Of a DNA stretch of 64,000 bases, positions 1 through 64,000 are shown piece after piece (position 1 is the first letter of the stretch; each line of letters starts with the position of its first letter). The stretch is from positions 1-64,000 of the forward strand of contig JAJYDK010000011.1 of NCBI GenBank assembly GCA_021777555.1, in the 5' to 3' direction. The notes beneath the pieces were generated by a model. It was not told where the DNA came from. It saw nothing but the letters and a program-made list of their open reading frames with translations, and did no database searches. Origin of the DNA: Pseudomonadota bacterium (GTDB lineage Bacteria > Pseudomonadota > Gammaproteobacteria > Steroidobacterales > Steroidobacteraceae). The position numbers were made by a program, and so were the translations under genes.

Positions 1-2
1 CC

Positions 3-941
3 AACTGGTGGTGGATTGTCGCGGCGAACGCATTTCTCGGCGTCAACCAGGGGTTCACCTGGACGATGACGGTCACCAGTCAGATTGATCTGGCGAGCAG
101 CCATCAGCGCGGACTCGCGGTCGGGATCAACGAGGCCACCGGCTATATTGCGGTCGGTGTCGCCGGACTTGGGGCGGCGCTCCTGGCTCACCAGCTCGGC
201 GCCCGACCAGCATTGCTTCTGTTTGGTCTCGCCACGATCATCGCGGCGCTGGCGACGCTCGTTCGAGTGCGTGACACGCTGGCCTGGGTCCATGCAGAAC
301 ATGCCGAGGTTCACGCAACTCGGCCCGTGGTGGACGATTCCCAGAGGCTCGCCGCGACCTTCGTGCGAATCTCATTTCGCGACCGTGGTGGCAGAGCGCT
401 GTGCCAAGGCGGGGTCGTCAACAAGATTGCGGATACCCTGGTGTGGGTGATGTTCCCGCTGTACTTCAGCGCATATGGCGCGGGATTAGTGGAGATCGGC
501 TGGCTGACGGGAATCTATGCGGTGACCTGGGGACTGTCCCAGCTCTGGACCGGACATCTGGCCGATCGCATCGGGCGTAAGCGCCCGGTGGTCGCGGGAT
601 TCTTCCTGTTGGCGGGAGGAATCGCTCTCACGGCACTTGGGCGAGGGGCGGGCCTATGGGTACCGGCTGCCGCGATCATGGGGGTCGGGATGGCGCTCCT
701 CTATCCGAACCTGATCGCCGCGATATCTGACCGTGCGCCGCCTCTCATTCGCGGCAAGGCTCTCGGCACGTACCGCTATTGGCGTGATACGGGCTATGCC
801 ATCGGCGCGTTGCTCCTCGGGTCGATTGCGCAATTTGCACACGCGGTGTTGCCGGCCATTTGGACCACGGCGGCACTGGTGGCCGGCTCTGGCCTGTGGA
901 TTGCTATCGCGGTGAAGGACAGCGGTGGCGTTCGAAGATGA
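3..941 (+). CDS. MFS transporter, C-terminal part (5' end outside window)
   Basis: The frame is open from the left edge of the window, so the N-terminus is missing; a Met at position 66 is internal. The visible 312 residues contain several hydrophobic segments and the loop LADRIGRKRPVVAG, the conserved inter-helix motif of the major facilitator superfamily, which here begins the second six-helix half. A soluble central loop (around VRDTLAWVHAEHAEVHA) separates the two halves as is usual in the family. The sequence resembles secondary transporters of drugs or small organic ions; the substrate cannot be told. It ends 11 residues after the last helix. Its downstream neighbour is on the other strand, so it belongs to a unit to the left of this window. 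Confidence 0.8.
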   Translation, partial: NWWWIVAANAFLGVNQGFTWTMTVTSQIDLASSHQRGLAVGINEATGYIAVGVAGLGAALLAHQLGARPALLLFGLATIIAALATLVRVRDTLAWVHAEHAEVHATRPVVDDSQRLAATFVRISFRDRGGRALCQGGVVNKIADTLVWVMFPLYFSAYGAGLVEIGWLTGIYAVTWGLSQLWTGHLADRIGRKRPVVAGFFLLAGGIALTALGRGAGLWVPAAAIMGVGMALLYPNLIAAISDRAPPLIRGKALGTYRYWRDTGYAIGALLLGSIAQFAHAVLPAIWTTAALVAGSGLWIAIAVKDSGGVRR

Positions 942-1479
942 AGAGAACACGAAGCACCCGATCAACGGCGTAGCGCAGGGTCGCGGGCTTGCGCAAGCGC
1001 GCTTGCTGCGCCCATCCGCAAGCTGTACGCCCCGTGGGGCGGCGAGCATTTAGCCGCTAAAATGCGTGAGGAAAGTGGTCTCCAAGCGGGTAGTCTGCGA
1101 CCGCCTCGCGCGCCACCTGTAGACTAGCCATTGCTGTCACCGCCGTTGCGAAGACGCCCTAGAATGGCGGCGGGCCTATGCTCACACTCGCGGCACGAGC
1201 AATTGTTGTCACCCAGTTCACTTGAGAAATCCGGAACTTATCAGCGTGTTGGCGTCGGTGACATCAATGATCAGTCCTCACAGCGCAACGAGATTTCGGT
1301 AACCAGCGGTCATCGCTTCCAGCCCGCGTTTCTCGTGGGCGAATTTCAGGTGCGCGATTTCCCGTTTTGGACCCACCCGATTTCCTGATTTAGGACCCAC
1401 CTTCCCTGAGTTTCCGGCGGAGCCGTCGGAGCGGATGTTGTAGCCGATCATCTTGTGGCATGTCAGAACCGAAGGACTT
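942..1479. other. Gene-free stretch
   Basis: No convincing gene is seen between the MFS gene and the sigma factor gene, which converge here. Short open frames on both strands look like chance. A GCAAGCGCGCTTGC palindrome lies near 995. Two copies of TTTxGGACCCACC occur at 1365-1377 and 1389-1401, 24 bp apart; spaced copies of this kind resemble insertion sequence ends, but no transposase is attached. Confidence 0.4.
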
Positions 1480-2073
1480 TTATGGCTCGCTCTGCGGTTC
1501 GGCGTCGTCCGATTGCCGCAATGCAATGCGCAGACGTGCCTTCGCGCGCCGGACCCGCATCTCGATCGCTTTGGTCGTCGTGTGGAGCTGGTCTGCGGCC
1601 GCCTGATGCGTCAGGCCGCTGATGAGAGTCAACAGCAACGGCTCCTTGTAGCGCTGTGGCAATGAAGCGATTGCCCGATCGAGCTGGCGAAGATGCGCCG
1701 CCTCAACAGGCTCGGAATACCCGACCGGCTCGTCCTCTGAAGCGCATCCCGTGTCCTGCTCAGACGCAAACAACATCAGGAAGCGGTTGCGCACCGCGCG
1801 CCGTCGGCCGTAGTCTCGACACTTATTGAGTGCGATGGCACGCAGCCAGAAGGTAAAGGACTTCCGCTCGTCATACCGGTGCAATGCCATCCAAGCGGCC
1901 ACAAATGAGTCCTGGACGATATCGTAGGCGTCTTGGGAATCGCCCGTATATCGTCGCACGAATCGGTAGAGGGCGTGTTTGTGCAGCCGGACGAGCCTCT
2001 CGAATGCCCCGCGATCGCCCGCCCGGGCCGCCACCGCAAGCAGCCGCTCGGAATCGTCCGCATGCTCCGTCAC
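1480..2073 (-). CDS. ECF RNA polymerase sigma factor, CnrH-like
   Basis: This 197-residue protein has the two sigma-70 domains of an extracytoplasmic-function factor: region 2 (residues about 15-80, with DAYDIVQDSFVAAW binding the core enzyme and the -10 element) and region 4 (about 125-185, with LPQRYKEPLLLT and a helix-turn-helix recognising the -35). It is the last gene of a three-gene unit and overlaps the CnrX-like gene by 4 bp. In the established CnrYXH system of Cupriavidus, CnrY and CnrX hold CnrH at the membrane until nickel or cobalt is sensed. Order and overlaps here match that system, so I infer it drives the divergent efflux operon and its own operon. The C-terminal tail is polar and unremarkable. 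Confidence 0.88.
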   Translation of the reverse strand: MTEHADDSERLLAVAARAGDRGAFERLVRLHKHALYRFVRRYTGDSQDAYDIVQDSFVAAWMALHRYDERKSFTFWLRAIALNKCRDYGRRRAVRNRFLMLFASEQDTGCASEDEPVGYSEPVEAAHLRQLDRAIASLPQRYKEPLLLTLISGLTHQAAADQLHTTTKAIEMRVRRAKARLRIALRQSDDAEPQSEP

Positions 2074-2513
2074 GGCCGGTCGGAGTCGAGCGCGCGGGAC
2101 ACGGTCCGATCGAATCTCTTGGCCTGTTGCGGCGTCAGCACGGCGCGCATGGCGAGTACGTGCTTCGCCGTCGCGACCTGCAACGTCTTCATTGCCGCAT
2201 AAAAGTTGTTGATCGCCTGCTCGTCCTTGGGGCCGTACTGATGGTCGGCCTGCAATGCGAGGGCGAGCTCACGGTTGGCCGCCCGGGCCTGGGACTCGAG
2301 AAGACGGCGGCGCGCGTCGTAGCGAACCTCCAAGGCGGCGAGCCGGCTCCGTTGATCGGCGCTCAGATGGAGCTGCCGATGCAGCAGCCGGTTGAGGCTC
2401 GTGCTCGAACGCTGAGCCGCCACACCGTAATGCACGCCAAGCCAGCCGCCCGCAGCCCCCGCGAGCGCCGTGAGCACCAGCACGGCAACCACCGTGCGCA
2501 CGTTCGCGATCAC
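2070..2513 (-). CDS. Periplasmic heavy-metal sensor, CnrX-like
   Basis: The 147-residue protein has one N-terminal membrane anchor (residues 8-24) and a helical periplasmic domain of the heavy-metal resistance/CnrX family. Metal ligands of CnrX are recognisable: an HxxxH pair (His45, His49 in LLHRQLHL), an acidic residue at Glu62, and His118 followed four residues later by Met122, the same spacing as CnrX His119/Met123. This supports nickel or cobalt sensing, although zinc or copper relatives exist in the family. It overlaps the upstream gene and the downstream sigma gene by 4 bp each, so the three products are translationally coupled and probably form one membrane complex. Confidence 0.82.
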   Translation of the reverse strand: MIANVRTVVAVLVLTALAGAAGGWLGVHYGVAAQRSSTSLNRLLHRQLHLSADQRSRLAALEVRYDARRRLLESQARAANRELALALQADHQYGPKDEQAINNFYAAMKTLQVATAKHVLAMRAVLTPQQAKRFDRTVSRALDSDRP

Positions 2514-2827
2514 GGTCTATCCTCGGTGAGCAACGTCGACGCGTTGAGGGGCATCCGGGTGGAAAAGACGCTCAATTCGGGGGAATTGCTCGGGCGCGCT
2601 CGGTAACCGGCGAGCGTGCTCGCACCGAGTGCGACACCGAGCAGCACCACTTGCAGCGCCAAGAGTCGGACCGACCGCCGCCGTGCCTGCTCCTGCACGG
2701 CCAGTCGGGCCCAGATGTCGGCCTCGAGCCCATCGAGTCGGCGATCTGGAACCCGCCTCTCGAGGTCTCGGATGTCTTGCTCGATCATGGAATGCCTCAC
2801 GTTCATCGCCTCACTATCACTACGCAC
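2510..2827 (-). CDS. Membrane-bound anti-sigma factor, CnrY-like
   Basis: A 105-residue protein with a basic/acidic cytoplasmic helix (residues 1-52), a single transmembrane helix (about 53-75, VRLLALQVVLLGVALGAS) and a short periplasmic tail. This small one-pass design, and its place directly upstream of the CnrX-like and sigma genes with a 4-bp overlap, match CnrY, the anti-sigma factor that grips CnrH. Sequence similarity in this family is weak, so the call rests on topology and context. Alternative starts exist at 2806 (Met8) and 2788 (Met14). The gene is divergent from the efflux operon, and the roughly 80 bp between them should hold both promoters. Confidence 0.68.
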   Translation of the reverse strand: MRSDSEAMNVRHSMIEQDIRDLERRVPDRRLDGLEADIWARLAVQEQARRRSVRLLALQVVLLGVALGASTLAGYRARPSNSPELSVFSTRMPLNASTLLTEDRP

Positions 2828-2908
2828 GTCACTCGCGAGTCCCTCGGGACACGCCGAGGAGCCCCCGCGAGGGAGGGATCGACGGTACTCGTGCGTATTA
2901 GCTTGATC

Positions 2909-4348
2909 ATGCCGATAGTGAACTTCAAGTCACGAGCCATTCGGTTCGTCGCGGCGCACGCGTGGGTCCTCGCCCTGGCGCTCTCCGGCTGCGCGCATTT
3001 CCAGCCCCGACCCATCTCGCCCGCGCGATCTCTGGCCGCCTACGAAGACCGTTCCCTCTTGCGCCCGGATCTCGAGGCATTCCTCGCGGCCAATCACGTC
3101 GCAACCCCGGCACCCGGACGGCGATGGGACCTCAAGGCGCTGACCCTGGCCGCGTTTTACTATCAGCCGTCTCTCGCCTACGCGCGGGCGCAGCTTTGGG
3201 CGGCCCAGGCCGCGCGCATCACCGCTGCCGAGCGACCGAACCCATCGCTATCGATCAGTCCCGCGCACGACTCCGGGATCCCCGGAGCCCCGAATCCGTG
3301 GATCGTGCCCCTCAGCATGGACTGGCCGATCGAGACCGCCGGCCGCCGCGGTGACCGCATGGCCGTCGCGCGCCACCTGTCGGCCGCGGCCCACTGGGAT
3401 CTCATCGGCACAGTCTGGGAGGTGCGCAACCGCTTGCGCGCAGCGCTGCTTGCGCGGTACGCGGCACACCGGAGCGAGGTATTGCTGGTCCGTCAGGAAG
3501 CCGCACAACGGACGGTCTTGAAGCTGCTCGAGGGGCAGTTCAAAGCCGGAGGCGTATCGGGCTACGAGCTGACCCAGGCGCGTATCACGCTCGACCGCAC
3601 GATGCTCGCCCGACAAGCACAGGAGGGACAGATACGGGAAGCGCGCATTGCCCTTGCGGGCGCGCTCGGGGTACCCGTTCGGGCGTTGCGTTCCGTGCGG
3701 TTCTCATTCGCCGATTTCAGCGATTTTCCTCAAAATCTCACCCGACCCGAGGTGCGCCGCGACGCCCTGCTGGGCCGATCCGACGTGCGCGCCGCACTCG
3801 AGCGATACGCCGCCAGTCAAGCGGCACTGAAGCTCCAGATCGCCCGTCAATGGCCGAACATTCACCTTGGTCCCGGCTACGCCTGGAATGCGCAGCTCGC
3901 CGGCGACAGCGAGTGGCAGCTCGGGCTGAGCGTCACGCTGCCGGTGCTCAACCACAACCAAGGTCCCATCGCCGAAGCGCGGGCGCGGCGGCGGGCGGTC
4001 GCCGCCCGGTTCATCGCCGTACAGGCCGATGCGGTCGGGCAGATTGACCGCGCACTCAGCGCCTATTACTCGGCTCTCGCCCGGATGCAAACCGCCAACG
4101 CGTTGCTCGGCAACCTGCGCCGCGAGCTCACAGCGACCCGCGAACAAGTGCGGGCCGGAGAACGTCAGCCGCTCGATCTCGCCAATGCCAAGGTCACCTT
4201 CTACGCCGCGGTGCAGAGCCGGCTCGCGGCCGACCTGTCGGCCCAGCAGGCCCTCGGCGCCTTGGAAGACGCCGTGCAAAGTCCCCTCACCCTGTCCCCC
4301 TCCGCGGTGCGATCCGCGGAATCCGAGAGCGCATCAACCCTCCCATGA
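2909..4348 (+). CDS. Outer-membrane efflux lipoprotein, CzcC/CnrC-like (TolC family)
   Basis: This is the outer-membrane channel of an RND efflux complex: two repeated OEP domains of long coiled helices, with family-typical stretches such as LEGQFKAGGVSGYELTQARI and LSVTLPVLNHNQGPIAEARA. A lipoprotein signal is clear (LALALSGC, lipid on the Cys). The frame is open further upstream but would then overlap the divergent anti-sigma gene, so the start is placed at the ATG at 2909; GTG at 2891 is an alternative. It overlaps the next gene by 4 bp. In the complex it would carry metal ions from the pump through the outer membrane. Confidence 0.87.
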   Translation: MPIVNFKSRAIRFVAAHAWVLALALSGCAHFQPRPISPARSLAAYEDRSLLRPDLEAFLAANHVATPAPGRRWDLKALTLAAFYYQPSLAYARAQLWAAQAARITAAERPNPSLSISPAHDSGIPGAPNPWIVPLSMDWPIETAGRRGDRMAVARHLSAAAHWDLIGTVWEVRNRLRAALLARYAAHRSEVLLVRQEAAQRTVLKLLEGQFKAGGVSGYELTQARITLDRTMLARQAQEGQIREARIALAGALGVPVRALRSVRFSFADFSDFPQNLTRPEVRRDALLGRSDVRAALERYAASQAALKLQIARQWPNIHLGPGYAWNAQLAGDSEWQLGLSVTLPVLNHNQGPIAEARARRRAVAARFIAVQADAVGQIDRALSAYYSALARMQTANALLGNLRRELTATREQVRAGERQPLDLANAKVTFYAAVQSRLAADLSAQQALGALEDAVQSPLTLSPSAVRSAESESASTLP

Positions 4349-5406
4349 AATCCCGCATCCTGATTGCCGGCGGCCTCCTCACCCTGGGCGCCACACTTGG
4401 CGCATATGCACTGCGATCTCACCGGGCGGCCCCTGCGCCTTCCCGAGAGCCCACAGCATCGATCCACTCGGCGATCAGCGTCCAGGTTGGCGAGCTCAAA
4501 CGCATGACCCTCCATCGGTACGTCACCGGTTATGGCGTCGTAGCGCCCGCCCCGGCAACGCGACACCGGCCCGCCGCAGCCGCGGCGATTGCCGCACCCG
4601 TGACAGGGGTGGTGACCGCAGTGGCCGTCACCGCGGGTCAGCGCGTCAGGCGCGGGCAATGGCTGATGGAATTGAATTCCGGATCGACAACCGCGGCTTA
4701 CGCGGCGCAGGAAGTGGCCCGGCTCAGGCAGCTTTACGCCGAGCACAATGCTTCCCTGAAGGCATTACAGAACGCCGAGGCTCAGCTTGCGCTGCTACGC
4801 GTCACGGCGCCACTCAGCGGAACGGTGGTCAGCGTCAACGTCAAACCGGGCGCCGCGGTGGATGCGAGCACCGTACTCGCCGAGGTGATCGACCTCGATC
4901 GGCTCGTCGTGCGCACGAGTATTCCCGAGATGGACGCAGGAGAGCTCAAGGCGGGGGAAGTCCTGCATGTGCCAGGCGCATCGCAGCTGACGGCCACGCT
5001 CGCCTACGTGAGTCCCACCATCAATTCGAGCGACGGAACCGTCATGGCCTGGGCGAGCCTGCCGCCCCACAGCGGCTTGCGGTCGGGGCAATTCGTTCGC
5101 CTGCGCATCGTCACGGCAACGGCGCGCGATGCGCTGGTGGCGCCGAGTGAGAGCGTTATCCGTAACGCCGTAGGCGGCAGCGGTGTCCTCTCGGTCGTTC
5201 GCGGTCGGGAGGCGATCCGAGTCCCCGTCAAGATGGGTTTGCGCGAGGACGGCTGGGTGCAGGTGAGCGGCGCCGGACTTGCGCCCGGCACTCGAGTCGT
5301 GACGGTGGGCACGTATGGACTCCCCACCCGCACCGCGGTCCAGATCCGAGGCGCAACGGCGGGGTCGCCGACGGCCGAGCCATCCCCTGCGACTGACCCG
5401 CGATGA
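4345..5406 (+). CDS. RND efflux membrane-fusion protein, CzcB-like
   Basis: 353-residue periplasmic adaptor with an N-terminal anchor (residues 4-22), a split biotinyl-lipoyl domain (IAAPVTGVVTAVAVTAGQRV near residues 90-110 and LLRVTAPLSGTVVSVNVKPG near 150-170), a very short helical hairpin between them, then beta-barrel and membrane-proximal domains. The hairpin is much shorter than in CzcB, more like other compact adaptors. No His-rich metal-binding N-terminus is visible. It links the pump to the outer-membrane factor. Start and stop overlap both neighbours by 4 bp (ATGA), so the three proteins are made from one mRNA. Confidence 0.86.
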   Translation: MKSRILIAGGLLTLGATLGAYALRSHRAAPAPSREPTASIHSAISVQVGELKRMTLHRYVTGYGVVAPAPATRHRPAAAAAIAAPVTGVVTAVAVTAGQRVRRGQWLMELNSGSTTAAYAAQEVARLRQLYAEHNASLKALQNAEAQLALLRVTAPLSGTVVSVNVKPGAAVDASTVLAEVIDLDRLVVRTSIPEMDAGELKAGEVLHVPGASQLTATLAYVSPTINSSDGTVMAWASLPPHSGLRSGQFVRLRIVTATARDALVAPSESVIRNAVGGSGVLSVVRGREAIRVPVKMGLREDGWVQVSGAGLAPGTRVVTVGTYGLPTRTAVQIRGATAGSPTAEPSPATDPR

Positions 5407-8400
5407 GCGCACCCACAGACCTCCGTGCCGGCTCGCCGGTCGGCCGATTCGCAATCCGGCACACGATTGCCATCGCCTTCATCGCCGTGATCCTTTGTGT
5501 GGCGGGCGTATTCGCCGCCTTGCACACCCCCTCCTCGGTGTTCCCCGCGACGGCTTTCCCACGCATCGTGGTGAATATCGGCAATGGCATCATGCCAGCC
5601 GATGAGATGATGGCGACGGTCACCCGCCCGGTCGAGCAGTCCTTGAAGAGCATTCCGGGGGTTACCTCGGTACTCTCGACCACGACTCGGGGATCGGCCA
5701 TCGTCAACGTGAGGTTCCCCTGGGGCACCGACATGCATCGGGCGGAGCTGTATGTGCTCGGTCGGCTTGCGGAGATTCGCAGTCAACTGCCGGGGACGTC
5801 CGTGACGAGCGCCGAGCGGGTCGGGTTCTCGCTGAGCTATCCCATTATCGGCATCAGTCTGACCGGATCCCACCACAGCCTCACGAGCCTGTGGAACGCG
5901 GCCACCTACACCATCAAGCCGCTCTTCCTGCAGATCCCAGGGGTCTCGAGAGTGGAGATCGTCGGCGGTCGGGTGCCCGAATATCACGTCGTGGTGGACC
6001 CGCTCAGGCTCGAGGCTGCGCATCTTGCGCTTAAGGACGTCACCGCAGCGCTGGCGCGAAACAACTTGGTCGCCTCAGCCGGTTTCCTCGCGCAGAACTA
6101 CCGGCTCTACCTCACAACCGTCGACGGGCGAGTCTATTCGCCCGCCCAGATCGGCAACGTGGTGATCGCCGTCCATGAGGGTCATCCGATCCGGGTGCGC
6201 GACGTCGCGCGAGTGGTGCCCGGAGCTGCGCCCACCTACACGAACGTCACTTCCCAGGGACGACCCGCGGTGCTTTTTGACATCGAGAGTCACACCAACG
6301 CGAGCACGCCGGCCATCGCGGCAGCGCTGCAGAAGGATCTCAAGCTGCTGCATCGCGAGATGCCGCCGGAAATGCACCTCGCCTTTTTCTATGACCAATC
6401 CTCATTCGTTCGCGCATCCATCAGCAACGTGTGGGATGCCGTGATCTTCGGGCTGATTCTCTCGGCGGTCATCCTCTACCTCTTCCTCAAAAGCTGGGGC
6501 AGCGTCTGGACGGCACTCGTCACGATTCCGATCTCGGTCCTCATTACTTTCGTCGCCATGAAGCTCGCCGGCATGAGCTTCAACATGATGACTCTCGGTG
6601 GCATCGCGGCCTCCATCGGGCTCATTATCGACAATGCCATCATCGTCGTCGAGGCGATGTGCCACCGCATCGCCACGGGCAGCCCACGCCTCGCGGGCAT
6701 TCAGGAGGCCATGGGTGAGATCCTGACGGCGCTCATCGGCTCGACCTTGACGCCGGTCGTGGTGTTCCTGCCGCTCACTTTCCTCAGCGGTCTTGCCGGG
6801 GTGTTCTTCCGGGCGCTCGGCATGACCATGGTGGTCTCGCTCCTCGTCTCCCTGCTCCTGGCGCTCACCTTGACACCCTCGCTCGCCGGATGGCTCATTC
6901 GCGGTCGCATCCAAGCCGGCGAGGAATCAGGGCGCGTCCTGCGGCCCATTCTGCGCGTGTACGAGAGCGCCGTCCGGTGGGCCTTGCGACATACCGGGTT
7001 GACGCTGCTCGCCTGCGCGGCCATCGCACTCGGTGCGCTCTTCGTGTATCGGCAGCTACAGACGGGATTTCTGCCTCAATTCGATGAGGGGGGCTTCAAC
7101 ATCGATTTTGCGGCGCTCCCCGGCACGAGCCTCGCCGAGGCTTCGCGCGAGCTCGATCAGGCCGAGCGGATCATCCGCGCTGATCCCGACGTGCAAGCGT
7201 ATTCGCGGCAGCTCGGCACGCAGCTCGGACCGTTCCTCTCCGAGCCCAATGTCGGGAGCTTCCTCATCAAGCTCAAGCCCAACCGCAGGCACACGACCGA
7301 GCAGGTCCTCGATCAGCTGCGCGCCGAGTTCGACCAGCGCTTCCCGATGATCCGCTGGGACTTCAAGGGCTTCCTCACCGATCTCGTCGGGGATTTGCAG
7401 CTCGCACCGTATCCGGTGGAGATCCGTTTGTTCTCACCGAACCTCAAGTGGCTCGAGAAGACCGCGCCGCGCGTCGAGGCGCAAATCAAGAAGATTCCAG
7501 GCCTCGTCGATACCTTCGACGGGCTGGTGGTGAGCGGTCCGACCCTCGATCTGAAAGTGCGCCCCGCTGATGCTGGCCGCTTCGGACTCACCACGCAGAA
7601 CATTGCGCATGCCGTTCATAACGCCCTGCTCGGCAGCACCTCCTCGTACGTATTGCAGGGCGACCGAGTGGTGCATGTGCGGGTGATGGTCAATCCGCAG
7701 AGCATCGATCGACTGGCAACCCTCGCCAATCTTCCAATCCGCACACCGAGCGGCGCGCTCGTGCGGCTGAAGCAGGTGGCGACGGTGCAGGAACGCGCCA
7801 ACCAGGTGGAGTTGAACCGGGACAATCTGCGCCAGGACGATATCGTCTCGGCCCGGCTCGAGGGCATCGATCTCGGTACCGCGATGCGCGAGGTGCGCGC
7901 CACGCTCGCCCGCGACAGCTGGTTGCCGCCCGGGACTGTGCAGTTCGGAGGACTCTACCGGCTTCAGCAGCAGTCTTTCCAGAACCTCCTCGCCGTGTTG
8001 CTGGCGGCGATTCTGCTCGTCTTCACGGTCCTGGTGGTGGAATTCCGCGCGTTCCATGAGCCGATCGCGATCGTCTTCGGCGCGGTGCTCGCGCTCTTCG
8101 GCGCCCTGGTGGGGCTCTGGGTGAGCGGCATCACCTTGAATATCGTCTCATACCTCGGTGCCATCATCGGCGTCGGCATCGTCGCCAAAAACGGTGTTCT
8201 CGTGCTCGATTATTGCCGCCAGCTTCGCGCCGAGGGCATGGAGCTCGTCGAAGCCCTGGTGCAGGCCGGGCATCGCAGGCTCCGCCCGGTCCTCATGACC
8301 TCGCTCGCTGCGGCGCTCGGCATGCTGCCCCTCGCCTACGGCGCAGGTGCCGGCGCGCAGATGCTGCAGCCCCTCGGAATCGCCGTCATCGGCGCGCTGT

Positions 8401-8501
8401 GCTTCTCCGTGCTCCTCTCGCTCATCGCCACGCCCGTGGTGTATTACCTGCTGGTGAGACTGCACGAGAGGTATATCGCGAGGCACCCGGCAATCGAGTA
8501 G
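5403..8501 (+). CDS. RND efflux pump, CzcA/CusA/AcrB superfamily
   Basis: 1032 residues, the normal RND length, with twelve predicted helices (TM1 near residues 20-40, TM2-6 around 335-500, TM7 near 530, TM8-12 around 860-1015) and two large periplasmic domains. TM4 carries IGLIIDNAIIVVE, with a single central Asp for proton relay. It lacks the DFG..DGA signature of divalent-metal pumps such as CzcA and CnrA and is closer to the single-Asp pattern of CusA or to drug pumps. Context (CnrYXH-like regulators, CzcC- and CzcB-like partners) argues for metal export; the motif leaves the ion open. It is the last gene of the operon. Confidence 0.88.
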   Translation: MSAPTDLRAGSPVGRFAIRHTIAIAFIAVILCVAGVFAALHTPSSVFPATAFPRIVVNIGNGIMPADEMMATVTRPVEQSLKSIPGVTSVLSTTTRGSAIVNVRFPWGTDMHRAELYVLGRLAEIRSQLPGTSVTSAERVGFSLSYPIIGISLTGSHHSLTSLWNAATYTIKPLFLQIPGVSRVEIVGGRVPEYHVVVDPLRLEAAHLALKDVTAALARNNLVASAGFLAQNYRLYLTTVDGRVYSPAQIGNVVIAVHEGHPIRVRDVARVVPGAAPTYTNVTSQGRPAVLFDIESHTNASTPAIAAALQKDLKLLHREMPPEMHLAFFYDQSSFVRASISNVWDAVIFGLILSAVILYLFLKSWGSVWTALVTIPISVLITFVAMKLAGMSFNMMTLGGIAASIGLIIDNAIIVVEAMCHRIATGSPRLAGIQEAMGEILTALIGSTLTPVVVFLPLTFLSGLAGVFFRALGMTMVVSLLVSLLLALTLTPSLAGWLIRGRIQAGEESGRVLRPILRVYESAVRWALRHTGLTLLACAAIALGALFVYRQLQTGFLPQFDEGGFNIDFAALPGTSLAEASRELDQAERIIRADPDVQAYSRQLGTQLGPFLSEPNVGSFLIKLKPNRRHTTEQVLDQLRAEFDQRFPMIRWDFKGFLTDLVGDLQLAPYPVEIRLFSPNLKWLEKTAPRVEAQIKKIPGLVDTFDGLVVSGPTLDLKVRPADAGRFGLTTQNIAHAVHNALLGSTSSYVLQGDRVVHVRVMVNPQSIDRLATLANLPIRTPSGALVRLKQVATVQERANQVELNRDNLRQDDIVSARLEGIDLGTAMREVRATLARDSWLPPGTVQFGGLYRLQQQSFQNLLAVLLAAILLVFTVLVVEFRAFHEPIAIVFGAVLALFGALVGLWVSGITLNIVSYLGAIIGVGIVAKNGVLVLDYCRQLRAEGMELVEALVQAGHRRLRPVLMTSLAAALGMLPLAYGAGAGAQMLQPLGIAVIGALCFSVLLSLIATPVVYYLLVRLHERYIARHPAIE

Positions 8502-8565
8502 GCGCCAATTCGTATTGGACTGCGGGGGGACGGGACCCGCCCCGTCTACCGCACCCGGCGATGGC

Positions 8566-8592
8566 GAGCGCCGGCACTGGGCACCGGCGCTC
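8566..8592. terminator. Hairpin between convergent genes
   Basis: A 9-bp perfect inverted repeat (GAGCGCCGG / CCGGCGCTC) with a 9-base loop lies between the convergent RND pump gene and the small secreted-protein gene. There is no T-run on either side, so it is at best a weak or factor-assisted terminator. Confidence 0.35.
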
Positions 8593-8607
8593 TCGATACC
8601 GTCCCGT

Positions 8608-8799
8608 CTACGATTGTCGCTTCATCAAGTATCCGTGCACCCGCCAGCAGGTATACAGATTGCGCAGCGCGGGCTTCTCCATCAGCTGACTATGCGCCTT
8701 GAAGCATGCCTGAAGCTCGGCGTCCGTCACAGCGAAGGCCGTGGCCGATACCAGCATGGCGCCGGCAAGGACCAGAGAAATTAAGACTCGCTTGTTCAT
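8608..8799 (-). CDS. Small secreted protein of unknown function
   Basis: Unrecognised 63-residue protein. The start is placed at the Met followed by Asn-Lys-Arg (8797-8799) because this gives a classical signal peptide (LISLVLAGAMLVSATAFA, cleavage after AFA) and a mature chain of about 40 residues. The mature part holds two Cys (in ELQACFKAH and NLYTCWRVH), likely to form a disulfide in the periplasm. A longer frame upstream has no signal sequence. It converges with the metal-efflux operon and lies beside a decayed metal pump gene, so a role in metal handling is possible but unsupported. Confidence 0.6.
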   Translation of the reverse strand: MNKRVLISLVLAGAMLVSATAFAVTDAELQACFKAHSQLMEKPALRNLYTCWRVHGYLMKRQS

Positions 8800-8965
8800 G
8801 GTAGACACCTCCATCGAGTGGGCGATAACCAATGGCCAGCGCCCCGAGAACACCGGACATGGACCCGAATAAACAGTCTGGACGCAGCCGCATTTCACGG
8901 GGTTGACAGCGGCGCACGATGCGGCTTGGTGCGGGCGGACAGGCCAACGAAATGCGATCTATGCA

Positions 8966-9121
8966 TCACCGTTGTTCCTCCCCGAGGGCAGTCCCAGCGC
9001 CTTCATTCGTGAGCGTCCCGCAACGCAGCGCGTGCTCCTTGAGCATGACGAACAGGATCGGTACCAGGATCATCACGGCGATCGTCGCAGTCACCATGCC
9101 GCCGACGATCGGGGCGGCGAT
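8966..9121 (-). pseudogene. C-terminal remnant of a CusA-like RND pump
   Basis: On the minus strand the frame reads IAAPIVGGMVTATIAVMILV and runs to a TGA at 8966-8968. This matches the conserved last transmembrane helix of CusA-type heavy-metal RND pumps (family consensus IAAPMVGGMIT). Only about 50 codons remain; the sequence homologous to CusA stops at about 9121, where the insertion element begins. The rest of the gene is not on the other side of the element. It is therefore a truncated relic of a second metal pump. Confidence 0.72.
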
Positions 9122-10201
9122 ATGTCATGATGCGGCATGCCGAACAAACCCGATCGTCGAAGTGCAAGCACGGACGTTCGCCTGGAGTTGCGTCGGCAGA
9201 TGTTGATGCTGCGCGAGCAGGGCAAGACGCACGTGGAAATAGCACAAATCACCGGCTATACCCGCTCGTACGTCTCGACGATGCTCAAACGCCTGGAAGG
9301 CGCACCGCAGATGCTGGAAGGGATGTCGCGTGGCGGACGACCGCAGGGGAGTCTGCGAGCATTGTCGGCGAAGGAGGAGCGCGGGGCGCAGCAGTTGATC
9401 TGCGGTAAGTGCCCGGATCAGCTGTCGTTGCCGTTTGCGCTGTGGACCCGAGGCGCGATTCGCGAGCTGATCCGGCGTGAGTTTGACATCCGACTGTCGA
9501 TTCGGGGAGTCGGTGAGTACGTGGCGCGGTGGGGCTACACCCCGCAGAAGGCGGCGCGGCGTGCGTACGAGCGCGACGATGCAGCGGTGAAGGACTGGCT
9601 GTCGATCGAGTATCCGAAGATCAAGGCGCGCGCGAAGCGGGAAAACGCCGAGATCAGCTGGGGTGACGAGACGGGGGTTCGCTCGGACGAGAGCCGCCAC
9701 CGCGGCTACGCGCCGCCTGGCCAGACTCCGATCGTGAAGATCCCCGCCCGCCGAAAGAGCCTCTCGATGATCGCTGCGGTGAGCAACCAGGGGAAGGTGC
9801 GTTTCATGATCTACCCGGGCGGCTTGAGTCCGCAGCGGCTGATTGTGTTCATGCAGCGACTGATCAAGGACGCGCCTCGCAAGGTGTTCCTCATCCTGGA
9901 TAATCTGAACGTTCACAAGGCCAAGGTCGTGCGCGAGTGGCTTGAAGAGCACGCCAATCGAATCGAGGTGTTCTATCTGCCACCGTACTCCCCGGAGTTG
10001 AATCCATCCGAGTACTTCAATGGCGACCTGAAGGGTGAGATCCAGCGCGGCGTGCCGCCAAAGGACGTGACGGACCTGAAACGGACGATGCTGAGACACT
10101 CCCGCCGCATCCAGAGGTCGCCGGACCGCGTGCGTGCCTACTTCAAGCATCGCCACATCAAATATGCCGCGTAAGTCCACTGCAATCACGCCGGGTCAAT
10201 A
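9121..10201 (+). mobile_element. IS630-family insertion sequence
   Basis: The element carries a single transposase gene and is bounded on both sides by broken genes: a CusA-like remnant on the left and a beta-propeller fragment on the right. TA dinucleotides at 9121-9122 and 10200-10201 fit the TA target preference of the family and give a length near 1.08 kb, but I could not find convincing terminal inverted repeats, so the ends are inferred from where the flanking reading frames stop matching. The two flanks belong to different genes on opposite strands, so a deletion or recombination must have followed insertion. Confidence 0.7.
9137..10174 (+). CDS. IS630-family transposase
   Basis: 345 residues with an N-terminal helix-turn-helix (residues about 12-55, EQGKTHVEIAQITGYTRSYV), a linker, and a DDE catalytic core. 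The three acidic positions are visible: Asp in SWGDETGVRSD, Asp in VFLILDNLNVHKAK and Glu in YSPELNPSEYFNGDLKG, which are typical of IS630. The protein is full length with no internal stop, so the element may still be active. It cuts and pastes DNA at TA targets. Confidence 0.93.
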   Translation: MPNKPDRRSASTDVRLELRRQMLMLREQGKTHVEIAQITGYTRSYVSTMLKRLEGAPQMLEGMSRGGRPQGSLRALSAKEERGAQQLICGKCPDQLSLPFALWTRGAIRELIRREFDIRLSIRGVGEYVARWGYTPQKAARRAYERDDAAVKDWLSIEYPKIKARAKRENAEISWGDETGVRSDESRHRGYAPPGQTPIVKIPARRKSLSMIAAVSNQGKVRFMIYPGGLSPQRLIVFMQRLIKDAPRKVFLILDNLNVHKAKVVREWLEEHANRIEVFYLPPYSPELNPSEYFNGDLKGEIQRGVPPKDVTDLKRTMLRHSRRIQRSPDRVRAYFKHRHIKYAA

Positions 10202-10555
10202 ATCGATTCGCCCGCGCGCCTGGCTTTTGTTGCGTGCGATGGCAATGCCAGGCTGCTGGTCGTGGACATGAGGAATATGCGCGTCCTGTCCGTGCACGCG
10301 GTGGGGCGCGATCCGGACGTCCTCGCATTCGATCCCGGGGTGCGCAGATTATATGCGGCCAGTGAGAGCGGAGTCGTGAGCGTATTCGAGCTGGAAGGCG
10401 CACGGTTGCGTCTGCTCGGCCGCAGGTATCTCGCTTTCGAGGCTCACTCTGTCGCCGTGGATCCGATCACGCACTGGGTGTACTTTCCCCTGCAGGACGT
10501 TAATGGGCGCGCGGTTCCGCGGGTCATGGCGCCGACGGGTCTGCATGGGCACTGA
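10202..10555 (+). pseudogene. Beta-propeller (YncE/lactonase-like) protein, C-terminal fragment
   Basis: The frame is open from the insertion-element boundary and encodes about 117 residues with repeated blade-like motifs: LAFVACDGNARLLVVDMR, LAFDPGVRRLYAASESGVV and HSVAVDPITHWVYFPLQDVN. These are blades of a YncE-like seven-bladed propeller, normally a secreted protein of 300-350 residues. The N-terminal two thirds and the signal peptide are absent, so the gene is inactive. The ATG at 10262 is internal. The insertion element or an associated deletion removed the front of the gene. Confidence 0.7.
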
Positions 10556-10588
10556 TCCCTCGGACACACATGAAAGATGCCGCGAGAC

Positions 10589-12205
10589 TCAGTGTCCCCG
10601 AGGCCCATCCAGGCGCAGCAGAAACAAGCCGTGCTGCGGCACAGCGACCTGAATCCGCCCGCCCTTCAACCTCACGGCTTGCGGGGGCGCAAGCCGCCCT
10701 GCGGCCTTGAGTTTCTGGATCTGCACCAGCGTCGGCCATCTGGGACGCCCCATTGCATCGAAAGCCTCCAATACGTTGCTGTGTCGATCGTCGACTCTCC
10801 ACAGCTCGCCGCTCGCTGAGGGCGAAATGCCGCGAACGGTGAGCTTGAAGGTCCGCACCTGCCGGGTGGCGGGTGGTGGCGTATACCGCGGCCCCGTTCC
10901 GTCAGGCGGCGCGTAATTCCAGAGAGCGATTGCCACATCGCCGCTGGAGGTCCGGGTGATGAGAGCCGATCGCGCGGCAGGATCCAGCCTGATGGTGCCC
11001 AGTTTGTGCAGGATGGCAAAGGCGTTGAACGCCGCTTTCGGGATGTCGTCCTCGGCGATCAGGCCGAAGCCGCCGTAAAACGGCTTGCGGATGACGCCGC
11101 CCTCCTCGAAGACGTCCGAGAACGTCCAATAGCTCATCATGTGCACCAGGCCGTCGCACTGCGAGATGGTGGTTGCCAGCCATGGCCCCATGTAGGGCGT
11201 GTCGGTCACATCCGGCTCGTTGGAGTAACTCGCGTTGTACTCGGAAAAGATGAGCGGCAGATGAGGATACGGCGAATGCTCGATCTCCTCGTGCACCTTG
11301 TGCACCGCGCGGCAGACCATCGCCCGGCGCGGGATCTTCGCGTGGGTACCGAAGACGGTTTTCGCCGTATCGTTGCCATAGACATGGGTGCTGACGAAGT
11401 CGATCGGCGCCCTTACCTTGTGTACGTGGGCCAGGAACCGGCTCACCCAGGCCGCCTGCGCCGTCGCCGGGCCGCCGACCCTGAGGCGCGGATCGACTTC
11501 CTTCAGCGCGCGCGCGGTATGGTCATAGAGCTCAAAGTAGCTCTGCCGCCGCGGCGCGCCGCCCCAGAAGTCGAGGTTTGGCTCGTTCCAGACTTCGAAA
11601 TACCACCTTGAGACCTCGTCGATGCCGTAGCGTGAAATCACGTGCCTCGCCAGTGCGCGGATCATCCTGTCCCAGGCCGCGTAGCTGCGCGGCGGCGAGA
11701 CGATCGGGTGGTACCAGAATGACTGGCGCATGCGTGGGTTGGCGGCGAGCGCCTTCGGCATGAAGTCGAGCTCGACGAACGGGCGCACACCGTGAGCGAG
11801 CAAGGCGTCGTAGATCTGATCGATGTAGGAAAAGTTGTATGGCGAGTGCTTGGACGACGGCTTGTTGTAAAACAAGGCCGGATTGCTTTCCACCAATCCG
11901 ACGCCGCGATCCAGCACGCCGTGAAAGCGTACGTAGGCGATGTCCGTATCCGTCCGCATTATTCCGAGGTCCCGCTGATAATTGGCCCGCAACACGAGCG
12001 CCGCCCGGCCGGACCCGAACATGCGTTCCCAAAAATGGGGGAATGGCCGACCCGGCGCGCGCGCATTGATCACCAGATGCACCACCGTCCCCGGGTCAGT
12101 GGCCTGCCCGCTTGCGGCGTGCACCGCCCCGCTGGGCGCCAGGATCAAGATGAGCGCAAACAGGACGACGCGGTTCACTGGCAAGGCGTTGAAGAAGCGG
12201 CTCAT
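10589..12205 (-). CDS. Secreted glycoside hydrolase, GH39-like
   Basis: 538-residue clan-A (beta/alpha)8 hydrolase with a signal peptide (residues 9-31, cleavage near VHAASG). Acid/base Glu208 lies in EVWNEPN and the likely nucleophile Glu322 in IFSEYNAS, the layout of GH39 beta-xylosidases and related enzymes. The C-terminal 120 residues form a beta-sandwich. The start at 12203-12205 leaves a 9-base gap to an AGGGA ribosome site; the ATG at 12212-12214 abuts it. It follows the (alpha/alpha)6 hydrolase gene by 13 bp, the last gene of the receptor operon. A retaining exo-activity on a xylose-, arabinose- or glucose-type residue is likely; the exact sugar is unknown. Confidence 0.82.
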   Translation of the reverse strand: MSRFFNALPVNRVVLFALILILAPSGAVHAASGQATDPGTVVHLVINARAPGRPFPHFWERMFGSGRAALVLRANYQRDLGIMRTDTDIAYVRFHGVLDRGVGLVESNPALFYNKPSSKHSPYNFSYIDQIYDALLAHGVRPFVELDFMPKALAANPRMRQSFWYHPIVSPPRSYAAWDRMIRALARHVISRYGIDEVSRWYFEVWNEPNLDFWGGAPRRQSYFELYDHTARALKEVDPRLRVGGPATAQAAWVSRFLAHVHKVRAPIDFVSTHVYGNDTAKTVFGTHAKIPRRAMVCRAVHKVHEEIEHSPYPHLPLIFSEYNASYSNEPDVTDTPYMGPWLATTISQCDGLVHMMSYWTFSDVFEEGGVIRKPFYGGFGLIAEDDIPKAAFNAFAILHKLGTIRLDPAARSALITRTSSGDVAIALWNYAPPDGTGPRYTPPPATRQVRTFKLTVRGISPSASGELWRVDDRHSNVLEAFDAMGRPRWPTLVQIQKLKAAGRLAPPQAVRLKGGRIQVAVPQHGLFLLRLDGPRGH

Positions 12206-12218
12206 GATGGACATTCCC

Positions 12219-14237
12219 TCAGTGAGTACCACCAGATACGGAAGGAGCAGTCGGCCGTTGCGCGAGCCGCGGCCGGCAATACAGGTCGCACACCGTCGCT
12301 GCGAGATAGCCGGCCGCGGTCGCGAAGGCTCCGCCGCCGGGGATCGCTGCGTCCGTCTCGGGATCGACCTGCTCCGAGACGATGCCGCCGTCCCAGGGGC
12401 TCGCAAGCAGCATCTTCAGCGCCCTCACCCGGCCCGCCCGCAGCCGCAGGTGATCGGCAATCGACCAGCTGCTCGTATCCGGCAGCCGGTAGCTCCCGGG
12501 CAGGCCGTAGGGCTTGCCGGCATTGGAGTACCGAAAGGACTTTGAGTGCAGCCACCGGTACGTGCGGCGAAAGACCGGATCGTCCTGGCTCACGAACCCC
12601 AGCGCCGGCAGCTTCAGCAGCGATCCGGGCGGGACGTCGTCGAATTTGTATCCCTGCCCGTCCCAACCGAAGGCGAAGATCGGACCGCCGGCGCCGGGGG
12701 CGCCCGCAGCCACCAGGATGCGCATCACGGCGGCGTGCAGACTGCGCGCGCGCTCGTCCATGTCATGCGCCGTGGCAGGCGCTCCCAATGCACGGTACAA
12801 GGCGGCGCCATCGCGCAGTGCCCGCCAGACGAGCGCGTTATCGTAGGTCTCGTAACGCCAGCGGCGGTTCTCGTCCTGCGAATCCTGCTGGGTCCAGTAC
12901 AGGCCCGCGCGGCCTTGGTGCGCGGCAAGCTTCTCAAACAGCTCAGCGAGCGCAGCGCGATGTCTGTGCACATAGCCCGTATCGCCCGTGCGCCGCCAAT
13001 ACTCGGCCAGGGCGATGATCGGCGCGGCGTTTTCATCGAGCTCATACCCGGGCTCGAGGGTGACGCCGTCGATGAAGCGACTATGCGTGCCGGCGTCACG
13101 CAACTGGATGCCGAGCGCCACATCCAGCGCCCGGCGGGCGCGCCGGACATCGCTGTCCAACAGCGCCGGGAAACTCCACAGCATGGCGTCGCGGTCCCAG
13201 TAGGCCGCCGAAACGTAGTACCGCGGCGAGCGCGACGTCACGCCGACGAACTGTTCCGTGTCATATGTCCTCCCCCAGGCGAAGAACGAGGAGAACAGAA
13301 GATTGCGGTTCATGAACCGGTCCAGCGCCGGATCGCCCGTGGTACGCAGGCGCGGTGCCAGCCAGGAGCGCTCCTCGGCGAGCACCGTCCTCGCGCCACG
13401 GTCTTGCAGCTGCGCCGCAAGCACCCTTGAGGCGTATTCGGCGCTCGATTCATCGAGTCCGACCGAGACGATGAAATTCGCGACCGTGCGCTGGCCGGGC
13501 GCGAGCACACGCTGGCATCTGACCGTATACGTATCGCCGGCGCGCTGCTCGTCCGGGCAATCCGGGTGGCCGAGCGCCCAGGCGAGAACCGTCTCGTTCT
13601 CCACGAAGCTGAACACGCGGGTACGCGGGATCCAGGCCGGCGCGTCCGACTGCAGGCGTTGCCCGATGATCATCGAGGGCGAATAGGTCACGCGCGCCAG
13701 CCCGGACCAGTGCGCGGTGATTCCGAAGCGAATCTTGCGCGGAGCGGCCGCCTCGTTGACGATCACCATGCGGATCCAGGCGGCTCGCGCGTGAGGGGGT
13801 GTCGCGTAGGTGATCGTGACACGCGCCGGTCCGGTGCGTGCCGTGGCCACCGGGATCCAGTCATCGATCAGGCGCCATTTGGTGATCTCAAGACCCCTGC
13901 TTGAGGTTCCCGCAGCGACCCAGGGTGCCAGCACCGGAGTCAATTTCTGCTCCGGTCCCGTTTCCACGGCCGGCGAGCCCTGCACCTGCAGCAGCCCGCG
14001 GTCATGCATCGACAGAACGTTGAAGCTGACCAGGGCGCCGTCACTGGCGCGAATTTCCGGAAGCGCGATCCAGTCGTTGCCGGTCGCGATGACTGCATCG
14101 GCTCCCAACGCGAGCGGCGCGCTTGCGCACGAGCCGCATGCGGGCGCCAGCGCGATGAGAGTCAGGGCCGCGGCAATTGGGTGCACACGCGGTCCGGCCG
14201 TCCCACCTCGCCCCGCCATCCGGGCGATCCTTCTCAT
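12219..14237 (-). CDS. Secreted (alpha/alpha)6-barrel glycoside hydrolase, family unassigned
   Basis: 672-residue protein with an N-terminal beta-sandwich (about residues 50-280) followed by a helical barrel (about 300-650) of six-hairpin glycosidase type: YYVSAAYWDRDAMLWSFPAL, RFIDGVTLEPGYELDENAAP and RWRYETYDNALVWRAL contain the acidic residues expected at the mouth of the barrel. The signal sequence contains several Cys (LAPACGSCASAPLA) and may be a lipoprotein. The start at 14235-14237 is chosen because it overlaps the preceding gene's stop as ATGA. The layout recalls GH15, GH63 and GH125-like enzymes, but I cannot assign one. It sits between two other hydrolases of one operon. Confidence 0.68.
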   Translation of the reverse strand: MRRIARMAGRGGTAGPRVHPIAAALTLIALAPACGSCASAPLALGADAVIATGNDWIALPEIRASDGALVSFNVLSMHDRGLLQVQGSPAVETGPEQKLTPVLAPWVAAGTSSRGLEITKWRLIDDWIPVATARTGPARVTITYATPPHARAAWIRMVIVNEAAAPRKIRFGITAHWSGLARVTYSPSMIIGQRLQSDAPAWIPRTRVFSFVENETVLAWALGHPDCPDEQRAGDTYTVRCQRVLAPGQRTVANFIVSVGLDESSAEYASRVLAAQLQDRGARTVLAEERSWLAPRLRTTGDPALDRFMNRNLLFSSFFAWGRTYDTEQFVGVTSRSPRYYVSAAYWDRDAMLWSFPALLDSDVRRARRALDVALGIQLRDAGTHSRFIDGVTLEPGYELDENAAPIIALAEYWRRTGDTGYVHRHRAALAELFEKLAAHQGRAGLYWTQQDSQDENRRWRYETYDNALVWRALRDGAALYRALGAPATAHDMDERARSLHAAVMRILVAAGAPGAGGPIFAFGWDGQGYKFDDVPPGSLLKLPALGFVSQDDPVFRRTYRWLHSKSFRYSNAGKPYGLPGSYRLPDTSSWSIADHLRLRAGRVRALKMLLASPWDGGIVSEQVDPETDAAIPGGGAFATAAGYLAATVCDLYCRPRLAQRPTAPSVSGGTH

Positions 14238-15733
14238 CGGCGATGCCTGGCACGGGCGCGCGCCATTGCCGCGCCGAACCAACCGCCCGTAAATTCCGCC
14301 CGGCGCAATCCAGCACGGACATAGGGATTACGCCGCATGATCCGCCAGATCAGGCCACTGCGCTGATTCTCGATCATTGCGATGATGGGTCCCTGGTCAA
14401 TGCCGATGAAGTCGTTGTCGACCCAGCCGTGGTGTGGCACGACCCGGCCCTTGCGAGCCAGTCGCGCGTGAGTGAAGCTCGGGTTGAAGGAGTCGAGGAA
14501 GCCGTAGCGGGTGTATATGATGCCGCCGAATTGGCGCAAGAGTGTCCGGGTCGCCTCCGTCACATACCGCGGAGCGAATGGCAGGGAGCCGAGCACTGCG
14601 GTCGGGGCCAGCGTGCCGTCGTCGTCGTCCTGGTCGGTGATTCCGCGCGCGTCATAGCCGTGGAATTGGCGCATCCGGCCGTGATACCAGGCGCGAACAT
14701 TTCCCGGCCCATCGCATGCCGTGAGCCCCCAGATGTCGGGGCCATAGTCGGCCCAGCCGTGCGGGTTGCTGATCGCGTATTGGCGCTGTGCCAGGGTCGC
14801 TCTGCGGTCATTCTCGAAGTAGGTCTCTCTATGGGCTCGCATGAACGGATCGGCGAGACCCCGCATGTCCACCCAAACGGCCGTGTACTGAAAGACGAAC
14901 TGCGGACCGATGGCGAGCAGCGTCTGACCGGCGAGGTGCCGCCAGTCGTGCCTGGTGGTGGCCGTCCAGGCGCTCCAGGCATTGTCACGCAATGGGTGAG
15001 TGGGCGAGCCCAGACCGAGGATGTACAGAATCGATGCTTCATTGAATCCCGCCCAGCGCGCCTTGTAGAAGCCGTGTCCGGGCAGCCACGCCATGCTGAC
15101 GAGCGGATTCAGCCCCGGTGCGGCCCACCCCCAATGGACGCGCCGGTACAGCCGATCGGCCAGCTTTCGCACCTGACGTTCCACCGTCGTTGGACGGTTG
15201 AAGTAGCTCTCCGCGGTCAACACCCCCGCCATGAGCAGCGCGGTGTCGATGGTCGAGAGCTCGCTGCCGCGATGCCTCAGCCCCGTACGCATATCGAGAA
15301 AGTGGTAGAAGAATCCCCGATATCCGGCGAACCCCGCCGCCCCCGGTCCCTGCGGCCGGCTGAGCAGGAATGCGAGCGCCGTGCGCACACGAAGCGCCGC
15401 CGCGCGGCGGCTGACGTAATGACGAGCCGCCCCAATGACATCCGCGGTCAACGCGAAACCAATGGCCGCGATGCTGGCGGGGGCCGGTGAAGGCCAGCGA
15501 TCCGGGGTGAGCCCGGTGGCCGGGTCGGTGGTGTTCCAGAAGTACTCGAAAGTCCGGCGCTCGATATCCGCGAACATTCGCTGGGGATTGAGGGCGATTC
15601 GCCGCACGAGCTGCGGCGGTAGCGGCGAGATGGCCGTGGCCCTCGGAGCAGCGTGCGCGATCGCCGCAAAGCTCGCATAGACGGTCAGTATGGCGCGGGC
15701 AAGCCGCACCCTTCTCCGAGTCGTTGAGATCAT
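14234..15733 (-). CDS. Secreted glycoamylase-domain hydrolase, GH144-like
   Basis: 499 residues with a signal peptide (AILTVYASFAAIAHA) and a helical barrel. Features of the glycoamylase (PF10091) family are FEYFWNTTDPATGLTPDRWP, SIAAIGFALTADVIGA, FYHFLDMRTG, SELSTIDTALLMAGVLTAE, WAGFNEASILYILGLGSPTH and IDQGPIIAMIENQRSG. Members of this group characterised as GH144 are endo-beta-1,2-glucanases, while other members are uncharacterised, so the substrate is a suggestion. It overlaps the next hydrolase by ATGA and follows the halogenase-like gene by 19 bp. It probably cuts the polymer imported by the receptor of this operon. Confidence 0.78.
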   Translation of the reverse strand: MISTTRRRVRLARAILTVYASFAAIAHAAPRATAISPLPPQLVRRIALNPQRMFADIERRTFEYFWNTTDPATGLTPDRWPSPAPASIAAIGFALTADVIGAARHYVSRRAAALRVRTALAFLLSRPQGPGAAGFAGYRGFFYHFLDMRTGLRHRGSELSTIDTALLMAGVLTAESYFNRPTTVERQVRKLADRLYRRVHWGWAAPGLNPLVSMAWLPGHGFYKARWAGFNEASILYILGLGSPTHPLRDNAWSAWTATTRHDWRHLAGQTLLAIGPQFVFQYTAVWVDMRGLADPFMRAHRETYFENDRRATLAQRQYAISNPHGWADYGPDIWGLTACDGPGNVRAWYHGRMRQFHGYDARGITDQDDDDGTLAPTAVLGSLPFAPRYVTEATRTLLRQFGGIIYTRYGFLDSFNPSFTHARLARKGRVVPHHGWVDNDFIGIDQGPIIAMIENQRSGLIWRIMRRNPYVRAGLRRAEFTGGWFGAAMARARARHRR

Positions 15734-15752
15734 GATAGGTGCCGTGGCCGGT

Positions 15753-17267
15753 TCAGGGCGGCGGAGCCTTGCAGTGCCGGGCTATGAATGCCTCGTGCGC
15801 AGGCACGACCGCCACACAGCTGCCGATCACCTGCTCCACGTGCTCGATGAATTGCCGGAGCTCGGCGTCCGTCAGGCGATCGATCACGGGCGGGTAGCGG
15901 CGGGAGGCGATGTGCTGGCCAATCAGCACCTGCGCCCAGCTTACGGTGGTGAACAGCTCATCGCTCTTCGGCATGATGCGGGCGCTGTCACGAAAGAGCG
16001 CGATGTATTCGCGCAGCGACTCCGGGATCTCCATGGTGCGGCAGTAATTCCAGAACGGGGTATCGGCCCGCTCCGTCGCGTGATAGTGCAGGATGAGGAA
16101 ATCGCGCACCCGCTCGAACTCTCCGTCCATCTGCGAGTTATATCGATTTCGCAGCGCTTCGCTGCAATCGCGCTCGGGAAACAGCAGCGCCAGTTTCGCG
16201 ATCGACGTCTGGATCAGGTGAATGGCCGTCGATTCCAGAGGCTCGAGGAACCCGCCCGAGAGCCCGATGGCCACCACGTTGCCGATCCACGCGCGGCGGC
16301 GCTTGCCGCCGTGGAACGGGATGAGCTTAGGCTCGGCAAGCGGCCGCCCTTCGAGGTTGGCGAGCAGCATCGCGGCCGCCTCGTCCTCGCTCATATGGCG
16401 GCTGGAAAACACATGCCCGTTGCCCACGCGATGCTGCAAAGGAATGCGCCATTGCCATCCAGCGGGCCGCGCGGTCGCGCGTGTGTAGGGCACCGGCGGT
16501 GCGACGTTCTCGCACGGCACCGCCCAGGCCCGGTCGCACGGCAGCCAGTGCGACCAATCCTCGTATCCTGCGTGCAGGCACTGCTCGATGAGCAGACCGC
16601 GAAAGCCCGAGCAGTCGATGAACAGGTCCCCGGAGACGCTGCGCCCGTCCTGCAGCACCAGGGTCTCCACAAAACCGCTTTCCGGGTGCCGGCGGACCTC
16701 CACGACCCGCCCCTCGACCCGCCGTACACCGTGTGCCTCCGCGAACCGCCGCAGGTAGCGGGCGTACAGCGATGCGTCGAAGTGGTACGCGTATACGATG
16801 TCCTCGAGCGGAGTGTTCTTCGGCGCGTCCGAGGGCGTCGGCATGAACCGGCCCTGGCGGGCGGCCTGAACATTGAAGGAATACAGGCCGAGATCCTTGG
16901 CAGCGCCAATCTGCAGGGCCCGCGTCCAATATTGATGAAAGGGCTGCCCGTCGAGGTCCAGCCCGAGCGTGCCGAAACCGTGGATGTACGAATCCCCCGG
17001 CCGGGCCCAATCCCGGAATTCGATGCCAAGCTTGAAGGTCGCCTGCGTTGCGCGCACGAACTCCCGCTCGTCGATTCCGAGCAGCGCGTTGTGCCTGCGA
17101 AAGGGAGGGATGGTTGCCTCGCCGACGCCGATGATGCCGATCTCCTCGGACTCGATCACCTCGATTGTGAGTTCCGGGTAGAGCAGCCGCCGCAATGCCG
17201 TGGCCGTCATCCAACCGGCCGTTCCGCCACCGACGATCACCAACCGGCGGATGCTATTGTCATTCAT
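15753..17267 (-). CDS. FAD-dependent tryptophan halogenase-like protein
   Basis: 504 residues. The FAD-binding GGGTAGWM (13-20) is at the N-terminus, the catalytic Lys79 (TFKLGIEF) stands at exactly the PrnA position, the WxWxIP motif is at 271-276 (GWQWRIP), and the second FAD motif with the conserved Glu (GFLEPLESTAIH, Glu342/345) follows. All catalytic hallmarks are thus present. Start 17265-17267 gives the usual family length; a longer frame adds a low-complexity Arg/Gly stretch. Genes of this family are frequently found beside TonB-dependent receptors in glycan loci of Gammaproteobacteria and Caulobacter, where their role is unknown. It lies between the receptor and the hydrolases. No separate flavin reductase gene is nearby. 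Confidence 0.88.
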   Translation of the reverse strand: MNDNSIRRLVIVGGGTAGWMTATALRRLLYPELTIEVIESEEIGIIGVGEATIPPFRRHNALLGIDEREFVRATQATFKLGIEFRDWARPGDSYIHGFGTLGLDLDGQPFHQYWTRALQIGAAKDLGLYSFNVQAARQGRFMPTPSDAPKNTPLEDIVYAYHFDASLYARYLRRFAEAHGVRRVEGRVVEVRRHPESGFVETLVLQDGRSVSGDLFIDCSGFRGLLIEQCLHAGYEDWSHWLPCDRAWAVPCENVAPPVPYTRATARPAGWQWRIPLQHRVGNGHVFSSRHMSEDEAAAMLLANLEGRPLAEPKLIPFHGGKRRRAWIGNVVAIGLSGGFLEPLESTAIHLIQTSIAKLALLFPERDCSEALRNRYNSQMDGEFERVRDFLILHYHATERADTPFWNYCRTMEIPESLREYIALFRDSARIMPKSDELFTTVSWAQVLIGQHIASRRYPPVIDRLTDAELRQFIEHVEQVIGSCVAVVPAHEAFIARHCKAPPP

Positions 17268-17415
17268 CGCTTGCGCCTCCCCCGCGCCGCTGAAAACCCG
17301 GGCGCGCCATGGTGCACCGGACACATGCCCGCAGAAGCCGCTCTCCGGGACCGCACATCCGGCGCCTCGAGCCCCGCCGGCCGCCGGGACAACGCCCCGG
17401 CGGCCGCGCGCAGCC

Positions 17416-20400
17416 CTACCAATTGAGCCCCGCATCGAGCTTGATGGTCAGCGGCACCCCGTAGATGGGTCCGTTGGTGACATACTGCGGCGGAGGTGAG
17501 CCGGCTAGCGATGGGCTGAAGCTCGCGGACGCGTACTGCGGCGTGTTGAACACATCGAGCACGTCGAGCCGGACGTATCCTCTCATCCCGTACCAGCGCA
17601 GACCAAAGTGCTTGGTCGCCTGCAGATCGAGATTGTGCTCGCCCCATGCATCGCGTGGGAACCCCGTCATCGGGAAATCCCAGTAGCCGCCGCACTGCTG
17701 GATCGTGGTCGGGCACGGGGCCGCGGCGCCGAACCCGATCGGCGTCGACAGAGTGAGCTTGGCGCCGTAGGTCATGCTCCATGGCCCGTCGATCGAGCCG
17801 GTGATCACCACGCGGTGCTTCGGGATCACGCTGCTCGGCACCATGGGATACATCGACACCTTGGGCAGATCGAACAGGTAATTGTTGTTGCCGAAGTACG
17901 AGTAGTAATCGTTCTGGTGGGCGTCCGAATAGGTATAGGCGATGGTGGCGCTCCAGCCGGACTCACGGGTATAGGGCTTGTCGAGGTATACCAGCACCTC
18001 CTTGTTGATATCCTTTCCGCCGTTGTTCCACAGCACCAGGTTGCCGGTCGTGCCCGGCACCCCGCCCCAGGCGGGACATACTCCCGCGGCGCCCCAGCTG
18101 CACGGCACGAAGTAGGCGCCATTTGCGGCGCGGTTGCCGAGCTGTCCGACGATGCGGTTGTAGCTCTTGACCTCCGACAGCGTGAGGCTCGCGTCCCATG
18201 CGCCGATGCGCGTGCGAAAGCCCAGGCTGAACTGGTCCGAGTACGGGTTCCTGATATGATTGTTGACCATATCGATCTCGCCGTACGGGGTGGTGTTGAG
18301 CGTCTGCAGATTGGCGAGGCTCATGTAGGCGGGGTTCCAGGCGACGCAGCTCGCACTGGCGTCCGCCGCCGTAAGGCACGGAGGGTTGGCAAAGCTGTAG
18401 CCGCCGCCGTAGAAGCCCACCGTCGGCTCGGCGAGCGCCGATTTGGTGAGTTCCAGGGACATCAGGTCGAAGATGTTGCGATCGTAGGCGCGCGCGTAGC
18501 CGCCGAAGATGACGTAGCGCTGATTGCCCTCTATGTCGTAGGAGAAGCCGAGTCGCGGCTGGATCTCGTTGCTCTGCGGCGAGCGATTGTTCCCGGTGCT
18601 GATGTAGTTGGCGATGTTGGTGCCACCGAGCGCGAGCGCCTGAGCGTAGGTCTCGCTCGATCCAGGGGAGTACGGTCCATAGATGTCCTTGACGACGGCC
18701 TGGGGCGTGACGAAGTGCTCCCAGGCGGGCACGGTCTCGTAGTCGTAGCGCACACCGAGATCGAGCTCGAGATGCCGATTGACGTTCCAGTCGTCCTGCA
18801 GGTAGATCCCGAACAGGTTGTCGTTGGAGTTCGCCAGCACCTGCTTGCCGCCCTGGTAGAGCGCGGTGTAGCTCGCCTGATAGGGCGTGGCGTGGGTGCC
18901 CGCGGAGTCCACGGCGTAGTAGAACTGCGAGCCCTGGGCTGCGTCCTGGTAGCCGAGCTTGGTGCCGCTGTAGCTCACCCCCAGCTTGAGGGTGTGCGTC
19001 CCGGCGAAGCTCAGGTTGGCGAGCGTGAAGTCATCGGACAGCGTCCACACCTGCTGCTGGTTCTTGAACTGGGCGTAGGCGTTCTCACCGTTCACGTTGA
19101 TGATCGAAGTATTGCCGCCGGAGTAGAACCACTGGTAGGTGAGCTGCGGGTTGGTCGAGCTCGGCCGCGGAGTCTGGCCCGAGGACTCGTAACTGACGCG
19201 CGCCTCGTTGGTCCAGCTCTCGCCCGCATGCAACCAGTACAGGCCCACGCGGCTGAATCGGTTCTCCACCGAGTTGGCGGCCGAAGCCGCGGTCTGGCCG
19301 CTCGCGCCGGAGATCTGGCTCTCGAAGCGGTAGAGCTCGGAGAGCTCCAGGCGGTCGTTGACACCTGGCTCGTAGTCGAGCTTGGCGAACAGCAGGTCCT
19401 CGCTGAATGGGTTGGTGGTCGGACCGAACTGTGACCAGACGCTCCCGGGCAGCAGCGGCTGGAGGGCCGCCACGGTTGGCGCATTATTTCCGGGAAACAC
19501 GGTATTGGGCAGTGCCAGATCCTTGTGCTCGTAGGCGACGAAGAAGTGGGCGGCATCCTTCACGATGGGCCCGCCAAATGATGCGCCGTACTCCAGGCTC
19601 TGGCCGCCCAGCGCCTTGGGGTCGCCCGGTGTGGTTGCATTGGCCTCCGCTGGCGTATCCGCCCGCAGATTCTGGTTGGTGAAGCTCACGAAGGAGTTGC
19701 CTTCGAAATTGTTTGTGCCGGACTTGGTCTTCGCGGCGATCGCTGCGCTCGCCACCTGGGCGTATTGGGCACTGTAGTTGGATGTGATCACCCGGTACTC
19801 GGCGATCGCCGACTGCGGGAAGGGATTTCCGGGGTCGCCCACGTTGGGATTCTTGTCCGGCCCCGACTGGCCGGCGATGCCGCCCTGCACGAAGTCCGTC
19901 ATGCTCATGCCGTCGATGTAGACGTTGGCGTTGTACGCTTCCTGCGCTCCGCCGCGAAATGCGGTGTTGCCGCTGCCGTCGACCGTGAAAGTGACGCCCG
20001 GGATGGTATCGGCAAATTCCAGGAAGTTGCGGGTGATCTGCGGAATGGTCGCGATGGTCCGTTGTGAGACCAGGCCGCCGACCGCCGGCGTGCGCACCTC
20101 GACCAGGCGGTGGCCCGTCACCGTCACTTCCTGCAAGGTCGCCGTGCGCAGCTTGCTGGGTGTGAAATCGAAGGTCACTGTGGATGCGACACTCAGGATC
20201 AGCGTCTGCTCCTGAGTGCCGGCCCGCACCCGGTATCGGCCGGGCGGCAGGCCGATCAGAGTGTAAGTACCGGCCTTGGACGCCGTTGCCTCTCGACGGG
20301 CACCGGTGGCGATATTGGTGGCGACGATCTTCGTTCCCGGAACCGCATGTCCTTCGAGTGTCGCGTTGGCCATCTGTGCCCGGGCCGTGTGCGGAATGAG

Positions 20401-20478
20401 TGCGGCGGTGCTGGCCGCCAGCGTGGATGCCACAAAACTGGCGACGAGATTCTTTCGTGACCTGCAGTGCCTCGACAT
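17416..20478 (-). CDS. TonB-dependent receptor with N-terminal carboxypeptidase-like domain (Oar type)
   Basis: 1020 residues from the Met at 20476-20478. After a signal peptide (cleavage near HTARAQ) comes a carboxypeptidase-regulatory-like beta domain (about 38-120), a TonB-box-like LQEVTVTG, a plug domain (about 130-260) and a 22-strand barrel ending in an aromatic-rich C-terminus (LTIKLDAGLNW). Large receptors of this type import oligosaccharides across the outer membrane. The longer open frame upstream crosses the promoter and operators and is not used. It is the first gene of the operon containing the halogenase-like gene and three hydrolases, and two LacI-type operators sit in front. 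Confidence 0.9.
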   Translation of the reverse strand: MSRHCRSRKNLVASFVASTLAASTAALIPHTARAQMANATLEGHAVPGTKIVATNIATGARREATASKAGTYTLIGLPPGRYRVRAGTQEQTLILSVASTVTFDFTPSKLRTATLQEVTVTGHRLVEVRTPAVGGLVSQRTIATIPQITRNFLEFADTIPGVTFTVDGSGNTAFRGGAQEAYNANVYIDGMSMTDFVQGGIAGQSGPDKNPNVGDPGNPFPQSAIAEYRVITSNYSAQYAQVASAAIAAKTKSGTNNFEGNSFVSFTNQNLRADTPAEANATTPGDPKALGGQSLEYGASFGGPIVKDAAHFFVAYEHKDLALPNTVFPGNNAPTVAALQPLLPGSVWSQFGPTTNPFSEDLLFAKLDYEPGVNDRLELSELYRFESQISGASGQTAASAANSVENRFSRVGLYWLHAGESWTNEARVSYESSGQTPRPSSTNPQLTYQWFYSGGNTSIINVNGENAYAQFKNQQQVWTLSDDFTLANLSFAGTHTLKLGVSYSGTKLGYQDAAQGSQFYYAVDSAGTHATPYQASYTALYQGGKQVLANSNDNLFGIYLQDDWNVNRHLELDLGVRYDYETVPAWEHFVTPQAVVKDIYGPYSPGSSETYAQALALGGTNIANYISTGNNRSPQSNEIQPRLGFSYDIEGNQRYVIFGGYARAYDRNIFDLMSLELTKSALAEPTVGFYGGGYSFANPPCLTAADASASCVAWNPAYMSLANLQTLNTTPYGEIDMVNNHIRNPYSDQFSLGFRTRIGAWDASLTLSEVKSYNRIVGQLGNRAANGAYFVPCSWGAAGVCPAWGGVPGTTGNLVLWNNGGKDINKEVLVYLDKPYTRESGWSATIAYTYSDAHQNDYYSYFGNNNYLFDLPKVSMYPMVPSSVIPKHRVVITGSIDGPWSMTYGAKLTLSTPIGFGAAAPCPTTIQQCGGYWDFPMTGFPRDAWGEHNLDLQATKHFGLRWYGMRGYVRLDVLDVFNTPQYASASFSPSLAGSPPPQYVTNGPIYGVPLTIKLDAGLNW

Positions 20479-20716
20479 CGTGTTTCCCCCCTCAGTTTGA
20501 CGAATCGGCCATCGTGAGCTCACGCCTTGGACCCCAGGGCGCAAACTCCTCTCGAGACGCCCGACCGGCGCTGTGGCGCAGAGCGGACGCGGTTGCGGAT
20601 CTCTTGGTGTATTCCCCGGGGCGGCACTGCGCCCGGTCAGCGATTGCGCGGGCGCGACACCCCTGGGACTACGATCCTGAATGCGGATTTCTGCGTCGGA
20701 ACTCCGCACCAACCAA

Positions 20717-20730
20717 TGTAAACGCTTACT
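20717..20730. promoter_or_regulatory. LacI-type operator O2 (TGTAAACGCTTACT)
   Basis: Near copy of the perfect palindrome found in front of the lacI gene (12 of 14 bases). It begins 20 bp, about two helical turns, from O1, so two repressor dimers could bind the same face. It lies in the 5' leader of the receptor transcript. Confidence 0.72.
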
Positions 20731-20736
20731 TCGGAC

Positions 20737-20750
20737 TGTAAACGTTTTCG
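20737..20750. promoter_or_regulatory. LacI-type operator O1 (TGTAAACGTTTTCG)
   Basis: Second near copy of the palindrome TGTAAACGTTTACA (11 of 14 bases). It begins directly after the -10 box of the receptor promoter on the minus strand and so covers the predicted transcription start, the classical position for repression. Confidence 0.72.
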
Positions 20751-20751
20751 C

Positions 20752-20780
20752 TTTATATTCTCCGGGTGCTCCGTTGTCAA
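20752..20780 (-). promoter_or_regulatory. Sigma-70 promoter of the TonB receptor operon
   Basis: On the minus strand TTGACA (20775-20780) and TATAAA (20752-20757) are separated by exactly 17 bp, close to ideal for the housekeeping sigma factor. The start point falls near 20745, inside operator O1. The rest of the gap 20479-20966 holds the long leader and no gene. Confidence 0.78.
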
Positions 20781-20966
20781 TATTTCGTCAATGCCGGGGG
20801 GGCGCAGAAGGGCATGGAAACGCAAGGAACGGTCCAACCGCCCTGCACATCGCCGTCCGGCGGGATCTCCGTTGCATATTTGCAACGGCATTCCGTTGAC
20901 GCGCCCTGTTCCAGCGCGGCGCCCGGACCTCGATCACGCCGGCACCCCGGTCACGATCGCCCCACC

Positions 20967-22010
20967 TCAGGGTTTCAACTCCACGCGTGCCCCGCTCGTT
21001 AGATCAAACGCATGCAAGTGTCCCCGTGCGACCCAGAGCCGTATCTGCTCCCCGACTTCCAGCGTCCTCTCGGGACGCAAGCGCGCGAGCACCCGACCCA
21101 GGCGATGCGTCAGCTCCAGATCCCATTCGCTGCCCTGGGATTCGATCCGCTCGATGCGCCCGGTGAGTTGCAGATCGTCGCCACCGCCGGGCCGTGCCGA
21201 GAAGCACTCGGGGCGCACGCCATATTCCAGCGCGCCCTGCCCGGCCGGAACACGCGCGACATCGTCAAAGGAGTCGGCCGTGAGAAAGTTCATCGGCGGC
21301 CAGCCGACAAATCCCGCCACGAAGCGATTGGCGGGCCGCTGGAACACATGAGCCGGTGTGTCGATCTGCTGCACACGGCCGCCGGCGAGCACCACCATGC
21401 GCTGACCGAGCGACAGCGCCTCGGATTGATCGTGGGTGACGTAAACCATGGTGGCCCCAAGGGAACGGTGCAACGCAGCAAGCTCGCGGCGAAGCTCGGC
21501 GCGCAGTGGCGCATCGAGGCTCGAGAGCGGCTCATCGAGCAGGAACACCGACGGATTGCGCAGCATGGCTCGACCGAGGGCCGTCCGCTGCCTTTGGCCG
21601 CCTGAAAGCTCGCGTGGAAAGCGCTTGAGCATCGCCTCGATGCCCAGCTGCGCGGCGACCAGTCTGACGCGCTGGTCGAGGCGTGCGCGGGGCGTGCCCC
21701 GCACGCGCAGTCCGAACGCCAGGTTTTCGTAGACGGTCATGTGCGGGTACAGCGCGTGGTTCTGGAACACCATCGCGACGTCGCGCTGCTGCGGCGGTAG
21801 CTCGTTGACGGTGCGCTCACCTATTCGGATCACTCCCCGGGTGACCGATTCGAGGCCCGCGACGAGGCGCAGCAAAGTGGATTTACCGCACCCCGAAGGT
21901 CCGACCACCACCAGCAACTCACCATCGCGCGCCGAGCAGGACACATCGCGCAGCACCGCCTGGCCGCCGCGCAGGATCTTCTCGACATGCTCGATCTCCA
22001 GGGCCGCCAT
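20967..22010 (-). CDS. Sugar ABC transporter ATP-binding protein (MalK/UgpC family)
   Basis: 347-residue CUT1 ATPase: Walker A VGPSGCGKSTLLRL, Q-loop, signature LSGGQRQRTALGRAML, Walker B VFLLDEPLSSLDA, His-loop VYVTHDQSEAL, then a C-terminal TOBE/OB regulatory domain (about residues 240-345). It powers uptake of oligosaccharides. It is the last gene of the lacI-ABC operon and starts 1 bp after the second permease. MalK-type subunits can energise several sugar permeases, so it may serve others as well. Confidence 0.92.
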   Translation of the reverse strand: MAALEIEHVEKILRGGQAVLRDVSCSARDGELLVVVGPSGCGKSTLLRLVAGLESVTRGVIRIGERTVNELPPQQRDVAMVFQNHALYPHMTVYENLAFGLRVRGTPRARLDQRVRLVAAQLGIEAMLKRFPRELSGGQRQRTALGRAMLRNPSVFLLDEPLSSLDAPLRAELRRELAALHRSLGATMVYVTHDQSEALSLGQRMVVLAGGRVQQIDTPAHVFQRPANRFVAGFVGWPPMNFLTADSFDDVARVPAGQGALEYGVRPECFSARPGGGDDLQLTGRIERIESQGSEWDLELTHRLGRVLARLRPERTLEVGEQIRLWVARGHLHAFDLTSGARVELKP

Positions 22011-22011
22011 G

Positions 22012-22839
22012 TCAGTCCGTGAGGCTTCCGGCGATCACCGACCGCAGGTAATAGCGCTGCGATGCGAGAAACACCACCACCATCGGCAGCATGGTCATGG
22101 TGGCGCCCGCCGCCATCAGCCCGATATCCTGGTAGTGCTCGCGGTCGATCGCCGCCAGGGCAACCGGCAGGGTCTGCATGCCCTCCTGCTGCATCGCGAT
22201 CATCGGCCACATGAAGTCATTCCAGCTCACCACGAAGACCAGCACGCCCACCGCAGCGAGCATCGGGGCCATCAGCGGCACGACGATCGAGCGGTAGATG
22301 CGCCACTCGCTCGCGCCGTCGATGCGCGCGGCATCGAGGATTTCCACGGGTATGCCTCGCATGTACGCCTGCACCAGCACGATGCCCACGGGATTCGCGG
22401 CGGCCGGCAGCACCAACGCCGCATAGTGATTGACGAGGTGCACCGTGCGGAACATCTCGAACAACGGCAGCACCAGCGCCTGATTGGGGATCAGAACGCC
22501 GAGCATCACGAGCCAGGAGACCACCCGCCTGCCTCGAAACTCTACGCGCGCCAGCGCATACCCGGCCGAGCCGGCCACCAGCACGGACAGCGCCATGGTG
22601 GCGGTGGCGACCACGATGGAGTTGAAGAAATACCGGCCGAGGTGCTGCCGGCTGATGATGTTGATGACGTTGACGAGTGTCGGATGGTGCGGCCAGAGCG
22701 GCGGCGTGCCGGCGGCGGCCTCCGGCGCGCGCATGAGCGCGATCGAGGTCACCCAAAGCAGGGGAAAGAGCGTAACGCCAGCGAGCCCAGTGAGTCCGAG
22801 ATAGGTGCCGGCCCGAAGCGTGCGGGTACGCAGGCTCAT
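22012..22839 (-). CDS. Sugar ABC transporter permease (MalG-like)
   Basis: 275 residues with six predicted helices and the EAA loop that docks to the ATPase (residues about 190-205, EILDAARIDGASEWRIYRSI). The start is set at 22837-22839, 1 bp after the stop of the preceding permease and after a GGGGGAG ribosome site; an earlier Met would overlap that gene by 47 bp. It is the MalG-type half of the inner-membrane channel. Confidence 0.9.
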   Translation of the reverse strand: MSLRTRTLRAGTYLGLTGLAGVTLFPLLWVTSIALMRAPEAAAGTPPLWPHHPTLVNVINIISRQHLGRYFFNSIVVATATMALSVLVAGSAGYALARVEFRGRRVVSWLVMLGVLIPNQALVLPLFEMFRTVHLVNHYAALVLPAAANPVGIVLVQAYMRGIPVEILDAARIDGASEWRIYRSIVVPLMAPMLAAVGVLVFVVSWNDFMWPMIAMQQEGMQTLPVALAAIDREHYQDIGLMAAGATMTMLPMVVVFLASQRYYLRSVIAGSLTD

Positions 22840-22840
22840 A

Positions 22841-23722
22841 TCACTCCCCCCGCCAGCCGGCGCGGGTGTGCCTCTGCACCCATGCAAACAGCCACATCAC
22901 TGCCGTCAGCGCCACTGCGATGGCGCTCGCCGCCCCCCATCGCCACCAGCGAAAGCCGCGCTCGTACATCAGCAGCAGCAGACTCGTGGTGCTGCCCAAG
23001 GGCCCACCCTGCGTAAGCACATACGGTTCGGCGAAAAGCTGCCAGTAGCCGCTGACATCCAGCAGCGCGAGGAGGCCCAGAGTCGGGGCCAGCATCGGGA
23101 CCGTTATCCGCAGCAGCCTCTGGTGCACGCCCGCGCCCTCGATGCGGGCGGCGTCGTACAGCTCGTCGGGTATCTCCTTGCGCGCCGCGGAGACGATGAT
23201 CATCCCGTAGCCGAACCCCTTCCATACGACTACGATCGTGATCGCGAGGATCGCCAGGTGCGGGCTCCCGAGCCAGTCGGGAGCGCCCAGGCCAAGCAGC
23301 GCGAGCAGGTGATTGACCAGGCCGAAGCGCGTGTTGAGCAGATAGCGCCAGCTGATCGCGATGGCAACCGTCGAGCACACCACGGGCACGAACAGAGCCG
23401 TGCGGAACATCCCGCGCCAACGTTCGGCGATCGATTCAATCATCAGCGCCGAGACCAGCGACAGAAACAGCGTCGCGGGCACCCCCACCACCACGACCAC
23501 TAGCGTCGTCTCCAGCGCCTGCCACGCCTCCCGGTCCCTGAGCAGATGCCAGTAATTGGCGGCACCGATCACGTGCAGGTTGGCCGAATCGGCAAGTGAA
23601 TACACACCGAAATCGGTCAGGCTCAGCCCGAGGACGCCGATCAGGGGAATGAAGACGAATACCGCGAGCAGCACGAGCGCGGGCAGGACGAACAGCGCAC
23701 CGGTGGAACGCTTGCGCTTCAT
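22841..23722 (-). CDS. Sugar ABC transporter permease (MalF-like)
   Basis: 293 residues with six helices and the docking EAA loop ELYDAARIEGAGVHQRLLRI. The start at 23720-23722 overlaps the stop of the solute-binding protein gene as ATGA; the open frame further upstream lies inside that gene. It pairs with the MalG-like protein to form the inner-membrane pore. Confidence 0.9.
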   Translation of the reverse strand: MKRKRSTGALFVLPALVLLAVFVFIPLIGVLGLSLTDFGVYSLADSANLHVIGAANYWHLLRDREAWQALETTLVVVVVGVPATLFLSLVSALMIESIAERWRGMFRTALFVPVVCSTVAIAISWRYLLNTRFGLVNHLLALLGLGAPDWLGSPHLAILAITIVVVWKGFGYGMIIVSAARKEIPDELYDAARIEGAGVHQRLLRITVPMLAPTLGLLALLDVSGYWQLFAEPYVLTQGGPLGSTTSLLLLMYERGFRWWRWGAASAIAVALTAVMWLFAWVQRHTRAGWRGE

Positions 23723-25017
23723 CGCGCCTTCGCCCCAAGGGAGTCTCCCCTCGGGGGCATCGCTGCCGGGAACCTCGAGCGCGCCAGAAACTCGCGGCGC
23801 TTCGCGAGCCAGCCATCGACGGTGCGGTCGAACCGCGCCGTGGCACCCCGCACCGTAGCATCGCCCGCGGCCACGCGCGCAGCCATGCGGCGCATTCCAT
23901 CCATGATCTCGTCCCACTCCGGAATCGCCTCAAAGGGGCGCACCCGCTCGAGCTGAGAGCGGAATGCCTGCAGCTTGATGTCGGTCGAAAGCGGCGGCAA
24001 CCGCCAGACGCCGCGCCGCGCCGGCAAGTCGCCCGTGAGCTCGTACAGCCGGACCTGTTGCTCGTCGGCCAGCATGTAGCGGATGAATTCGCGCGCGAGC
24101 CGCACGCGGTGCGAGGCCCGGAAGACCACGAAATCGGAGCCACCGATGATCGACACTCCCGGACCATCGGGACCAGGCATCGGTGCGGTCATCCACAGGT
24201 CCTCGTCCCGAGGCGGCAGAAACCGGCGGAACTCACCGATATTCCATGGACCGGACACGTAGAACACGAAGTCTCCCCGCGCCATCTCCCACCACAGGTT
24301 GACGAGCTGCCGGTCATCGACGCGAGGCGCCAGATGCCCCTGGTACAAGCTCTTGTAAAACGACAGTGCGCGCTGAAACGAGGTGCTCGTGAAGTTACTG
24401 TAGCGATCGCCGTCGCGCAACATCGGAGCGGGCTCTTGCAACGCGAGGACCTCCAGGAACTCATATTCGTTGGTGGGAGCGAGGAGCGCGTACTGCCCGG
24501 GACCGAGGATCCGCCTGACAGCGCGCATCTGCTTCAGCCATCCGTTCCAAGTCCGGGCCGGCCGGTCGAATCCAGCCCGCCGCAGGATGTCGGGGCGATA
24601 AAACAGCAGCCGCGTATCGACATACCAGGGCACGCCGTAGGAAACCCCGTCGAAGCGAGTGACCTGCAGCGCCCCGGGGAAGAAGTCGTCCGCGATATGC
24701 CGCTCGGGCCTGAGTGCGTGCAGGGTGACGAGCATCGCAATGTCCGTGTCTCCTACCTGGGCGACATCCGGCGGGTCTCCGGCCGCGACCGCCGACAGCA
24801 GGCGTGCCTGCGCGGAGCTCCAGGCGAGCTCCTGCACGCACACCGAGCTCCCCGGATGACTCGCTTCGAATCCGGGCACCATGCGCTCGAGCGCGTCCGC
24901 CTCGGAACCAATCGCCCACACGGTCAGTCCGCACGGGGCGTGCGTGCAGCCGGCGCAAGCAAGCATCGCCGCGCCGAGCGCCGCGAGTGCCCTTGCCCGG
25001 TCGAAGGCGCTCCTCAT
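23719..25017 (-). CDS. Extracellular sugar-binding lipoprotein of ABC transporter (CUT1)
   Basis: 432 residues. The start at 25015-25017 overlaps the lacI stop as ATGA and gives a lipoprotein signal (AAMLACAGC). The mature protein has the two-lobed fold of family-1 solute-binding proteins: LTVWAIGSEADALERMVPGF at the N-terminus, YGVPWYVDTRLLFYRPDILR in the hinge region and FVFYVSGPWNIGEFRRF, with many aromatic residues likely to stack on sugar rings. It captures oligosaccharide in the periplasm after cleavage by the hydrolases of the neighbouring operon and hands it to the permeases. Confidence 0.9.
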   Translation of the reverse strand: MRSAFDRARALAALGAAMLACAGCTHAPCGLTVWAIGSEADALERMVPGFEASHPGSSVCVQELAWSSAQARLLSAVAAGDPPDVAQVGDTDIAMLVTLHALRPERHIADDFFPGALQVTRFDGVSYGVPWYVDTRLLFYRPDILRRAGFDRPARTWNGWLKQMRAVRRILGPGQYALLAPTNEYEFLEVLALQEPAPMLRDGDRYSNFTSTSFQRALSFYKSLYQGHLAPRVDDRQLVNLWWEMARGDFVFYVSGPWNIGEFRRFLPPRDEDLWMTAPMPGPDGPGVSIIGGSDFVVFRASHRVRLAREFIRYMLADEQQVRLYELTGDLPARRGVWRLPPLSTDIKLQAFRSQLERVRPFEAIPEWDEIMDGMRRMAARVAAGDATVRGATARFDRTVDGWLAKRREFLARSRFPAAMPPRGDSLGAKAR

Positions 25018-26054
25018 CGGCCCGCTTGTTCGCCCGGCCGCGCGGTGGCCCGCGGATCGGTCGACCCGCGAACGATCAGGGTCGTCGGTAACGGCCGCTC
25101 GCGCGGCCCGGAGGGAGGCGGCTCGCCCGGCTTGCGGTTGACGGCTTTCACCAGCCATTCGAACGCCTCGACGCCCTGTTGCGCGATCGGCGGGCGCACC
25201 GAGGTCAACGGTGGTCGCGTGAATCGCACGATCGGAACGTCGTCGAACCCGGCGACGGCAATTTCCTCCGGTACTCGGATACGGGCCTCCGTCAGAGCCT
25301 CGAGGCATCCCACCGCCATGTTGTCGTTGGCGGCGAAAATGGCGCGGGGACGCCTCGAGCGGCTCGCTATGAGCTGTCCGGCCTGGTAGCCGGCCCGCTC
25401 CGAATAATCGCCCGGAATGTCACGATGTAGCGGCAGGCCGGCCTCTTCGATCGCCGCACGGAACCCGCGCGCCCGCTCGCTGGCATCGAAATTTCCCAGC
25501 GGGCCCGCGATGTGCACGATGTTGCGGTATCCCATCGACACGAAATGCCGCACCACTTGGCGCGCACCGTCGGCGTTGTCCACCGTCAGCGCAGGGCAGC
25601 CGTTGACCGGGCCGGGCGCATTCAGCAGAATCGTCGGAACGCTCATCAATATGGGGGCCAGACGCGCCGCGGCGTCGATAAACGGGGCCATCAGGATGAC
25701 GCCATCGACCTGCCCGTGAAGCAGCCCGAGGACCCGCCTCACTTCGGCGAGGTTCCCATGCAAGCTCGCCACCAGCAGACTCTGCCCGTGCGCGTGCGCG
25801 CACTGGTCGAGCTCGCGGATCAGTTCGGAAAAGAACTCACCGTGCATGTCGGGCAGTACCACCGCGATCGTGCGCGAGCGTCCTGTGATCAGCGCGCGGG
25901 CCGCGGCGTGCGGCACGTAGTTCAGCTGCTGCGCCGCACGTAAAACCGCCTCCTTGGATTCCCTCTTCACGACCGAGGAGCCGTTCATGACCCTGGACAC
26001 AGTCGCGATGGAGACTCCCGCAAGCGCTGCGACATCGCGTATGCTGGTAGACAA
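25014..26054 (-). CDS. LacI-family transcriptional repressor
   Basis: 346 residues: an N-terminal helix-turn-helix and hinge (residues 4-58, IRDVAALAGVSIATVSRVMNG; hinge helix near YVPHAAARAL), then a periplasmic-binding-protein-like sugar sensor domain (60-330). The recognition helix VSIATVSRVMNG is of the class that binds TGTAAACGTTTACA-like sites, and a perfect copy lies 15 bp upstream of its own start. It is the first gene of the operon that encodes the sugar ABC transporter and is expected to repress that operon and the receptor/hydrolase operon until an oligosaccharide binds. Confidence 0.93.
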   Translation of the reverse strand: MSTSIRDVAALAGVSIATVSRVMNGSSVVKRESKEAVLRAAQQLNYVPHAAARALITGRSRTIAVVLPDMHGEFFSELIRELDQCAHAHGQSLLVASLHGNLAEVRRVLGLLHGQVDGVILMAPFIDAAARLAPILMSVPTILLNAPGPVNGCPALTVDNADGARQVVRHFVSMGYRNIVHIAGPLGNFDASERARGFRAAIEEAGLPLHRDIPGDYSERAGYQAGQLIASRSRRPRAIFAANDNMAVGCLEALTEARIRVPEEIAVAGFDDVPIVRFTRPPLTSVRPPIAQQGVEAFEWLVKAVNRKPGEPPPSGPRERPLPTTLIVRGSTDPRATARPGEQAGR

Positions 26055-26068
26055 GGATCAGCCCCATG

Positions 26069-26082
26069 TGTAAACGTTTACA
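26069..26082. promoter_or_regulatory. Perfect LacI-type operator (TGTAAACGTTTACA)
   Basis: A perfect 14-bp palindrome located 8 bp after the predicted -10 box of the lacI promoter, hence over the transcription start. It implies autoregulation and defines the motif that recurs at 20717 and 20737. Confidence 0.88.
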
Positions 26083-26090
26083 GATCGGGT

Positions 26091-26118
26091 ATCCTAACGA
26101 GACCGGGGCTTAAGTCAA
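26091..26118 (-). promoter_or_regulatory. Predicted lacI-ABC operon promoter
   Basis: On the minus strand TTGACT (26113-26118) and TAGGAT (26091-26096) are spaced by 16 bp, directly upstream of the operator. The -35 is strong, the -10 moderate. Confidence 0.6.
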
Positions 26119-26488
26119 GCCGCACCCTGCCACACGGAAAAGGCCCGCCTTTCGCGATCACATCGCTTCGGTGCATCGCGAACGGCGATCTTGTGAGCCA
26201 GTCCGATCCCAGGGCAAGGATTTCCGGGCAGATCATCAGTGCCTCTGCGTTCCGCCGCCTCACCGCGACGCGCATTCACTCGATTCCGGGCGAACTGACG
26301 CCCTGCGGCATTCTCAGAGAACGGACCTGAGATCATCTCGGTGTCTGAATTCCCGAGGCCACCGTTACCGGAAATTCGTCGTGCCGACACGTGAGTCGTC
26401 GCTTCCACGCGATTCCGATGACCCCTGCCGGGATTTCGCGCCATCATTCAACGATCGCGATCCCCGGCACGGTCTGCACGAGATGAGG
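26119..26488. other. Gene-free stretch
   Basis: Between the lacI promoter and the decayed DUF2846 gene no gene, RNA or strong hairpin is evident. Open frames here have no recognisable protein features. Confidence 0.4.
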
Positions 26489-27245
26489 CTACGGTCCACT
26501 CACCGAGGGGTCGTGAATCCTCGACTGCAACAGGTGCCCGAGCGTCTCGGTCTCCTTGCGCTTGATGAAGACGGCGCCGCGAACCTGAAATGAATCGATC
26601 TTGGAATCACGCCGCCGGATGACGACCGCGGGAGTGTTCAACAGGTGGCGGACATCGACCGAAGCAATGTCGTCGTACGCAATACGCAATCCCATTCCCG
26701 TTCGATCCGCCCGTTGCGCGCCCGTCAGGAACGTCAGTGACCGGTCGGTGAGCTCGAGCGTGCCTGCAACGGCCCGGTGCTCCGCTTCGACGTAGGCGCC
26801 AAAGCCGGCCAGGGCGTCCGCCCCGGAAAACCAGGCGACCCCCGGGATACGTGGTGACGGCCCCTTCGTCGGCCGGGACGGTCACCTCTTGGAAGTCGGC
26901 GCGCGTCTGGGCATTGGCCGCCATGGATTGAGGCACGAGCTTGCAGCTGGCGATTTCCTTCTCCCCGATTTCCCTCGACACAGGTGTAAGGTCCAGGTGC
27001 CCCACGAAGGGCACGATCGTGCCCTTCACGTAGTACACCTCGCCGGCTTTGGCGTCCACGGTCGCGGATGGTTCCGCCTTTGTCTTGTCCGACGGCTTCA
27101 CCTTGCCGGGTTGCGCCTGATACACGAAATAGCCGCCGGCCGGCAGCTGGGCAAAGGGTACCCCGTTGACGAAGACCGTCGGGCTCAGCCCTCCTCCAAG
27201 CACGTTGAATCTGCGATACACGTACAACAGTCCGATCCCGATCAG
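26489..27245 (-). pseudogene. DUF2846-like protein fused to GRAM/PH-like tail, frameshifted
   Basis: The upstream part matches DUF2846 (SPTVFVNGVPFAQLPAGGYF, then KAGEVYYVKGTIVPFVGHLD and REIGEKEIASCKLVPQSM). After the sequence reading TTYPG the frame turns into an arginine-rich shadow, while the +1 frame continues sensibly with VAWFSGADALAGFGAYVEAE and DRTGMGLRIAYDDIASVDVR, a small PH/GRAM-like domain ending at 26489. The switch lies in a run of five G (minus strand) near 26850. The N-terminus also lacks an ATG and a signal peptide: a stop lies at 27246-27248 and only CTG or TTG follow. A sequencing error in the G-run is possible, but two defects suggest decay. Confidence 0.6.
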
Positions 27246-27461
27246 TCACAGCGGTCCATTCGGGTGGAACCGCATGTCGTCCGGGACCGACACCCTTTGG
27301 CAAATTGATCGAGCAATCCGCGGTTCCCTGGCCGGCAATCGTGATCCAAATCACATCGAGCCGTGAAACCAAATCGTCCCCTCGACGTTACTGGTATTGA
27401 TTCGTCAGGGATGCAATCCATGGGGGAAGTGGGTCTGATCTTCTATTCGAGGCGGAGTGAC

Positions 27462-28409
27462 ATGAGACACATGATTCGTGACACTTTTTCGTGGCGCCGC
27501 GTGCGCCCCATCGCACTGGCATGCTGCGCGCTGCCGCTGCTGTCCGCCTGCGGCGGCGGCGGCCCGGGCTCGAGCTCCATGAACCTCGGCATCACGGACG
27601 GACCGGTCGATTCGGCGAGTTCGGTGGTCGTATCTTTTACAGGCGTGGAACTGCAGCCGAGCGGCGGCGGCAATGCCATCACATTCAATTTCAGCTCGGC
27701 GAAGACGATCGATCTTCTGCAGGAACAGAACGGCAACCAGGCCTCGCTCCTCTCCGGAGCATCCGTGCCGCCCGGTAATTACGATTGGATCCGCCTGCTC
27801 GTCAGTGCGGCCGCGAACGGCACGGTCGCGAACTCCTACATCGAGGTCAATGGGGCGCAGTATCCGCTGATCATTCCGAGCGGCGCCCAGACGGGCCTGA
27901 AGCTGGTGCAGGGTTTCACCATGGCCGTCGGCCAGCAGGCCAATTTCACGATCGACTTCATGCTGCAGCAGTCGATCACCGCCCCGCCGGGACAGACCAC
28001 GAGCGGCGGCCTGCAGGAATATATCCTCAAGCCCGCGTTGCGCCTGGTGAATGATGAGCAGGTGGGAACCATAGCCGGATCAGTGGCCTTGGCGACACTA
28101 CAGGGCAATTCCACCTGTCTGCCGGGGGGGACGACCGGCACGGGTCCCCTGCCGAATGCGCATGTCTACATCTACACAGGGACCCTGACGAGTCTCTCGA
28201 GCACCCTTACACCGCTGGTGGAACCGGAGATCATGGAATCCTCCTCCGGATTCAGCTACGACCAGGCGTTCCTGCCCACGGGTCCGTATACGTTGGCGGT
28301 GGCCTGCACCAGCACCTCCAGCACCGGCGCCACCACGGTGGCCTTCCTGCCGGCCAACGGCGTGACTGCCACCGTGACGGCCAATCAGACGACCCCAGTC
28401 AATTTCTGA
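27462..28409 (+). CDS. DUF4382-domain lipoprotein
   Basis: 315 residues from the ATG at 27462, which has a GGCGGAG ribosome site; the frame is open earlier but without a signal. The signal ends in LPLLSAC, a lipobox. Residues about 40-190 form a DUF4382 domain (LGITDGPVDSASSVVVSFTG, then VPPGNYDWIRLLVSA), followed by a carboxypeptidase-like beta repeat (GTIAGSVALATLQG ... NAHVYIYTG). The family is found in exported lipoproteins of unknown role, often in repeated beta-sandwich architectures. A strong terminator follows. It stands alone, divergent from the decayed DUF2846 gene. Confidence 0.8.
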   Translation: MRHMIRDTFSWRRVRPIALACCALPLLSACGGGGPGSSSMNLGITDGPVDSASSVVVSFTGVELQPSGGGNAITFNFSSAKTIDLLQEQNGNQASLLSGASVPPGNYDWIRLLVSAAANGTVANSYIEVNGAQYPLIIPSGAQTGLKLVQGFTMAVGQQANFTIDFMLQQSITAPPGQTTSGGLQEYILKPALRLVNDEQVGTIAGSVALATLQGNSTCLPGGTTGTGPLPNAHVYIYTGTLTSLSSTLTPLVEPEIMESSSGFSYDQAFLPTGPYTLAVACTSTSSTGATTVAFLPANGVTATVTANQTTPVNF

Positions 28410-28431
28410 TCGACCCCCGAGTCGAGCACGC

Positions 28432-28468
28432 CCGGCCCGATCGATTGTCGTCGATCGGGCCGGTTTTT
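28432..28468 (+). terminator. Rho-independent terminator of the DUF4382 gene
   Basis: A perfect 13-bp stem (CCGGCCCGATCGA / TCGATCGGGCCGG) with a six-base loop is followed at once by TTTTT, 22 bp after the stop codon. Confidence 0.92.
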
Positions 28469-28481
28469 CCGTGGCGGCGCG

Positions 28482-30146
28482 TCACTGCTCATCCCGGGGA
28501 TTCACCGCTCCCGCGAGCCCCGAATCCCGCAGCTCATCGACGAGGACACGCATGTTCTCGGAGTAGTCGATCGGGACGACGACCAGCCGCACCCCGCCGG
28601 CGGCGAAGGCGGCTTCGAGCGTCGGTGCGAGCATCTCGGCGCCTTCCACACGAGCGCCTTTCACGCCGTACGCTTTTGCGTAGGTGACGAAGTCCGGGTT
28701 GCCGAAGGTCATCCCGAAGTCGGGGAAGTGATCGACCGCCTGCTTCCAGCGGATCATGCCGTAGGCGTCATCCTGCAGGATCAGGACCACCAGATTCGCC
28801 CCGACACGCACCGCCGTCTCGAGCTCCTGCGAGTTCATCATGAAGCCGCCGTCACCGCACACGGCGAGCACCCGTCTGTCGGGATACAGGAGCGAGGCCA
28901 TGAGGGCCGAGGGCAGCCCCGCGCCCATGGTGGCGAGCGCGTTGTCGAGCAGCAGCGTGTTCGCCACTTGCGTGCGGTAATTGCGGGCGAACCAGATCTT
29001 GTACATGCCGTTATCGAGGCAGACGATGCCCTCCTGCGGCATCACCCGGCGCACGTCGTGAACGATGCGTTGCGGGGTGAGCGGATAGCGGCTCTCGTGT
29101 GCCCGCTCGGCGATTCGCGCGAGGATCTCCTCTCGCAGCGGAAGAAGCGCCCCCGCCCGGGGAAGCTTTCCCACGAGACGGTCGGCGAGCAGCGCCAGGC
29201 TCCCGCCGATGTCCCCGATCAGCTCCGCGTGCGGGAAGTAGACCTCCTCGACCGTGGCGGGCAGGTAGCCGACATGCAACACCTGGGGTCCGCCGGGCCC
29301 CATCAGGAACGGCGGCTTCTCGACCGTGTCGTGCCCGATCGAGATGATGAGATCCGCGCGATCGATCGCCCGGTGCACGTGGTCCCGCTCGGAGAGCGCG
29401 GCGGTTCCCATGTACAGTCCGGAGCCGCCCGCCACGGAGCCCTTGCCCATCTGGGTGTTGAAGAACGGGATCTGCACGCGCTTCACGAAATCCGACAGCG
29501 CCTCAGCGAGGCGCGGGCGGCTGGCTGCGGCGCCCAGCATGACCAAGGGGCGTTCGGCCTCGATGATGAGCTTCGCGGCGCGATCGAGCGCCAAAGGATG
29601 CGCAATCGGCATGACGGTCGCCAGGGGCGGAACCAGCGCAACAGCCGGCGCCTCCTCCGCCGCAATGTCCTCCGGCAATTCCAGATGCACCGGACCCGGC
29701 CGCTCCTGGCGCGCGATGCGGAACGCCTCGCGGACCGTCGAGGGAATCGTCGCGGCGCTGACGATCTGCTGGGCCATCTTCGTCAGGGGCCTCATGGTCG
29801 AGACGATGTCCACGACCTGAAAGCGCGCCTGCTTACGCGTGCGGATTCCCTTCTGACCGGTGATCATGACCATCGGCATCGCGCCGAGCCCGGCGTAGGC
29901 GGCGCCCGTCGTGAGGTTCAGCGCTCCGGGCCCGAGCGTCGAGAGGCACACTCCCGGCTCACCGGTGAGCCGTCCATGCGTGGCGGCCATGAAGGCGGCG
30001 GCCTGCTCGTGACGGGTCAGCACGAGCTCGATCGGGGAGCGGCGCAGAGCCTCGACGACATCGAGGTTCTCCTCTCCCGGGACGGCGAATATCTGCCTGA
30101 CGCCCTCATTCTCGAGCGCCTGGACGAAAAGCTCCGCGCCATTCAT
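28482..30146 (-). CDS. Thiamine-diphosphate enzyme, acetolactate synthase large-subunit-like
   Basis: 554 residues with the three TPP-enzyme domains: pyrimidine-binding (1-170, catalytic Glu47 in RHEQAAAF), central (190-325) and pyrophosphate-binding (370-530, with GDGGFMMNSQELETAV for Mg-TPP). The arrangement matches acetolactate synthases, which join two pyruvates. No small regulatory subunit gene adjoins it, so it may be a catabolic or stand-alone form, or act on another 2-keto acid. The start at 30144-30146 fits the family N-terminus (MNGAELFVQALENEGV). The nearest gene upstream, the octaheme cytochrome, is 98 bp away on the same strand. Confidence 0.82.
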   Translation of the reverse strand: MNGAELFVQALENEGVRQIFAVPGEENLDVVEALRRSPIELVLTRHEQAAAFMAATHGRLTGEPGVCLSTLGPGALNLTTGAAYAGLGAMPMVMITGQKGIRTRKQARFQVVDIVSTMRPLTKMAQQIVSAATIPSTVREAFRIARQERPGPVHLELPEDIAAEEAPAVALVPPLATVMPIAHPLALDRAAKLIIEAERPLVMLGAAASRPRLAEALSDFVKRVQIPFFNTQMGKGSVAGGSGLYMGTAALSERDHVHRAIDRADLIISIGHDTVEKPPFLMGPGGPQVLHVGYLPATVEEVYFPHAELIGDIGGSLALLADRLVGKLPRAGALLPLREEILARIAERAHESRYPLTPQRIVHDVRRVMPQEGIVCLDNGMYKIWFARNYRTQVANTLLLDNALATMGAGLPSALMASLLYPDRRVLAVCGDGGFMMNSQELETAVRVGANLVVLILQDDAYGMIRWKQAVDHFPDFGMTFGNPDFVTYAKAYGVKGARVEGAEMLAPTLEAAFAAGGVRLVVVPIDYSENMRVLVDELRDSGLAGAVNPRDEQ

Positions 30147-30244
30147 CGATCTCTACCCTGGCGATTTCCCGTCTCCAGGATACGGGATTGGAGGTCCTCT
30201 GGCGCAAGATCCTCCGGCTGCCGGCGGACTGATCGCTCGCGGAA

Positions 30245-31768
30245 TCAGCGAGCCGCAGGATTTTCCGCGCGCCCGGCGACAGGCCGTTCCAGCTCGTGCA
30301 CCTCTCGAGGGGCATAGCCGAGCGCCTTGAAGTCCATCAGGCCGTGGGGGGAGTGACAGGCCGCGCAGGCGAGTCCCCTCGTTCGGATCCCGTGGTTCAC
30401 CGAGATGTAGGACGTGCCGGGCACCCGCATCGCCATCCAGCTCCCGCTCCAGGACACGCCCATCGCCTTCATGCCCGCCTCGATGGCGCGCTTCACGCTG
30501 CCCGTCTGGTTGTACACCGCTCGATTCGGCGCGAGCAGCATCGGAAAGTCCGCCATCCGGGGGTTGTCCTTCAGGAACCCCATGCCGGGCGCCTGCCACA
30601 TCTTCATCGTGCGGTCGAACAACAGGATCTGGGTCAACGCCCGCACCGGGAAGATCTGCGCCCCCGGGGTGCCGCGATGCGAGGTGGCGAAGGCCATCCA
30701 GCTCTGCGCATCGGGGTGGCCCGCGGTGTTTGGGGTTCGCCACATGTAGGACGGCGGTCCCTTCACGATCCGCACCGTCGGCACGAATTCCCCCGCGATC
30801 GCGGCAATCGGGTCGTACTTGGAGAGCGCGCTGTAGCGGCCGTGGACATCATCGCGCACGGGCCTGCCCCAGTTCTCGTATACGATGCCGCCCACTTGTC
30901 GGATATGGCAGCTCTGGCAGGCGATTCTGGCGGTATGCGCGTTCAGGATCGCGCCGTTCGCACGGGTGTGCGGGTCCGGGCCATGACAGCCCACACAGCT
31001 TACCGCCACCTCGGGCAAGTCGTTGGCGACCATGTCCGACTCGTCCTGGCCCTTGGCGATCTTGTGATGTTCGGTCAGGTGACAGGTGACGCAGCGCAGC
31101 CCCGCCCGCGCATGCACGTCATTGGCCGCCGTAAACGGAGTGCCCCGCTTGTAGTCGTAGGAGAAGGCGTGCTCGTGGCAGCGCAGGCAGGCGCCGTTGG
31201 TCGGCACTCGTGTGATGCTGAGGGCCGACTCGAGCGAGGTGTCCTCGCCCCAATGCTCCCCCGCGGCATCCGTCACGAGTGTCTCGCGCTTGCTCCAGTC
31301 GTAGTGTTTCGCGTGGCAGACCAGGCAATCCACCGTTCGCGCCTGTGCCGGGGTGACGGGCTTGCCCGGTACGGGCGGGGCGGACAGAGAGCCGATGTGG
31401 CACACCCCACAGCCTTGCGACTGCGGCGTGAAGGTGCCGTGGGTTGCCGCGAGCCAGTTCGCGGCCGCCATGCACCCGGCGAGCGCGCACTCGCGGTTCG
31501 TCATGCCCCACCAGGAGCCGTTGGGCAGCCCCTGGACGTTTCTTACCGGAGAGGCGAGATCCCAGTGCACCGTGTGGGTGATTTCATTCAACGCCTGCGC
31601 GTGGCACGGGAGGCAGCTCTGCGCTCCATGGTAGCCGTTCGCCCGGATGAGTGCGTTCCCCGGGTGGATCCAAGGGTGCAGCAGGGGCGTGGGCGGTTGC
31701 GCGCAGGCGCAGAACGCCATGAAAAGCGCACCCAACCCGACAAGCACCCGATGTTTGATGCCCGGCAT
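30245..31768 (-). CDS. Octaheme c-type cytochrome
   Basis: 507 residues with a signal peptide (VLVGLGALFMAFCACA) and eight CxxCH haem-binding motifs: CLPCH (52), CGVCH (120), CLVCH (148), CLRCH (194), CVTCH (226), CVGCH (258), CQSCH (284) and CAACH (about 465). The spacing, with seven motifs in the first 290 residues and one far away, and additional His residues as distal ligands (for example KHYDWSK, EHAFSY, LTEHHK) suggest a multiheme electron carrier or reductase of the cytochrome c554/octaheme group. It would act in the periplasm. No partner quinol dehydrogenase gene is visible nearby, so the redox partner and substrate are unknown. Confidence 0.85.
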   Translation of the reverse strand: MPGIKHRVLVGLGALFMAFCACAQPPTPLLHPWIHPGNALIRANGYHGAQSCLPCHAQALNEITHTVHWDLASPVRNVQGLPNGSWWGMTNRECALAGCMAAANWLAATHGTFTPQSQGCGVCHIGSLSAPPVPGKPVTPAQARTVDCLVCHAKHYDWSKRETLVTDAAGEHWGEDTSLESALSITRVPTNGACLRCHEHAFSYDYKRGTPFTAANDVHARAGLRCVTCHLTEHHKIAKGQDESDMVANDLPEVAVSCVGCHGPDPHTRANGAILNAHTARIACQSCHIRQVGGIVYENWGRPVRDDVHGRYSALSKYDPIAAIAGEFVPTVRIVKGPPSYMWRTPNTAGHPDAQSWMAFATSHRGTPGAQIFPVRALTQILLFDRTMKMWQAPGMGFLKDNPRMADFPMLLAPNRAVYNQTGSVKRAIEAGMKAMGVSWSGSWMAMRVPGTSYISVNHGIRTRGLACAACHSPHGLMDFKALGYAPREVHELERPVAGRAENPAAR

Positions 31769-31914
31769 CGCCTTCTCCGAACGGATGCCACACCTGGCCC
31801 GATGGTATGGCTTTTACCGCCCGTCGTCAGGCATCCAGGACTAGGTATCTTCCGAAGGGCGCCGCCGGAGTGACCCAAGCGCAGACGGGGCATCAGGTGT
31901 CAAAGTGCGTCCCC

Positions 31915-32379
31915 CTACCAGTCCTTGGCGAGCACCGTACAGATGCGGCTGAGCGCGTAGATATCCCGGGTGTCGGACTGCAGCGCCGGGTCTCGAGCGG
32001 CGACTGGCTGCTCACGAACATGTCGACCGCGAACACGACATCCGGCTCGCGGCCGAGGCCGGCCACCCGCGCGGCGCAGGCGGCCGCACCCTCGAGCCCG
32101 AGCTCCTCGCGTGTCGCCCAGAGGAAAGTGAGCTGCCGGCCTGGAAACCGTTGCGCAAAGTGGGGCCCGGCCGTAGAAGCCGCCCAGCTCGCGAATCACC
32201 AGGTCCCCGTCTGCCTGGATGGCCGTCACCTGATATCCGACCTCGTCCATGTGCGCATCAAACAGCATCGTCGGCGCATGTACGCCCGGCGCCGCATGAC
32301 CGATATGGAGCACCAGGTTGCCGGCCGGGTCGACGTGCGCGAGCGCGGCGGCCAGGCTGGTCGGTTTATCGGCTGGCAC
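31915..32379 (-). pseudogene. M42-family aminopeptidase remnant
   Basis: Fragments of an M42 metallopeptidase lie in successive frames: TMLFDAHMDEVGYQVTAIQA (with the metal-binding His-Asp of the family) up to about 32176, then in another frame FAQRFPGRQLTFLWATREEL and PDVVFAVDMFVSSQSPLE, then back to ALSRICTVLAKDW before the TAG at 31915. Family members have about 350 residues, so besides two frameshifts there are internal deletions. The only possible start is GTG. It is a decayed gene. Confidence 0.68.
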
Positions 32380-32403
32380 GAGCGAACGGCGTGGAACCTT
32401 TGA

Positions 32404-32564
32404 ATGCCTGAGTGATTAAGATCGCGTGCGGCGACGATTTATACCCTCTCGGACAGACGGCGAGCCAATCATCCTCGGCAGCGATGGTCAGGGCGCCTTT
32501 GCCGAACCTGTCAGGACACGGATATTACTATAAATAGCAATCTGTTATGAGAGTTTTAGAGAAA
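32404..32564. other. AT-rich gap
   Basis: A short stretch with locally high A+T (around 32520-32560, tatta/ataaa tracts) between the M42 remnant and the Nudix gene's 3' end. No gene or perfect hairpin is seen. Confidence 0.3.
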
Positions 32565-33071
32565 TTACCTTATGTCGGTCCGTCCCGCCTCGTCCCCGCG
32601 GGAGCGGCGCGCGAGATGCCTCTGCAGTTGCAGGATGAAGGGGAGCTGGCCTTTGATGATCTTGCGCTTGGCGGCCTCGGCGGCCAGCCATTCGGCCCGA
32701 TCCACCTCGGGGAAATCGCGCCGTTGGCCGGACTTCGGCGGCCATTCCAGGGCGAAGAGGTTGCTTTTCAATGCAGAGACGTCGAACTCCCCTCTGAGTG
32801 CCCAGGCATGAATGATCTTGCCGCTCGGCTGGCGGACAGGATCGAGCGCAATGAGCTCCCCCGCGGCGATCGGCACGCCGGTCTCCTCCTCGAACTCGCG
32901 CCGGGCGGCATCCAGGGGATCCTCTGCGCCCTCGAGCTCTCCCTTGGGAATCGACCAGGCCCCCTCGTCCTTGCGGGCCCAGAAGGGCCCCCCAGGATGC
33001 ACGAGGAGCACTTCGAGCGCTCCGGCGACTTCCCGGAACAGGAGCAGGCCCGCACTCTGTATCCGTGCCAT
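32565..33071 (-). CDS. Nudix hydrolase
   Basis: 168 residues from the Met at 33069-33071. The Nudix box Gx5Ex7REUxEExGU is complete (GELEGAEDPLDAARREFEEE followed by TGV), so the Mg-dependent pyrophosphohydrolase site is intact. The N-terminus ARIQSAGLLLFREVAGALEV and the HPGGPFWARKDEGAWSIPKG segment resemble MutT/diadenosine-polyphosphate-type relatives that act on small nucleotide substrates. An open frame further upstream has no support. It diverges from the universal stress gene. Confidence 0.87.
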   Translation of the reverse strand: MARIQSAGLLLFREVAGALEVLLVHPGGPFWARKDEGAWSIPKGELEGAEDPLDAARREFEEETGVPIAAGELIALDPVRQPSGKIIHAWALRGEFDVSALKSNLFALEWPPKSGQRRDFPEVDRAEWLAAEAAKRKIIKGQLPFILQLQRHLARRSRGDEAGRTDIR

Positions 33072-33320
33072 CACGCCATCGAAACGTAGCGCCCCGTATG
33101 TCGGTTGACGCGCAATCGCTCCACCCCGGTGAGGTCCGATACATCTCGTATTACGATACAAGTGTCGGGTTGCGGCGCCGATGAGGGAATACGCGCTAAT
33201 GCGGAGCCCGCCGGTACGGATTCACATCCGTGGCGCCCCGGCCGCACGCGGCCTCGCACTTGCGCATCGCCCCCGCGCTTCGTAGTGTAGGCGCATCAGG
33301 CGGGCGCACTCGGAGGTCGC

Positions 33321-33779
33321 ATGTACCGGCGGATACTCGTTCCCATCGACGGAAGCCCGGCTTCCTCACGGGGTCTTGGCGAGGCGATCGAGCTCGCCAG
33401 GAATCAAGGCGCCGAAATACTCCTCTTCCATGTCGTCAACGAGTGGCAGGTCGCCGCAGGCGACATCGCCGCCGTCAACCTCGAGGCTGGCGCCCGGAGA
33501 TTGCGCGAAATCGGCGAGGACCTCCTTCGAGAGGCCGAGTCACGCGTGCGCGGCGCCGGGGTGTCCGCCAAGACTGCGCTCATCGAGGAGATCGGCGTGG
33601 CGGTCGGCGCCTGCGTGGTGCAGCGCGCGCGTGAATGGCCCGCGGATCTCATCATTTGCGGAACGCACGGACGTCGCGGCCTGGCGCGGCTCCTGATGGG
33701 CAGTGACGCGGAATACATCGTGCGTCATACGCCGGTTCCGGTTCTTCTGGTGCGATCGGCGCCGCAGAGCGAGGCGTGA
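33321..33779 (+). CDS. Universal stress protein (UspA family)
   Basis: 152 residues, one Usp domain. ILVPIDGSPASSRGLGEAIE begins the fold and GTHGRRGLARLLMGSDAEYI supplies the GxxG-x9-G(S/T) ATP-binding motif, so this belongs to the nucleotide-binding class. It shares its layout and about half its residues with the second copy at 44366. The start ATG at 33321 is followed by the typical MYRRILVPIDGS. Usps protect against starvation and oxidative or membrane stress. Confidence 0.92.
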   Translation: MYRRILVPIDGSPASSRGLGEAIELARNQGAEILLFHVVNEWQVAAGDIAAVNLEAGARRLREIGEDLLREAESRVRGAGVSAKTALIEEIGVAVGACVVQRAREWPADLIICGTHGRRGLARLLMGSDAEYIVRHTPVPVLLVRSAPQSEA

Positions 33780-33958
33780 GGCGGTCGGGATTTGCGTGGA
33801 ATACGCATAGCCCTCCCGGAAGGAATCAACTCTCATAGGGTCGCAGCAGGAATTGCTGTGGACCCGCACCTCGCGCGGGCGGGGGTCCGAGCGGGCGCCG
33901 GCAGATCGGCCGCCGCGCCCAGTGAGAGAGTTTCGATGTCCGAATCCGAGAGTGCGCA

Positions 33959-34453
33959 GTGTTTCCAGGTTTCCGCTCCGTCCCCGTCCCGAAGGCCGTC
34001 CCCTCCCCCCTGGTGCTCATCCTCGATCAGGACGAGGAAACCCGTAACGCCATGCGTGGGCTCCTGCACGCCGCGGGCTACAGAACGCTCCTCGCCGCCA
34101 GCCTGTTCGAAGCCACCGAGATCGCGCGCGGGCACTCGGGACTGCAGTTGCTCGTATTGAATTCGCTCATGACTTCCGGCGCGCCGGCGACCCAGGCCCT
34201 GGGCGCCTTGCGGGAGCTGGCCGGAGATCATCTGAAGGCCGTCCTGATCCTGGACAGTCTCTGGTCGCTCCCGAGTCACCTGCGCAGCGATCCTCTCACT
34301 CGGGTGAGGCGTGGGCCGGTCAGTCCCGATGCGCTCGTGGCCGCGCTCGAGGAGCTCCGGCCGCTCTCACGGGAGACCCGGCTCGTGAGCTCGACATCCG
34401 CGGGCCCCCAGGACGCTCACAACAGGCGCCAAAGGCCCCTTGCCGTAACGTAA
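33959..34453 (+). CDS. Degenerate receiver-domain protein
   Basis: 164 residues with the topology of a response-regulator receiver domain (residues 17-130). LVLILDQDEETRNAMRGLLH keeps the acidic pair of the first loop, but the phosphoryl-acceptor position reads LLVLNSLM, Asn in place of Asp, and the Thr/Lys positions are not evident, so phosphorylation is unlikely. No output domain follows, only a polar tail. The start is uncertain (other in-frame candidates at about 34013). The 3' end overlaps the TauE gene on the other strand by 37 bp. Confidence 0.58.
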   Translation: MFPGFRSVPVPKAVPSPLVLILDQDEETRNAMRGLLHAAGYRTLLAASLFEATEIARGHSGLQLLVLNSLMTSGAPATQALGALRELAGDHLKAVLILDSLWSLPSHLRSDPLTRVRRGPVSPDALVAALEELRPLSRETRLVSSTSAGPQDAHNRRQRPLAVT

Positions 34454-35205
34454 ATCCCCACGAGAGCGACGATTGCACTGAAGACGATCGCCAGCAGACG
34501 CTTGCGCTCGGCGAGCGCCTTGGCCGTTCTCACGCCGACGTATCCGCCCGCCGCTCCGCCGAGGATGAACAGCCCCGCTATGCGCCAGGCCACGAGCCCC
34601 GAGGCGGCGTAACTCACCGCCGTGGTCGCCCCGAAAGCTGAAACGGACACCAGCGAAGATCCGATCGCGTTGAGCAGCGGCATGGCCGTGGCGGAGATCA
34701 GGCCCGGCACGATGAGAAAACCGCCCCCGATCCCGAAGAACCCCGAGAGCGTCCCCACGGCGAACCCGGTCCCCAGGAGCGCCGGCAGCAGACGCGGCGC
34801 GGATGCTCGAGTCAGGCGCACATCGCGGTCATGGCCGCCGCGCCGGGGACGGTACATGAGGCCCGCGACGACCATCATCAGGACTCCGAAAGCCGCGAGC
34901 AAGGCCTGGCCATCGACGCGCTTGCCCACCTGCGCCCCGAGCGCTGCGCCGGCCATTCCCGCCACGGCAAACACGATGGCGCACGGCCACTTGACCGTGC
35001 GCGCCCGTGCATGGCCGCCAAGGTTGATGAGCGCGCTCGCGCCAACCGCCACGGCGCTCGTGCCGATCGCGAGGTGGGGCGGGAGGCCCACCACGTAGGC
35101 CATCAGCGGTACGGCGAGAATCGATCCACCGCCGCCGATCAGCCCGAGCGACAGGCCCACCAGGGTCCCCGAGAGGACCGAGAGAATCGCGATCGTCGCC
35201 GTCAC
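34417..35205 (-). CDS. TauE/SafE family sulfite/anion exporter
   Basis: 262 residues, about eight hydrophobic helices in two repeated halves, each starting with a glycine-rich turn (GLSLGLIGGGGSILAVPLMA and LSGFFGIGGGFLIVPGLISA), the hallmark of TauE/SafE permeases. The group moves sulfite, sulfoacetate or related anions out of the cell. It stands 24 bp downstream of the rhodanese gene in a unit with the BigR-like regulator, which in characterised systems exports sulfite made by persulfide oxidation. Confidence 0.87.
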   Translation of the reverse strand: MTATIAILSVLSGTLVGLSLGLIGGGGSILAVPLMAYVVGLPPHLAIGTSAVAVGASALINLGGHARARTVKWPCAIVFAVAGMAGAALGAQVGKRVDGQALLAAFGVLMMVVAGLMYRPRRGGHDRDVRLTRASAPRLLPALLGTGFAVGTLSGFFGIGGGFLIVPGLISATAMPLLNAIGSSLVSVSAFGATTAVSYAASGLVAWRIAGLFILGGAAGGYVGVRTAKALAERKRLLAIVFSAIVALVGIYVTARGLWRLL

Positions 35206-35229
35206 CGCACGCCGCGCCGGCCCGTGCCG

Positions 35230-35616
35230 CTAAAGGTGCGCCTGGTGCACGCGGCCGGTGGCGGGGACGAAGGTCGTGAGCGGCAGTCCCGCCTCCTTCC
35301 ACGCCTTGAGCCCGCCCGCCAGGTGCGCTATCTCCTCGCATCCGGCCTCGAGCAGCCGCTGCGCGGCCTGGGCGGAGCGCCGTCCGGTGCCGCACTGCAG
35401 GATGATGCGCTTGGAGCCATCGAGGGGCAGGCTCTCCGGGTCGAACCCCGAGAGCGGGAAAAGCAGCGCCCCCGGGATGCGCTCGGCCTCGAACTCCCCG
35501 GGCTCGCGCACGTCGATGAGCACGGCCTGCCGGCTGCGCAGCAAGGCGTGCACGTGCGTGGCCTCGAGCTCGTGAAGGGTGCCCTTGGGATGGTGATGAT
35601 GGTGGGTATCTGACAT
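35230..35616 (-). CDS. Rhodanese-like sulfurtransferase
   Basis: 128-residue single rhodanese domain with the active-site loop CGTGRRS (Cys near residue 75), the LIDVREPGEFEAERIPGAL motif and a glycine-rich LAGGLKAWKEAGLP. The N-terminus carries a run of five His (DTHHHHHPKG), unusual for the family, which could bind metal. It probably moves sulfane sulfur between glutathione persulfide and thiosulfate/sulfite. It lies between the ArsR-type regulator (15 bp) and TauE. Confidence 0.88.
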   Translation of the reverse strand: MSDTHHHHHPKGTLHELEATHVHALLRSRQAVLIDVREPGEFEAERIPGALLFPLSGFDPESLPLDGSKRIILQCGTGRRSAQAAQRLLEAGCEEIAHLAGGLKAWKEAGLPLTTFVPATGRVHQAHL

Positions 35617-35631
35617 GCTCAGTTTCCTCTT

Positions 35632-35970
35632 TCAGACTCTCGAGGCATTTGCGCGCCCGCGAGCCGGCGATGACCGGCTGCGCCCGTAGACGGTGCAGAG
35701 CGCCTCGAGCACGCTCCTCCCCGCCTCGCTCGCGAGGGAGTAGTAGACGGTCTGGCCGACGCGGCGCGCCCTCACCAGGCCCGAGCGGCGCAGCACCGCG
35801 AGTTGCTGCGAGGCATTCGCCTGGGAGATCGACAGCGCCGCGCACAGCGCTCCGACGCTGCGCTCGGCTTCGCTCAACAGGCACACGATCCGCAGCCGCT
35901 TCTCGCTCGCGAGCGAGCGCAACAGCTCTGCCGCATCGGCGACGGTCTCCTGCAAAGCTCTTATATTCAT
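35632..35970 (-). CDS. ArsR-family regulator, BigR/SqrR-like (persulfide sensor)
   Basis: 112 residues from the Met at 35968-35970. A winged helix-turn-helix (SVGALCAALSISQANASQQL, recognition helix near residues 50-65) is flanked by helices. Two Cys stand where BigR and SqrR place the persulfide-sensing pair: one in LRIVCLLSE of helix 2 and one in LEALCTVYG of the last helix; a third in ALCAAL is extra. Arsenic-type CVC metal sites are absent. It is divergent from the MBL-fold gene and heads the rhodanese-TauE unit, the usual context of BigR. It should repress both units until sulfide or persulfide oxidises the Cys pair. Confidence 0.82.
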   Translation of the reverse strand: MNIRALQETVADAAELLRSLASEKRLRIVCLLSEAERSVGALCAALSISQANASQQLAVLRRSGLVRARRVGQTVYYSLASEAGRSVLEALCTVYGRSRSSPARGRANASRV

Positions 35971-35976
35971 AGTTGC

Positions 35977-36000
35977 GCATATTAGCAGTCTCGAATATGC
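35977..36000. promoter_or_regulatory. Candidate BigR/ArsR operator
   Basis: An inverted repeat GCATATT-N10-AATATGC lies in the gap between the divergent arsR-type and MBL-fold genes, 6 bp from the regulator's start codon. BigR-type operators are AT-rich palindromes of similar size. Dual control of both directions from this site is inferred. Confidence 0.6.
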
Positions 36001-36062
36001 TGTCAAGCGTGGCCCGAAAGACTGCCTGCCAAGGGCGTTCGGGCCCGGTGAAAGGTGACAGC

Positions 36063-36932
36063 ATGCATCCCGTTGCGCACATCGAGTCGTTCTTCGATCC
36101 CGCCACGAACACGGTGAGTTACGTGGTGTCCGATGCTCGAACCAGGGAGTGCGCCATCATCGACTCCGTGCTCGATTACGATCCAACGGCCGGCAGGACC
36201 GCCACGCATTCGGCCGCTCGGATCATCGAGTACGTGCGTCGCGAGAGGCTCGAGACGCGATGGATCCTGGAGACCCACGCGCACGCCGATCACCTGAGCG
36301 CCGCGCCCTATCTGCAGGAAGCACTCGGCGGCAGGATCGGCATCGGCGCACGCATCCAGGACGTGCAGCGGATCTTCGCCCGGATCTTCAACCTCGAGGC
36401 CGATTTTGCGCCCGATGGGTCGCAGTTCGACCATCTGTTCGAGGATGGCGAGACCATCATGATCGGGACAGTCGCGATGCGCGTCATGCACACCCCGGGC
36501 CACACGCCCGCCTGCGTCACCTATCTCGTCGCGGATGCGGCCTTCGTCGGCGACACCCTCTTCATGCCCGACTTCGGCACGGCCCGCGCCGATTTCCCAG
36601 GCGGCGATGCGCGCACGCTCTATCGCTCCATTCAGAAGATCCTCGCCCTGCCTCCCGAGACACGGCTGTTCATGTGTCACGATTACGGCGCCCCGGGGCG
36701 GACGGCATTCGCGTGGCAAAGCACCGTCGGCGAACAGCGGCGCGGCAACGTTCACATCAGGCTCGGCATCGACGAGGATGCCTTCGCGCTCATGAGGACC
36801 GGGCGCGACGCCACTCTCGGAATGCCCACTCTCCTTCTGCCGTCGATCCAGGTCAACATCCGCGCCGGTCGGCTGCCGGCGCCCGAAGGCAACGGGGTTC
36901 GCTACCTCAAGATCCCGATCAACGTGCTCTGA
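36063..36932 (+). CDS. MBL-fold persulfide dioxygenase-like protein (Blh/ETHE1 type)
   Basis: 289 residues from the ATG at 36063 (AAGGTGA ribosome site); the frame is open upstream but crosses the operator. The metal motif THAHADH is followed by HTPGHTPACVTYLV, an Asp-containing GDTLFMPDFGTARADFPGG and a C-terminal CHDYG, matching the Fe(II) site (2-His-1-Asp) of ETHE1-like persulfide dioxygenases and the Blh proteins of BigR operons. It would oxidise glutathione persulfide to sulfite, which TauE can export. Confidence 0.87.
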   Translation: MHPVAHIESFFDPATNTVSYVVSDARTRECAIIDSVLDYDPTAGRTATHSAARIIEYVRRERLETRWILETHAHADHLSAAPYLQEALGGRIGIGARIQDVQRIFARIFNLEADFAPDGSQFDHLFEDGETIMIGTVAMRVMHTPGHTPACVTYLVADAAFVGDTLFMPDFGTARADFPGGDARTLYRSIQKILALPPETRLFMCHDYGAPGRTAFAWQSTVGEQRRGNVHIRLGIDEDAFALMRTGRDATLGMPTLLLPSIQVNIRAGRLPAPEGNGVRYLKIPINVL

Positions 36933-36951
36933 GGCGCCCCGCGCGGCGCCT
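36932..36951. terminator. Hairpin between convergent genes
   Basis: Stem AGGCGCC / GGCGCCT with a six-base loop between the 3' ends of the MBL-fold and AhpD-like genes, overlapping both stop codons. No T-run follows, so termination strength is doubtful. Confidence 0.4.
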
Positions 36952-37408
36952 ACTCCACCGGTGGCGGGGAAAACCTCAACGGGCCGGCAATACGGTTCCA
37001 GGCGTTGATCGCGGCAATGGCGACGGTGAGCCGCAGTTGCCGCTCGGTGTCGAAAGCGGCCTGCAGGGCCTTGCGGGCGGACTCGAGCGCATCGTGCCGT
37101 CCGGGCTCGCACAGCGCCTCGGTCCAGGCCAGGGCGGCGCGCTCCTCCGCGCTGAAATCCGCCACCTCACGCCAGACGGCGAGGCGATCGAGCTTGCCCT
37201 GGGACACACCGGCCTTGCGTGCCCAATTCAGGTGCAGCTGCAGGCAGTAGGCGCAGCCGTTCATCTGCGAAGCACGCACTTTCACCAGCTCGAGGAGCGC
37301 CTTGTCGAGATCCTGCCCGCAGATGCGACTCAGCGTGCGCAGCGCCGCCACGGCCTCCGGCATGCTCTTCGAGAAGAAATCGAAGTCGATGGATTCGAGG
37401 GCGGTCAT
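36950..37408 (-). CDS. AhpD-like carboxymuconolactone decarboxylase family protein
   Basis: 152 residues, all-helical. The core CxxCxxxH motif (CAYCLQLH, residues about 52-59) is the redox-active centre of AhpD peroxidase-type members, so a thiol-based antioxidant role is more likely than lactone decarboxylation. It follows the P1B-ATPase gene on the same strand by 25 bp and may be co-transcribed with it and the RcnR-like repressor. An N-terminal segment (ALESIDFDFFSKSMPEAVAA) fits the family. Confidence 0.88.
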   Translation of the reverse strand: MTALESIDFDFFSKSMPEAVAALRTLSRICGQDLDKALLELVKVRASQMNGCAYCLQLHLNWARKAGVSQGKLDRLAVWREVADFSAEERAALAWTEALCEPGRHDALESARKALQAAFDTERQLRLTVAIAAINAWNRIAGPLRFSPPPVE

Positions 37409-37433
37409 GTGAAACTCCGAGGACAGGCAGGAA

Positions 37434-39350
37434 TCAGGGGGCGAGCGTCGGCGTCGCGATCGCCGCCCGCCCGGGGGCCGGGACGCGAGGCCGGCCCGGC
37501 AGCAAGCGGGCCGAATTCAGTATGAATGTCAGCTCGGACGCCACGTGGATGAACGCGGCCAGGAGCGGATTGAGGAATCCCATCGCCGCGAGCGCGATGC
37601 CGAGCGTGTCGACGGCGATGGTGCCCGCGAAATTCGCCCAGATGATGCGCCGGGTGCGCCGTGCGGTGGCGAGCGTCTCGGCGAACTTCTCCAAGTCATT
37701 GCCGAGAAGCACCACATCGGCGCTCTCGCGCGCCACGTCGGTTCCGGAGCCCATGGCCACGCCCACCTGCGCTTCGACCAGTGCCGGCGCGTCATTGATT
37801 CCATCGCCCACCATGGCAACGACATGACGCGCCTCGACGAGCCTTCGCACGTAGAGTCGCTTGTCTTCCGGGAGCAAGTCCGCGGCCACCTCGGCGATGC
37901 CCAGCTGTCGCGCCACCGCCTCGGCGACCGCCCGTGTGTCCCCCGTCAGCAGGATGGTGCGAAGCCCCATGGCATCGATATCCGCCACCGCGCTTCGCGC
38001 CTCCGGCCGGATGCGATCGGCAATCTCGATCGCCCCGAGAAGCACCCCGCCCTGGGCGATGAAAACCTCGCTCGACCCGCGCTGCGCGCCCGCCAGGGCC
38101 TGAGGCACGCGGATGCCGTGCTCGCGCATCAGCGCGAGGTTGCCCACGAGCACCTTCTCCCCGGCGATCTGCGCCTCGATGCCGCGCCCCGGCTGGTAAC
38201 CGAAGCGCTCCGGCTCGCCGATCGTGCGCCCGGCCGAGCGCGCGTACTCGACGATGGTCTTACCCAATGGATGCTCGGAGCGCAGCTCGGCCGCCGCCGC
38301 GGCCTCGAGCAGCCTCATCGGGTCGATGCCCTCCATCGGGTGCAGCGCGCGGACCTCCGGCTGCCCGAACGTGACCGTACCGGTCTTGTCGAACACCACC
38401 GTATCGATGCGACCAAGTTGCTCCAGATAGAGTCCGCCCTTGACGATCGCGCCGCCTCGCGCCGCCCGGCCGATGGCCCCGAGGATCGCAAGCGGCGTGC
38501 CGGCGGCGATGCCGCACGCTCCGGCGACGATGATGACCGAGATCGTGGAGCGGATATCGCGCGTCAGAAGATAGGTGAGAAGCGCCGCCCCGAGCGCGAA
38601 GTAGACGAGATACCCCGCCAGACGGTCGGCCAGGCGCTGCACCGGAGCCCGCGACTGCTCCGCCCGCTCCACCGCCTCGATGATCTTTCCATAACTCGTA
38701 TCGGGCCCGATGCGCTGCGCGCGGATCTCGAGGGCGCCCGACTGGTTGATCGATCCGGCGAACACGGCGCTTCCCGGGGTCTTCTCCACCGGCAGGGATT
38801 CCCCGGTGATACGGGACTGATCGACGAAGGAATGCCCGGCGATCACCGCGCCATCCACCGGAATCCGGCCGCCGGGATTGACCAACACGGCATCTCCGGG
38901 ACGAAGCGCCCGCGCATCGAGCTCGCAAACCCCGTCCGGGCGGCGGACCGAGATGACCTCAGGCAGGAAATCGAGCAGCTCGCGGATCGCGCGCCGGCCC
39001 CGCGAGACCGTCATACCCTCGAGGACCTCTGCAACGAGCACGAAGAGCGTGATGATCAGCGCGGTGAAGAATTGTGAGATCGCCGCTGCGGCCACGATGG
39101 CGATCGACATGGACAGCTCCATGGTCATGCGCCGCGCGAGGAGATTCTCGAACGCCTCCCTGAAGATCGGCCAGCCGCCGACGGCGAGGCCGAGCACGCC
39201 CATCACACTGGGGGATCCGAGCGGCTCGAGGACCCCGAACCACACCGCCGCCGCCGACAGGGCGACGAACGCAATCCGCGCGCCTTCGGCCGACTTGAAG
39301 CCGTGCGCGGGGTCGTGTTCGTGATGATCGTCGGCGGGATGTGCGTCCAT
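37434..39350 (-). CDS. P1B-type heavy-metal ATPase with non-canonical CPx motif
   Basis: 638 residues. A His/Asp-rich N-terminus (DAHPADDHHEHDPAHG) replaces an HMA domain. The actuator TGES (182-185), phosphorylation site DKTGT (Asp321), HP motif (SEHPLGKT) and GDGIND are all present, so the enzyme should hydrolyse ATP. The transmembrane metal site normally reading CPC, CPH or SPC reads ACGIAAGTPL (Cys279-Gly280) here, so the Pro is missing. The last helices carry HVASELTFILNSARLL. It starts 8 bp downstream of the RcnR-like repressor stop. Ni or Co export fits the repressor, but the altered site leaves the ion open. Confidence 0.87.
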   Translation of the reverse strand: MDAHPADDHHEHDPAHGFKSAEGARIAFVALSAAAVWFGVLEPLGSPSVMGVLGLAVGGWPIFREAFENLLARRMTMELSMSIAIVAAAAISQFFTALIITLFVLVAEVLEGMTVSRGRRAIRELLDFLPEVISVRRPDGVCELDARALRPGDAVLVNPGGRIPVDGAVIAGHSFVDQSRITGESLPVEKTPGSAVFAGSINQSGALEIRAQRIGPDTSYGKIIEAVERAEQSRAPVQRLADRLAGYLVYFALGAALLTYLLTRDIRSTISVIIVAGACGIAAGTPLAILGAIGRAARGGAIVKGGLYLEQLGRIDTVVFDKTGTVTFGQPEVRALHPMEGIDPMRLLEAAAAAELRSEHPLGKTIVEYARSAGRTIGEPERFGYQPGRGIEAQIAGEKVLVGNLALMREHGIRVPQALAGAQRGSSEVFIAQGGVLLGAIEIADRIRPEARSAVADIDAMGLRTILLTGDTRAVAEAVARQLGIAEVAADLLPEDKRLYVRRLVEARHVVAMVGDGINDAPALVEAQVGVAMGSGTDVARESADVVLLGNDLEKFAETLATARRTRRIIWANFAGTIAVDTLGIALAAMGFLNPLLAAFIHVASELTFILNSARLLPGRPRVPAPGRAAIATPTLAP

Positions 39351-39358
39351 GGCGCCGG

Positions 39359-39637
39359 CTACCTCAGATAGCTGCGCACGACATCGATCAGCTCATCGGC
39401 GCCCTCGCGCCGCTGCGCATCGCTTGTGATCCCAGGATTGGCGAGATGCGTCTCGATATGGTCTGCCATGACCTCCAGCATCAGTCCGTTGATGGCGCCG
39501 CGCACGGCCGCGATCTGCTGCAGCACGACCGCGCAACCGATTTCCGCTTCCAGCGCCCGCTCGAGCGCCTCGACCTGACCCCGGATGCGGCGCACGCGCG
39601 CCAGCAGCTTGGCCTTCTCCCGAGTGGTATGACTCAT
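39359..39637 (-). CDS. RcnR/CsoR-family metal-responsive repressor, RcnR-like
   Basis: 92-residue all-helical DUF156 repressor. It has the full RcnR ligand set at the same numbers: His3, Cys35, His60 and His64, while copper CsoR and formaldehyde FrmR differ at one or more of these. This predicts nickel/cobalt sensing. The start MSHTTREKAK also matches RcnR. It is the first gene of a unit with the P1B-ATPase and has a candidate operator 16 bp upstream of its start codon. Confidence 0.88.
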   Translation of the reverse strand: MSHTTREKAKLLARVRRIRGQVEALERALEAEIGCAVVLQQIAAVRGAINGLMLEVMADHIETHLANPGITSDAQRREGADELIDVVRSYLR

Positions 39638-39652
39638 GGTCTGTGCCCGTAG

Positions 39653-39669
39653 ATACCCTAGGGGGGTAT
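39653..39669. promoter_or_regulatory. Candidate RcnR/CsoR-type operator
   Basis: ATACCCTAGGGGGGTAT: outer arms ATACCC and GGGTAT are exact inverted repeats around a G-rich centre. RcnR and related repressors bind TAxT/C-G-tract sites of this kind. It lies just upstream of the repressor gene, so autoregulation is likely. Confidence 0.7.
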
Positions 39670-39779
39670 TCTATGGGCACCCCAGGTCCCGGCGCAACGG
39701 ACCCGCGCGCGTCGGTGCGCCGAGAGGACACGGCCTCATCCCCTCGGCGAAGCCGGCAGAGGACGGCTCGCTGCCCGCC

Positions 39780-42064
<2,285 letters not shown>

Positions 42065-42179
42065 CCTGATCGACATCCGGAGCGGCACCTGCCTGCCCGA
42101 CCGTCGGGTAATGCGGACGGAAAAGGATCGCCGGGCGGCGTGCCCGCCCGGCTCATCGCGCATTCGCCGTACGCGCCTC

Positions 42180-42644
42180 CTACTTGGGCGGCGACTCGCC
42201 GCGCTCGCGCGCGCGCTGCTGCATCTGCTCGCGATGCTCGGAGCGGATCTTCTCGCGCTGTTGCTCCGTGCGTGCGTTGCGCAGCCGCTCACGGTATTGC
42301 GCGACCTCCGCGGGCGTCATGAGGGAGTACCCGTAGGTCTGCTCACGTTCCCGCTGGCGTTGCTGCTCCTGCGTCCGCACCTGCGCCTCGCCCGGACCCG
42401 GGCGGAGTGTGACGCCGCGCTCGCGCGCGCGCTGCTGCATCTGCTGCTCGTGCTCCATCCTGAACTGCACCCGCTCCTGCTCCGTGGCGAGGGAGTGCAG
42501 CTTCTGCTCATACTGCTGCCGCTCGCGCGCGCTCATCAGGTCGGCGCCGTAGATGCGATCCCGATCCTGCTGCCGCAGTCGATCCTGGTCATGCAGCCTG
42601 TCCTGCGTGCGGTCATGCAGCCGGTCCATGCTCCGGGTCGACAA
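42180..42644 (-). CDS. Gln/Arg-rich repeat protein
   Basis: 154 codons of highly charged, coiled-coil-prone sequence. Two imperfect copies of a 46-residue unit follow each other: YGADLMSARERQQYEQKL... and YGYSLMTPAEVAQYRERLRN..., each closing with QMQQRARERG. Similar small DRDRIYG-containing proteins in Gammaproteobacteria have a signal peptide; here none is present. The frame continues upstream without a stop into ...GAQSRGSAASGTRLLDRDRL, matching the end of the CSLREA gene in another frame, so this may be the tail of that gene displaced by a frameshift, or a fusion created by deletion. The codon at 42644 may thus not be a true start. Confidence 0.5.
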   Translation of the reverse strand: MSTRSMDRLHDRTQDRLHDQDRLRQQDRDRIYGADLMSARERQQYEQKLHSLATEQERVQFRMEHEQQMQQRARERGVTLRPGPGEAQVRTQEQQRQREREQTYGYSLMTPAEVAQYRERLRNARTEQQREKIRSEHREQMQQRARERGESPPK

Positions 42645-43722
42645 CCGATCGCGATCGAGCAGACGGGTGCCGCTCGCGGCGCTTCCGCGACTCTGGGCGC
42701 CCGCCCCCGCCTTCCGCGCTGTTTCCGGCGGGGAAGCCGCTCATTGCGCCGATGGTCGAATTGACGACCGTCAACTGCGCGTCGTTGTAAATGCCACCGC
42801 CATTCGTCGCCGCGGTATTGCCGCTCACCAGCACATTGTCGAGCGTCAGCGGAGCGGCGCTCGAGATTCCGCCGCCCGCCGCGCCGCTTTGGTTGTTGAG
42901 CACGCGGACATCGCTCAGCACGACCCCGGTGATCGTCGCGGAGGTCTCTGCGCCTTGCTCCTCGCCCCCGGACCCCGGACCGCCGCCCTCGTCGCTGCCG
43001 CTGCCGCCGCTGCCGCTGCCACCGTTGCCGCCAGAGCTGCCGCCTCCGCCGCCACCCTCCTTGGTGCCGCTCGAAGCCGGATTGACGTACGTGACGGCGG
43101 CGGCCGTGCCGATCGCGATTCCGGCACCGCTGCGCTCGAGCTGGTAAAAGGCCCCTCCTGGCAGGTCCTGAAGCTTCTGCGGCGCTGGCGTAACGCCGTT
43201 CTCGATCGTTACGCCCGAGATGGTGACCGCGATGTTGCTCGAGACCGCCTCTATGTGAAACACCCGATCGCCGGAGGCGGGAGACTGCCTCACCTCGGGT
43301 GACCACTCGATGATCGTCTTGTCCGAGCCCGCCCCGATGATCTCCATGCTCGATGTGATGTTGAGGTCCCCTTTGCCCGCATCGTGCGTCGCCACCACTT
43401 GAAAACCGTCGGCCCCATTTCCAGTGGCGGTTTCATCGGCTCCGGCGAGGGTGAGCACGATGGGATTGCTCGGGTCATTGATCTGGCTGAGATCGATGAC
43501 GTTGTCGCCGCCCAGGGCGTTGGCCTGCATGATCGCAGCACGCAGGGTGCACAGTCCCTGGGCGTCCGCGCATACTCCATCGGCAACATCGGCATCCGGG
43601 GAGTCCGAGGTGCTGTTCACCGTGAAAGTTGCTGCCGCGGCTGGCAGAGACACTCCCAGAAGGAGCGAAGCGAGACTCGCGAGCGCGGCGCGCGCTCTGC
43701 GCTGGCGTTTCGAGGCGTTCAT
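42613..43722 (-). CDS. Secreted CSLREA-domain beta-helix protein, C-terminus truncated or shifted
   Basis: 369 residues from the Met at 43720-43722 (GGGAG ribosome site). A signal peptide (ALASLASLLLGVSLPAAA) is followed by a CSLREA domain (TFTVNSTSDSPDADVADGVC, CTLRAAIMQAN), then parallel beta-helix repeats (VTISGVTIENGV, LSDVRVLNNQSGAAGGGISS, LTLDNVLVSGNTAATNGGGI), with a low-complexity Gly/Ser loop of about 45 residues inserted. After GGIYNDAQLTVVNSTIGAMS the chain turns abruptly into an Arg-rich tail, whereas beta-helix proteins of this class usually have further repeats. The break lies in a G-rich tract near 42710. Confidence 0.72.
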   Translation of the reverse strand: MNASKRQRRARAALASLASLLLGVSLPAAAATFTVNSTSDSPDADVADGVCADAQGLCTLRAAIMQANALGGDNVIDLSQINDPSNPIVLTLAGADETATGNGADGFQVVATHDAGKGDLNITSSMEIIGAGSDKTIIEWSPEVRQSPASGDRVFHIEAVSSNIAVTISGVTIENGVTPAPQKLQDLPGGAFYQLERSGAGIAIGTAAAVTYVNPASSGTKEGGGGGGSSGGNGGSGSGGSGSDEGGGPGSGGEEQGAETSATITGVVLSDVRVLNNQSGAAGGGISSAAPLTLDNVLVSGNTAATNGGGIYNDAQLTVVNSTIGAMSGFPAGNSAEGGGGRPESRKRRERHPSARSRSVVDPEHGPAA

Positions 43723-43758
43723 GCGATCGACTCCCGATACCGACGGCGGTGCCGTCAA

Positions 43759-44365
43759 GCGGCCTCACGATGACCGGCCGTCGCCGCGGTTACCATCTGG
43801 ATTAGTGCCTAAAGGAGCGGTGGCACAGTGATATTTGGCGTCGCCGCGAGGGGATCGGAACTGGCCGGGACGGGGGGCAGGGGCATTTACGGATCATTGC
43901 GGCACAATCCCTGATGCATCGCGCGCCTCTCGTAAGCGGGGCGAGCGCGCTCAACCGGCTGGGAGGGCCCTCTCCTGCGAGGTCATCGAGCCTGCCCTTG
44001 AGCTCAACGAGCGCAACGTTGCGAGGGGGTGCGCGTCAGGCTCTCGAGGGCACGGGAGTCACCCCGCCGGGAATCGGCGACGTTTCTACGTATCCCAACG
44101 TGGTGAGTGCGACTTACCGGCCGACGGCCGTCATGAAATCCTGAATGCCAATGGCCGCGCGGTTGAGCCGCTGCATTCGAGGGCATCGCCATGATGACAC
44201 GTCGAGTCGTGACACCGCTGCTTTACGCCCAGAGCGGGCCGGCCAGGTGGCTGCGGGCGGTGCTGTCCGCCGTGGACAGCGCCGCGGAGAGCCTCTATCG
44301 CGCTCATTGGCAGCCCACGCCGGTCCCCGTCCCCATCACTAGAACCGCACACGCCGGGAGGTTCC
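43759..44365. other. Stretch without a convincing gene
   Basis: About 600 bp between the CSLREA gene (divergent) and the second Usp. A 67-codon frame at 44191-44394 (start TTPLLYAQSGPARW...) overlaps the Usp start in another frame and shows no known motif. Promoters for both flanking genes should be here. Confidence 0.35.
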
Positions 44366-44824
44366 GTGTACCAGAGAATTCTCGTCCCGGTTGACGGCAG
44401 CGAGGCCGGCGAGCGGGGGCTGAAGGAGGCGACCGGACTCGCGCGTGCGCTGAGCGCGCGCGTGCGGCTCGTTCACGTCGTCAACAAGACGCCCTGGCTG
44501 TACTCCGGCGCGCCGCCCGAGGTGATCGATCAATTGCTCGACCAGTTGCGCAGCACGGGTGAAACCATCATCCACGAAGCCACCACGGCGCTGCGCGCAG
44601 CCGGGGTCGAGGTGGACCATCGGCTGATCGAAGCCCCGGGCGAGCGGGCGGGCGAGTTCATCGTCGCGGAAGCCAAGGACTGGCCAGCCGAGCTCATCGT
44701 ATGCGGCACGCATGGATTGCGGGGCCTGAGGCGGGTGCTCATGGGGAGCGACGCGGAGTACATCGTGAGCCACAGCGCCGTGCCCGTGCTCCTCGTTCGC
44801 GGTCCCAAGACCCCTCCCGCCTGA
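44366..44824 (+). CDS. Universal stress protein (UspA family)
   Basis: 152 residues, single Usp domain with ILVPVDGSEAGERGLKEATG and the nucleotide-binding GTHGLRGLRRVLMGSDAEYI. Closely similar in layout to the copy at 33321. The upstream gene is the divergent CSLREA protein; GroEL follows after 21 bp, suggesting co-transcription of the two stress proteins. Start GTG or ATG uncertain: position 44366 is preceded by CGGGAGG, a fair ribosome site. Confidence 0.9.
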   Translation: MYQRILVPVDGSEAGERGLKEATGLARALSARVRLVHVVNKTPWLYSGAPPEVIDQLLDQLRSTGETIIHEATTALRAAGVEVDHRLIEAPGERAGEFIVAEAKDWPAELIVCGTHGLRGLRRVLMGSDAEYIVSHSAVPVLLVRGPKTPPA

Positions 44825-44845
44825 GAGAACGTCGAGGGCGGCCGC

Positions 44846-46465
44846 ATGAGCGCCAAGCAGGTCCTGTTCCGCTCGGCCGCCCGGGAAAAAGTGTTGCGCG
44901 GCACGGTGCAACTAGCCAATGCGGTGCGCATCACGCTCGGACCGAAGTCGAAATCGGTCCTCATTCAGAAGAAATGGGGCGCCCCCATCGTCTGCAACGA
45001 CGGGGTCACCATCGCCAAGGAGATGGAACTCGAGGACGCCGAAGAGAATCTCGGCGCACAGATGCTGCGCCAGGCGGCGGAAAGGACCGGAGACCTCGTG
45101 GGCGATGGGACGAGCACTTCGACGATCCTCGCGCACGCCATATATGCGGAGGGCGTGCGCAATGTCGCCGCGGGCGCGAGCGCGGTCGATCTCAAGCGCG
45201 GCCTCGATCGCGGTCTTGCGGCCGCGGTGCAGGCGCTGAAGGGCATGGCGAAGCGCGTGGAGACGCGCAAAGAGAAGGCGCAAGTCGCAACCATCTCGGC
45301 GCACAACGACCCTGCGATCGGCGAGCTCGTCGCCGACGCCATGGAGAAGGTCGGGGGCGATGGCGTCATCACGGTGGAAGAATCGAAGACCACGGAGACC
45401 GCCCTCGAGGTGGTCGAGGGACTGCAGTTCGACCGGGGATACCTGTCGCCCTACTTCGTGACCGACACCACCGGCATGGAAGCGGTACTGGAGGATGCCT
45501 ACATCCTCATCTGTGACCGCAAGATCAACATCCTGAAGGACATGCTGCCGCTGCTCGAGCAGGTGGCCAAGGCGGGCAAGCCCATCCTCATCATCGCCGA
45601 GGAGATCGAGGGCGAGGCGCTTGCGACCTTGATCGTCAATCAGATCCGCGGGGTGCTCAAGAGCGCGGCCGTCAAGGCGCCGGGGTTCGGCGAGCGGCGC
45701 AAGGCCCTGCTGCAGGACATCGCCACGCTCACCGGAGGACAGCTGATCTCTGAGGAGCTCGGCATCAAGCTCGAGGACATCGAGCTCACCCAGCTCGGGC
45801 GCGCCAAGCGCGTGGTCGTGGACAAGGACAACACGACGCTGATCGGCGGCGCCGGGGAGAAGCGCGACATCGAGGCGCGCATCAGGATGATTCGCAAGGA
45901 GATCGAGGACAGCCAGAGCGACTACGACCGCGAGAAGCTCGAGGAGCGCCTCGCGAAACTCTCCGGTGGCGTTGCGGTCATCCGGGTCGGCGCGCCCTCG
46001 GAGTCCGAGATGAAGGCGAAGAAGGAGGCCTTGGACGATGCGATCAGCTCGACCAAGGCCGCCGTCGCGGAGGGTATCGTCGCCGGTGGCGGGCTCGCGC
46101 TGCTGCGCACCATCCCGGCGGTGTCGGCCCTGGAAGCGCAATGCGAGGGCGATGAGCGGACGGGCGTACAGATCCTCCGGCGCGCGCTCGAGGCCCCCAC
46201 CCGGCAGATCGCGGAGAATTCGGCAGCCGACGGCGGCGTGATCGTCGATCGCATGGTGAATGGCGCCGGGAACGTCGGGTTCGATGCCGCCCGCAAGCAG
46301 TTCGTGGACCTCTTCGAGGCCGGTATCGTCGATCCGGCCAAAGTGGTCCGCATCGCTCTGGAGAACGCCGTGTCCGTTGCGAGCGTTCTGTTGCTCACCG
46401 AGGCGACGATGACCGAACGGCCCGAGAAGACGAAGGAACTCCCCTCACCCGAGCCGGAACTGTAG
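44846..46465 (+). CDS. groL: Chaperonin GroEL, additional copy
   Basis: 539 residues, full length, with ATP-binding GDGTST and DGVTIAKEM, apical and equatorial domains, and family motifs such as [16 protein letters not shown] and [13 protein letters not shown]. The C-terminus ([13 protein letters not shown]) lacks the Gly-Gly-Met tail of housekeeping GroEL, a common trait of accessory copies. No groES adjoins it; a Usp gene lies 21 bp upstream. It may use the groES of the main locus or assist only certain stress clients. Confidence 0.95.
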
Positions 46466-46509
46466 GGTTTCGCCACCCTCCTTCGCTCCCGGCGCGCGGC
46501 ATGCCGCTC

Positions 46510-46544
46510 CCGGGGCCCACCGCCCCGGTCCCGCTAAGTTTTTT
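46510..46544 (+). terminator. Probable terminator after groL
   Basis: Stem CCGGGGC / GCCCCGG with a five-base loop, followed after ten bases by six T. The gap between stem and T-run is longer than ideal. Confidence 0.5.
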
Positions 46545-46636
46545 CCCTTATGTACTCGGCGCGCCGGGCTCCCTACCGTACCCCTCATGTGTCCGGCAGT
46601 AGATCCGATGTCGCCGCGACGGCTCGCGGGACGCTG

Positions 46637-47056
46637 ATGAAAGCGCAGAGTCCATCGCCCATCGTTCTGCACCTCGAGGATGATCAACAGCTCGCCACGT
46701 CCGTCGCGATGTTGCTGAGAAGCCATGGATTCGAGGTGGTTACGGCGCCGGATGGTCCCGCTGCGCTTGCGTGGGTGGCGCAGCATCCGGCCGGCCCGGA
46801 TGTCCTGGTCGTCGATTTCATCATTCCCGGCGAGGCGGATGGCGCTGAGGTCGCCCAGGCCATCTGCCGCTCCCTCGGTCATGTCGTACCGACCATCCTC
46901 CTGAGCGGACACCTGCGCACCGCGAGCCTGCCCTGGCTGCCGGGAGCGCCCCTGTTCTGCGCGCACAAGCCGGCCGATCCCGAGGTCCTGGCGAAGGTGG
47001 TCGAGACGTTCGCGGCGCTCGGGCGGTTCATCCGCACGCGACATCCCACTCCGTGA
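46637..47056 (+). CDS. Single-domain response regulator
   Basis: 139 residues from the ATG at 46637; earlier in-frame codons give an unlikely basic leader. One receiver domain: HLEDDQQLATSVAMLLRSHG with the acidic pair, the phosphoryl-acceptor Asp in DVLVVDFIIPGEADG, and a Lys late in the chain (CAHKPAD). The proper Asp is present, unlike the protein at 33959. No output domain follows, so it may relay phosphate or act by protein binding. No kinase adjoins; the nearest kinase-like gene is at 49062. Confidence 0.8.
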   Translation: MKAQSPSPIVLHLEDDQQLATSVAMLLRSHGFEVVTAPDGPAALAWVAQHPAGPDVLVVDFIIPGEADGAEVAQAICRSLGHVVPTILLSGHLRTASLPWLPGAPLFCAHKPADPEVLAKVVETFAALGRFIRTRHPTP

Positions 47057-47117
47057 GCCGAGCGGCGTGGCCGAACCGCCGGTCCCCGGCTCCTTCCTGC
47101 CGCCCGTCCGTGCCGAG

Positions 47118-47978
47118 CTAGAAGCGCGTGTACTGAAGGTACCCGACGACGACCGCCGCGAAGAGGCAGTAGATGCCGAAGTAATGCCAACGCCCCTTCT
47201 CCAGCCAGCCGCTCAGCCATTTCAGCGCGAGAAGCCCTGCCAGGAAGGCGAACAACATTCCGAGAATGCTCGGCATGGCCGCGGGCACCACCGCGGCAAG
47301 CCGATGATGTTGTGCCTGATAGAGCCGCCAGACCTCGCGCGCGACCGCGGGCGGGGTGAGTACGACGGCGAGCGCGAAGCTGAAATCCTCGGCCGTCGGG
47401 CGCGCCACCTCGAGCATCAGGGCGGTGGAGATCGTCGCGCCGGAGCGTGAGAAGCCGCGGAAGGGAACGCACAGGCCCTGAATTGCGCCGATCCACCCGT
47501 ACTGCCTCGGGGTGAGCTCATGCGTGGCGGCCGTCTTCGGGCGCCGCCTCTCGTACAGACCCGCCCAGATGATGAAGACACCGGCAACGGCGAGCGCGGC
47601 GGCGATCAGGCCGAGGTGGCTGAAGAGCTGCTCGACCCAGGCGTGCGGCTGGTGCCGCATCAGCACTTTCTCGATGAATTCGATGATGCCGCCGCCAACG
47701 ATGACGGTGAGAAACGTGGCGATGACGAGCGCGAGCGCGAATCTCTTGAACTCAGGCAGGGAGTTGAAGAACGTGCGGCGCCACCGCGGCCAGAAATAGG
47801 CGATCACGGCCAGCATCGTTCCGGTGTGCAGCATGACGAGCAGCAGCGTCATCCGGGGCGCGGAGGGATTCATGCCCATCAGCTTTTCCGCGACGATCAC
47901 GTGCGCGGAGCTCGAGACCGGCAGAAGCTCGGCGAGCCCTTGTACGACGGCGAGAATGATGACATGCAAGATGGACAT
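47118..47978 (-). CDS. uppP: Undecaprenyl-diphosphatase UppP (BacA)
   Basis: 286 residues, about eight helices. The catalytic PGP-like motifs are LAELLPVSSSAHVIVA near the N-terminus (Glu and Ser-rich loop) and GFSRSGATISTAL in the middle. The enzyme recycles the lipid carrier of cell-wall synthesis by removing a phosphate from undecaprenyl diphosphate. The start is the Met at 47976-47978, directly before ILHVIILAVVQG; the frame is open 60 bp further. It stands alone, convergent with the response regulator gene. Confidence 0.93.
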   Translation of the reverse strand: MSILHVIILAVVQGLAELLPVSSSAHVIVAEKLMGMNPSAPRMTLLLVMLHTGTMLAVIAYFWPRWRRTFFNSLPEFKRFALALVIATFLTVIVGGGIIEFIEKVLMRHQPHAWVEQLFSHLGLIAAALAVAGVFIIWAGLYERRRPKTAATHELTPRQYGWIGAIQGLCVPFRGFSRSGATISTALMLEVARPTAEDFSFALAVVLTPPAVAREVWRLYQAQHHRLAAVVPAAMPSILGMLFAFLAGLLALKWLSGWLEKGRWHYFGIYCLFAAVVVGYLQYTRF

Positions 47979-48104
47979 CGTGAGCTGGCCCTGCCTTCCT
48001 GGATGAATGATCGACCGGTAAGGGATTATTATGGACACATTCCCGGCGACATGTCCTCAATTGACATCGCTCGCCGGGGCTGCCTCAGCCAAGGGTGCAG
48101 AGGC

Positions 48105-48308
48105 TCAGCCGTTGTGCTCTCGTGTGGGGTGGGATTTGCTCAGGTGCGCGCCCGCCCATCGCTTGGCCTGCGCGATCGCGATCCGGATCGAGCGTCCCTC
48201 GTCGTACCCTTCGGCGAGCAGGGCGTTGGCGATCTCGATGGCCTTCCCACGCACGAGCGGGGGCAGGTGTGCCATCGAGCGCGGAAAGTGGCTGTCGTTC
48301 CAGGGCAT
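48105..48308 (-). CDS. Small YdaT/ChaB-like protein
   Basis: 67 residues from the Met at 48306-48308: PWNDSHFPRSMAHLPPLVRG, then KAIEIANALLAEGYDEGRSI and a C-terminal QAKRWAGAHL. This matches a small family (YdaT type) found near stress genes, function unknown; it probably binds nucleic acid or protein as a helical bundle. An open frame upstream adds an unlikely Gly/Pro leader. It is followed on the same strand, upstream in transcription, by the DUF4136 gene (66 bp). Confidence 0.7.
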   Translation of the reverse strand: MPWNDSHFPRSMAHLPPLVRGKAIEIANALLAEGYDEGRSIRIAIAQAKRWAGAHLSKSHPTREHNG

Positions 48309-48374
48309 CGTGGTCTCACCGGCCCCCGGGTGCCCTGCGGGCGGCGCTGCCGCACCATTGGCCAAAATGCTCCA

Positions 48375-48950
48375 TCACTTCGGCGGAAACCTCGCCAGGA
48401 CCGAGTCGACCGCCTCACGGATGCTGCTCGCGGAATGCTCCATATCGGCTCGGGTGAGCTCCTTGCGGGCCCATCCATGCCACACCGGACGATGGGTACG
48501 GCCATCGAAGATATCGACGCTGATCGTGCCTTCCCGATAGCGATGCACGTTCACCTCGCTCCCCCAGTAGGGCGCACCCCACCAGTAAGGGCCCGCCCAA
48601 ACCCACGGGCCGCCGTAGGGTGCGGGGTAGGAGTAGAGATCGGTGCGCTCGCGGGCGCCGATGGTGAAGTCGACGACGAAATCGGCATCGGCGGGGTCGC
48701 TGACCAACCGATAGCCCTTGGCGGTCAGCGCTGCCTGGATCGCATCGTGCGCGCGTTGCACCACCAGAGGATTGGAGGATTCATAGATCCGGGTATGAGG
48801 CGGCATCCAGGCGAACGTGTGGTAATCGGCGAAGCTTGCCGCCCGATCGTAATCGCTGCCCACGCGCAGCGTCGCACAGGAGGTGAGGATGAGCGCTGCG
48901 GCGACGCAACCGATCACGCGTGCTGCGGCCGAGAGAGGATTGCGAATCAT
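48375..48950 (-). CDS. DUF4136-domain lipoprotein
   Basis: 191 residues. The signal ends in LILTSC, a lipobox, and the mature protein has the DUF4136 pattern: DYDRAASFADYHTFAW near the start, a YRLVSDPADADFVVDFTIGA strand, a Tyr/Trp/Gly/Pro-rich loop (residues about 110-135) and a conserved RPVWHGWARKEL end. Family members are outer-envelope lipoproteins of unknown function, common in stress-related clusters. Confidence 0.85.
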   Translation of the reverse strand: MIRNPLSAAARVIGCVAAALILTSCATLRVGSDYDRAASFADYHTFAWMPPHTRIYESSNPLVVQRAHDAIQAALTAKGYRLVSDPADADFVVDFTIGARERTDLYSYPAPYGGPWVWAGPYWWGAPYWGSEVNVHRYREGTISVDIFDGRTHRPVWHGWARKELTRADMEHSASSIREAVDSVLARFPPK

Positions 48951-49061
48951 GACGGCACTCCTGAACGGCTAATGGCACCGTGGTCAACCATGTCACCGCG
49001 GGGAACCCGTCGGAATCCGCACTTTCCGGTGGCCGGGGCCTCGGCGCACGGTCCGAGCGAA

Positions 49062-49745
49062 TCAGCTGCCGGCACCCACCGGCACGCCCACGCGAAATGA
49101 AGACCCCGCGCCGGGCTCGGAACGCACCTCCAGCTTCAACTCGAGGAGCTCGACGATGCGCCGGACGATGCTCAGTCCAAGCCCGTAGCCGTTACCCGTG
49201 CCGCTCGAGCGCGCGCCGACCTGAAAGAACTCATCGAAGATGTGGGGCAGCTGATCGGGCGCGATGCCGACGCCGGTATCGGCGACCTCGAGCCACACCA
49301 ACGCCGGCTCACGCAGGCACCGGACCCGCACCTCACCCCGGGGCGTGTACTTGATGGCATTCGCCACGAGATTGCGCATGACCTGCTCGAGCAGCGAGAG
49401 ATCGCTGCGAAGGAGGTCCCCGCCCGCCTCGAGCTTGCTGATGTCGAGCAGCGCATTCAGCAGCCGCGCCATGGCGCCGATCGCCCGCTCCTGGAGCTCG
49501 AGCCCCTCCCCCATCGCCCGGGCGCGCGGCGCGTGGGCGAACCGTGCCCGCAGATCCCGGTGGGACCCGCGCAGGCGCTGCGGCAGCAACTGCTCGATGG
49601 GCAAACCCAGCAGCTCCTCGGCCTCGTATCCAAAGAGCGCGCTCACCTGCCGGCTCACGAACTCGATGCGACCGCGCGCATCGCAGATCACGATGGCATC
49701 GGGTGCCGACAGCAAGGCCCACTCGATCAGGTGCCGTGGGAGCAT
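49062..49745 (-). CDS. PAS / HATPase protein lacking H-box (histidine-kinase-like)
   Basis: 227 residues: a PAS domain (7-75, WALLSAPDAIVICDARGRIE and GYEAEELLGLPIEQLLP), a short helix resembling the second DHp helix (ERAIGAMARLLNALLDISKL, about 87-106), and a complete HATPase domain with N-box (NLVANAIKYT), DTGVGI and GLGLS. The first DHp helix with the phosphorylated His is missing, as is part of the region between DHp and ATPase; both losses are in frame. It can bind ATP but not autophosphorylate in the normal way. It lies 88 bp downstream of the Crp/Fnr gene, same strand. Confidence 0.75.
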   Translation of the reverse strand: MLPRHLIEWALLSAPDAIVICDARGRIEFVSRQVSALFGYEAEELLGLPIEQLLPQRLRGSHRDLRARFAHAPRARAMGEGLELQERAIGAMARLLNALLDISKLEAGGDLLRSDLSLLEQVMRNLVANAIKYTPRGEVRVRCLREPALVWLEVADTGVGIAPDQLPHIFDEFFQVGARSSGTGNGYGLGLSIVRRIVELLELKLEVRSEPGAGSSFRVGVPVGAGS

Positions 49746-49832
49746 AGGGTCCTCCGAGCTCCCGGCAATCCTAAACCGGGCGAAGGTCCCTCAGGTGTCA
49801 CTCAGGTTACACGGACGGGCGCCATCGCGGCG

Positions 49833-50569
49833 CTAGCCGCGGCCGCGCCGGGCTTCGCGGGGCTCGATCGGGCCGCGGCGCGCGAGGTCCGCTTCCGCGA
49901 GGGCCACCAGGCGCTTGAGGTCCACCGCCTGCACGGCGCCGCCATGCAACTGCACGATTCCCCGGCGGCGCATGTCCGCCAACACACGGCTGACGACGAT
50001 GCGCACCGAGCCGATCAGGCAGGCGAGCTCGCGCTGGGGCAGATCGTGCAGGAGGTTCCCGCCCTTCGCGCCCGCCTCGAAATGCCGAAGCAGCAGGTAC
50101 GCGAGCCGTGTCGAGGTGTCATGGAGGGCGAGATCTCCAGCAAGCTCCGTGACCTCGCGCAATTTGCCGCCGATATAGCGATGGACCGCCAGGCGCAGCG
50201 TGCGCGAATCCTGCAGGCTCTGCCGCCGGAGCGCCAGGGGCGAGCAGAGCGTGCGCACCGGATCGAGCGCCCAGGCCGTCACCCCATGGGGCCTGCCGTC
50301 GAGCAGGCTCACGACATCGAAGCCATCCCCCGGTCCGAGCAGCCAGACCGTGAGCTCCCGACCGTCGTGGGAGTTGGAGCGGACGATTTTGACACGCCCC
50401 TCGAGCAGCAGGTGGAAACTCTCGAGGGAGTCGGCGGGCCCTGAGATCTGGTGGCCTTTCGCCCAGGACTTCTCCACTTCTCCGTGAGCGCGGCGCAGAT
50501 CCGGGCCACCGTCTTCTCCTCCACGCCCTCGAACAAGGGTCCGTTCCGGATGATGCTCAATGGTCGCAT
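49833..50569 (-). pseudogene. Crp/Fnr-family regulator interrupted by an 8-bp tandem duplication
   Basis: The first 35 codons from 50569 read MRPLSIIRNGPLFEGVEEKT and VARICAALTEK in one frame; the body (AKGHQISGPADSLESFHLLL, cyclic-nucleotide-binding-like domain; HTH near residues LPQRELACLIGSVRIVVSRV) continues in another. The switch is a perfect 8-bp tandem repeat, ACTTCTCC twice (50468-50483); removing one copy joins the frames as TEKSWAKG, as in homologous proteins. The gene is thus disrupted, though a GTG at the repeat might start a shortened product. It could be reversible by slippage. Confidence 0.8.
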
Positions 50570-50787
50570 GAAGGCACTGTAGGGTTCGCCTCCGGCCCGC
50601 TCAAGGAGCGCTTACCGCGGCGTCCATAGGGGAATTCCCCCGCGGCGGAGGCTGCGGTGTCCCGGATGCGCGCGAGCGAAAGCAGCCTCGCCCGCCCGTC
50701 CGCATTTGCCACGATTGCCGGACACGCCGCGCCCGGCGACAGTGGGCGCACGTTCCGCCTATCGAGGCGGTGTGCGAGGTGAGCACC
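50570..50787. other. Gap between divergent genes
   Basis: About 220 bp between the Crp/Fnr gene and the BON gene, presumably holding both promoters. I see no further gene or repeat. Confidence 0.35.
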
Positions 50788-51429
50788 ATGGGCCAGAACG
50801 ACCGGAATTCAAACACTCGGGGCGCGGGACGCTCCGCCGGGGGCCCCCCGGGACGCTATGCCCCCTGGGCCCGCGCACGCCGCGCCGGGCAGCGCCCGAG
50901 CCCCTCGAGCGAGGAGCTGTTCGGGCGGATACCGTTCACCTATGGCCGCGAGCCGCGTTTCTTCGGCACCGGCGTCGCCGGCTACACGAGCGGGCCGGGC
51001 TTCACCGGCGGGTATTACGGCTTCGGGGAGGAGCCGCCGGAGATCTCGACCGAGCTCGAGCGGGAATATCTGGCGGAAGTCTATGGGCCGGGCTGGGAGT
51101 CGCCAGGCTACGGGCCGGGTGAATACGCGAGCGAACTGGGCGGCGCGCCGCGTCCCCGGCGTCTCTCCAAGTATCCACCTGGCCCAAAGGGATATCAGCG
51201 CTCCGACGAGCGCATCCGGGAGGATATCTGCGACCGGCTCATGAAGGCTGCGAACCACATCGACTCGAGCGAGGTCACGGTCGAGGTCTCGGGCGCCAAG
51301 GTGCTGCTCGAGGGCACCGTGCCCGACAGGCGCATGAAGCACGCGATCGAGGATGTCGCGGATTCATGCCTCGGCGTCCAGGACATCGACAACCGAATCC
51401 GCGTGCAGCCGGCTCCCCCCGCCGCCTGA
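50788..51429 (+). CDS. BON-domain protein
   Basis: 213 residues from the ATG at 50788, which has an AGGTGAG site; six more codons are open upstream. The N-terminal 120 residues are Gly/Pro/Tyr-rich and disordered. A BON domain occupies residues about 140-210 (RIREDICDRLMKAANHIDSS, VSGAKVLLEGTVPDRR, DIDNRIRVQP), the fold that binds phospholipid in OsmY and related envelope-stress proteins. There is no signal peptide, so it is probably cytoplasmic or exported otherwise. Confidence 0.82.
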   Translation: MGQNDRNSNTRGAGRSAGGPPGRYAPWARARRAGQRPSPSSEELFGRIPFTYGREPRFFGTGVAGYTSGPGFTGGYYGFGEEPPEISTELEREYLAEVYGPGWESPGYGPGEYASELGGAPRPRRLSKYPPGPKGYQRSDERIREDICDRLMKAANHIDSSEVTVEVSGAKVLLEGTVPDRRMKHAIEDVADSCLGVQDIDNRIRVQPAPPAA

Positions 51430-51446
51430 GTCCACGCGGACCTTGG

Positions 51447-51484
51447 CCGCCCCGTGCGCCCTCGAGGGCGCCGGGGCGGATTTT
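51447..51484. terminator. Bidirectional terminator
   Basis: Stem of 14 pairs (CCGCCCCG and GCGCCC against GGGCGC and CGGGGCGG) with a single T bulge and a TCGA loop, then ATTTT on the plus strand. It separates the convergent BON gene and the ABC-2 permease gene. Confidence 0.8.
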
Positions 51485-51525
51485 CTAGCCTGCGATCGCT
51501 CCCGCGAGCGCCCCGCCGATGCGCC

Positions 51526-52635
51526 CTAAACCACGCGCTTGCGGAACAGCCAGCCCGCCACCGCCAGAGTCACAAGCCCGATGAGCGCCATCGGCCAGAG
51601 CTGCGGGACGAGGGAGGAGAGGTCAGCGCCCTCGAGAAACACCGCCCGCACCACCACGAGGATGTAGCGCATCGGATTGACCAGTGTCAGCTCCTGCACC
51701 CACGGCGGCATGTTGGCGATCGGGGTGGCGAAACCCGAGAGGATGATGGAGGGCACCATGAACAGGAACGCCCCGAGCAGCGCCTGCTGCTGCGTGGCCG
51801 AGAGCGCGGAGATCGCGAGCCCGATGCCGGTCACCGCGAGCACGAACAGCAGCAGCGCGAGGTACAGCGCCGCAAGCGAGCCGCGCAGCGGAACATGGAA
51901 CCAGAACACCGTGGCCGCGATGATGACCGTGGCCTCCCCCATGCCGATGATGAGTCCCGGCAGTCCCTTGCCGAGCAGAATGTCGATCTGGCGCAGCGGC
52001 GTGACGAGCAGCTGATCGAAAGTGCCGATCTCGCGCTCGCGCGCCACCGACAACCCGACCACGAGCAGAGTCACGACCTGGGTGAGGAGCGCCACGATGC
52101 CGGGAATGATGAACCAGTGCGAATCGAGCGTCTGGTTGTAGAGGGCGCGGACATCGAGCACCGCGGGGGGAGGATCGCCGCCGTGCGCGGCGCTCCAGGT
52201 GCGGCTGAAATCGGTGAGGATGTCCCCCGCGTAGCCCTCGATCAGCAGCCCCGTGTTGGAGTTTCGCCCGTCGACGATCACCTGGATCGGCGCGGGCACG
52301 TGTCGATAGAGGTCCCGGGTGAAGCGCGGATCGATCACCACCACCGCCCGAACCTCGCCCGAGTCGATGAGCGCATCGATGCGCCGCCCGCTCGAGAGCA
52401 CACGCTTCACGGTAAAAGTCGGTGAGAGCGCGAAACGGGCCACGAGATCGCGCGAGGCGAGACTCCTGTCCTGGTTGTAGATCGCGATCGGTGCGTGATT
52501 CAGATCGAAGCTCGCCGCGTACCCGAACACGATGAGCTGCACGAGCGGCGGCCCGATCAGCACCGCGCGGCTGCGCGGGTCGGCGAGCACCGCGAGCAGC
52601 TCCTTGCGGATCAGGGCGAGAACGCGCCGCCACAT
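51526..52635 (-). CDS. ABC-2 type transporter permease (YhhJ-like)
   Basis: 369 residues: a helix near the N-terminus (residues 20-40), a large periplasmic loop (about 45-175), and five C-terminal helices, the ABC-2/YhhJ topology. Conserved segments are VTLLVVGLSVAREREIGTFD and MPPWVQELTLVNPMRYILVV. It pairs with the similar protein encoded immediately upstream (1-bp gap). The complex likely exports an antibiotic, polysaccharide or lipid; the cargo is unknown. Confidence 0.88.
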   Translation of the reverse strand: MWRRVLALIRKELLAVLADPRSRAVLIGPPLVQLIVFGYAASFDLNHAPIAIYNQDRSLASRDLVARFALSPTFTVKRVLSSGRRIDALIDSGEVRAVVVIDPRFTRDLYRHVPAPIQVIVDGRNSNTGLLIEGYAGDILTDFSRTWSAAHGGDPPPAVLDVRALYNQTLDSHWFIIPGIVALLTQVVTLLVVGLSVAREREIGTFDQLLVTPLRQIDILLGKGLPGLIIGMGEATVIIAATVFWFHVPLRGSLAALYLALLLFVLAVTGIGLAISALSATQQQALLGAFLFMVPSIILSGFATPIANMPPWVQELTLVNPMRYILVVVRAVFLEGADLSSLVPQLWPMALIGLVTLAVAGWLFRKRVV

Positions 52636-52636
52636 C

Positions 52637-53758
52637 TCAGTCGAGCCGCTTGCGCGCCCGGGCCCGCGCCAGGGCGAGGAACAGCGCCGCCATCAGCGCA
52701 AGCGCCGCGGCGTTCGGCAGGATCACCGAGGGGATATCGCCCGCCAGGAACACCGATTGCAGGATGGACACGAAGTAGCGCGCCGCGATGAGATGGGTGA
52801 TGAGCTGGATGATGGCCGGCATGCTGCCGATGTCGAACACGAAGCCCGAGAGGATGAATGCGGGCAGAAATGTGGCGATGATGGCGATCTGACCCGCGGC
52901 GAACTGGGTGCGCGCCGCGCTCGAGATGAGCAGCCCCATGCCGAGGGAGGCCAGCATGAACAGCGCCGAGCAGCCGGTGAGCACCAGAATCGAGCCGTGC
53001 AGCGGCACCGCGAACAGAAACACCGCGAGCGCCACCGAGACCAGCATGCCGCCCATGCCGAGGAGGAAGTACGGTGTCAGTTTCGCGAGCAGGATTTCCG
53101 CGACGGTGACCGGGGTCACCATCAGCGCCTCCATGGTGCCGCGCTCCCATTCCCGGGCGATCACCAGCGCCGTGAGCAGCGCCCCCGTCAGCGTCATGAT
53201 CACCGCGATGAGGCCGGGAACGAGGTAGTTGCGGCTGCGCACCTCGGCGTTGAAGCGCACGCGCGGCTCCTCGGCCACCGCCATCGGCGTGGGCCTGCCG
53301 CTGCGGCGCGCCTCGGCGACGAGCCAGTTCGCCCAGACCTGCTGCAGGTAGCCCTCGACGATGCGCGCGGTGTTCGCGTCGACACCGTCGACGAGGACGC
53401 CAATCGGCGCGTTGCCCGAGGACTCGGCGCGACGCGTGAAGTCGCTGCGCAGCCAGACGATGGCCTGCACCTTGCGCGCCGCCATCGCCTGCTGCGCCCG
53501 CTGGATGCTGCGGTAGGTGGTCGGCGCGAAATAGGTGGAGCGATTCAGCCTGCCGGTGAAACTCGCCGTCACCGCATCGGGAGCCTGCACCACGAGCGCC
53601 AGGGGCACATGGCGCGCATCGAGCGATACGCCGAAGCCGAAGATGAACAGCAGCACCGCCGGCAGCACGAACGCGATGGCGAGCGCCGAGGGGTCGCGGC
53701 CGATCTGCAAGGACTCCTTGCGCATCAGGCCGAAGAGGCGGCGCGACGAGAAGCTCAT
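52637..53758 (-). CDS. ABC-2 type transporter permease (YhhJ-like)
   Basis: 373 residues with the same layout as the neighbouring permease: N-terminal helix (AIAFVLPAVLLFIFGFGVSL), periplasmic domain, then five helices with TALVIAREWERGTMEALMVT and LITHLIAARYFVSILQSVFL. The start at 53756-53758 overlaps the ATPase gene by 4 bp. Two non-identical permeases point to a heterodimeric pore, as in E. coli YhhJ and its partners. Confidence 0.88.
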   Translation of the reverse strand: MSFSSRRLFGLMRKESLQIGRDPSALAIAFVLPAVLLFIFGFGVSLDARHVPLALVVQAPDAVTASFTGRLNRSTYFAPTTYRSIQRAQQAMAARKVQAIVWLRSDFTRRAESSGNAPIGVLVDGVDANTARIVEGYLQQVWANWLVAEARRSGRPTPMAVAEEPRVRFNAEVRSRNYLVPGLIAVIMTLTGALLTALVIAREWERGTMEALMVTPVTVAEILLAKLTPYFLLGMGGMLVSVALAVFLFAVPLHGSILVLTGCSALFMLASLGMGLLISSAARTQFAAGQIAIIATFLPAFILSGFVFDIGSMPAIIQLITHLIAARYFVSILQSVFLAGDIPSVILPNAAALALMAALFLALARARARKRLD

Positions 53759-55539
53759 GCGGCCGCCGCGCCCCGGGCGCCGATCGCCGCGATGAAGGCG
53801 TCTTCCAGGGTCGGATCGGGAACCTCCGCCCGGCGCGCCGCCGCCTTGATCGCATCCGGTGTGCCCTCGGTGAGCACCCGGCCCTCTGCCATGATGAGCA
53901 ACCGGTCGCAGTATTCGGCCTCCTCCATGAAGTGCGTGGTCACGAGTACGGTCACACCCTCTGTGGCGAGTGTGCCGATGCGGCGCCAGAACTCGCGGCG
54001 CGCCAGCGGGTCGACTCCGGAGGTCGGCTCATCGAGGAAGAGGATCTCAGGCTCGTGCATCAGCGCGCAGGCGAGCGCGAGGCGCTGCTTGAACCCGAGC
54101 GGCAGGTCATTGGCCTTGGCCGCGAGCAGCGGGGCGAAGGCGAACTCCGTCCTGGCCCACTCGATACGCCGGGCCTGGGCGGGGCCGCTCAATCCGTACA
54201 CGCTGGCGAAGAAGGTCAGGTTCTGCAGCACGGTGAGATCGCCGTAGAGCGAGAAGCGCTGCGCCATGTAGCCGATCCGCCGGCGCGCGGTGGCGGCGGC
54301 GGTGCGCAGGTCGAACCCGGCCACCCGCAATGTGCCCGCCGACGGCGGCAGCAGGCCACAGAGCATCCTGAACGTCGTCGACTTGCCGGCGCCGTTGGCG
54401 CCGAGGAGCCCGAAGACCTCTCCCCGCGCGACCTCGAAGCTCACCTCATCGACAGCAGTAAACACACCGAAACGGCGGGTCACGTGCTGGACGCTGATCA
54501 CCGCGTCCCTCGACCCCTCGGCCCCCGAGGCGCCCGCCGTAACCGTGCCGGTCGCGCCCGGGGCCGGCAGCGCTTCACCGGATGCGCCGGGCGTGCGCAG
54601 GCGCGCCACGAAGCTGTCCTCGAATCTGGGCGGGACCGGAGTGAGCGCAAGACCCGCAATACGCGCAGCGATCGCCTGCGGATCGGGAGACGCCGTAGTG
54701 ACCACCCGGACCCGCCCGCCCTGAATGACCGTGTCGATGACACCGGCCGTCCCGGCGAGGATCTCCTGCAGGGCGCGCCGGCCGATGGGCGCGCTCGCGA
54801 AGAAGCTCCGCCCCGACATTTCGGCCATGAAATCCTGCGGCGGCCCGCTGCCGAGGAGGCGACCCTCGTGAATGAGGAGCACGTGGTCGCACCGCTCCGC
54901 CTCATCGAGGTATGCGGTGCTGAACAGCACCGTCGTCTGCGCGTCCCGCACCAGATGCTCGATGATCTGCCACAACTCGCGGCGTGAGACCGGATCGACG
55001 CCGACTGTCGGCTCATCGAGCAGCAGCAGCGCGGGCGGATTGACGAGCGTGCAGGCGAGACCGAGCTTCTGCTTCATGCCTCCCGAGAGCCTGCCCGCCA
55101 GGCGCGACAGGAAGGGCTCGAGCCCGGTCATGCGCATGAGCTCGGCGTATCGGGCCGCGCGCCCCCCGGGGGCGAGATTCTGCAGATCGGCGTAGAGATC
55201 GAGGTTCTCGCGTACCGTGAGATCCTCATACAGCCCGAAGCGCTGGGGCATGTACCCGAGCCGCGCCTGCACGGCGAGCGGCTCGCGCGCCACATCGACG
55301 CCGAGCACCTCGATGCGCCCCGAGTCCGCAAGCAGGAGGCCGGCGATGAGCCGCATGAGGGTGGTCTTGCCGGCTCCATCCGGACCCACCAGCCCGGTGA
55401 TCCGCGAGCGCGCCGCGCGCGCAGTGATGCCGGCGAGGGCCTCGACGGTGCGCTTGCCGGAGCGGAACGACCGGCGCACGTTCTCCACTCGGATCGCCTC
55501 CTCCGCCGCGCTCAACGCCGCTGCGGGCGATTCCGTCAT
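53755..55539 (-). CDS. ABC transporter ATPase with two nucleotide-binding domains (RbbA/YhiH-like)
   Basis: 594 residues from the Met at 55537-55539. NBD1 has Walker A GPDGAGKTTLMRL, signature LSGGMKQKLGLA and Walker B LLLLDEPTVGVD; NBD2 has GANGAGKSTTFRML, LPLGFKQRLALA and ILFLDEPTSGVD. The signature of NBD2 is degenerate (LPLGF). The start overlaps the HlyD stop as ATGA. The tandem layout is that of RbbA/YhiH; the permease domain of RbbA is encoded here by separate genes. Confidence 0.9.
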   Translation of the reverse strand: MTESPAAALSAAEEAIRVENVRRSFRSGKRTVEALAGITARAARSRITGLVGPDGAGKTTLMRLIAGLLLADSGRIEVLGVDVAREPLAVQARLGYMPQRFGLYEDLTVRENLDLYADLQNLAPGGRAARYAELMRMTGLEPFLSRLAGRLSGGMKQKLGLACTLVNPPALLLLDEPTVGVDPVSRRELWQIIEHLVRDAQTTVLFSTAYLDEAERCDHVLLIHEGRLLGSGPPQDFMAEMSGRSFFASAPIGRRALQEILAGTAGVIDTVIQGGRVRVVTTASPDPQAIAARIAGLALTPVPPRFEDSFVARLRTPGASGEALPAPGATGTVTAGASGAEGSRDAVISVQHVTRRFGVFTAVDEVSFEVARGEVFGLLGANGAGKSTTFRMLCGLLPPSAGTLRVAGFDLRTAAATARRRIGYMAQRFSLYGDLTVLQNLTFFASVYGLSGPAQARRIEWARTEFAFAPLLAAKANDLPLGFKQRLALACALMHEPEILFLDEPTSGVDPLARREFWRRIGTLATEGVTVLVTTHFMEEAEYCDRLLIMAEGRVLTEGTPDAIKAAARRAEVPDPTLEDAFIAAIGARGAAAA

Positions 55540-56600
55540 GGGCGCCCCGTCCCGCCCCCGCCCCGTGCGGCATTGCCCCTGGCTGCCGCCCCGCACCCGG
55601 GCGCCGCACCAGGCGAGCGCAGATCAATGCTCACCGTCGCCGGCATGCCGAGCCGAAGCTCATCACGGGGATCACAGACGTAGACCCGCAATTGATACAC
55701 CAGCGCGGTGCGCAGCTCGGTGGTCTCGACCGTCTTCGGTGTGAATTCCGCGGTGGGCGACAAGTAACCGACCCAACCGTGATAGACATGCCCGGGATAG
55801 CTGTCCGTCGTCACGGTGGCGGCGAGGCCGAGGCGCACCCGTCCGAGATCCCGCTCCGACACGTAGGCTCGCACCCAGATCGGGCTCGGCAGTGCGATCG
55901 TCAGGACGGGGGTGGCCGTGGAGGCCATGTCGCCGGGCTCGAGAATGCGGGCCTCGACCACGCCCTCTCTCGCGGCATAGAGTCTGGTGTCGTGCACTTC
56001 CCGGCGGGCGAGCGCCACCGCGGCCAGTGAAGCCTGGTACGCCGCGCGGGCCGCGGCGATATCCTCGACCCGCGGACCCATGACGGCGAGCAGGTAGTTC
56101 TGCCTCGCCGCCTGATATTGATGCTGCGCGGAATCGTAGGCTGCTCTCGCCTCATCGAGCGCCTGCTGTGAGACGGCGTGGGTGAGGATGAGCCGGGCGT
56201 TCCTTCGATAGATGATCCCGTTCACGCGCGCGGTGGTGCGCAACGCCCGCATCGTCGCTCTCGAGGCCGCGATCTCCTCAGGGCGCGAGCCGGCGCGCAG
56301 TCTGGCGAGAACTTCCTTCTGGTTGTCCATCACGCCGATCGCCTGCGCGAGCGCCGCGTTGTAGCGCGTATCATCGAGCGTGGCCAGCAATTGGCCGCGC
56401 TTCACTACTGAGCCTTCCTGCACATCGATCGAGGTGATGCGTCCGCTGTCATTGAACGCGGGGAGCGCCTCGCGGATGTCGACATCGCCGTACAGCACCA
56501 GAGTGCCGGCCGCGCCGGATTCGCGGTGCAGCCACGCATAAAGTCCCAGTGCGAGCGCTACGATCAGCGCCACGATGACGACGACACGTTTTCTGGACAT
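55536..56600 (-). CDS. HlyD-family membrane-fusion protein (YhiI-like)
   Basis: 354 residues from the Met at 56598-56600, which precedes a transmembrane anchor (VVVIVALIVALALGLYAW). Then come a lipoyl half-motif (ITSIDVQEGSVVKRGQLLAT), a long helical hairpin (about 85-195), a second half (LYAAREGVVEARILEPGD) and a beta domain. It is the first gene of the four-gene export operon, bridging the inner-membrane complex to an outer-membrane channel encoded elsewhere, such as TolC. Confidence 0.88.
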   Translation of the reverse strand: MSRKRVVVIVALIVALALGLYAWLHRESGAAGTLVLYGDVDIREALPAFNDSGRITSIDVQEGSVVKRGQLLATLDDTRYNAALAQAIGVMDNQKEVLARLRAGSRPEEIAASRATMRALRTTARVNGIIYRRNARLILTHAVSQQALDEARAAYDSAQHQYQAARQNYLLAVMGPRVEDIAAARAAYQASLAAVALARREVHDTRLYAAREGVVEARILEPGDMASTATPVLTIALPSPIWVRAYVSERDLGRVRLGLAATVTTDSYPGHVYHGWVGYLSPTAEFTPKTVETTELRTALVYQLRVYVCDPRDELRLGMPATVSIDLRSPGAAPGCGAAARGNAARGGGGTGRP

Positions 56601-56770
56601 CACCCGGCCAATCGCGCGCTGGCTCCGTGTGGCGGCGGATCGGTCCGCCACGCTGGCGCGCCCAGTGTCATTTCGCGCCCGGCGATCCTCTCGGGCCATA
56701 CGTACTTCTGCCTAACACCGCGCGGCTTTCCGACCCCGGACGAGGTGCTCACCCGCCACGAACGCTCCCT

Positions 56771-57100
56771 TCAGCGGCCTGCGCGCCGCTCTCTGATCGG
56801 CAGCGTGCCGGAGGTGATCTGCCACCACATGACCCAGTCGCCCGCCAGACTGTACCAGGGCTGACGGAAGGTGGCGGGCCGGTTCTTCTCAAACACGAGA
56901 TGTCCGAGCCAGGCGAAGCCGTACCCGGCGATCGGGGCGCCGAGGAGCACCACCGGGCGCCGCAGTAGGAGGGCGGCGGGCACGATGAGCAGGACCACCC
57001 AACCGCCCATGTAGTGCAGCAGCCGGCAGACCGGATGGCGATGCTCACCCAGGTAGTACGGATAGAAGCGTGCGAACGGACGAATGCGCTCGGCGGTCAT
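56771..57100 (-). CDS. DUF962 (Mpo1-like) membrane protein
   Basis: 109 residues from the Met at 57098-57100. The Mpo1 pattern is present: FYPYYLGEHRHPVCRLLHYM near the start, two or three helices, then YGFAWLGHLVFEKNRPATF and a C-terminal GDWVMWWQ. The yeast homologue is a Fe(II) dioxygenase in fatty-acid alpha-oxidation, and the His residues (EHRHP and GH) here could bind iron. The divergent NnrU-like gene starts 74 bp away. Confidence 0.82.
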   Translation of the reverse strand: MTAERIRPFARFYPYYLGEHRHPVCRLLHYMGGWVVLLIVPAALLLRRPVVLLGAPIAGYGFAWLGHLVFEKNRPATFRQPWYSLAGDWVMWWQITSGTLPIRERRAGR

Positions 57101-57174
57101 GGGATGAGTCTCCCCTCCCCCTCTGCGCACATTATAAACTGCGCGCATCGGCACCATCGCTCGGGGAGAGGAAC

Positions 57175-57852
57175 ATGCGGAACCTGCTCGCGGCGTGCGG
57201 CTTTTTTCTGCTGATTCACTTCGGCGTTTCCGGGACCCGCCTGCGCGATTCGCTGGTGAGGCGCCTCGGGGAGAAGCCCTACCGGGGTCTCTTCTCGCTC
57301 GCCTCGCTCGGGGGCATGGCCTGGCTCATCGCCGCGTACCGCGAGGCGCCCTACATCGCGACCTGGGGACAATGGCTCGCCTTCCGGCCGGCCGCCTACG
57401 GACTGGTCTTCGTCGCGTTTCTCTTCGCCGTCATCGGCCTGCTCACCCCGAGTCCGACTCAGGTCGGCATGGAGTCCCGTCTCGACCCCGCAGGGGCCCG
57501 CGGCATGACGCGCATCACCCGTCATCCGTTCCTCTGGGGCGTCGCGCTGTGGTCCGCCACACACCTGCTGGTCAACGGGGATGTCGCCTCGCTGGTGCTG
57601 TTCGGGTCATTTCTGGTGCTGGCGCTCGGCGGCACGGTGTCGATCGACGCCAAGCGGCGCCGCCGCTACGGCGGCACGTGGCGGGCCTTCGCCGCGGCCA
57701 CCTCGAATGTCCCATTCGCCGCGCTGCGGCGCGGCTCGAACCGCCTGGCGCCGGCACTCGCGCAGATCGGGCTCTGGCGACCGCTCATGGCGATCGCGCT
57801 CTTCGCCATCGCGTTCTATCTTCACGGCCGCCTGGGCCACCCTCTGCACTAG
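57175..57852 (+). CDS. NnrU-family membrane protein
   Basis: 225 residues from the ATG at 57175 (GGGGAGAGG ribosome site). About six helices and the conserved family loop TRHPFLWGVALWSATHLLVN match NnrU, described near denitrification genes and probably a carotenoid- or isoprenoid-type methyl-/isomerase-like fold (related to NnrU/15-cis-zeta-carotene isomerase). No nitric-oxide genes adjoin, so the role is open. The last helix (LFAIAFYLHGRLGH) ends the chain. Confidence 0.82.
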   Translation: MRNLLAACGFFLLIHFGVSGTRLRDSLVRRLGEKPYRGLFSLASLGGMAWLIAAYREAPYIATWGQWLAFRPAAYGLVFVAFLFAVIGLLTPSPTQVGMESRLDPAGARGMTRITRHPFLWGVALWSATHLLVNGDVASLVLFGSFLVLALGGTVSIDAKRRRRYGGTWRAFAAATSNVPFAALRRGSNRLAPALAQIGLWRPLMAIALFAIAFYLHGRLGHPLH

Positions 57853-57913
57853 GGCGAGGCCCCGCTCCCTACAGGCCCCTCCGTCAGGACCCGGCCATGC
57901 GGGAACGGTGGTC

Positions 57914-57942
57914 CTGAAACATTACTGCAACATATCTGAAAC
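57914..57942 (+). promoter_or_regulatory. Pho-box-like direct repeats
   Basis: Three 7-mers spaced at exactly 11 bp: CTGAAAC (57914), CTGCAAC (57925) and CTGAAAC (57936), separated by AT-rich 4-mers. PhoB sites are 7-mers CTGTNAN at 11-bp pitch. The last repeat ends 87 bp upstream of the receptor start codon. The third base pair differs from the best consensus, so PhoB control is inferred. Confidence 0.6.
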
Positions 57943-58029
57943 GGGACCGTAATCGTCGGTCGCTACCGTGCGCCACGTCAGACGCGGCCATTTCCGCGTG
58001 CAACAAAAAAACCTCAGAGGTAGCGCACG

Positions 58030-60498
58030 ATGACTATTTCCCTGCAATGCCGAGTGTCGAAAGGCACACGAATCGGCTTGACGGTCGCCTCGATCCTCAC
58101 CGCCGCGGCCGCCCAGGCGCGCCCCACTCCGACCCCGGTGCCCGCACCGGTGCCCGTGATGACGCTGCAGGAAGTCATCGTGACCGGTAAGGAACTGCAG
58201 CTCAAGAGTCTGAAGCAGAAATCGATCTACGAGTCCGCCTACGGCGACAAGGCGCTCGATCGCCAGCAGCTGAAGTCCGCCGGCGTCGTCGGGGGTGCCG
58301 CGGCTGCGTTGTCGTTTGCCCCGGGCGTCACCATTTCGGGCTACGGACAGACGGGCGGAACCAAGGCCACGATCAGCATCAACGGCATCAGCCAGGGCTG
58401 GACCGGAGTATCCCCCGGATCCGTCGACAACGGCAGCCTTGCCGTCAGCTTCGATGGCATACCGATGTCCAATGCCGTCACCGGCTTGTGGGAAACACCC
58501 GAGATCCCGCAGACCGCACTTCTTCAGGGTGCGCGCATCACCTACGGGCCGGGCGACGCCGCGGACCGCTGGTACAACAACATTGGCGGCGCAGTCAACT
58601 TCGTGCCCGTGCAGCCCTCGAGCAAGTCCAGTGGCTACGTGCAGCTCACCGGCGGCAGCTTCAGCACCGAGAACGCGGATGTCATCCTGCAGACGGGCAA
58701 GATCGACGGCTGGGAAACGGTGATCGCGGGCGGCGGCGGCCGCTCGAACAGCTTCCGCACCGCTCCCGACGGCTTCGCCTGGCCAAGCCGCAACTACGCC
58801 GGCTTCCTCAAGACCCGCAAGGTGTTCAGCAAGGGCGACGTGAGCTTTGGCGCCTATCTCGGCGGCGGCCACGGCTGGCGGCCCACCCCGATTCCGGTAA
58901 GTCCCGTGCCCGGGCTGAGTGTCAATGGGGCGGGTCAGCCCGGCCCGCTGCTCAGCGAGCAGACCACCGGCTACTACAGCACCGTCAACGAGAATGTCTG
59001 GGAGAAGAATGACTTCAACCGGGCCTGGCTGGTATACGCCCGCCAGAACATCCGGCTCGACACCCGCGTCACACTGCACAACCAGCTCTGGTACCGGCGC
59101 GGCGACCGTCTCCACAAGCACTATAACGACTTCGGCGGCGGCACCCCGACCAATCTGTACGAACACAACAATCCGTTCTCCACCCAGTACGGCGACAAGA
59201 TCTGGAGTGACATCTACCTGCCGTACAACCAGGTCGGTGTCGGCGGCTATTTCATCAATGCCGTCTACAACTCGCAGAATTCGTTCTACAACCCCGCGGT
59301 CTGCGCCACGACCACCAGCCAGATCACCTACGGCATCGGCAACGTCATTCCCGCCGGCACCACCGTCTGCGGCTCGGCCCAGGTTCCGAACGACAACCAT
59401 CGGAGCAACTACTGGCACGTCACCGACCTCGCGGCCTTCATTCAGGATGCGTTCACGCCGATCGCAAGCCTGACGATCACACCGGGAATCCGCGCCGTGA
59501 GCTTCCATACGGATTACTATCCGTACGGCGGCACGTATTTCGCTGAAGCCAATGCCCTCGGCACCCCGACCACCACGGACGGATACACGCAGAATCCGAC
59601 CGGAGCGGGACTGTTCGGCGGCGTCGACCAGGGCCGCCTCCCCGCCACCCAGACCAACTTCGACAAGACCGAGCCGTCGGTCGCCGCCCGCTGGCAGGCG
59701 CTGCACTGGCTGGCCGTCTACGGCAACTGGTCCACGGCCTATCGCCTGCCGACGGTCGGTGGCGGCGGCGGCCTGTATCAGAAGACGCCGGCCGTCGGCA
59801 ACCTCCTGGAGAAGGGCGTCGAGTACCAGTTTGGCGGCAAGGCCTTCTGGCCGCAGATCGGCTCCTTCAGCAAGGTGCTGATCAACGTCAACTATTACCA
59901 CCTGGACTTCAGCAATCAGTTCATCGGCGTAAGTCTCGCCAACGGCGTGTTCAAGGGCCTCGGCCAGGGCGAATCGATCTATCACGGCGTGAACGTCTCG
60001 GCGGAAGCCAACCTGGGCACCCTTAAGATGTTCACCAACCTGAACGTCGAGAAGGCGTACTTCAGCAACTACTCGTTCCAGGGAACGGACTACTCCGGGC
60101 TTCCCGTGGTCAACACGCCGGACAAGACGTTCAACATCGGCGCGTACTGGACTCATACCATTGCCGGAGGAATCGGACTGAAGCCCCGCGCGTGGTACCA
60201 GTACGTCGGCGCCCAGCATGTGTTCGATAACTTCAACGGCGCCCCGAGCACGGAGGAGATCCCCTCTTACGGAGTGCTGAACCTCGCTCTTGCGGCGACA
60301 CTGCCCTCCTCGTGGTACGCAAGCGCGGTGAAGTCCGTGAAGCTCAAACTCGAAGTCATGAACGCGCTCGACCGCAAGTACAACCAGTTCGGGTATATCT
60401 CCGCGGGCGGCCTGTACCAGACCGGCGCCTCGGATTACCTGGTCGTCTATCCGGGCGCCCCGCGCGCGGTCTATGGCACGATCTCGGTGAGGTTCTGA
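58030..60498 (+). CDS. TonB-dependent receptor
   Basis: 822 residues: signal peptide (ASILTAAAAQARP), Pro-rich linker (PTPTPVPAPVPVMT), TonB box LQEVIVTG, plug domain (about 60-190; SISINGIS-type and YNNIGGAVNFVP motifs), barrel with many Tyr/Asn strands, C-terminal Phe (GTISVRF). No Ser/Thr-kinase or sigma-factor genes accompany it. The Pho-box-like repeats suggest import of a phosphorus compound such as phytate or a phosphonate complex; alternatively iron chelates. AGAGG precedes the ATG by 8 bp. Confidence 0.92.
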   Translation: MTISLQCRVSKGTRIGLTVASILTAAAAQARPTPTPVPAPVPVMTLQEVIVTGKELQLKSLKQKSIYESAYGDKALDRQQLKSAGVVGGAAAALSFAPGVTISGYGQTGGTKATISINGISQGWTGVSPGSVDNGSLAVSFDGIPMSNAVTGLWETPEIPQTALLQGARITYGPGDAADRWYNNIGGAVNFVPVQPSSKSSGYVQLTGGSFSTENADVILQTGKIDGWETVIAGGGGRSNSFRTAPDGFAWPSRNYAGFLKTRKVFSKGDVSFGAYLGGGHGWRPTPIPVSPVPGLSVNGAGQPGPLLSEQTTGYYSTVNENVWEKNDFNRAWLVYARQNIRLDTRVTLHNQLWYRRGDRLHKHYNDFGGGTPTNLYEHNNPFSTQYGDKIWSDIYLPYNQVGVGGYFINAVYNSQNSFYNPAVCATTTSQITYGIGNVIPAGTTVCGSAQVPNDNHRSNYWHVTDLAAFIQDAFTPIASLTITPGIRAVSFHTDYYPYGGTYFAEANALGTPTTTDGYTQNPTGAGLFGGVDQGRLPATQTNFDKTEPSVAARWQALHWLAVYGNWSTAYRLPTVGGGGGLYQKTPAVGNLLEKGVEYQFGGKAFWPQIGSFSKVLINVNYYHLDFSNQFIGVSLANGVFKGLGQGESIYHGVNVSAEANLGTLKMFTNLNVEKAYFSNYSFQGTDYSGLPVVNTPDKTFNIGAYWTHTIAGGIGLKPRAWYQYVGAQHVFDNFNGAPSTEEIPSYGVLNLALAATLPSSWYASAVKSVKLKLEVMNALDRKYNQFGYISAGGLYQTGASDYLVVYPGAPRAVYGTISVRF

Positions 60499-60515
60499 GG
60501 CTGCTCTGAGCGGTT

Positions 60516-60557
60516 CCCCGTCCCGTGACGCGCCGGGTTGCGCGGCGCGGGACGGGG
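60516..60557. terminator. Long hairpin between convergent genes
   Basis: A perfect 10-bp outer stem (CCCCGTCCCG / CGGGACGGGG) encloses a GC-rich 22-base loop which can itself pair. It separates the TonB receptor and the convergent TIR-like gene. There is no T-run. Confidence 0.5.
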
Positions 60558-60606
60558 GCCAGGGACTGAGGCGCCAGGGAGGTGCGGGGAACGGCCCGGA
60601 CGGCCG

Positions 60607-61059
60607 TCAGTCGAGCTTGAACTCGATGGTGTCCCAGCGCGTCGTGTCCTCGTGCCGGGCCTGTCGGCGGATGGCGTCGATGAGGGCCCGCTCGTCCCAC
60701 TCGACCACCTCATCGGCCAGGTCCTGCAGCACCTTGGGCACCCCTTTGCCGGAGCCGAAGGGCTTCAGCAGCACCACCGGCTTCTGGCTCGTGCGGGCGT
60801 AGAGGATCTCGAAGGTGATGAGGTCCTGGTCCCGCTCGAACAGGCTCGAGAGCGCGACAACCGCCTCCGCGGGGGCGATCTGCGCCCGCAGCTCCTGCTT
60901 CTGGGCCTCCCGGTCGCCTTCGGGCCGCCGCTCCGGTGCGCTCAAGTTCTTGTAAAAGAAATTCCGCGAGCTCTCGAGGTACTCGAATACCCGCAGATAG
61001 TCATCGCCCGCCTCCCACAGATGGGTGATGAAGAGCCGGATGGGATTGGCCTGCGACAT
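60607..61059 (-). CDS. TIR-like (DUF1863/MTH538, ThsB-type) protein
   Basis: 150 residues: IRLFITHLWEAGDDYLRVFE begins the first strand and helix, RNFFYKNLS matches the W/F-rich second helix of the MTH538 TIR-like group, and QIAPAEAVVALSSLFERDQD and KPVVLLKPFG are further core strands. The fold binds nucleotides; ThsB members produce cyclic ADP-ribose-type signals in Thoeris defence. No ThsA-like SIR2 or other effector gene is near, so a defence role is unproven. It is divergent from the EEP gene (127 bp). Confidence 0.68.
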   Translation of the reverse strand: MSQANPIRLFITHLWEAGDDYLRVFEYLESSRNFFYKNLSAPERRPEGDREAQKQELRAQIAPAEAVVALSSLFERDQDLITFEILYARTSQKPVVLLKPFGSGKGVPKVLQDLADEVVEWDERALIDAIRRQARHEDTTRWDTIEFKLD

Positions 61060-61185
61060 GTTCTTCAGAATTCTCCAGCTGCCCCGAGGCGTCGTGGAAG
61101 TGTCTCATAAGCGCCCGCCGCGCCCAAGTGTGGACATCCCCCGTGTCTCGGGGGCTGCAATTGCATAAAATGCTCCCTTTACCGC

Positions 61186-61968
61186 TTGGAGCGCTCGAGG
61201 CCGGTGCGTCTGGTCGTCTACAACATTCGCTACGCCACCGGCACAGGTCCGGCCTTTCATCTGCCCGTGCCCGGGGCCGGGTACCTGCGCAGCAATCCGC
61301 GGGTGCTCGATGGCATTACGGCCTTCCTGAGAGCCGAGAACCCCGACGTGGTCGGGCTCATCGAGGTCGACAGTGGCTCGGTCCGCACCGGCATGGTCAA
61401 TCAGGCCGAGCACATCGCCGCCGAGCTCGGGCACTACTCGACCTTCCAGTGCAAATACGGGACGAGCTCGGTCAATACGCTGCTGCCCATCGTGCGCAAG
61501 CAGGGCAATGCGCTGCTCTCGGCCCCGCACGTGCACGGCGAGCGCTTTCATTACTTCGACACCGGCATCAAGCGGCTCATCATCGAGCTCGAGCTCGATG
61601 ATGTGTGCGTATTCCTGGTGCACCTGTCGCTGAAATTCCGCCACCGGCAGTACCAGCTGCGCTCGCTCCACGACCTGATCGTCAAGACCCGCAAGCCGGT
61701 GATCGTGGCCGGTGACTTCAACACGTTCTGGGGCACGCACGAGATCTTCCTCTTCATGCGCGCCGCGGGCCTGCGCAGCGCCAATTCCGCGGGGCTGCCG
61801 TCGTTTCCGGCCCGCTCCCCGCGCATCGAGCTCGACTTCGTCCTGCTGAGCGAGGGGATCGAGGTCACCGATTTCCGGGTTCCGGACGTGCGTTTCTCCG
61901 ACCACCGCCCGCTGGTATGCGATTTCCACGTCCGGCCGGCCGAGGCAACACAGCCGGCGGCCGCCTGA
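61186..61968 (+). CDS. Endonuclease/exonuclease/phosphatase-family protein
   Basis: 260 residues with EEP-fold signatures: VRLVVYNIRYAT (strand 1, Asn), VVGLIEVDSGS (metal-binding Glu), VIVAGDFNTFWG (catalytic Asp and Asn), and RFSDHRPLVCDF (catalytic Asp-His). The enzyme could act on DNA or RNA, sphingomyelin or inositol phosphates; family motifs alone do not tell. A TTG at 61186 or a GTG at 61204 is the start; neither has a strong ribosome site. It precedes the FadJ-like gene by 26 bp. Confidence 0.85.
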   Translation: MERSRPVRLVVYNIRYATGTGPAFHLPVPGAGYLRSNPRVLDGITAFLRAENPDVVGLIEVDSGSVRTGMVNQAEHIAAELGHYSTFQCKYGTSSVNTLLPIVRKQGNALLSAPHVHGERFHYFDTGIKRLIIELELDDVCVFLVHLSLKFRHRQYQLRSLHDLIVKTRKPVIVAGDFNTFWGTHEIFLFMRAAGLRSANSAGLPSFPARSPRIELDFVLLSEGIEVTDFRVPDVRFSDHRPLVCDFHVRPAEATQPAAA

Positions 61969-61994
61969 GGCCGCCTTCGGGGAGGAAACCCAGC

Positions 61995-64000
61995 ATGACG
62001 AGCGCTGCAAACTGGCGGGTGGAGCGGGATGCCGAGGACATCGTGTGGCTCTGGGCCGACCGGCAGGGCTCCTCGGCCAACGTCCTGGGGAGCGCCGAGC
62101 TCACCGAGCTCGATGGCCATCTCACGCGCATCCGGGCCTCCCGCCCGCGCGGCGTGGTGGTGCTCTCGGCCAAGAAGAGCGGCTTCATCGCCGGGGCGGA
62201 TATCAAGGAATTCACGGCGCTGAGCGGCGAGGAGAGCGGCTATCGCCTCATCCACGCCGGCCAGCAGGTCCTCGAGCAGCTCGAATCCCTCCCCTGCCCC
62301 ACGGTGGCGGCCCTGCACGGGTTCGCCCTGGGCGGGGGCCTCGAGCTCGCACTCGCCTGCCGGTACCGCGTTGCCGTGGGGGACGAGCGGCTCTCGCTCG
62401 GCCTGCCGGAAGTGCAGCTCGGCATCCACCCCGGATTCGGCGGCACCGTGCGCAGCGTGCGCCTCATTGGCGTGCGGGCGGCCATGGAGATGATGCTCAC
62501 GGGCAAACCCGTGCGCGCCGAGAAGGCGCTGCGGCTGGGGTTGGTCGATCGGCTGGTCGGGGAGTCGGAGCTCAAGGCCGCGGCCCGCGCCATCCTCCTC
62601 GAGGCCCCCGACCCGCATCGCCCGTCCCTCGGGGAGCGGCTGCTCAGCTGGCCCCTGGTGCGCTCGCTCGTGCAGCATTCGATCATCGCGCAAGTGGCCG
62701 ACAAGGCGCGCCCCGAGCACTATCCCGCCCCGTACGCCATCATCGATCTGTGGTCCCGATTCGGAGCCCATGGCGAGGCGGCCTTTGAAGCCGAGGCACG
62801 CTCCATCGCCCACCTGTTCACGACCGAGACCGCGCGCAACCTCATCCGCGTGTTCCTGCTGCAGGACCGGCTGAAGGGGCTCGGCGGCAAGACGCCAACC
62901 CCGCTCGAGCGGGTGCACGTGATCGGCGCCGGAGTGATGGGCGGGGACATCGCCGCCTGGGCCGCGCTGCGCGGCTGCACGGTGACGCTGCAGGACCGGG
63001 AAAGCGCCCTCATCGAGCCGGCTCTCGAGCGCGCTCGAACATTGTTCGGCAAGCGGCTGCGCGATCCCCAGAAGGCGGCGGCGGCGGCCGCGCGCCTGAG
63101 TGGCGATGTCGAGGGCACGGCCCTCGGGCAGGCGGATGTCGTGATCGAGGCGATCTTCGAGAACCTCGAGGCCAAACGCGCTCTGTTCACGGCCATCGAG
63201 CCGCGCCTGAAGCCCGGGGCGCTTCTCGCCACCAACACCTCGAGCATCGTGCTCGAGGCGCTCGCGCCGGCGCTCTTGAGACCGGAGCGCCTGTTGGGGC
63301 TGCATTTCTTCAATCCGGTGGCGCAGATGCCGCTCATCGAGATCGTGCACACCGGCTCGACGGACGAGCAGGCGCTGCGCGACGCCATCGCCTTCGCGCG
63401 CCGGCTCGACAAGCTCCCCCTGCCCTGCCGCAGCGCCCCCGGATTCATCGTCAACAGGGTGTTGATGCCCTACCTTCAGGAGGCAATGCTCGCGGCGCAG
63501 GAGGGGGTACCGCTCGAGGCGATCGACGCCACGGCGGAGCGCTTCGGCATGCCCCTCGGCCCGGTGGAGCTCGCCGATGTGGTCGGCCTCGATGTGCTCG
63601 AGCACGTGGGGGAGATCGTCGCCCGGGAGCTCGGCAGGCCCCTGCCCGATCTCACGCGGCTCCGTGAGCACATCGCGCTCGGCCAGCTCGGCCGCAAGAG
63701 CGGTGCCGGCTTCTACCCGTGGCGCGAGGGCAAGGCGGTCAAGGCCGAGGCGGCGCAGGCGCCGCACGATCTCACCGACCGGCTCATCCTCGTGTTGCTC
63801 AACGAGTGTGTTGCCTGTCTGCGCGAAGGCATCGCCGAGGATGCGGATCTGATCGATGCCGCGGTCATCTTCGGAACCGGCTTCGCGCCCTTTCGCGGTG
63901 GCCCGCTCGCCTACGCGCGCTCGCGCGGCGTGACGGCCGTGGTCGAGCGGCTCGGGGAGCTCGCAGTGCGTTACGGTGAGCGCTTTCAGCCCGATTCCGG
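61995..64000 (+). CDS. Multifunctional enoyl-CoA hydratase / 3-hydroxyacyl-CoA dehydrogenase (FadJ-like), 3' end outside window
   Basis: The frame is open from the ATG at 61995 (GGAGGAA site) to the end of the window, 668 codons, so the C-terminus is missing. The crotonase part (1-190) has SAKKSGFIAGADIKEF and the oxyanion-hole HGFALGGGLELALACR; the dehydrogenase part (about 305-600) has the NAD-binding VIGAGVMGGDIAAWAA, TNTSSI and catalytic LGLHFFNPVAQMPLIE. Family proteins have about 700 residues and run two steps of fatty-acid beta-oxidation. The usual partner FadI thiolase is not visible before the edge. Confidence 0.93.
   Translation, partial: MTSAANWRVERDAEDIVWLWADRQGSSANVLGSAELTELDGHLTRIRASRPRGVVVLSAKKSGFIAGADIKEFTALSGEESGYRLIHAGQQVLEQLESLPCPTVAALHGFALGGGLELALACRYRVAVGDERLSLGLPEVQLGIHPGFGGTVRSVRLIGVRAAMEMMLTGKPVRAEKALRLGLVDRLVGESELKAAARAILLEAPDPHRPSLGERLLSWPLVRSLVQHSIIAQVADKARPEHYPAPYAIIDLWSRFGAHGEAAFEAEARSIAHLFTTETARNLIRVFLLQDRLKGLGGKTPTPLERVHVIGAGVMGGDIAAWAALRGCTVTLQDRESALIEPALERARTLFGKRLRDPQKAAAAAARLSGDVEGTALGQADVVIEAIFENLEAKRALFTAIEPRLKPGALLATNTSSIVLEALAPALLRPERLLGLHFFNPVAQMPLIEIVHTGSTDEQALRDAIAFARRLDKLPLPCRSAPGFIVNRVLMPYLQEAMLAAQEGVPLEAIDATAERFGMPLGPVELADVVGLDVLEHVGEIVARELGRPLPDLTRLREHIALGQLGRKSGAGFYPWREGKAVKAEAAQAPHDLTDRLILVLLNECVACLREGIAEDADLIDAAVIFGTGFAPFRGGPLAYARSRGVTAVVERLGELAVRYGERFQPDS

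Follow-up and report, generated by a model that had tools for sequence, protein, structure and literature searches.

A probable β-1,2-glucan uptake locus joined by predicted LacI operators and carrying a receptor-linked flavin-dependent halogenase homologue

The gene cluster at positions 10,589–26,118 of the window, the 64,000-nucleotide stretch of DNA analyzed here, probably serves the digestion and import of β-1,2-glucan. Taking the locus as a whole, we consider it likely that it is a LacI-repressed TonB/ABC system of the CUT type for β-1,2-glucan or a β-1,2-glucan-based heteroglycan, in which the halogenase is an optional accessory inherited with the receptor. The locus is a clear candidate for the uptake of β-1,2-glucan, and its three predicted operators are precisely placed. 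In the loci surveyed, the neighbor that most commonly stays constant beside the halogenase gene is a TonB-dependent receptor, not one sugar enzyme, which narrows the substrate search for a group with several halogenases lacking a known natural substrate.

Gene content and regulation

All genes of the locus lie on the minus strand, in the order lacI, solute-binding lipoprotein (SBP), two permeases, and ATPase, followed by receptor, halogenase homologue, GH144, GH125-like, and GH39 genes (Table 1). A first-pass annotation had named these genes in two units, and each was borne out by Pfam profile search. The coupled stops and starts that it described from lacI to the ATPase were also recovered, with start codons chosen by eye: ATGA overlaps occur at the lacI/SBP and SBP/permease 1 junctions, as well as at GH144/GH125-like, and the spacing is one base between the permeases and between permease 2 and the ATPase. 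For the hydrolases, signal peptides were assigned by visual inspection only.

Table 1. Positions and supporting evidence of the genes and predicted operators of the locus.
Feature	Coordinates	Strand	Evidence
LacI operator (predicted), perfect palindrome TGTAAACGTTTACA	26069..26082		just 5' of lacI
LacI-family regulator, TTG start at 26054	25014..26054	-	PF00356 + PF13377, E 4.9e-37
Solute-binding lipoprotein of ABC importer, 432 aa	23719..25017	-	PF13416, E 5.3e-27; lipoprotein by eye; ATGA overlap with lacI
ABC permease 1, UgpA/MalF-like	22841..23722	-	PF00528, E 4.9e-16; NCBIfam below cut-off
ABC permease 2, UgpE/MalG-like	22012..22839	-	PF00528, E 3.8e-18; NCBIfam below cut-off
ABC ATPase, UgpC/MalK-like, with TOBE_2	20967..22010	-	Pfam and NCBIfam profile search
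LacI operator (predicted), 2 mismatches	20737..20750		before receptor
LacI operator (predicted), 2 mismatches	20717..20730		before receptor
TonB-type outer-membrane receptor, 1020 aa, CarboxypepD_reg + OMP_b-brl_4	17416..20478	-	PF25183, E 3.1e-42; signal peptide by eye
Flavin-dependent halogenase homologue, BrvH/Xcc4156 type, 504 aa	15753..17267	-	PF04820 (Trp_halogenase), E 1.6e-191; best PDB matches 9luq/6y1w/6frl; catalytic residues
GH144 endo-β-1,2-glucanase homologue	14234..15733	-	PF10091, E 7.9e-76; 8xul, E 5.4e-149; secreted by eye
GH125-like protein	12219..14237	-	PF06824, E 7.9e-15, residues 458-637 only; GH125 structures, E 3.6e-8 to 6e-5
GH39 enzyme, β-xylosidase-like	10589..12214	-	PF01229, E 8.5e-97; 1px8, E 4.1e-87; secreted by eye

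The two units had been proposed to be joined by LacI operators, and the predicted sites agree with this. With up to two mismatches, the palindrome occurs at three places in the 4.02-Mb genome, all inside the locus, one perfect site before lacI and two sites before the receptor gene, and a reversed control pattern gave 0 matches in the same genome at the same tolerance. At up to three mismatches, the window contains 4 matches versus 0.14 expected. Related loci also carry such sites, with at least one in 28 of 39 distinct loci (30 of 41 stretches scanned, two of which were repeats). Together with the gene content, the shared operators support the earlier view of a single co-regulated glycan-uptake locus, in which imported sugar would release LacI from the three operators. 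The fourth match at up to three mismatches lies at 9904, outside the locus.

A TonB receptor, an inner-membrane transporter, a degradative enzyme, and a regulator, the parts of a CUT locus, are all found together here. In the sections of PMC1790865 drawn on here, the Xanthomonas CUT sux locus likewise combines a receptor, an inner-membrane transporter, a degradative enzyme, and a LacI/GalR repressor; the present locus differs in having an ABC importer instead of a major-facilitator transporter, in its enzymes, and in the added halogenase, a word absent from the main text of that paper.

The likely glycan

The GH144-like protein of the first-pass annotation can be placed as a GH144 (SGL clan) homologue. 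It has a PF10091 domain, 227 of 445 aligned residues (51%) are identical to those of XcSGL (XCC2207, PDB 8XUL), and its E232, F279, and Y360 are equivalent to XcSGL E239, F286, and Y367, which the excerpted text of PMC12102758 describes as the general-acid Glu plus the clan Phe and Tyr. Based on this identity and the three retained clan residues, β-1,2-glucan is the likeliest backbone of the target glycan; the enzyme suggests the backbone only, not the full polymer. The genomic setting differs from that of XcSGL in that the present gene shares its locus with halogenase, GH125-like, and GH39 genes. In Xcc, judging from the locus numbers only, XCC2207 appears to be adjoined by XCC2208, described in the portion of PMC1790865 considered as a receptor without a canonical plug, with no halogenase gene between the two.

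As for the other hydrolases, the GH39-like enzyme proved to be a clear PF01229 member, with WNEPN and EYN motifs aligned to 1px8; the first motif holds the acid/base Glu and the second another Glu. The protein previously left as an (α/α)6 enzyme without a family stays so, since the PF06824 match covers profile positions 204–387 of 414 only, short of full-length GH125 membership, and the best GH125 structure match extends over part of the chain. Its predicted model (four sequences) has low confidence (mean pLDDT 46), with an N-terminal β region and a C-terminal helical region.

We infer from this gene content which glycan and inducer are involved, which way transport runs, and what the enzymes do. 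Secreted GH144 would cut the glycan backbone, the GH39 and GH125-like enzymes would trim side residues, and the resulting oligosaccharides would cross the outer membrane via the receptor and then the inner membrane via the ABC importer.

The order lacI–receptor–halogenase–GH144–SBP–permeases is found in Rhodanobacter, Dokdonella, Luteibacter, and Pseudoxanthomonas loci. That GH144, SBP, and permeases recur beside the window receptor type in several genera weighs against a reading that we regard as rather doubtful, namely that the target is a heteroglycan in which β-1,2-glucosyl links are minor and GH39 (e.g., xylosidase) and GH125-like (e.g., mannosidase) activities dominate. This heteroglycan would fit the same-genus stretches L191–L193, where the receptor occurs with GH39 or GH125-like genes and GH144 is absent within the 20 kb read. 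Other loci of the genus keep receptor and halogenase with GH144 absent or displaced and GH39 genes alongside, and this receptor type may therefore in some cases serve a glycan other than β-1,2-glucan. To our knowledge, no single natural polymer has this set of links. The closest GH144 relatives (69–76% identical, loci L205–L215, same genus) have no halogenase within 1.5 kb and, except for a 50-bit match in L208, no gene resembling other locus genes within that distance. The combination of these enzymes with a halogenase had been thought undescribed; it is indeed rare, but not unique, as loci L010 and L189 carry the same enzymes.

A conserved but optional halogenase

The halogenase groups with BrvH (6FRL) and Xcc4156 (6Y1W), two non-tryptophan enzymes that are its nearest relatives, and shares its catalytic residues with both and with PDB 9LUQ (E 1e-149 to 1e-158 for the three structures). 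Its relation to the tryptophan 7-halogenase PrnA is weaker (E 2e-86), and, unlike for PrnA, Pfam search found no natural-product pathway genes in the window locus. The sequence hallmarks of the flavin-dependent halogenases (PF04820) are present: the GxGxxG FAD motif, WxWxIP, and equivalents of the catalytic Lys79 and Glu346. This bears out the Lys79, WxWxIP, and FAD motifs listed by the first-pass annotation. Counterparts of PrnA K79, H101, F103, W272, W274, and E346 are all found, in an alignment that ends before the C-terminal cap. Across 98 relatives aligned together with the copy in the window, conservation is 99–100% for the catalytic Lys and Glu, both WxW tryptophans, and the H101/F103 equivalents (column median 68%). 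No signal peptide is seen by eye, and the Rossmann motif begins at residue 13, counted from the chosen start. The protein looks like a catalytically competent cytoplasmic flavoenzyme of the BrvH/Xcc4156 group.

On the gene content of the related loci, the halogenase is an optional part. Some receptor–GH144 loci do not have it, it can be missing or truncated where receptor and hydrolases are retained, and the genome of the window contains a sister locus with only a remnant. Genomes G023, G041, G082, and G104, whose receptor loci are without the enzyme, have no halogenase match at E 1e-60. Such natural pairs with and without the gene (e.g., L189 or the window vs. L193 or L199) make its role directly testable.

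Linkage of halogenase and receptor

The genomic setting of such genes was surveyed in the best 80 of at least 572 confirmed candidates, a set that was searched for with the halogenase and in which related taxa are not independent. Of the 78 loci with a 5' flank, 62 have a co-oriented receptor gene no more than 600 bp 5' of the halogenase gene, which upholds the earlier statement that these halogenases recur beside TonB receptors. By HMMs built from clusters, the paired receptors of these best 80 loci are of two unlike types, 37 of one and 25 of the other. When the receptor is taken as the starting point, a halogenase adjoins it in 18 of the 28 loci with flank, one of these halogenases being truncated. 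On the receptor tree, the paired label requires 4 changes; shuffled labels averaged 9.3, and none of 500 shuffles reached so low a number. In the tandem loci L034 and L035 each of two receptors has its own halogenase.

The nearby glycan enzymes, from neighbor genes that were called by codon-position GC scoring and may include wrong ones, are as diverse as GH13, GH31, GH92, and GH144; within 9 kb, GH13 occurs in 27, GH1 in 12, GH31 in 11, and GH92 in 5 of the best 80 loci. The halogenase tends to stay by the receptor gene while the surrounding sugar enzymes change. This constancy argues against an aromatic-substituted glycan as the substrate, and the first-pass suggestion that the enzyme processes or senses such a glycan now seems highly improbable. 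The suggestion does fit the place of the gene in a glycan locus, and in L023 and L025 halogenase and GH144 are separated by an α/β-hydrolase, whose cluster, represented by the L019 member, weakly matches tannase/feruloyl esterase. Against it stand the cytoplasmic appearance of the enzyme, its absence from or truncation in loci keeping receptor and GH144, and the constancy of the PrnA-equivalent active-site residues (the C-terminal cap being outside the comparison) across varying glycan enzymes. The linkage directs the question of function toward the receptor or a shared partner and away from the sugar, and we favor over the glycan a substrate common to many such loci, such as an indole or another aromatic moiety of a protein or a small molecule.

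Among the literature matches listed, which cover few subscription journals, no title or abstract opening reports receptor–halogenase pairing in glycan loci. In one of the texts that mention both a tryptophan halogenase and TonB-dependent proteins, the part considered discusses the halogenase for phages and Colwellia, and the excerpt of PMC8269204 does not mention TonB, receptor, transporter, or polysaccharide.

Possible substrates of the halogenase

One possible, if doubtful, role is that the enzyme halogenates free indole or a similar free aromatic compound while the cell forages, and that the product is an antimicrobial or a signal, co-induced with nutrient uptake. The PrnA H101/F103 equivalents are kept, and the position of the gene would tie its expression to the LacI regulon. 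According to the passages of PMC7336383 and PMC5945002 used here, BrvH and the Xcc enzymes accept free indole and derivatives; the activity of BrvH on indole is low, however, and the authors who describe it question whether indole is what the enzyme acts on in nature (PMC5945002). Moreover, no biosynthetic genes were found in the locus or among 20 annotated neighbor clusters, whose families rest on one representative each with most singletons left out, and this role leaves the place of the gene next to the receptor gene unexplained.

The receptor itself, or another co-expressed envelope protein, offers a different target: while this protein is still in the cytoplasm awaiting export, the halogenase could brominate or otherwise oxidize one of its aromatic residues and so tune the receptor. 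We hold this specific proposal to be unlikely, although the pairing with two unlike receptor types irrespective of glycan enzymes, the own halogenase of each tandem receptor, and the conserved active site are all consistent with it. The top NCBIfam match is QhpG, which modifies a protein tryptophan (40.5 bits, cut-off 240). Neither BrvH nor Xcc4156 halogenates free tryptophan, and a peptide substrate has been suggested (PMC7336383 and PMC5945002, in the passages used). On the other side, the receptors also occur in loci without the enzyme, including those of the four genomes named above, and no receptor Trp cleanly splits paired from unpaired.

Among window-type receptors (38 paired vs. 10 unpaired; 5 of 53 rows were set aside as unknown or otherwise placed), the best Trp, W493, is present in 38/38 vs. 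6/10, and the other invariant Trp residues occur in both groups. Some Tyr and His columns lean to the paired receptors, with Y725 in 37/38 vs. 3/10, Y1077 in 33/38 vs. 1/10, and H495 in 37/38 vs. 4/10; these leanings are inseparable from ancestry because the unpaired set includes distant receptors. For the other type, 40 control stretches were fetched; 19 contained a matching receptor, and 18 of these receptors were long enough to be kept. Two Trp columns are found in 78% of the 37 paired and 0–6% of the 18 unpaired receptors. Many non-Trp columns reach the same 76–78% in the paired set, a pattern suggestive of a single clade, and none of the Trp residues is common to all 37. With no single conserved target Trp found, the modified residue would have to vary with receptor type, to be Tyr or His instead, or to belong to a third protein. 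More broadly, a large orphan halogenase group might be dedicated to TonB-dependent receptors, each enzyme modifying an aromatic residue of the receptor it is paired with, or of a peptide exported together with it, before the outer membrane is reached, whatever the nutrient; we offer this as speculation with a low chance of being right. A C-terminal Trp of the receptor was considered as the target and rejected, the last residue among 64 paired receptors being F in 33, W in 15, M in 6, L in 5, Q in 3, E in 1, and Y in 1.

Locus content and setting

Pfam supports all ten genes of the locus, in line with the gene content named by the first-pass annotation; gene boundaries and coupling are based on start codons picked by eye. 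The window is part of contig C49 of a 4.02 Mb genome in 117 contigs. The same locus order is found in named Lysobacterales relatives, e.g., Rhodanobacter, Dokdonella, Luteibacter, and Pseudoxanthomonas. The combination of the three hydrolases with the halogenase gene had looked undescribed; a related locus, L010, holds the full set (lacI, receptor, halogenase, GH144, solute-binding lipoprotein [SBP], two permeases, ATPase, GH125-like, and GH39), and L189, from a same-genus genome, has this enzyme set with one further GH39, its lacI either lying beyond the stretch read or not found within it. Overall, the locus represents a common type of system, here in a new and well-defined form.

Positions of features in the window and in comparison loci
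Feature	Position	Strand	Remark
Locus, ten genes	window 26054-10589	-	Pfam support
Transposase of an insertion element, by look	window 9137-10174	+	by eye; just downstream of the locus
Fourth operator match	window 9904		outside the locus
Multihaem cytochrome c motifs	window 30245-31768	-	PF14522 and related
Cpn60/TCP-1 family chaperonin	window 44846-46465	+	539 aa; PF00118, E 1.2e-70
Halogenase remnant	L193, about 8.1-8.5 kb		profile positions 401-456
Halogenase-matching ORFs	L073 (Sphingomonas), 0-11.5 kb		five, two of them weak, beside one receptor
DUF6445 example (cluster 17)	L067:4261-4989		
Cupin_8 example (cluster 24)	L013:983-2053		

The halogenase is linked to the receptor

The halogenase is genuine, looks intact, and is linked to the receptor. 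Among the best 80 of at least 572 confirmed halogenase candidates, two lacked a 5' flank; in 62 of the remaining 78 loci, a co-oriented receptor gene lies no more than 600 bp 5' of the halogenase, the others having a convergent receptor (3), a receptor elsewhere in the locus (11), or none detected (2). Counted per halogenase ORF in the best-80 loci, the receptor is so placed for 64 of 99. Since PF00593 receptors number 38 in the 4.02 Mb genome of the window, the window receptor not among them, a rough estimate puts chance adjacency on the order of one in a hundred. Because the halogenase itself served as query and the loci are mutually related, the counts are a description rather than a test. 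The reverse, less biased search, seeded with the window receptor, found the receptor in 28 of 120 family genomes and returned 30 loci, two of them without flank; a halogenase adjoins the receptor in 18 of the other 28 (one truncated, one on the other strand), and 10 have none beside it. In a tree of 53 receptors, a set that leans to paired rows (41 scored as paired, three of these with a nearby halogenase in a non-standard place; 10 unpaired; 2 uncounted), the paired state requires 4 changes versus a shuffled mean of 9.3. A literature search of titles and abstract starts yielded no description of the pairing; subscription journals may hold one. Two Massilia loci (L034 and L035) carry a tandem receptor–halogenase–receptor–halogenase–receptor array, in which two successive receptors each have their own halogenase.

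Both partners also occur in other company. In L190 and L191/L192 the receptor–halogenase pair is kept and the enzymes differ, and L199 combines receptor, GH144, SBP, and permeases but lacks a halogenase, one being present elsewhere in its genome (G115). In L193, a sister locus on contig C84 of the window's own genome, the receptor is 86% identical and stands beside GH39, GH125-like, and GH39 genes; receptor and enzyme genes give long matches, and the halogenase is a short C-terminal remnant. In Xanthomonas campestris pv. campestris (Xcc), XCC2208, a receptor without canonical plug according to the available text of PMC1790865, is numbered next to the GH144 enzyme XcSGL (XCC2207); locus numbers alone suggest the same receptor–GH144 arrangement without a halogenase.

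Active site and possible targets of the halogenase

PrnA residues K79, H101, F103, W272, W274, and E346 correspond to K81, H98, F100, W273, W275, and E347 of the halogenase, counted from two codons before the chosen ATG. H101 and F103 of PrnA contact the indole. When the window copy is aligned with 98 relatives, each of the six positions is 99–100% conserved (median column 68%), and the halogenase thus looks active. In this comparison, which covers the enzyme short of the C-terminal cap, the six positions do not change with the glycan enzymes. Enzyme families found up to 9 kb from the halogenase vary: taken from cluster representatives, those in the 80 loci of the best of at least 572 candidates were GH13 (27 loci), GH144 (16), GH1 (12), GH31 (11), GH3 (8), GH39 (5), and GH92 (5). 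Of the readings weighed, the one first proposed, processing or sensing of an aromatic-substituted glycan, is least likely.

The closest solved structures are 9LUQ, Xcc4156 (6Y1W), and BrvH (6FRL). The accessible accounts of BrvH and Xcc4156 describe action on indoles and not on free tryptophan, with native substrates unknown and a peptide suggested as a possible substrate. If the enzyme acted on a single receptor Trp, that residue would be expected in paired receptors and missing from unpaired ones. Neither of the two receptor types has a Trp column that cleanly separates the two groups, and a C-terminal Trp was rejected as target because it is not general among paired receptors, which lowers the likelihood of receptor modification. 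In the second receptor type two Trp columns do lean to paired receptors, as do some Tyr and His columns in the sets compared; with the present receptor sets, ancestry accounts equally well for these leanings.

DUF6445 and Cupin_8 genes occur near halogenases in 7 and 5 of the 80 loci, respectively. Since many Cupin_8 proteins are hydroxylases, receptors could conceivably be surrounded by a set of modifying enzymes.

LacI operators

With up to two mismatches, TGTAAACGTTTACA occurs in exactly three places genome-wide: lacI is preceded by one and the receptor gene by two; the reversed control pattern occurs in none. At up to three mismatches the window has 4 matches versus 0.14 expected. At least one site (up to two mismatches) was present in 30 of 41 scanned stretches, or 28 of 39 distinct loci (L190 repeats L009, and L195 repeats L015); these are raw counts, the chance expectation referring to the window only. 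Many of these sites lie within 300 bp before a lacI, receptor, GH144, or ABC ATPase gene, and five of the 11 stretches without a site are of a locus type different from this one (L024, L027, L029, L196, and L197). Confinement of the three operators to the locus, and their recurrence in related loci, argue that the two gene units are probably one regulon. The halogenase gene, 148 nt behind the receptor and without an operator site of its own, would by position probably be included.

Enzymes and the predicted glycan

The PF10091 protein shares 51% identity (227/445) with XcSGL, a tested GH144 endo-β-1,2-glucanase; it also retains the general-acid Glu (E232), Phe (F279), and Tyr (Y360) that are clan-defining in the available text of PMC12102758. 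This identity and the kept residues point to β-1,2-glucan as the most likely backbone. GH144 homologues (E 1e-60) occur in 34 of 296 genomes, and the halogenase adjoins GH144 in 8 of 30 GH144 loci with 1.5 kb flanks, window included; within such flanks, the eleven closest GH144 relatives (L205–L215, 69–76% identical) showed no strong match to the remaining genes of the locus.

The GH39 protein matches β-xylosidases, and both Glu motifs align. Similarity of the third enzyme to GH125 covers only part of the chain, and within the order 8 of 296 genomes hold relatives of it (E 1e-40); for these reasons it seems best left without family assignment. Its structure model was too poor for use. In L023 and L025, an α/β-hydrolase gene (cluster 29) lies between halogenase and GH144; the representative of that cluster weakly matches tannase/feruloyl esterase, which hints that loci of this type may involve an ester.
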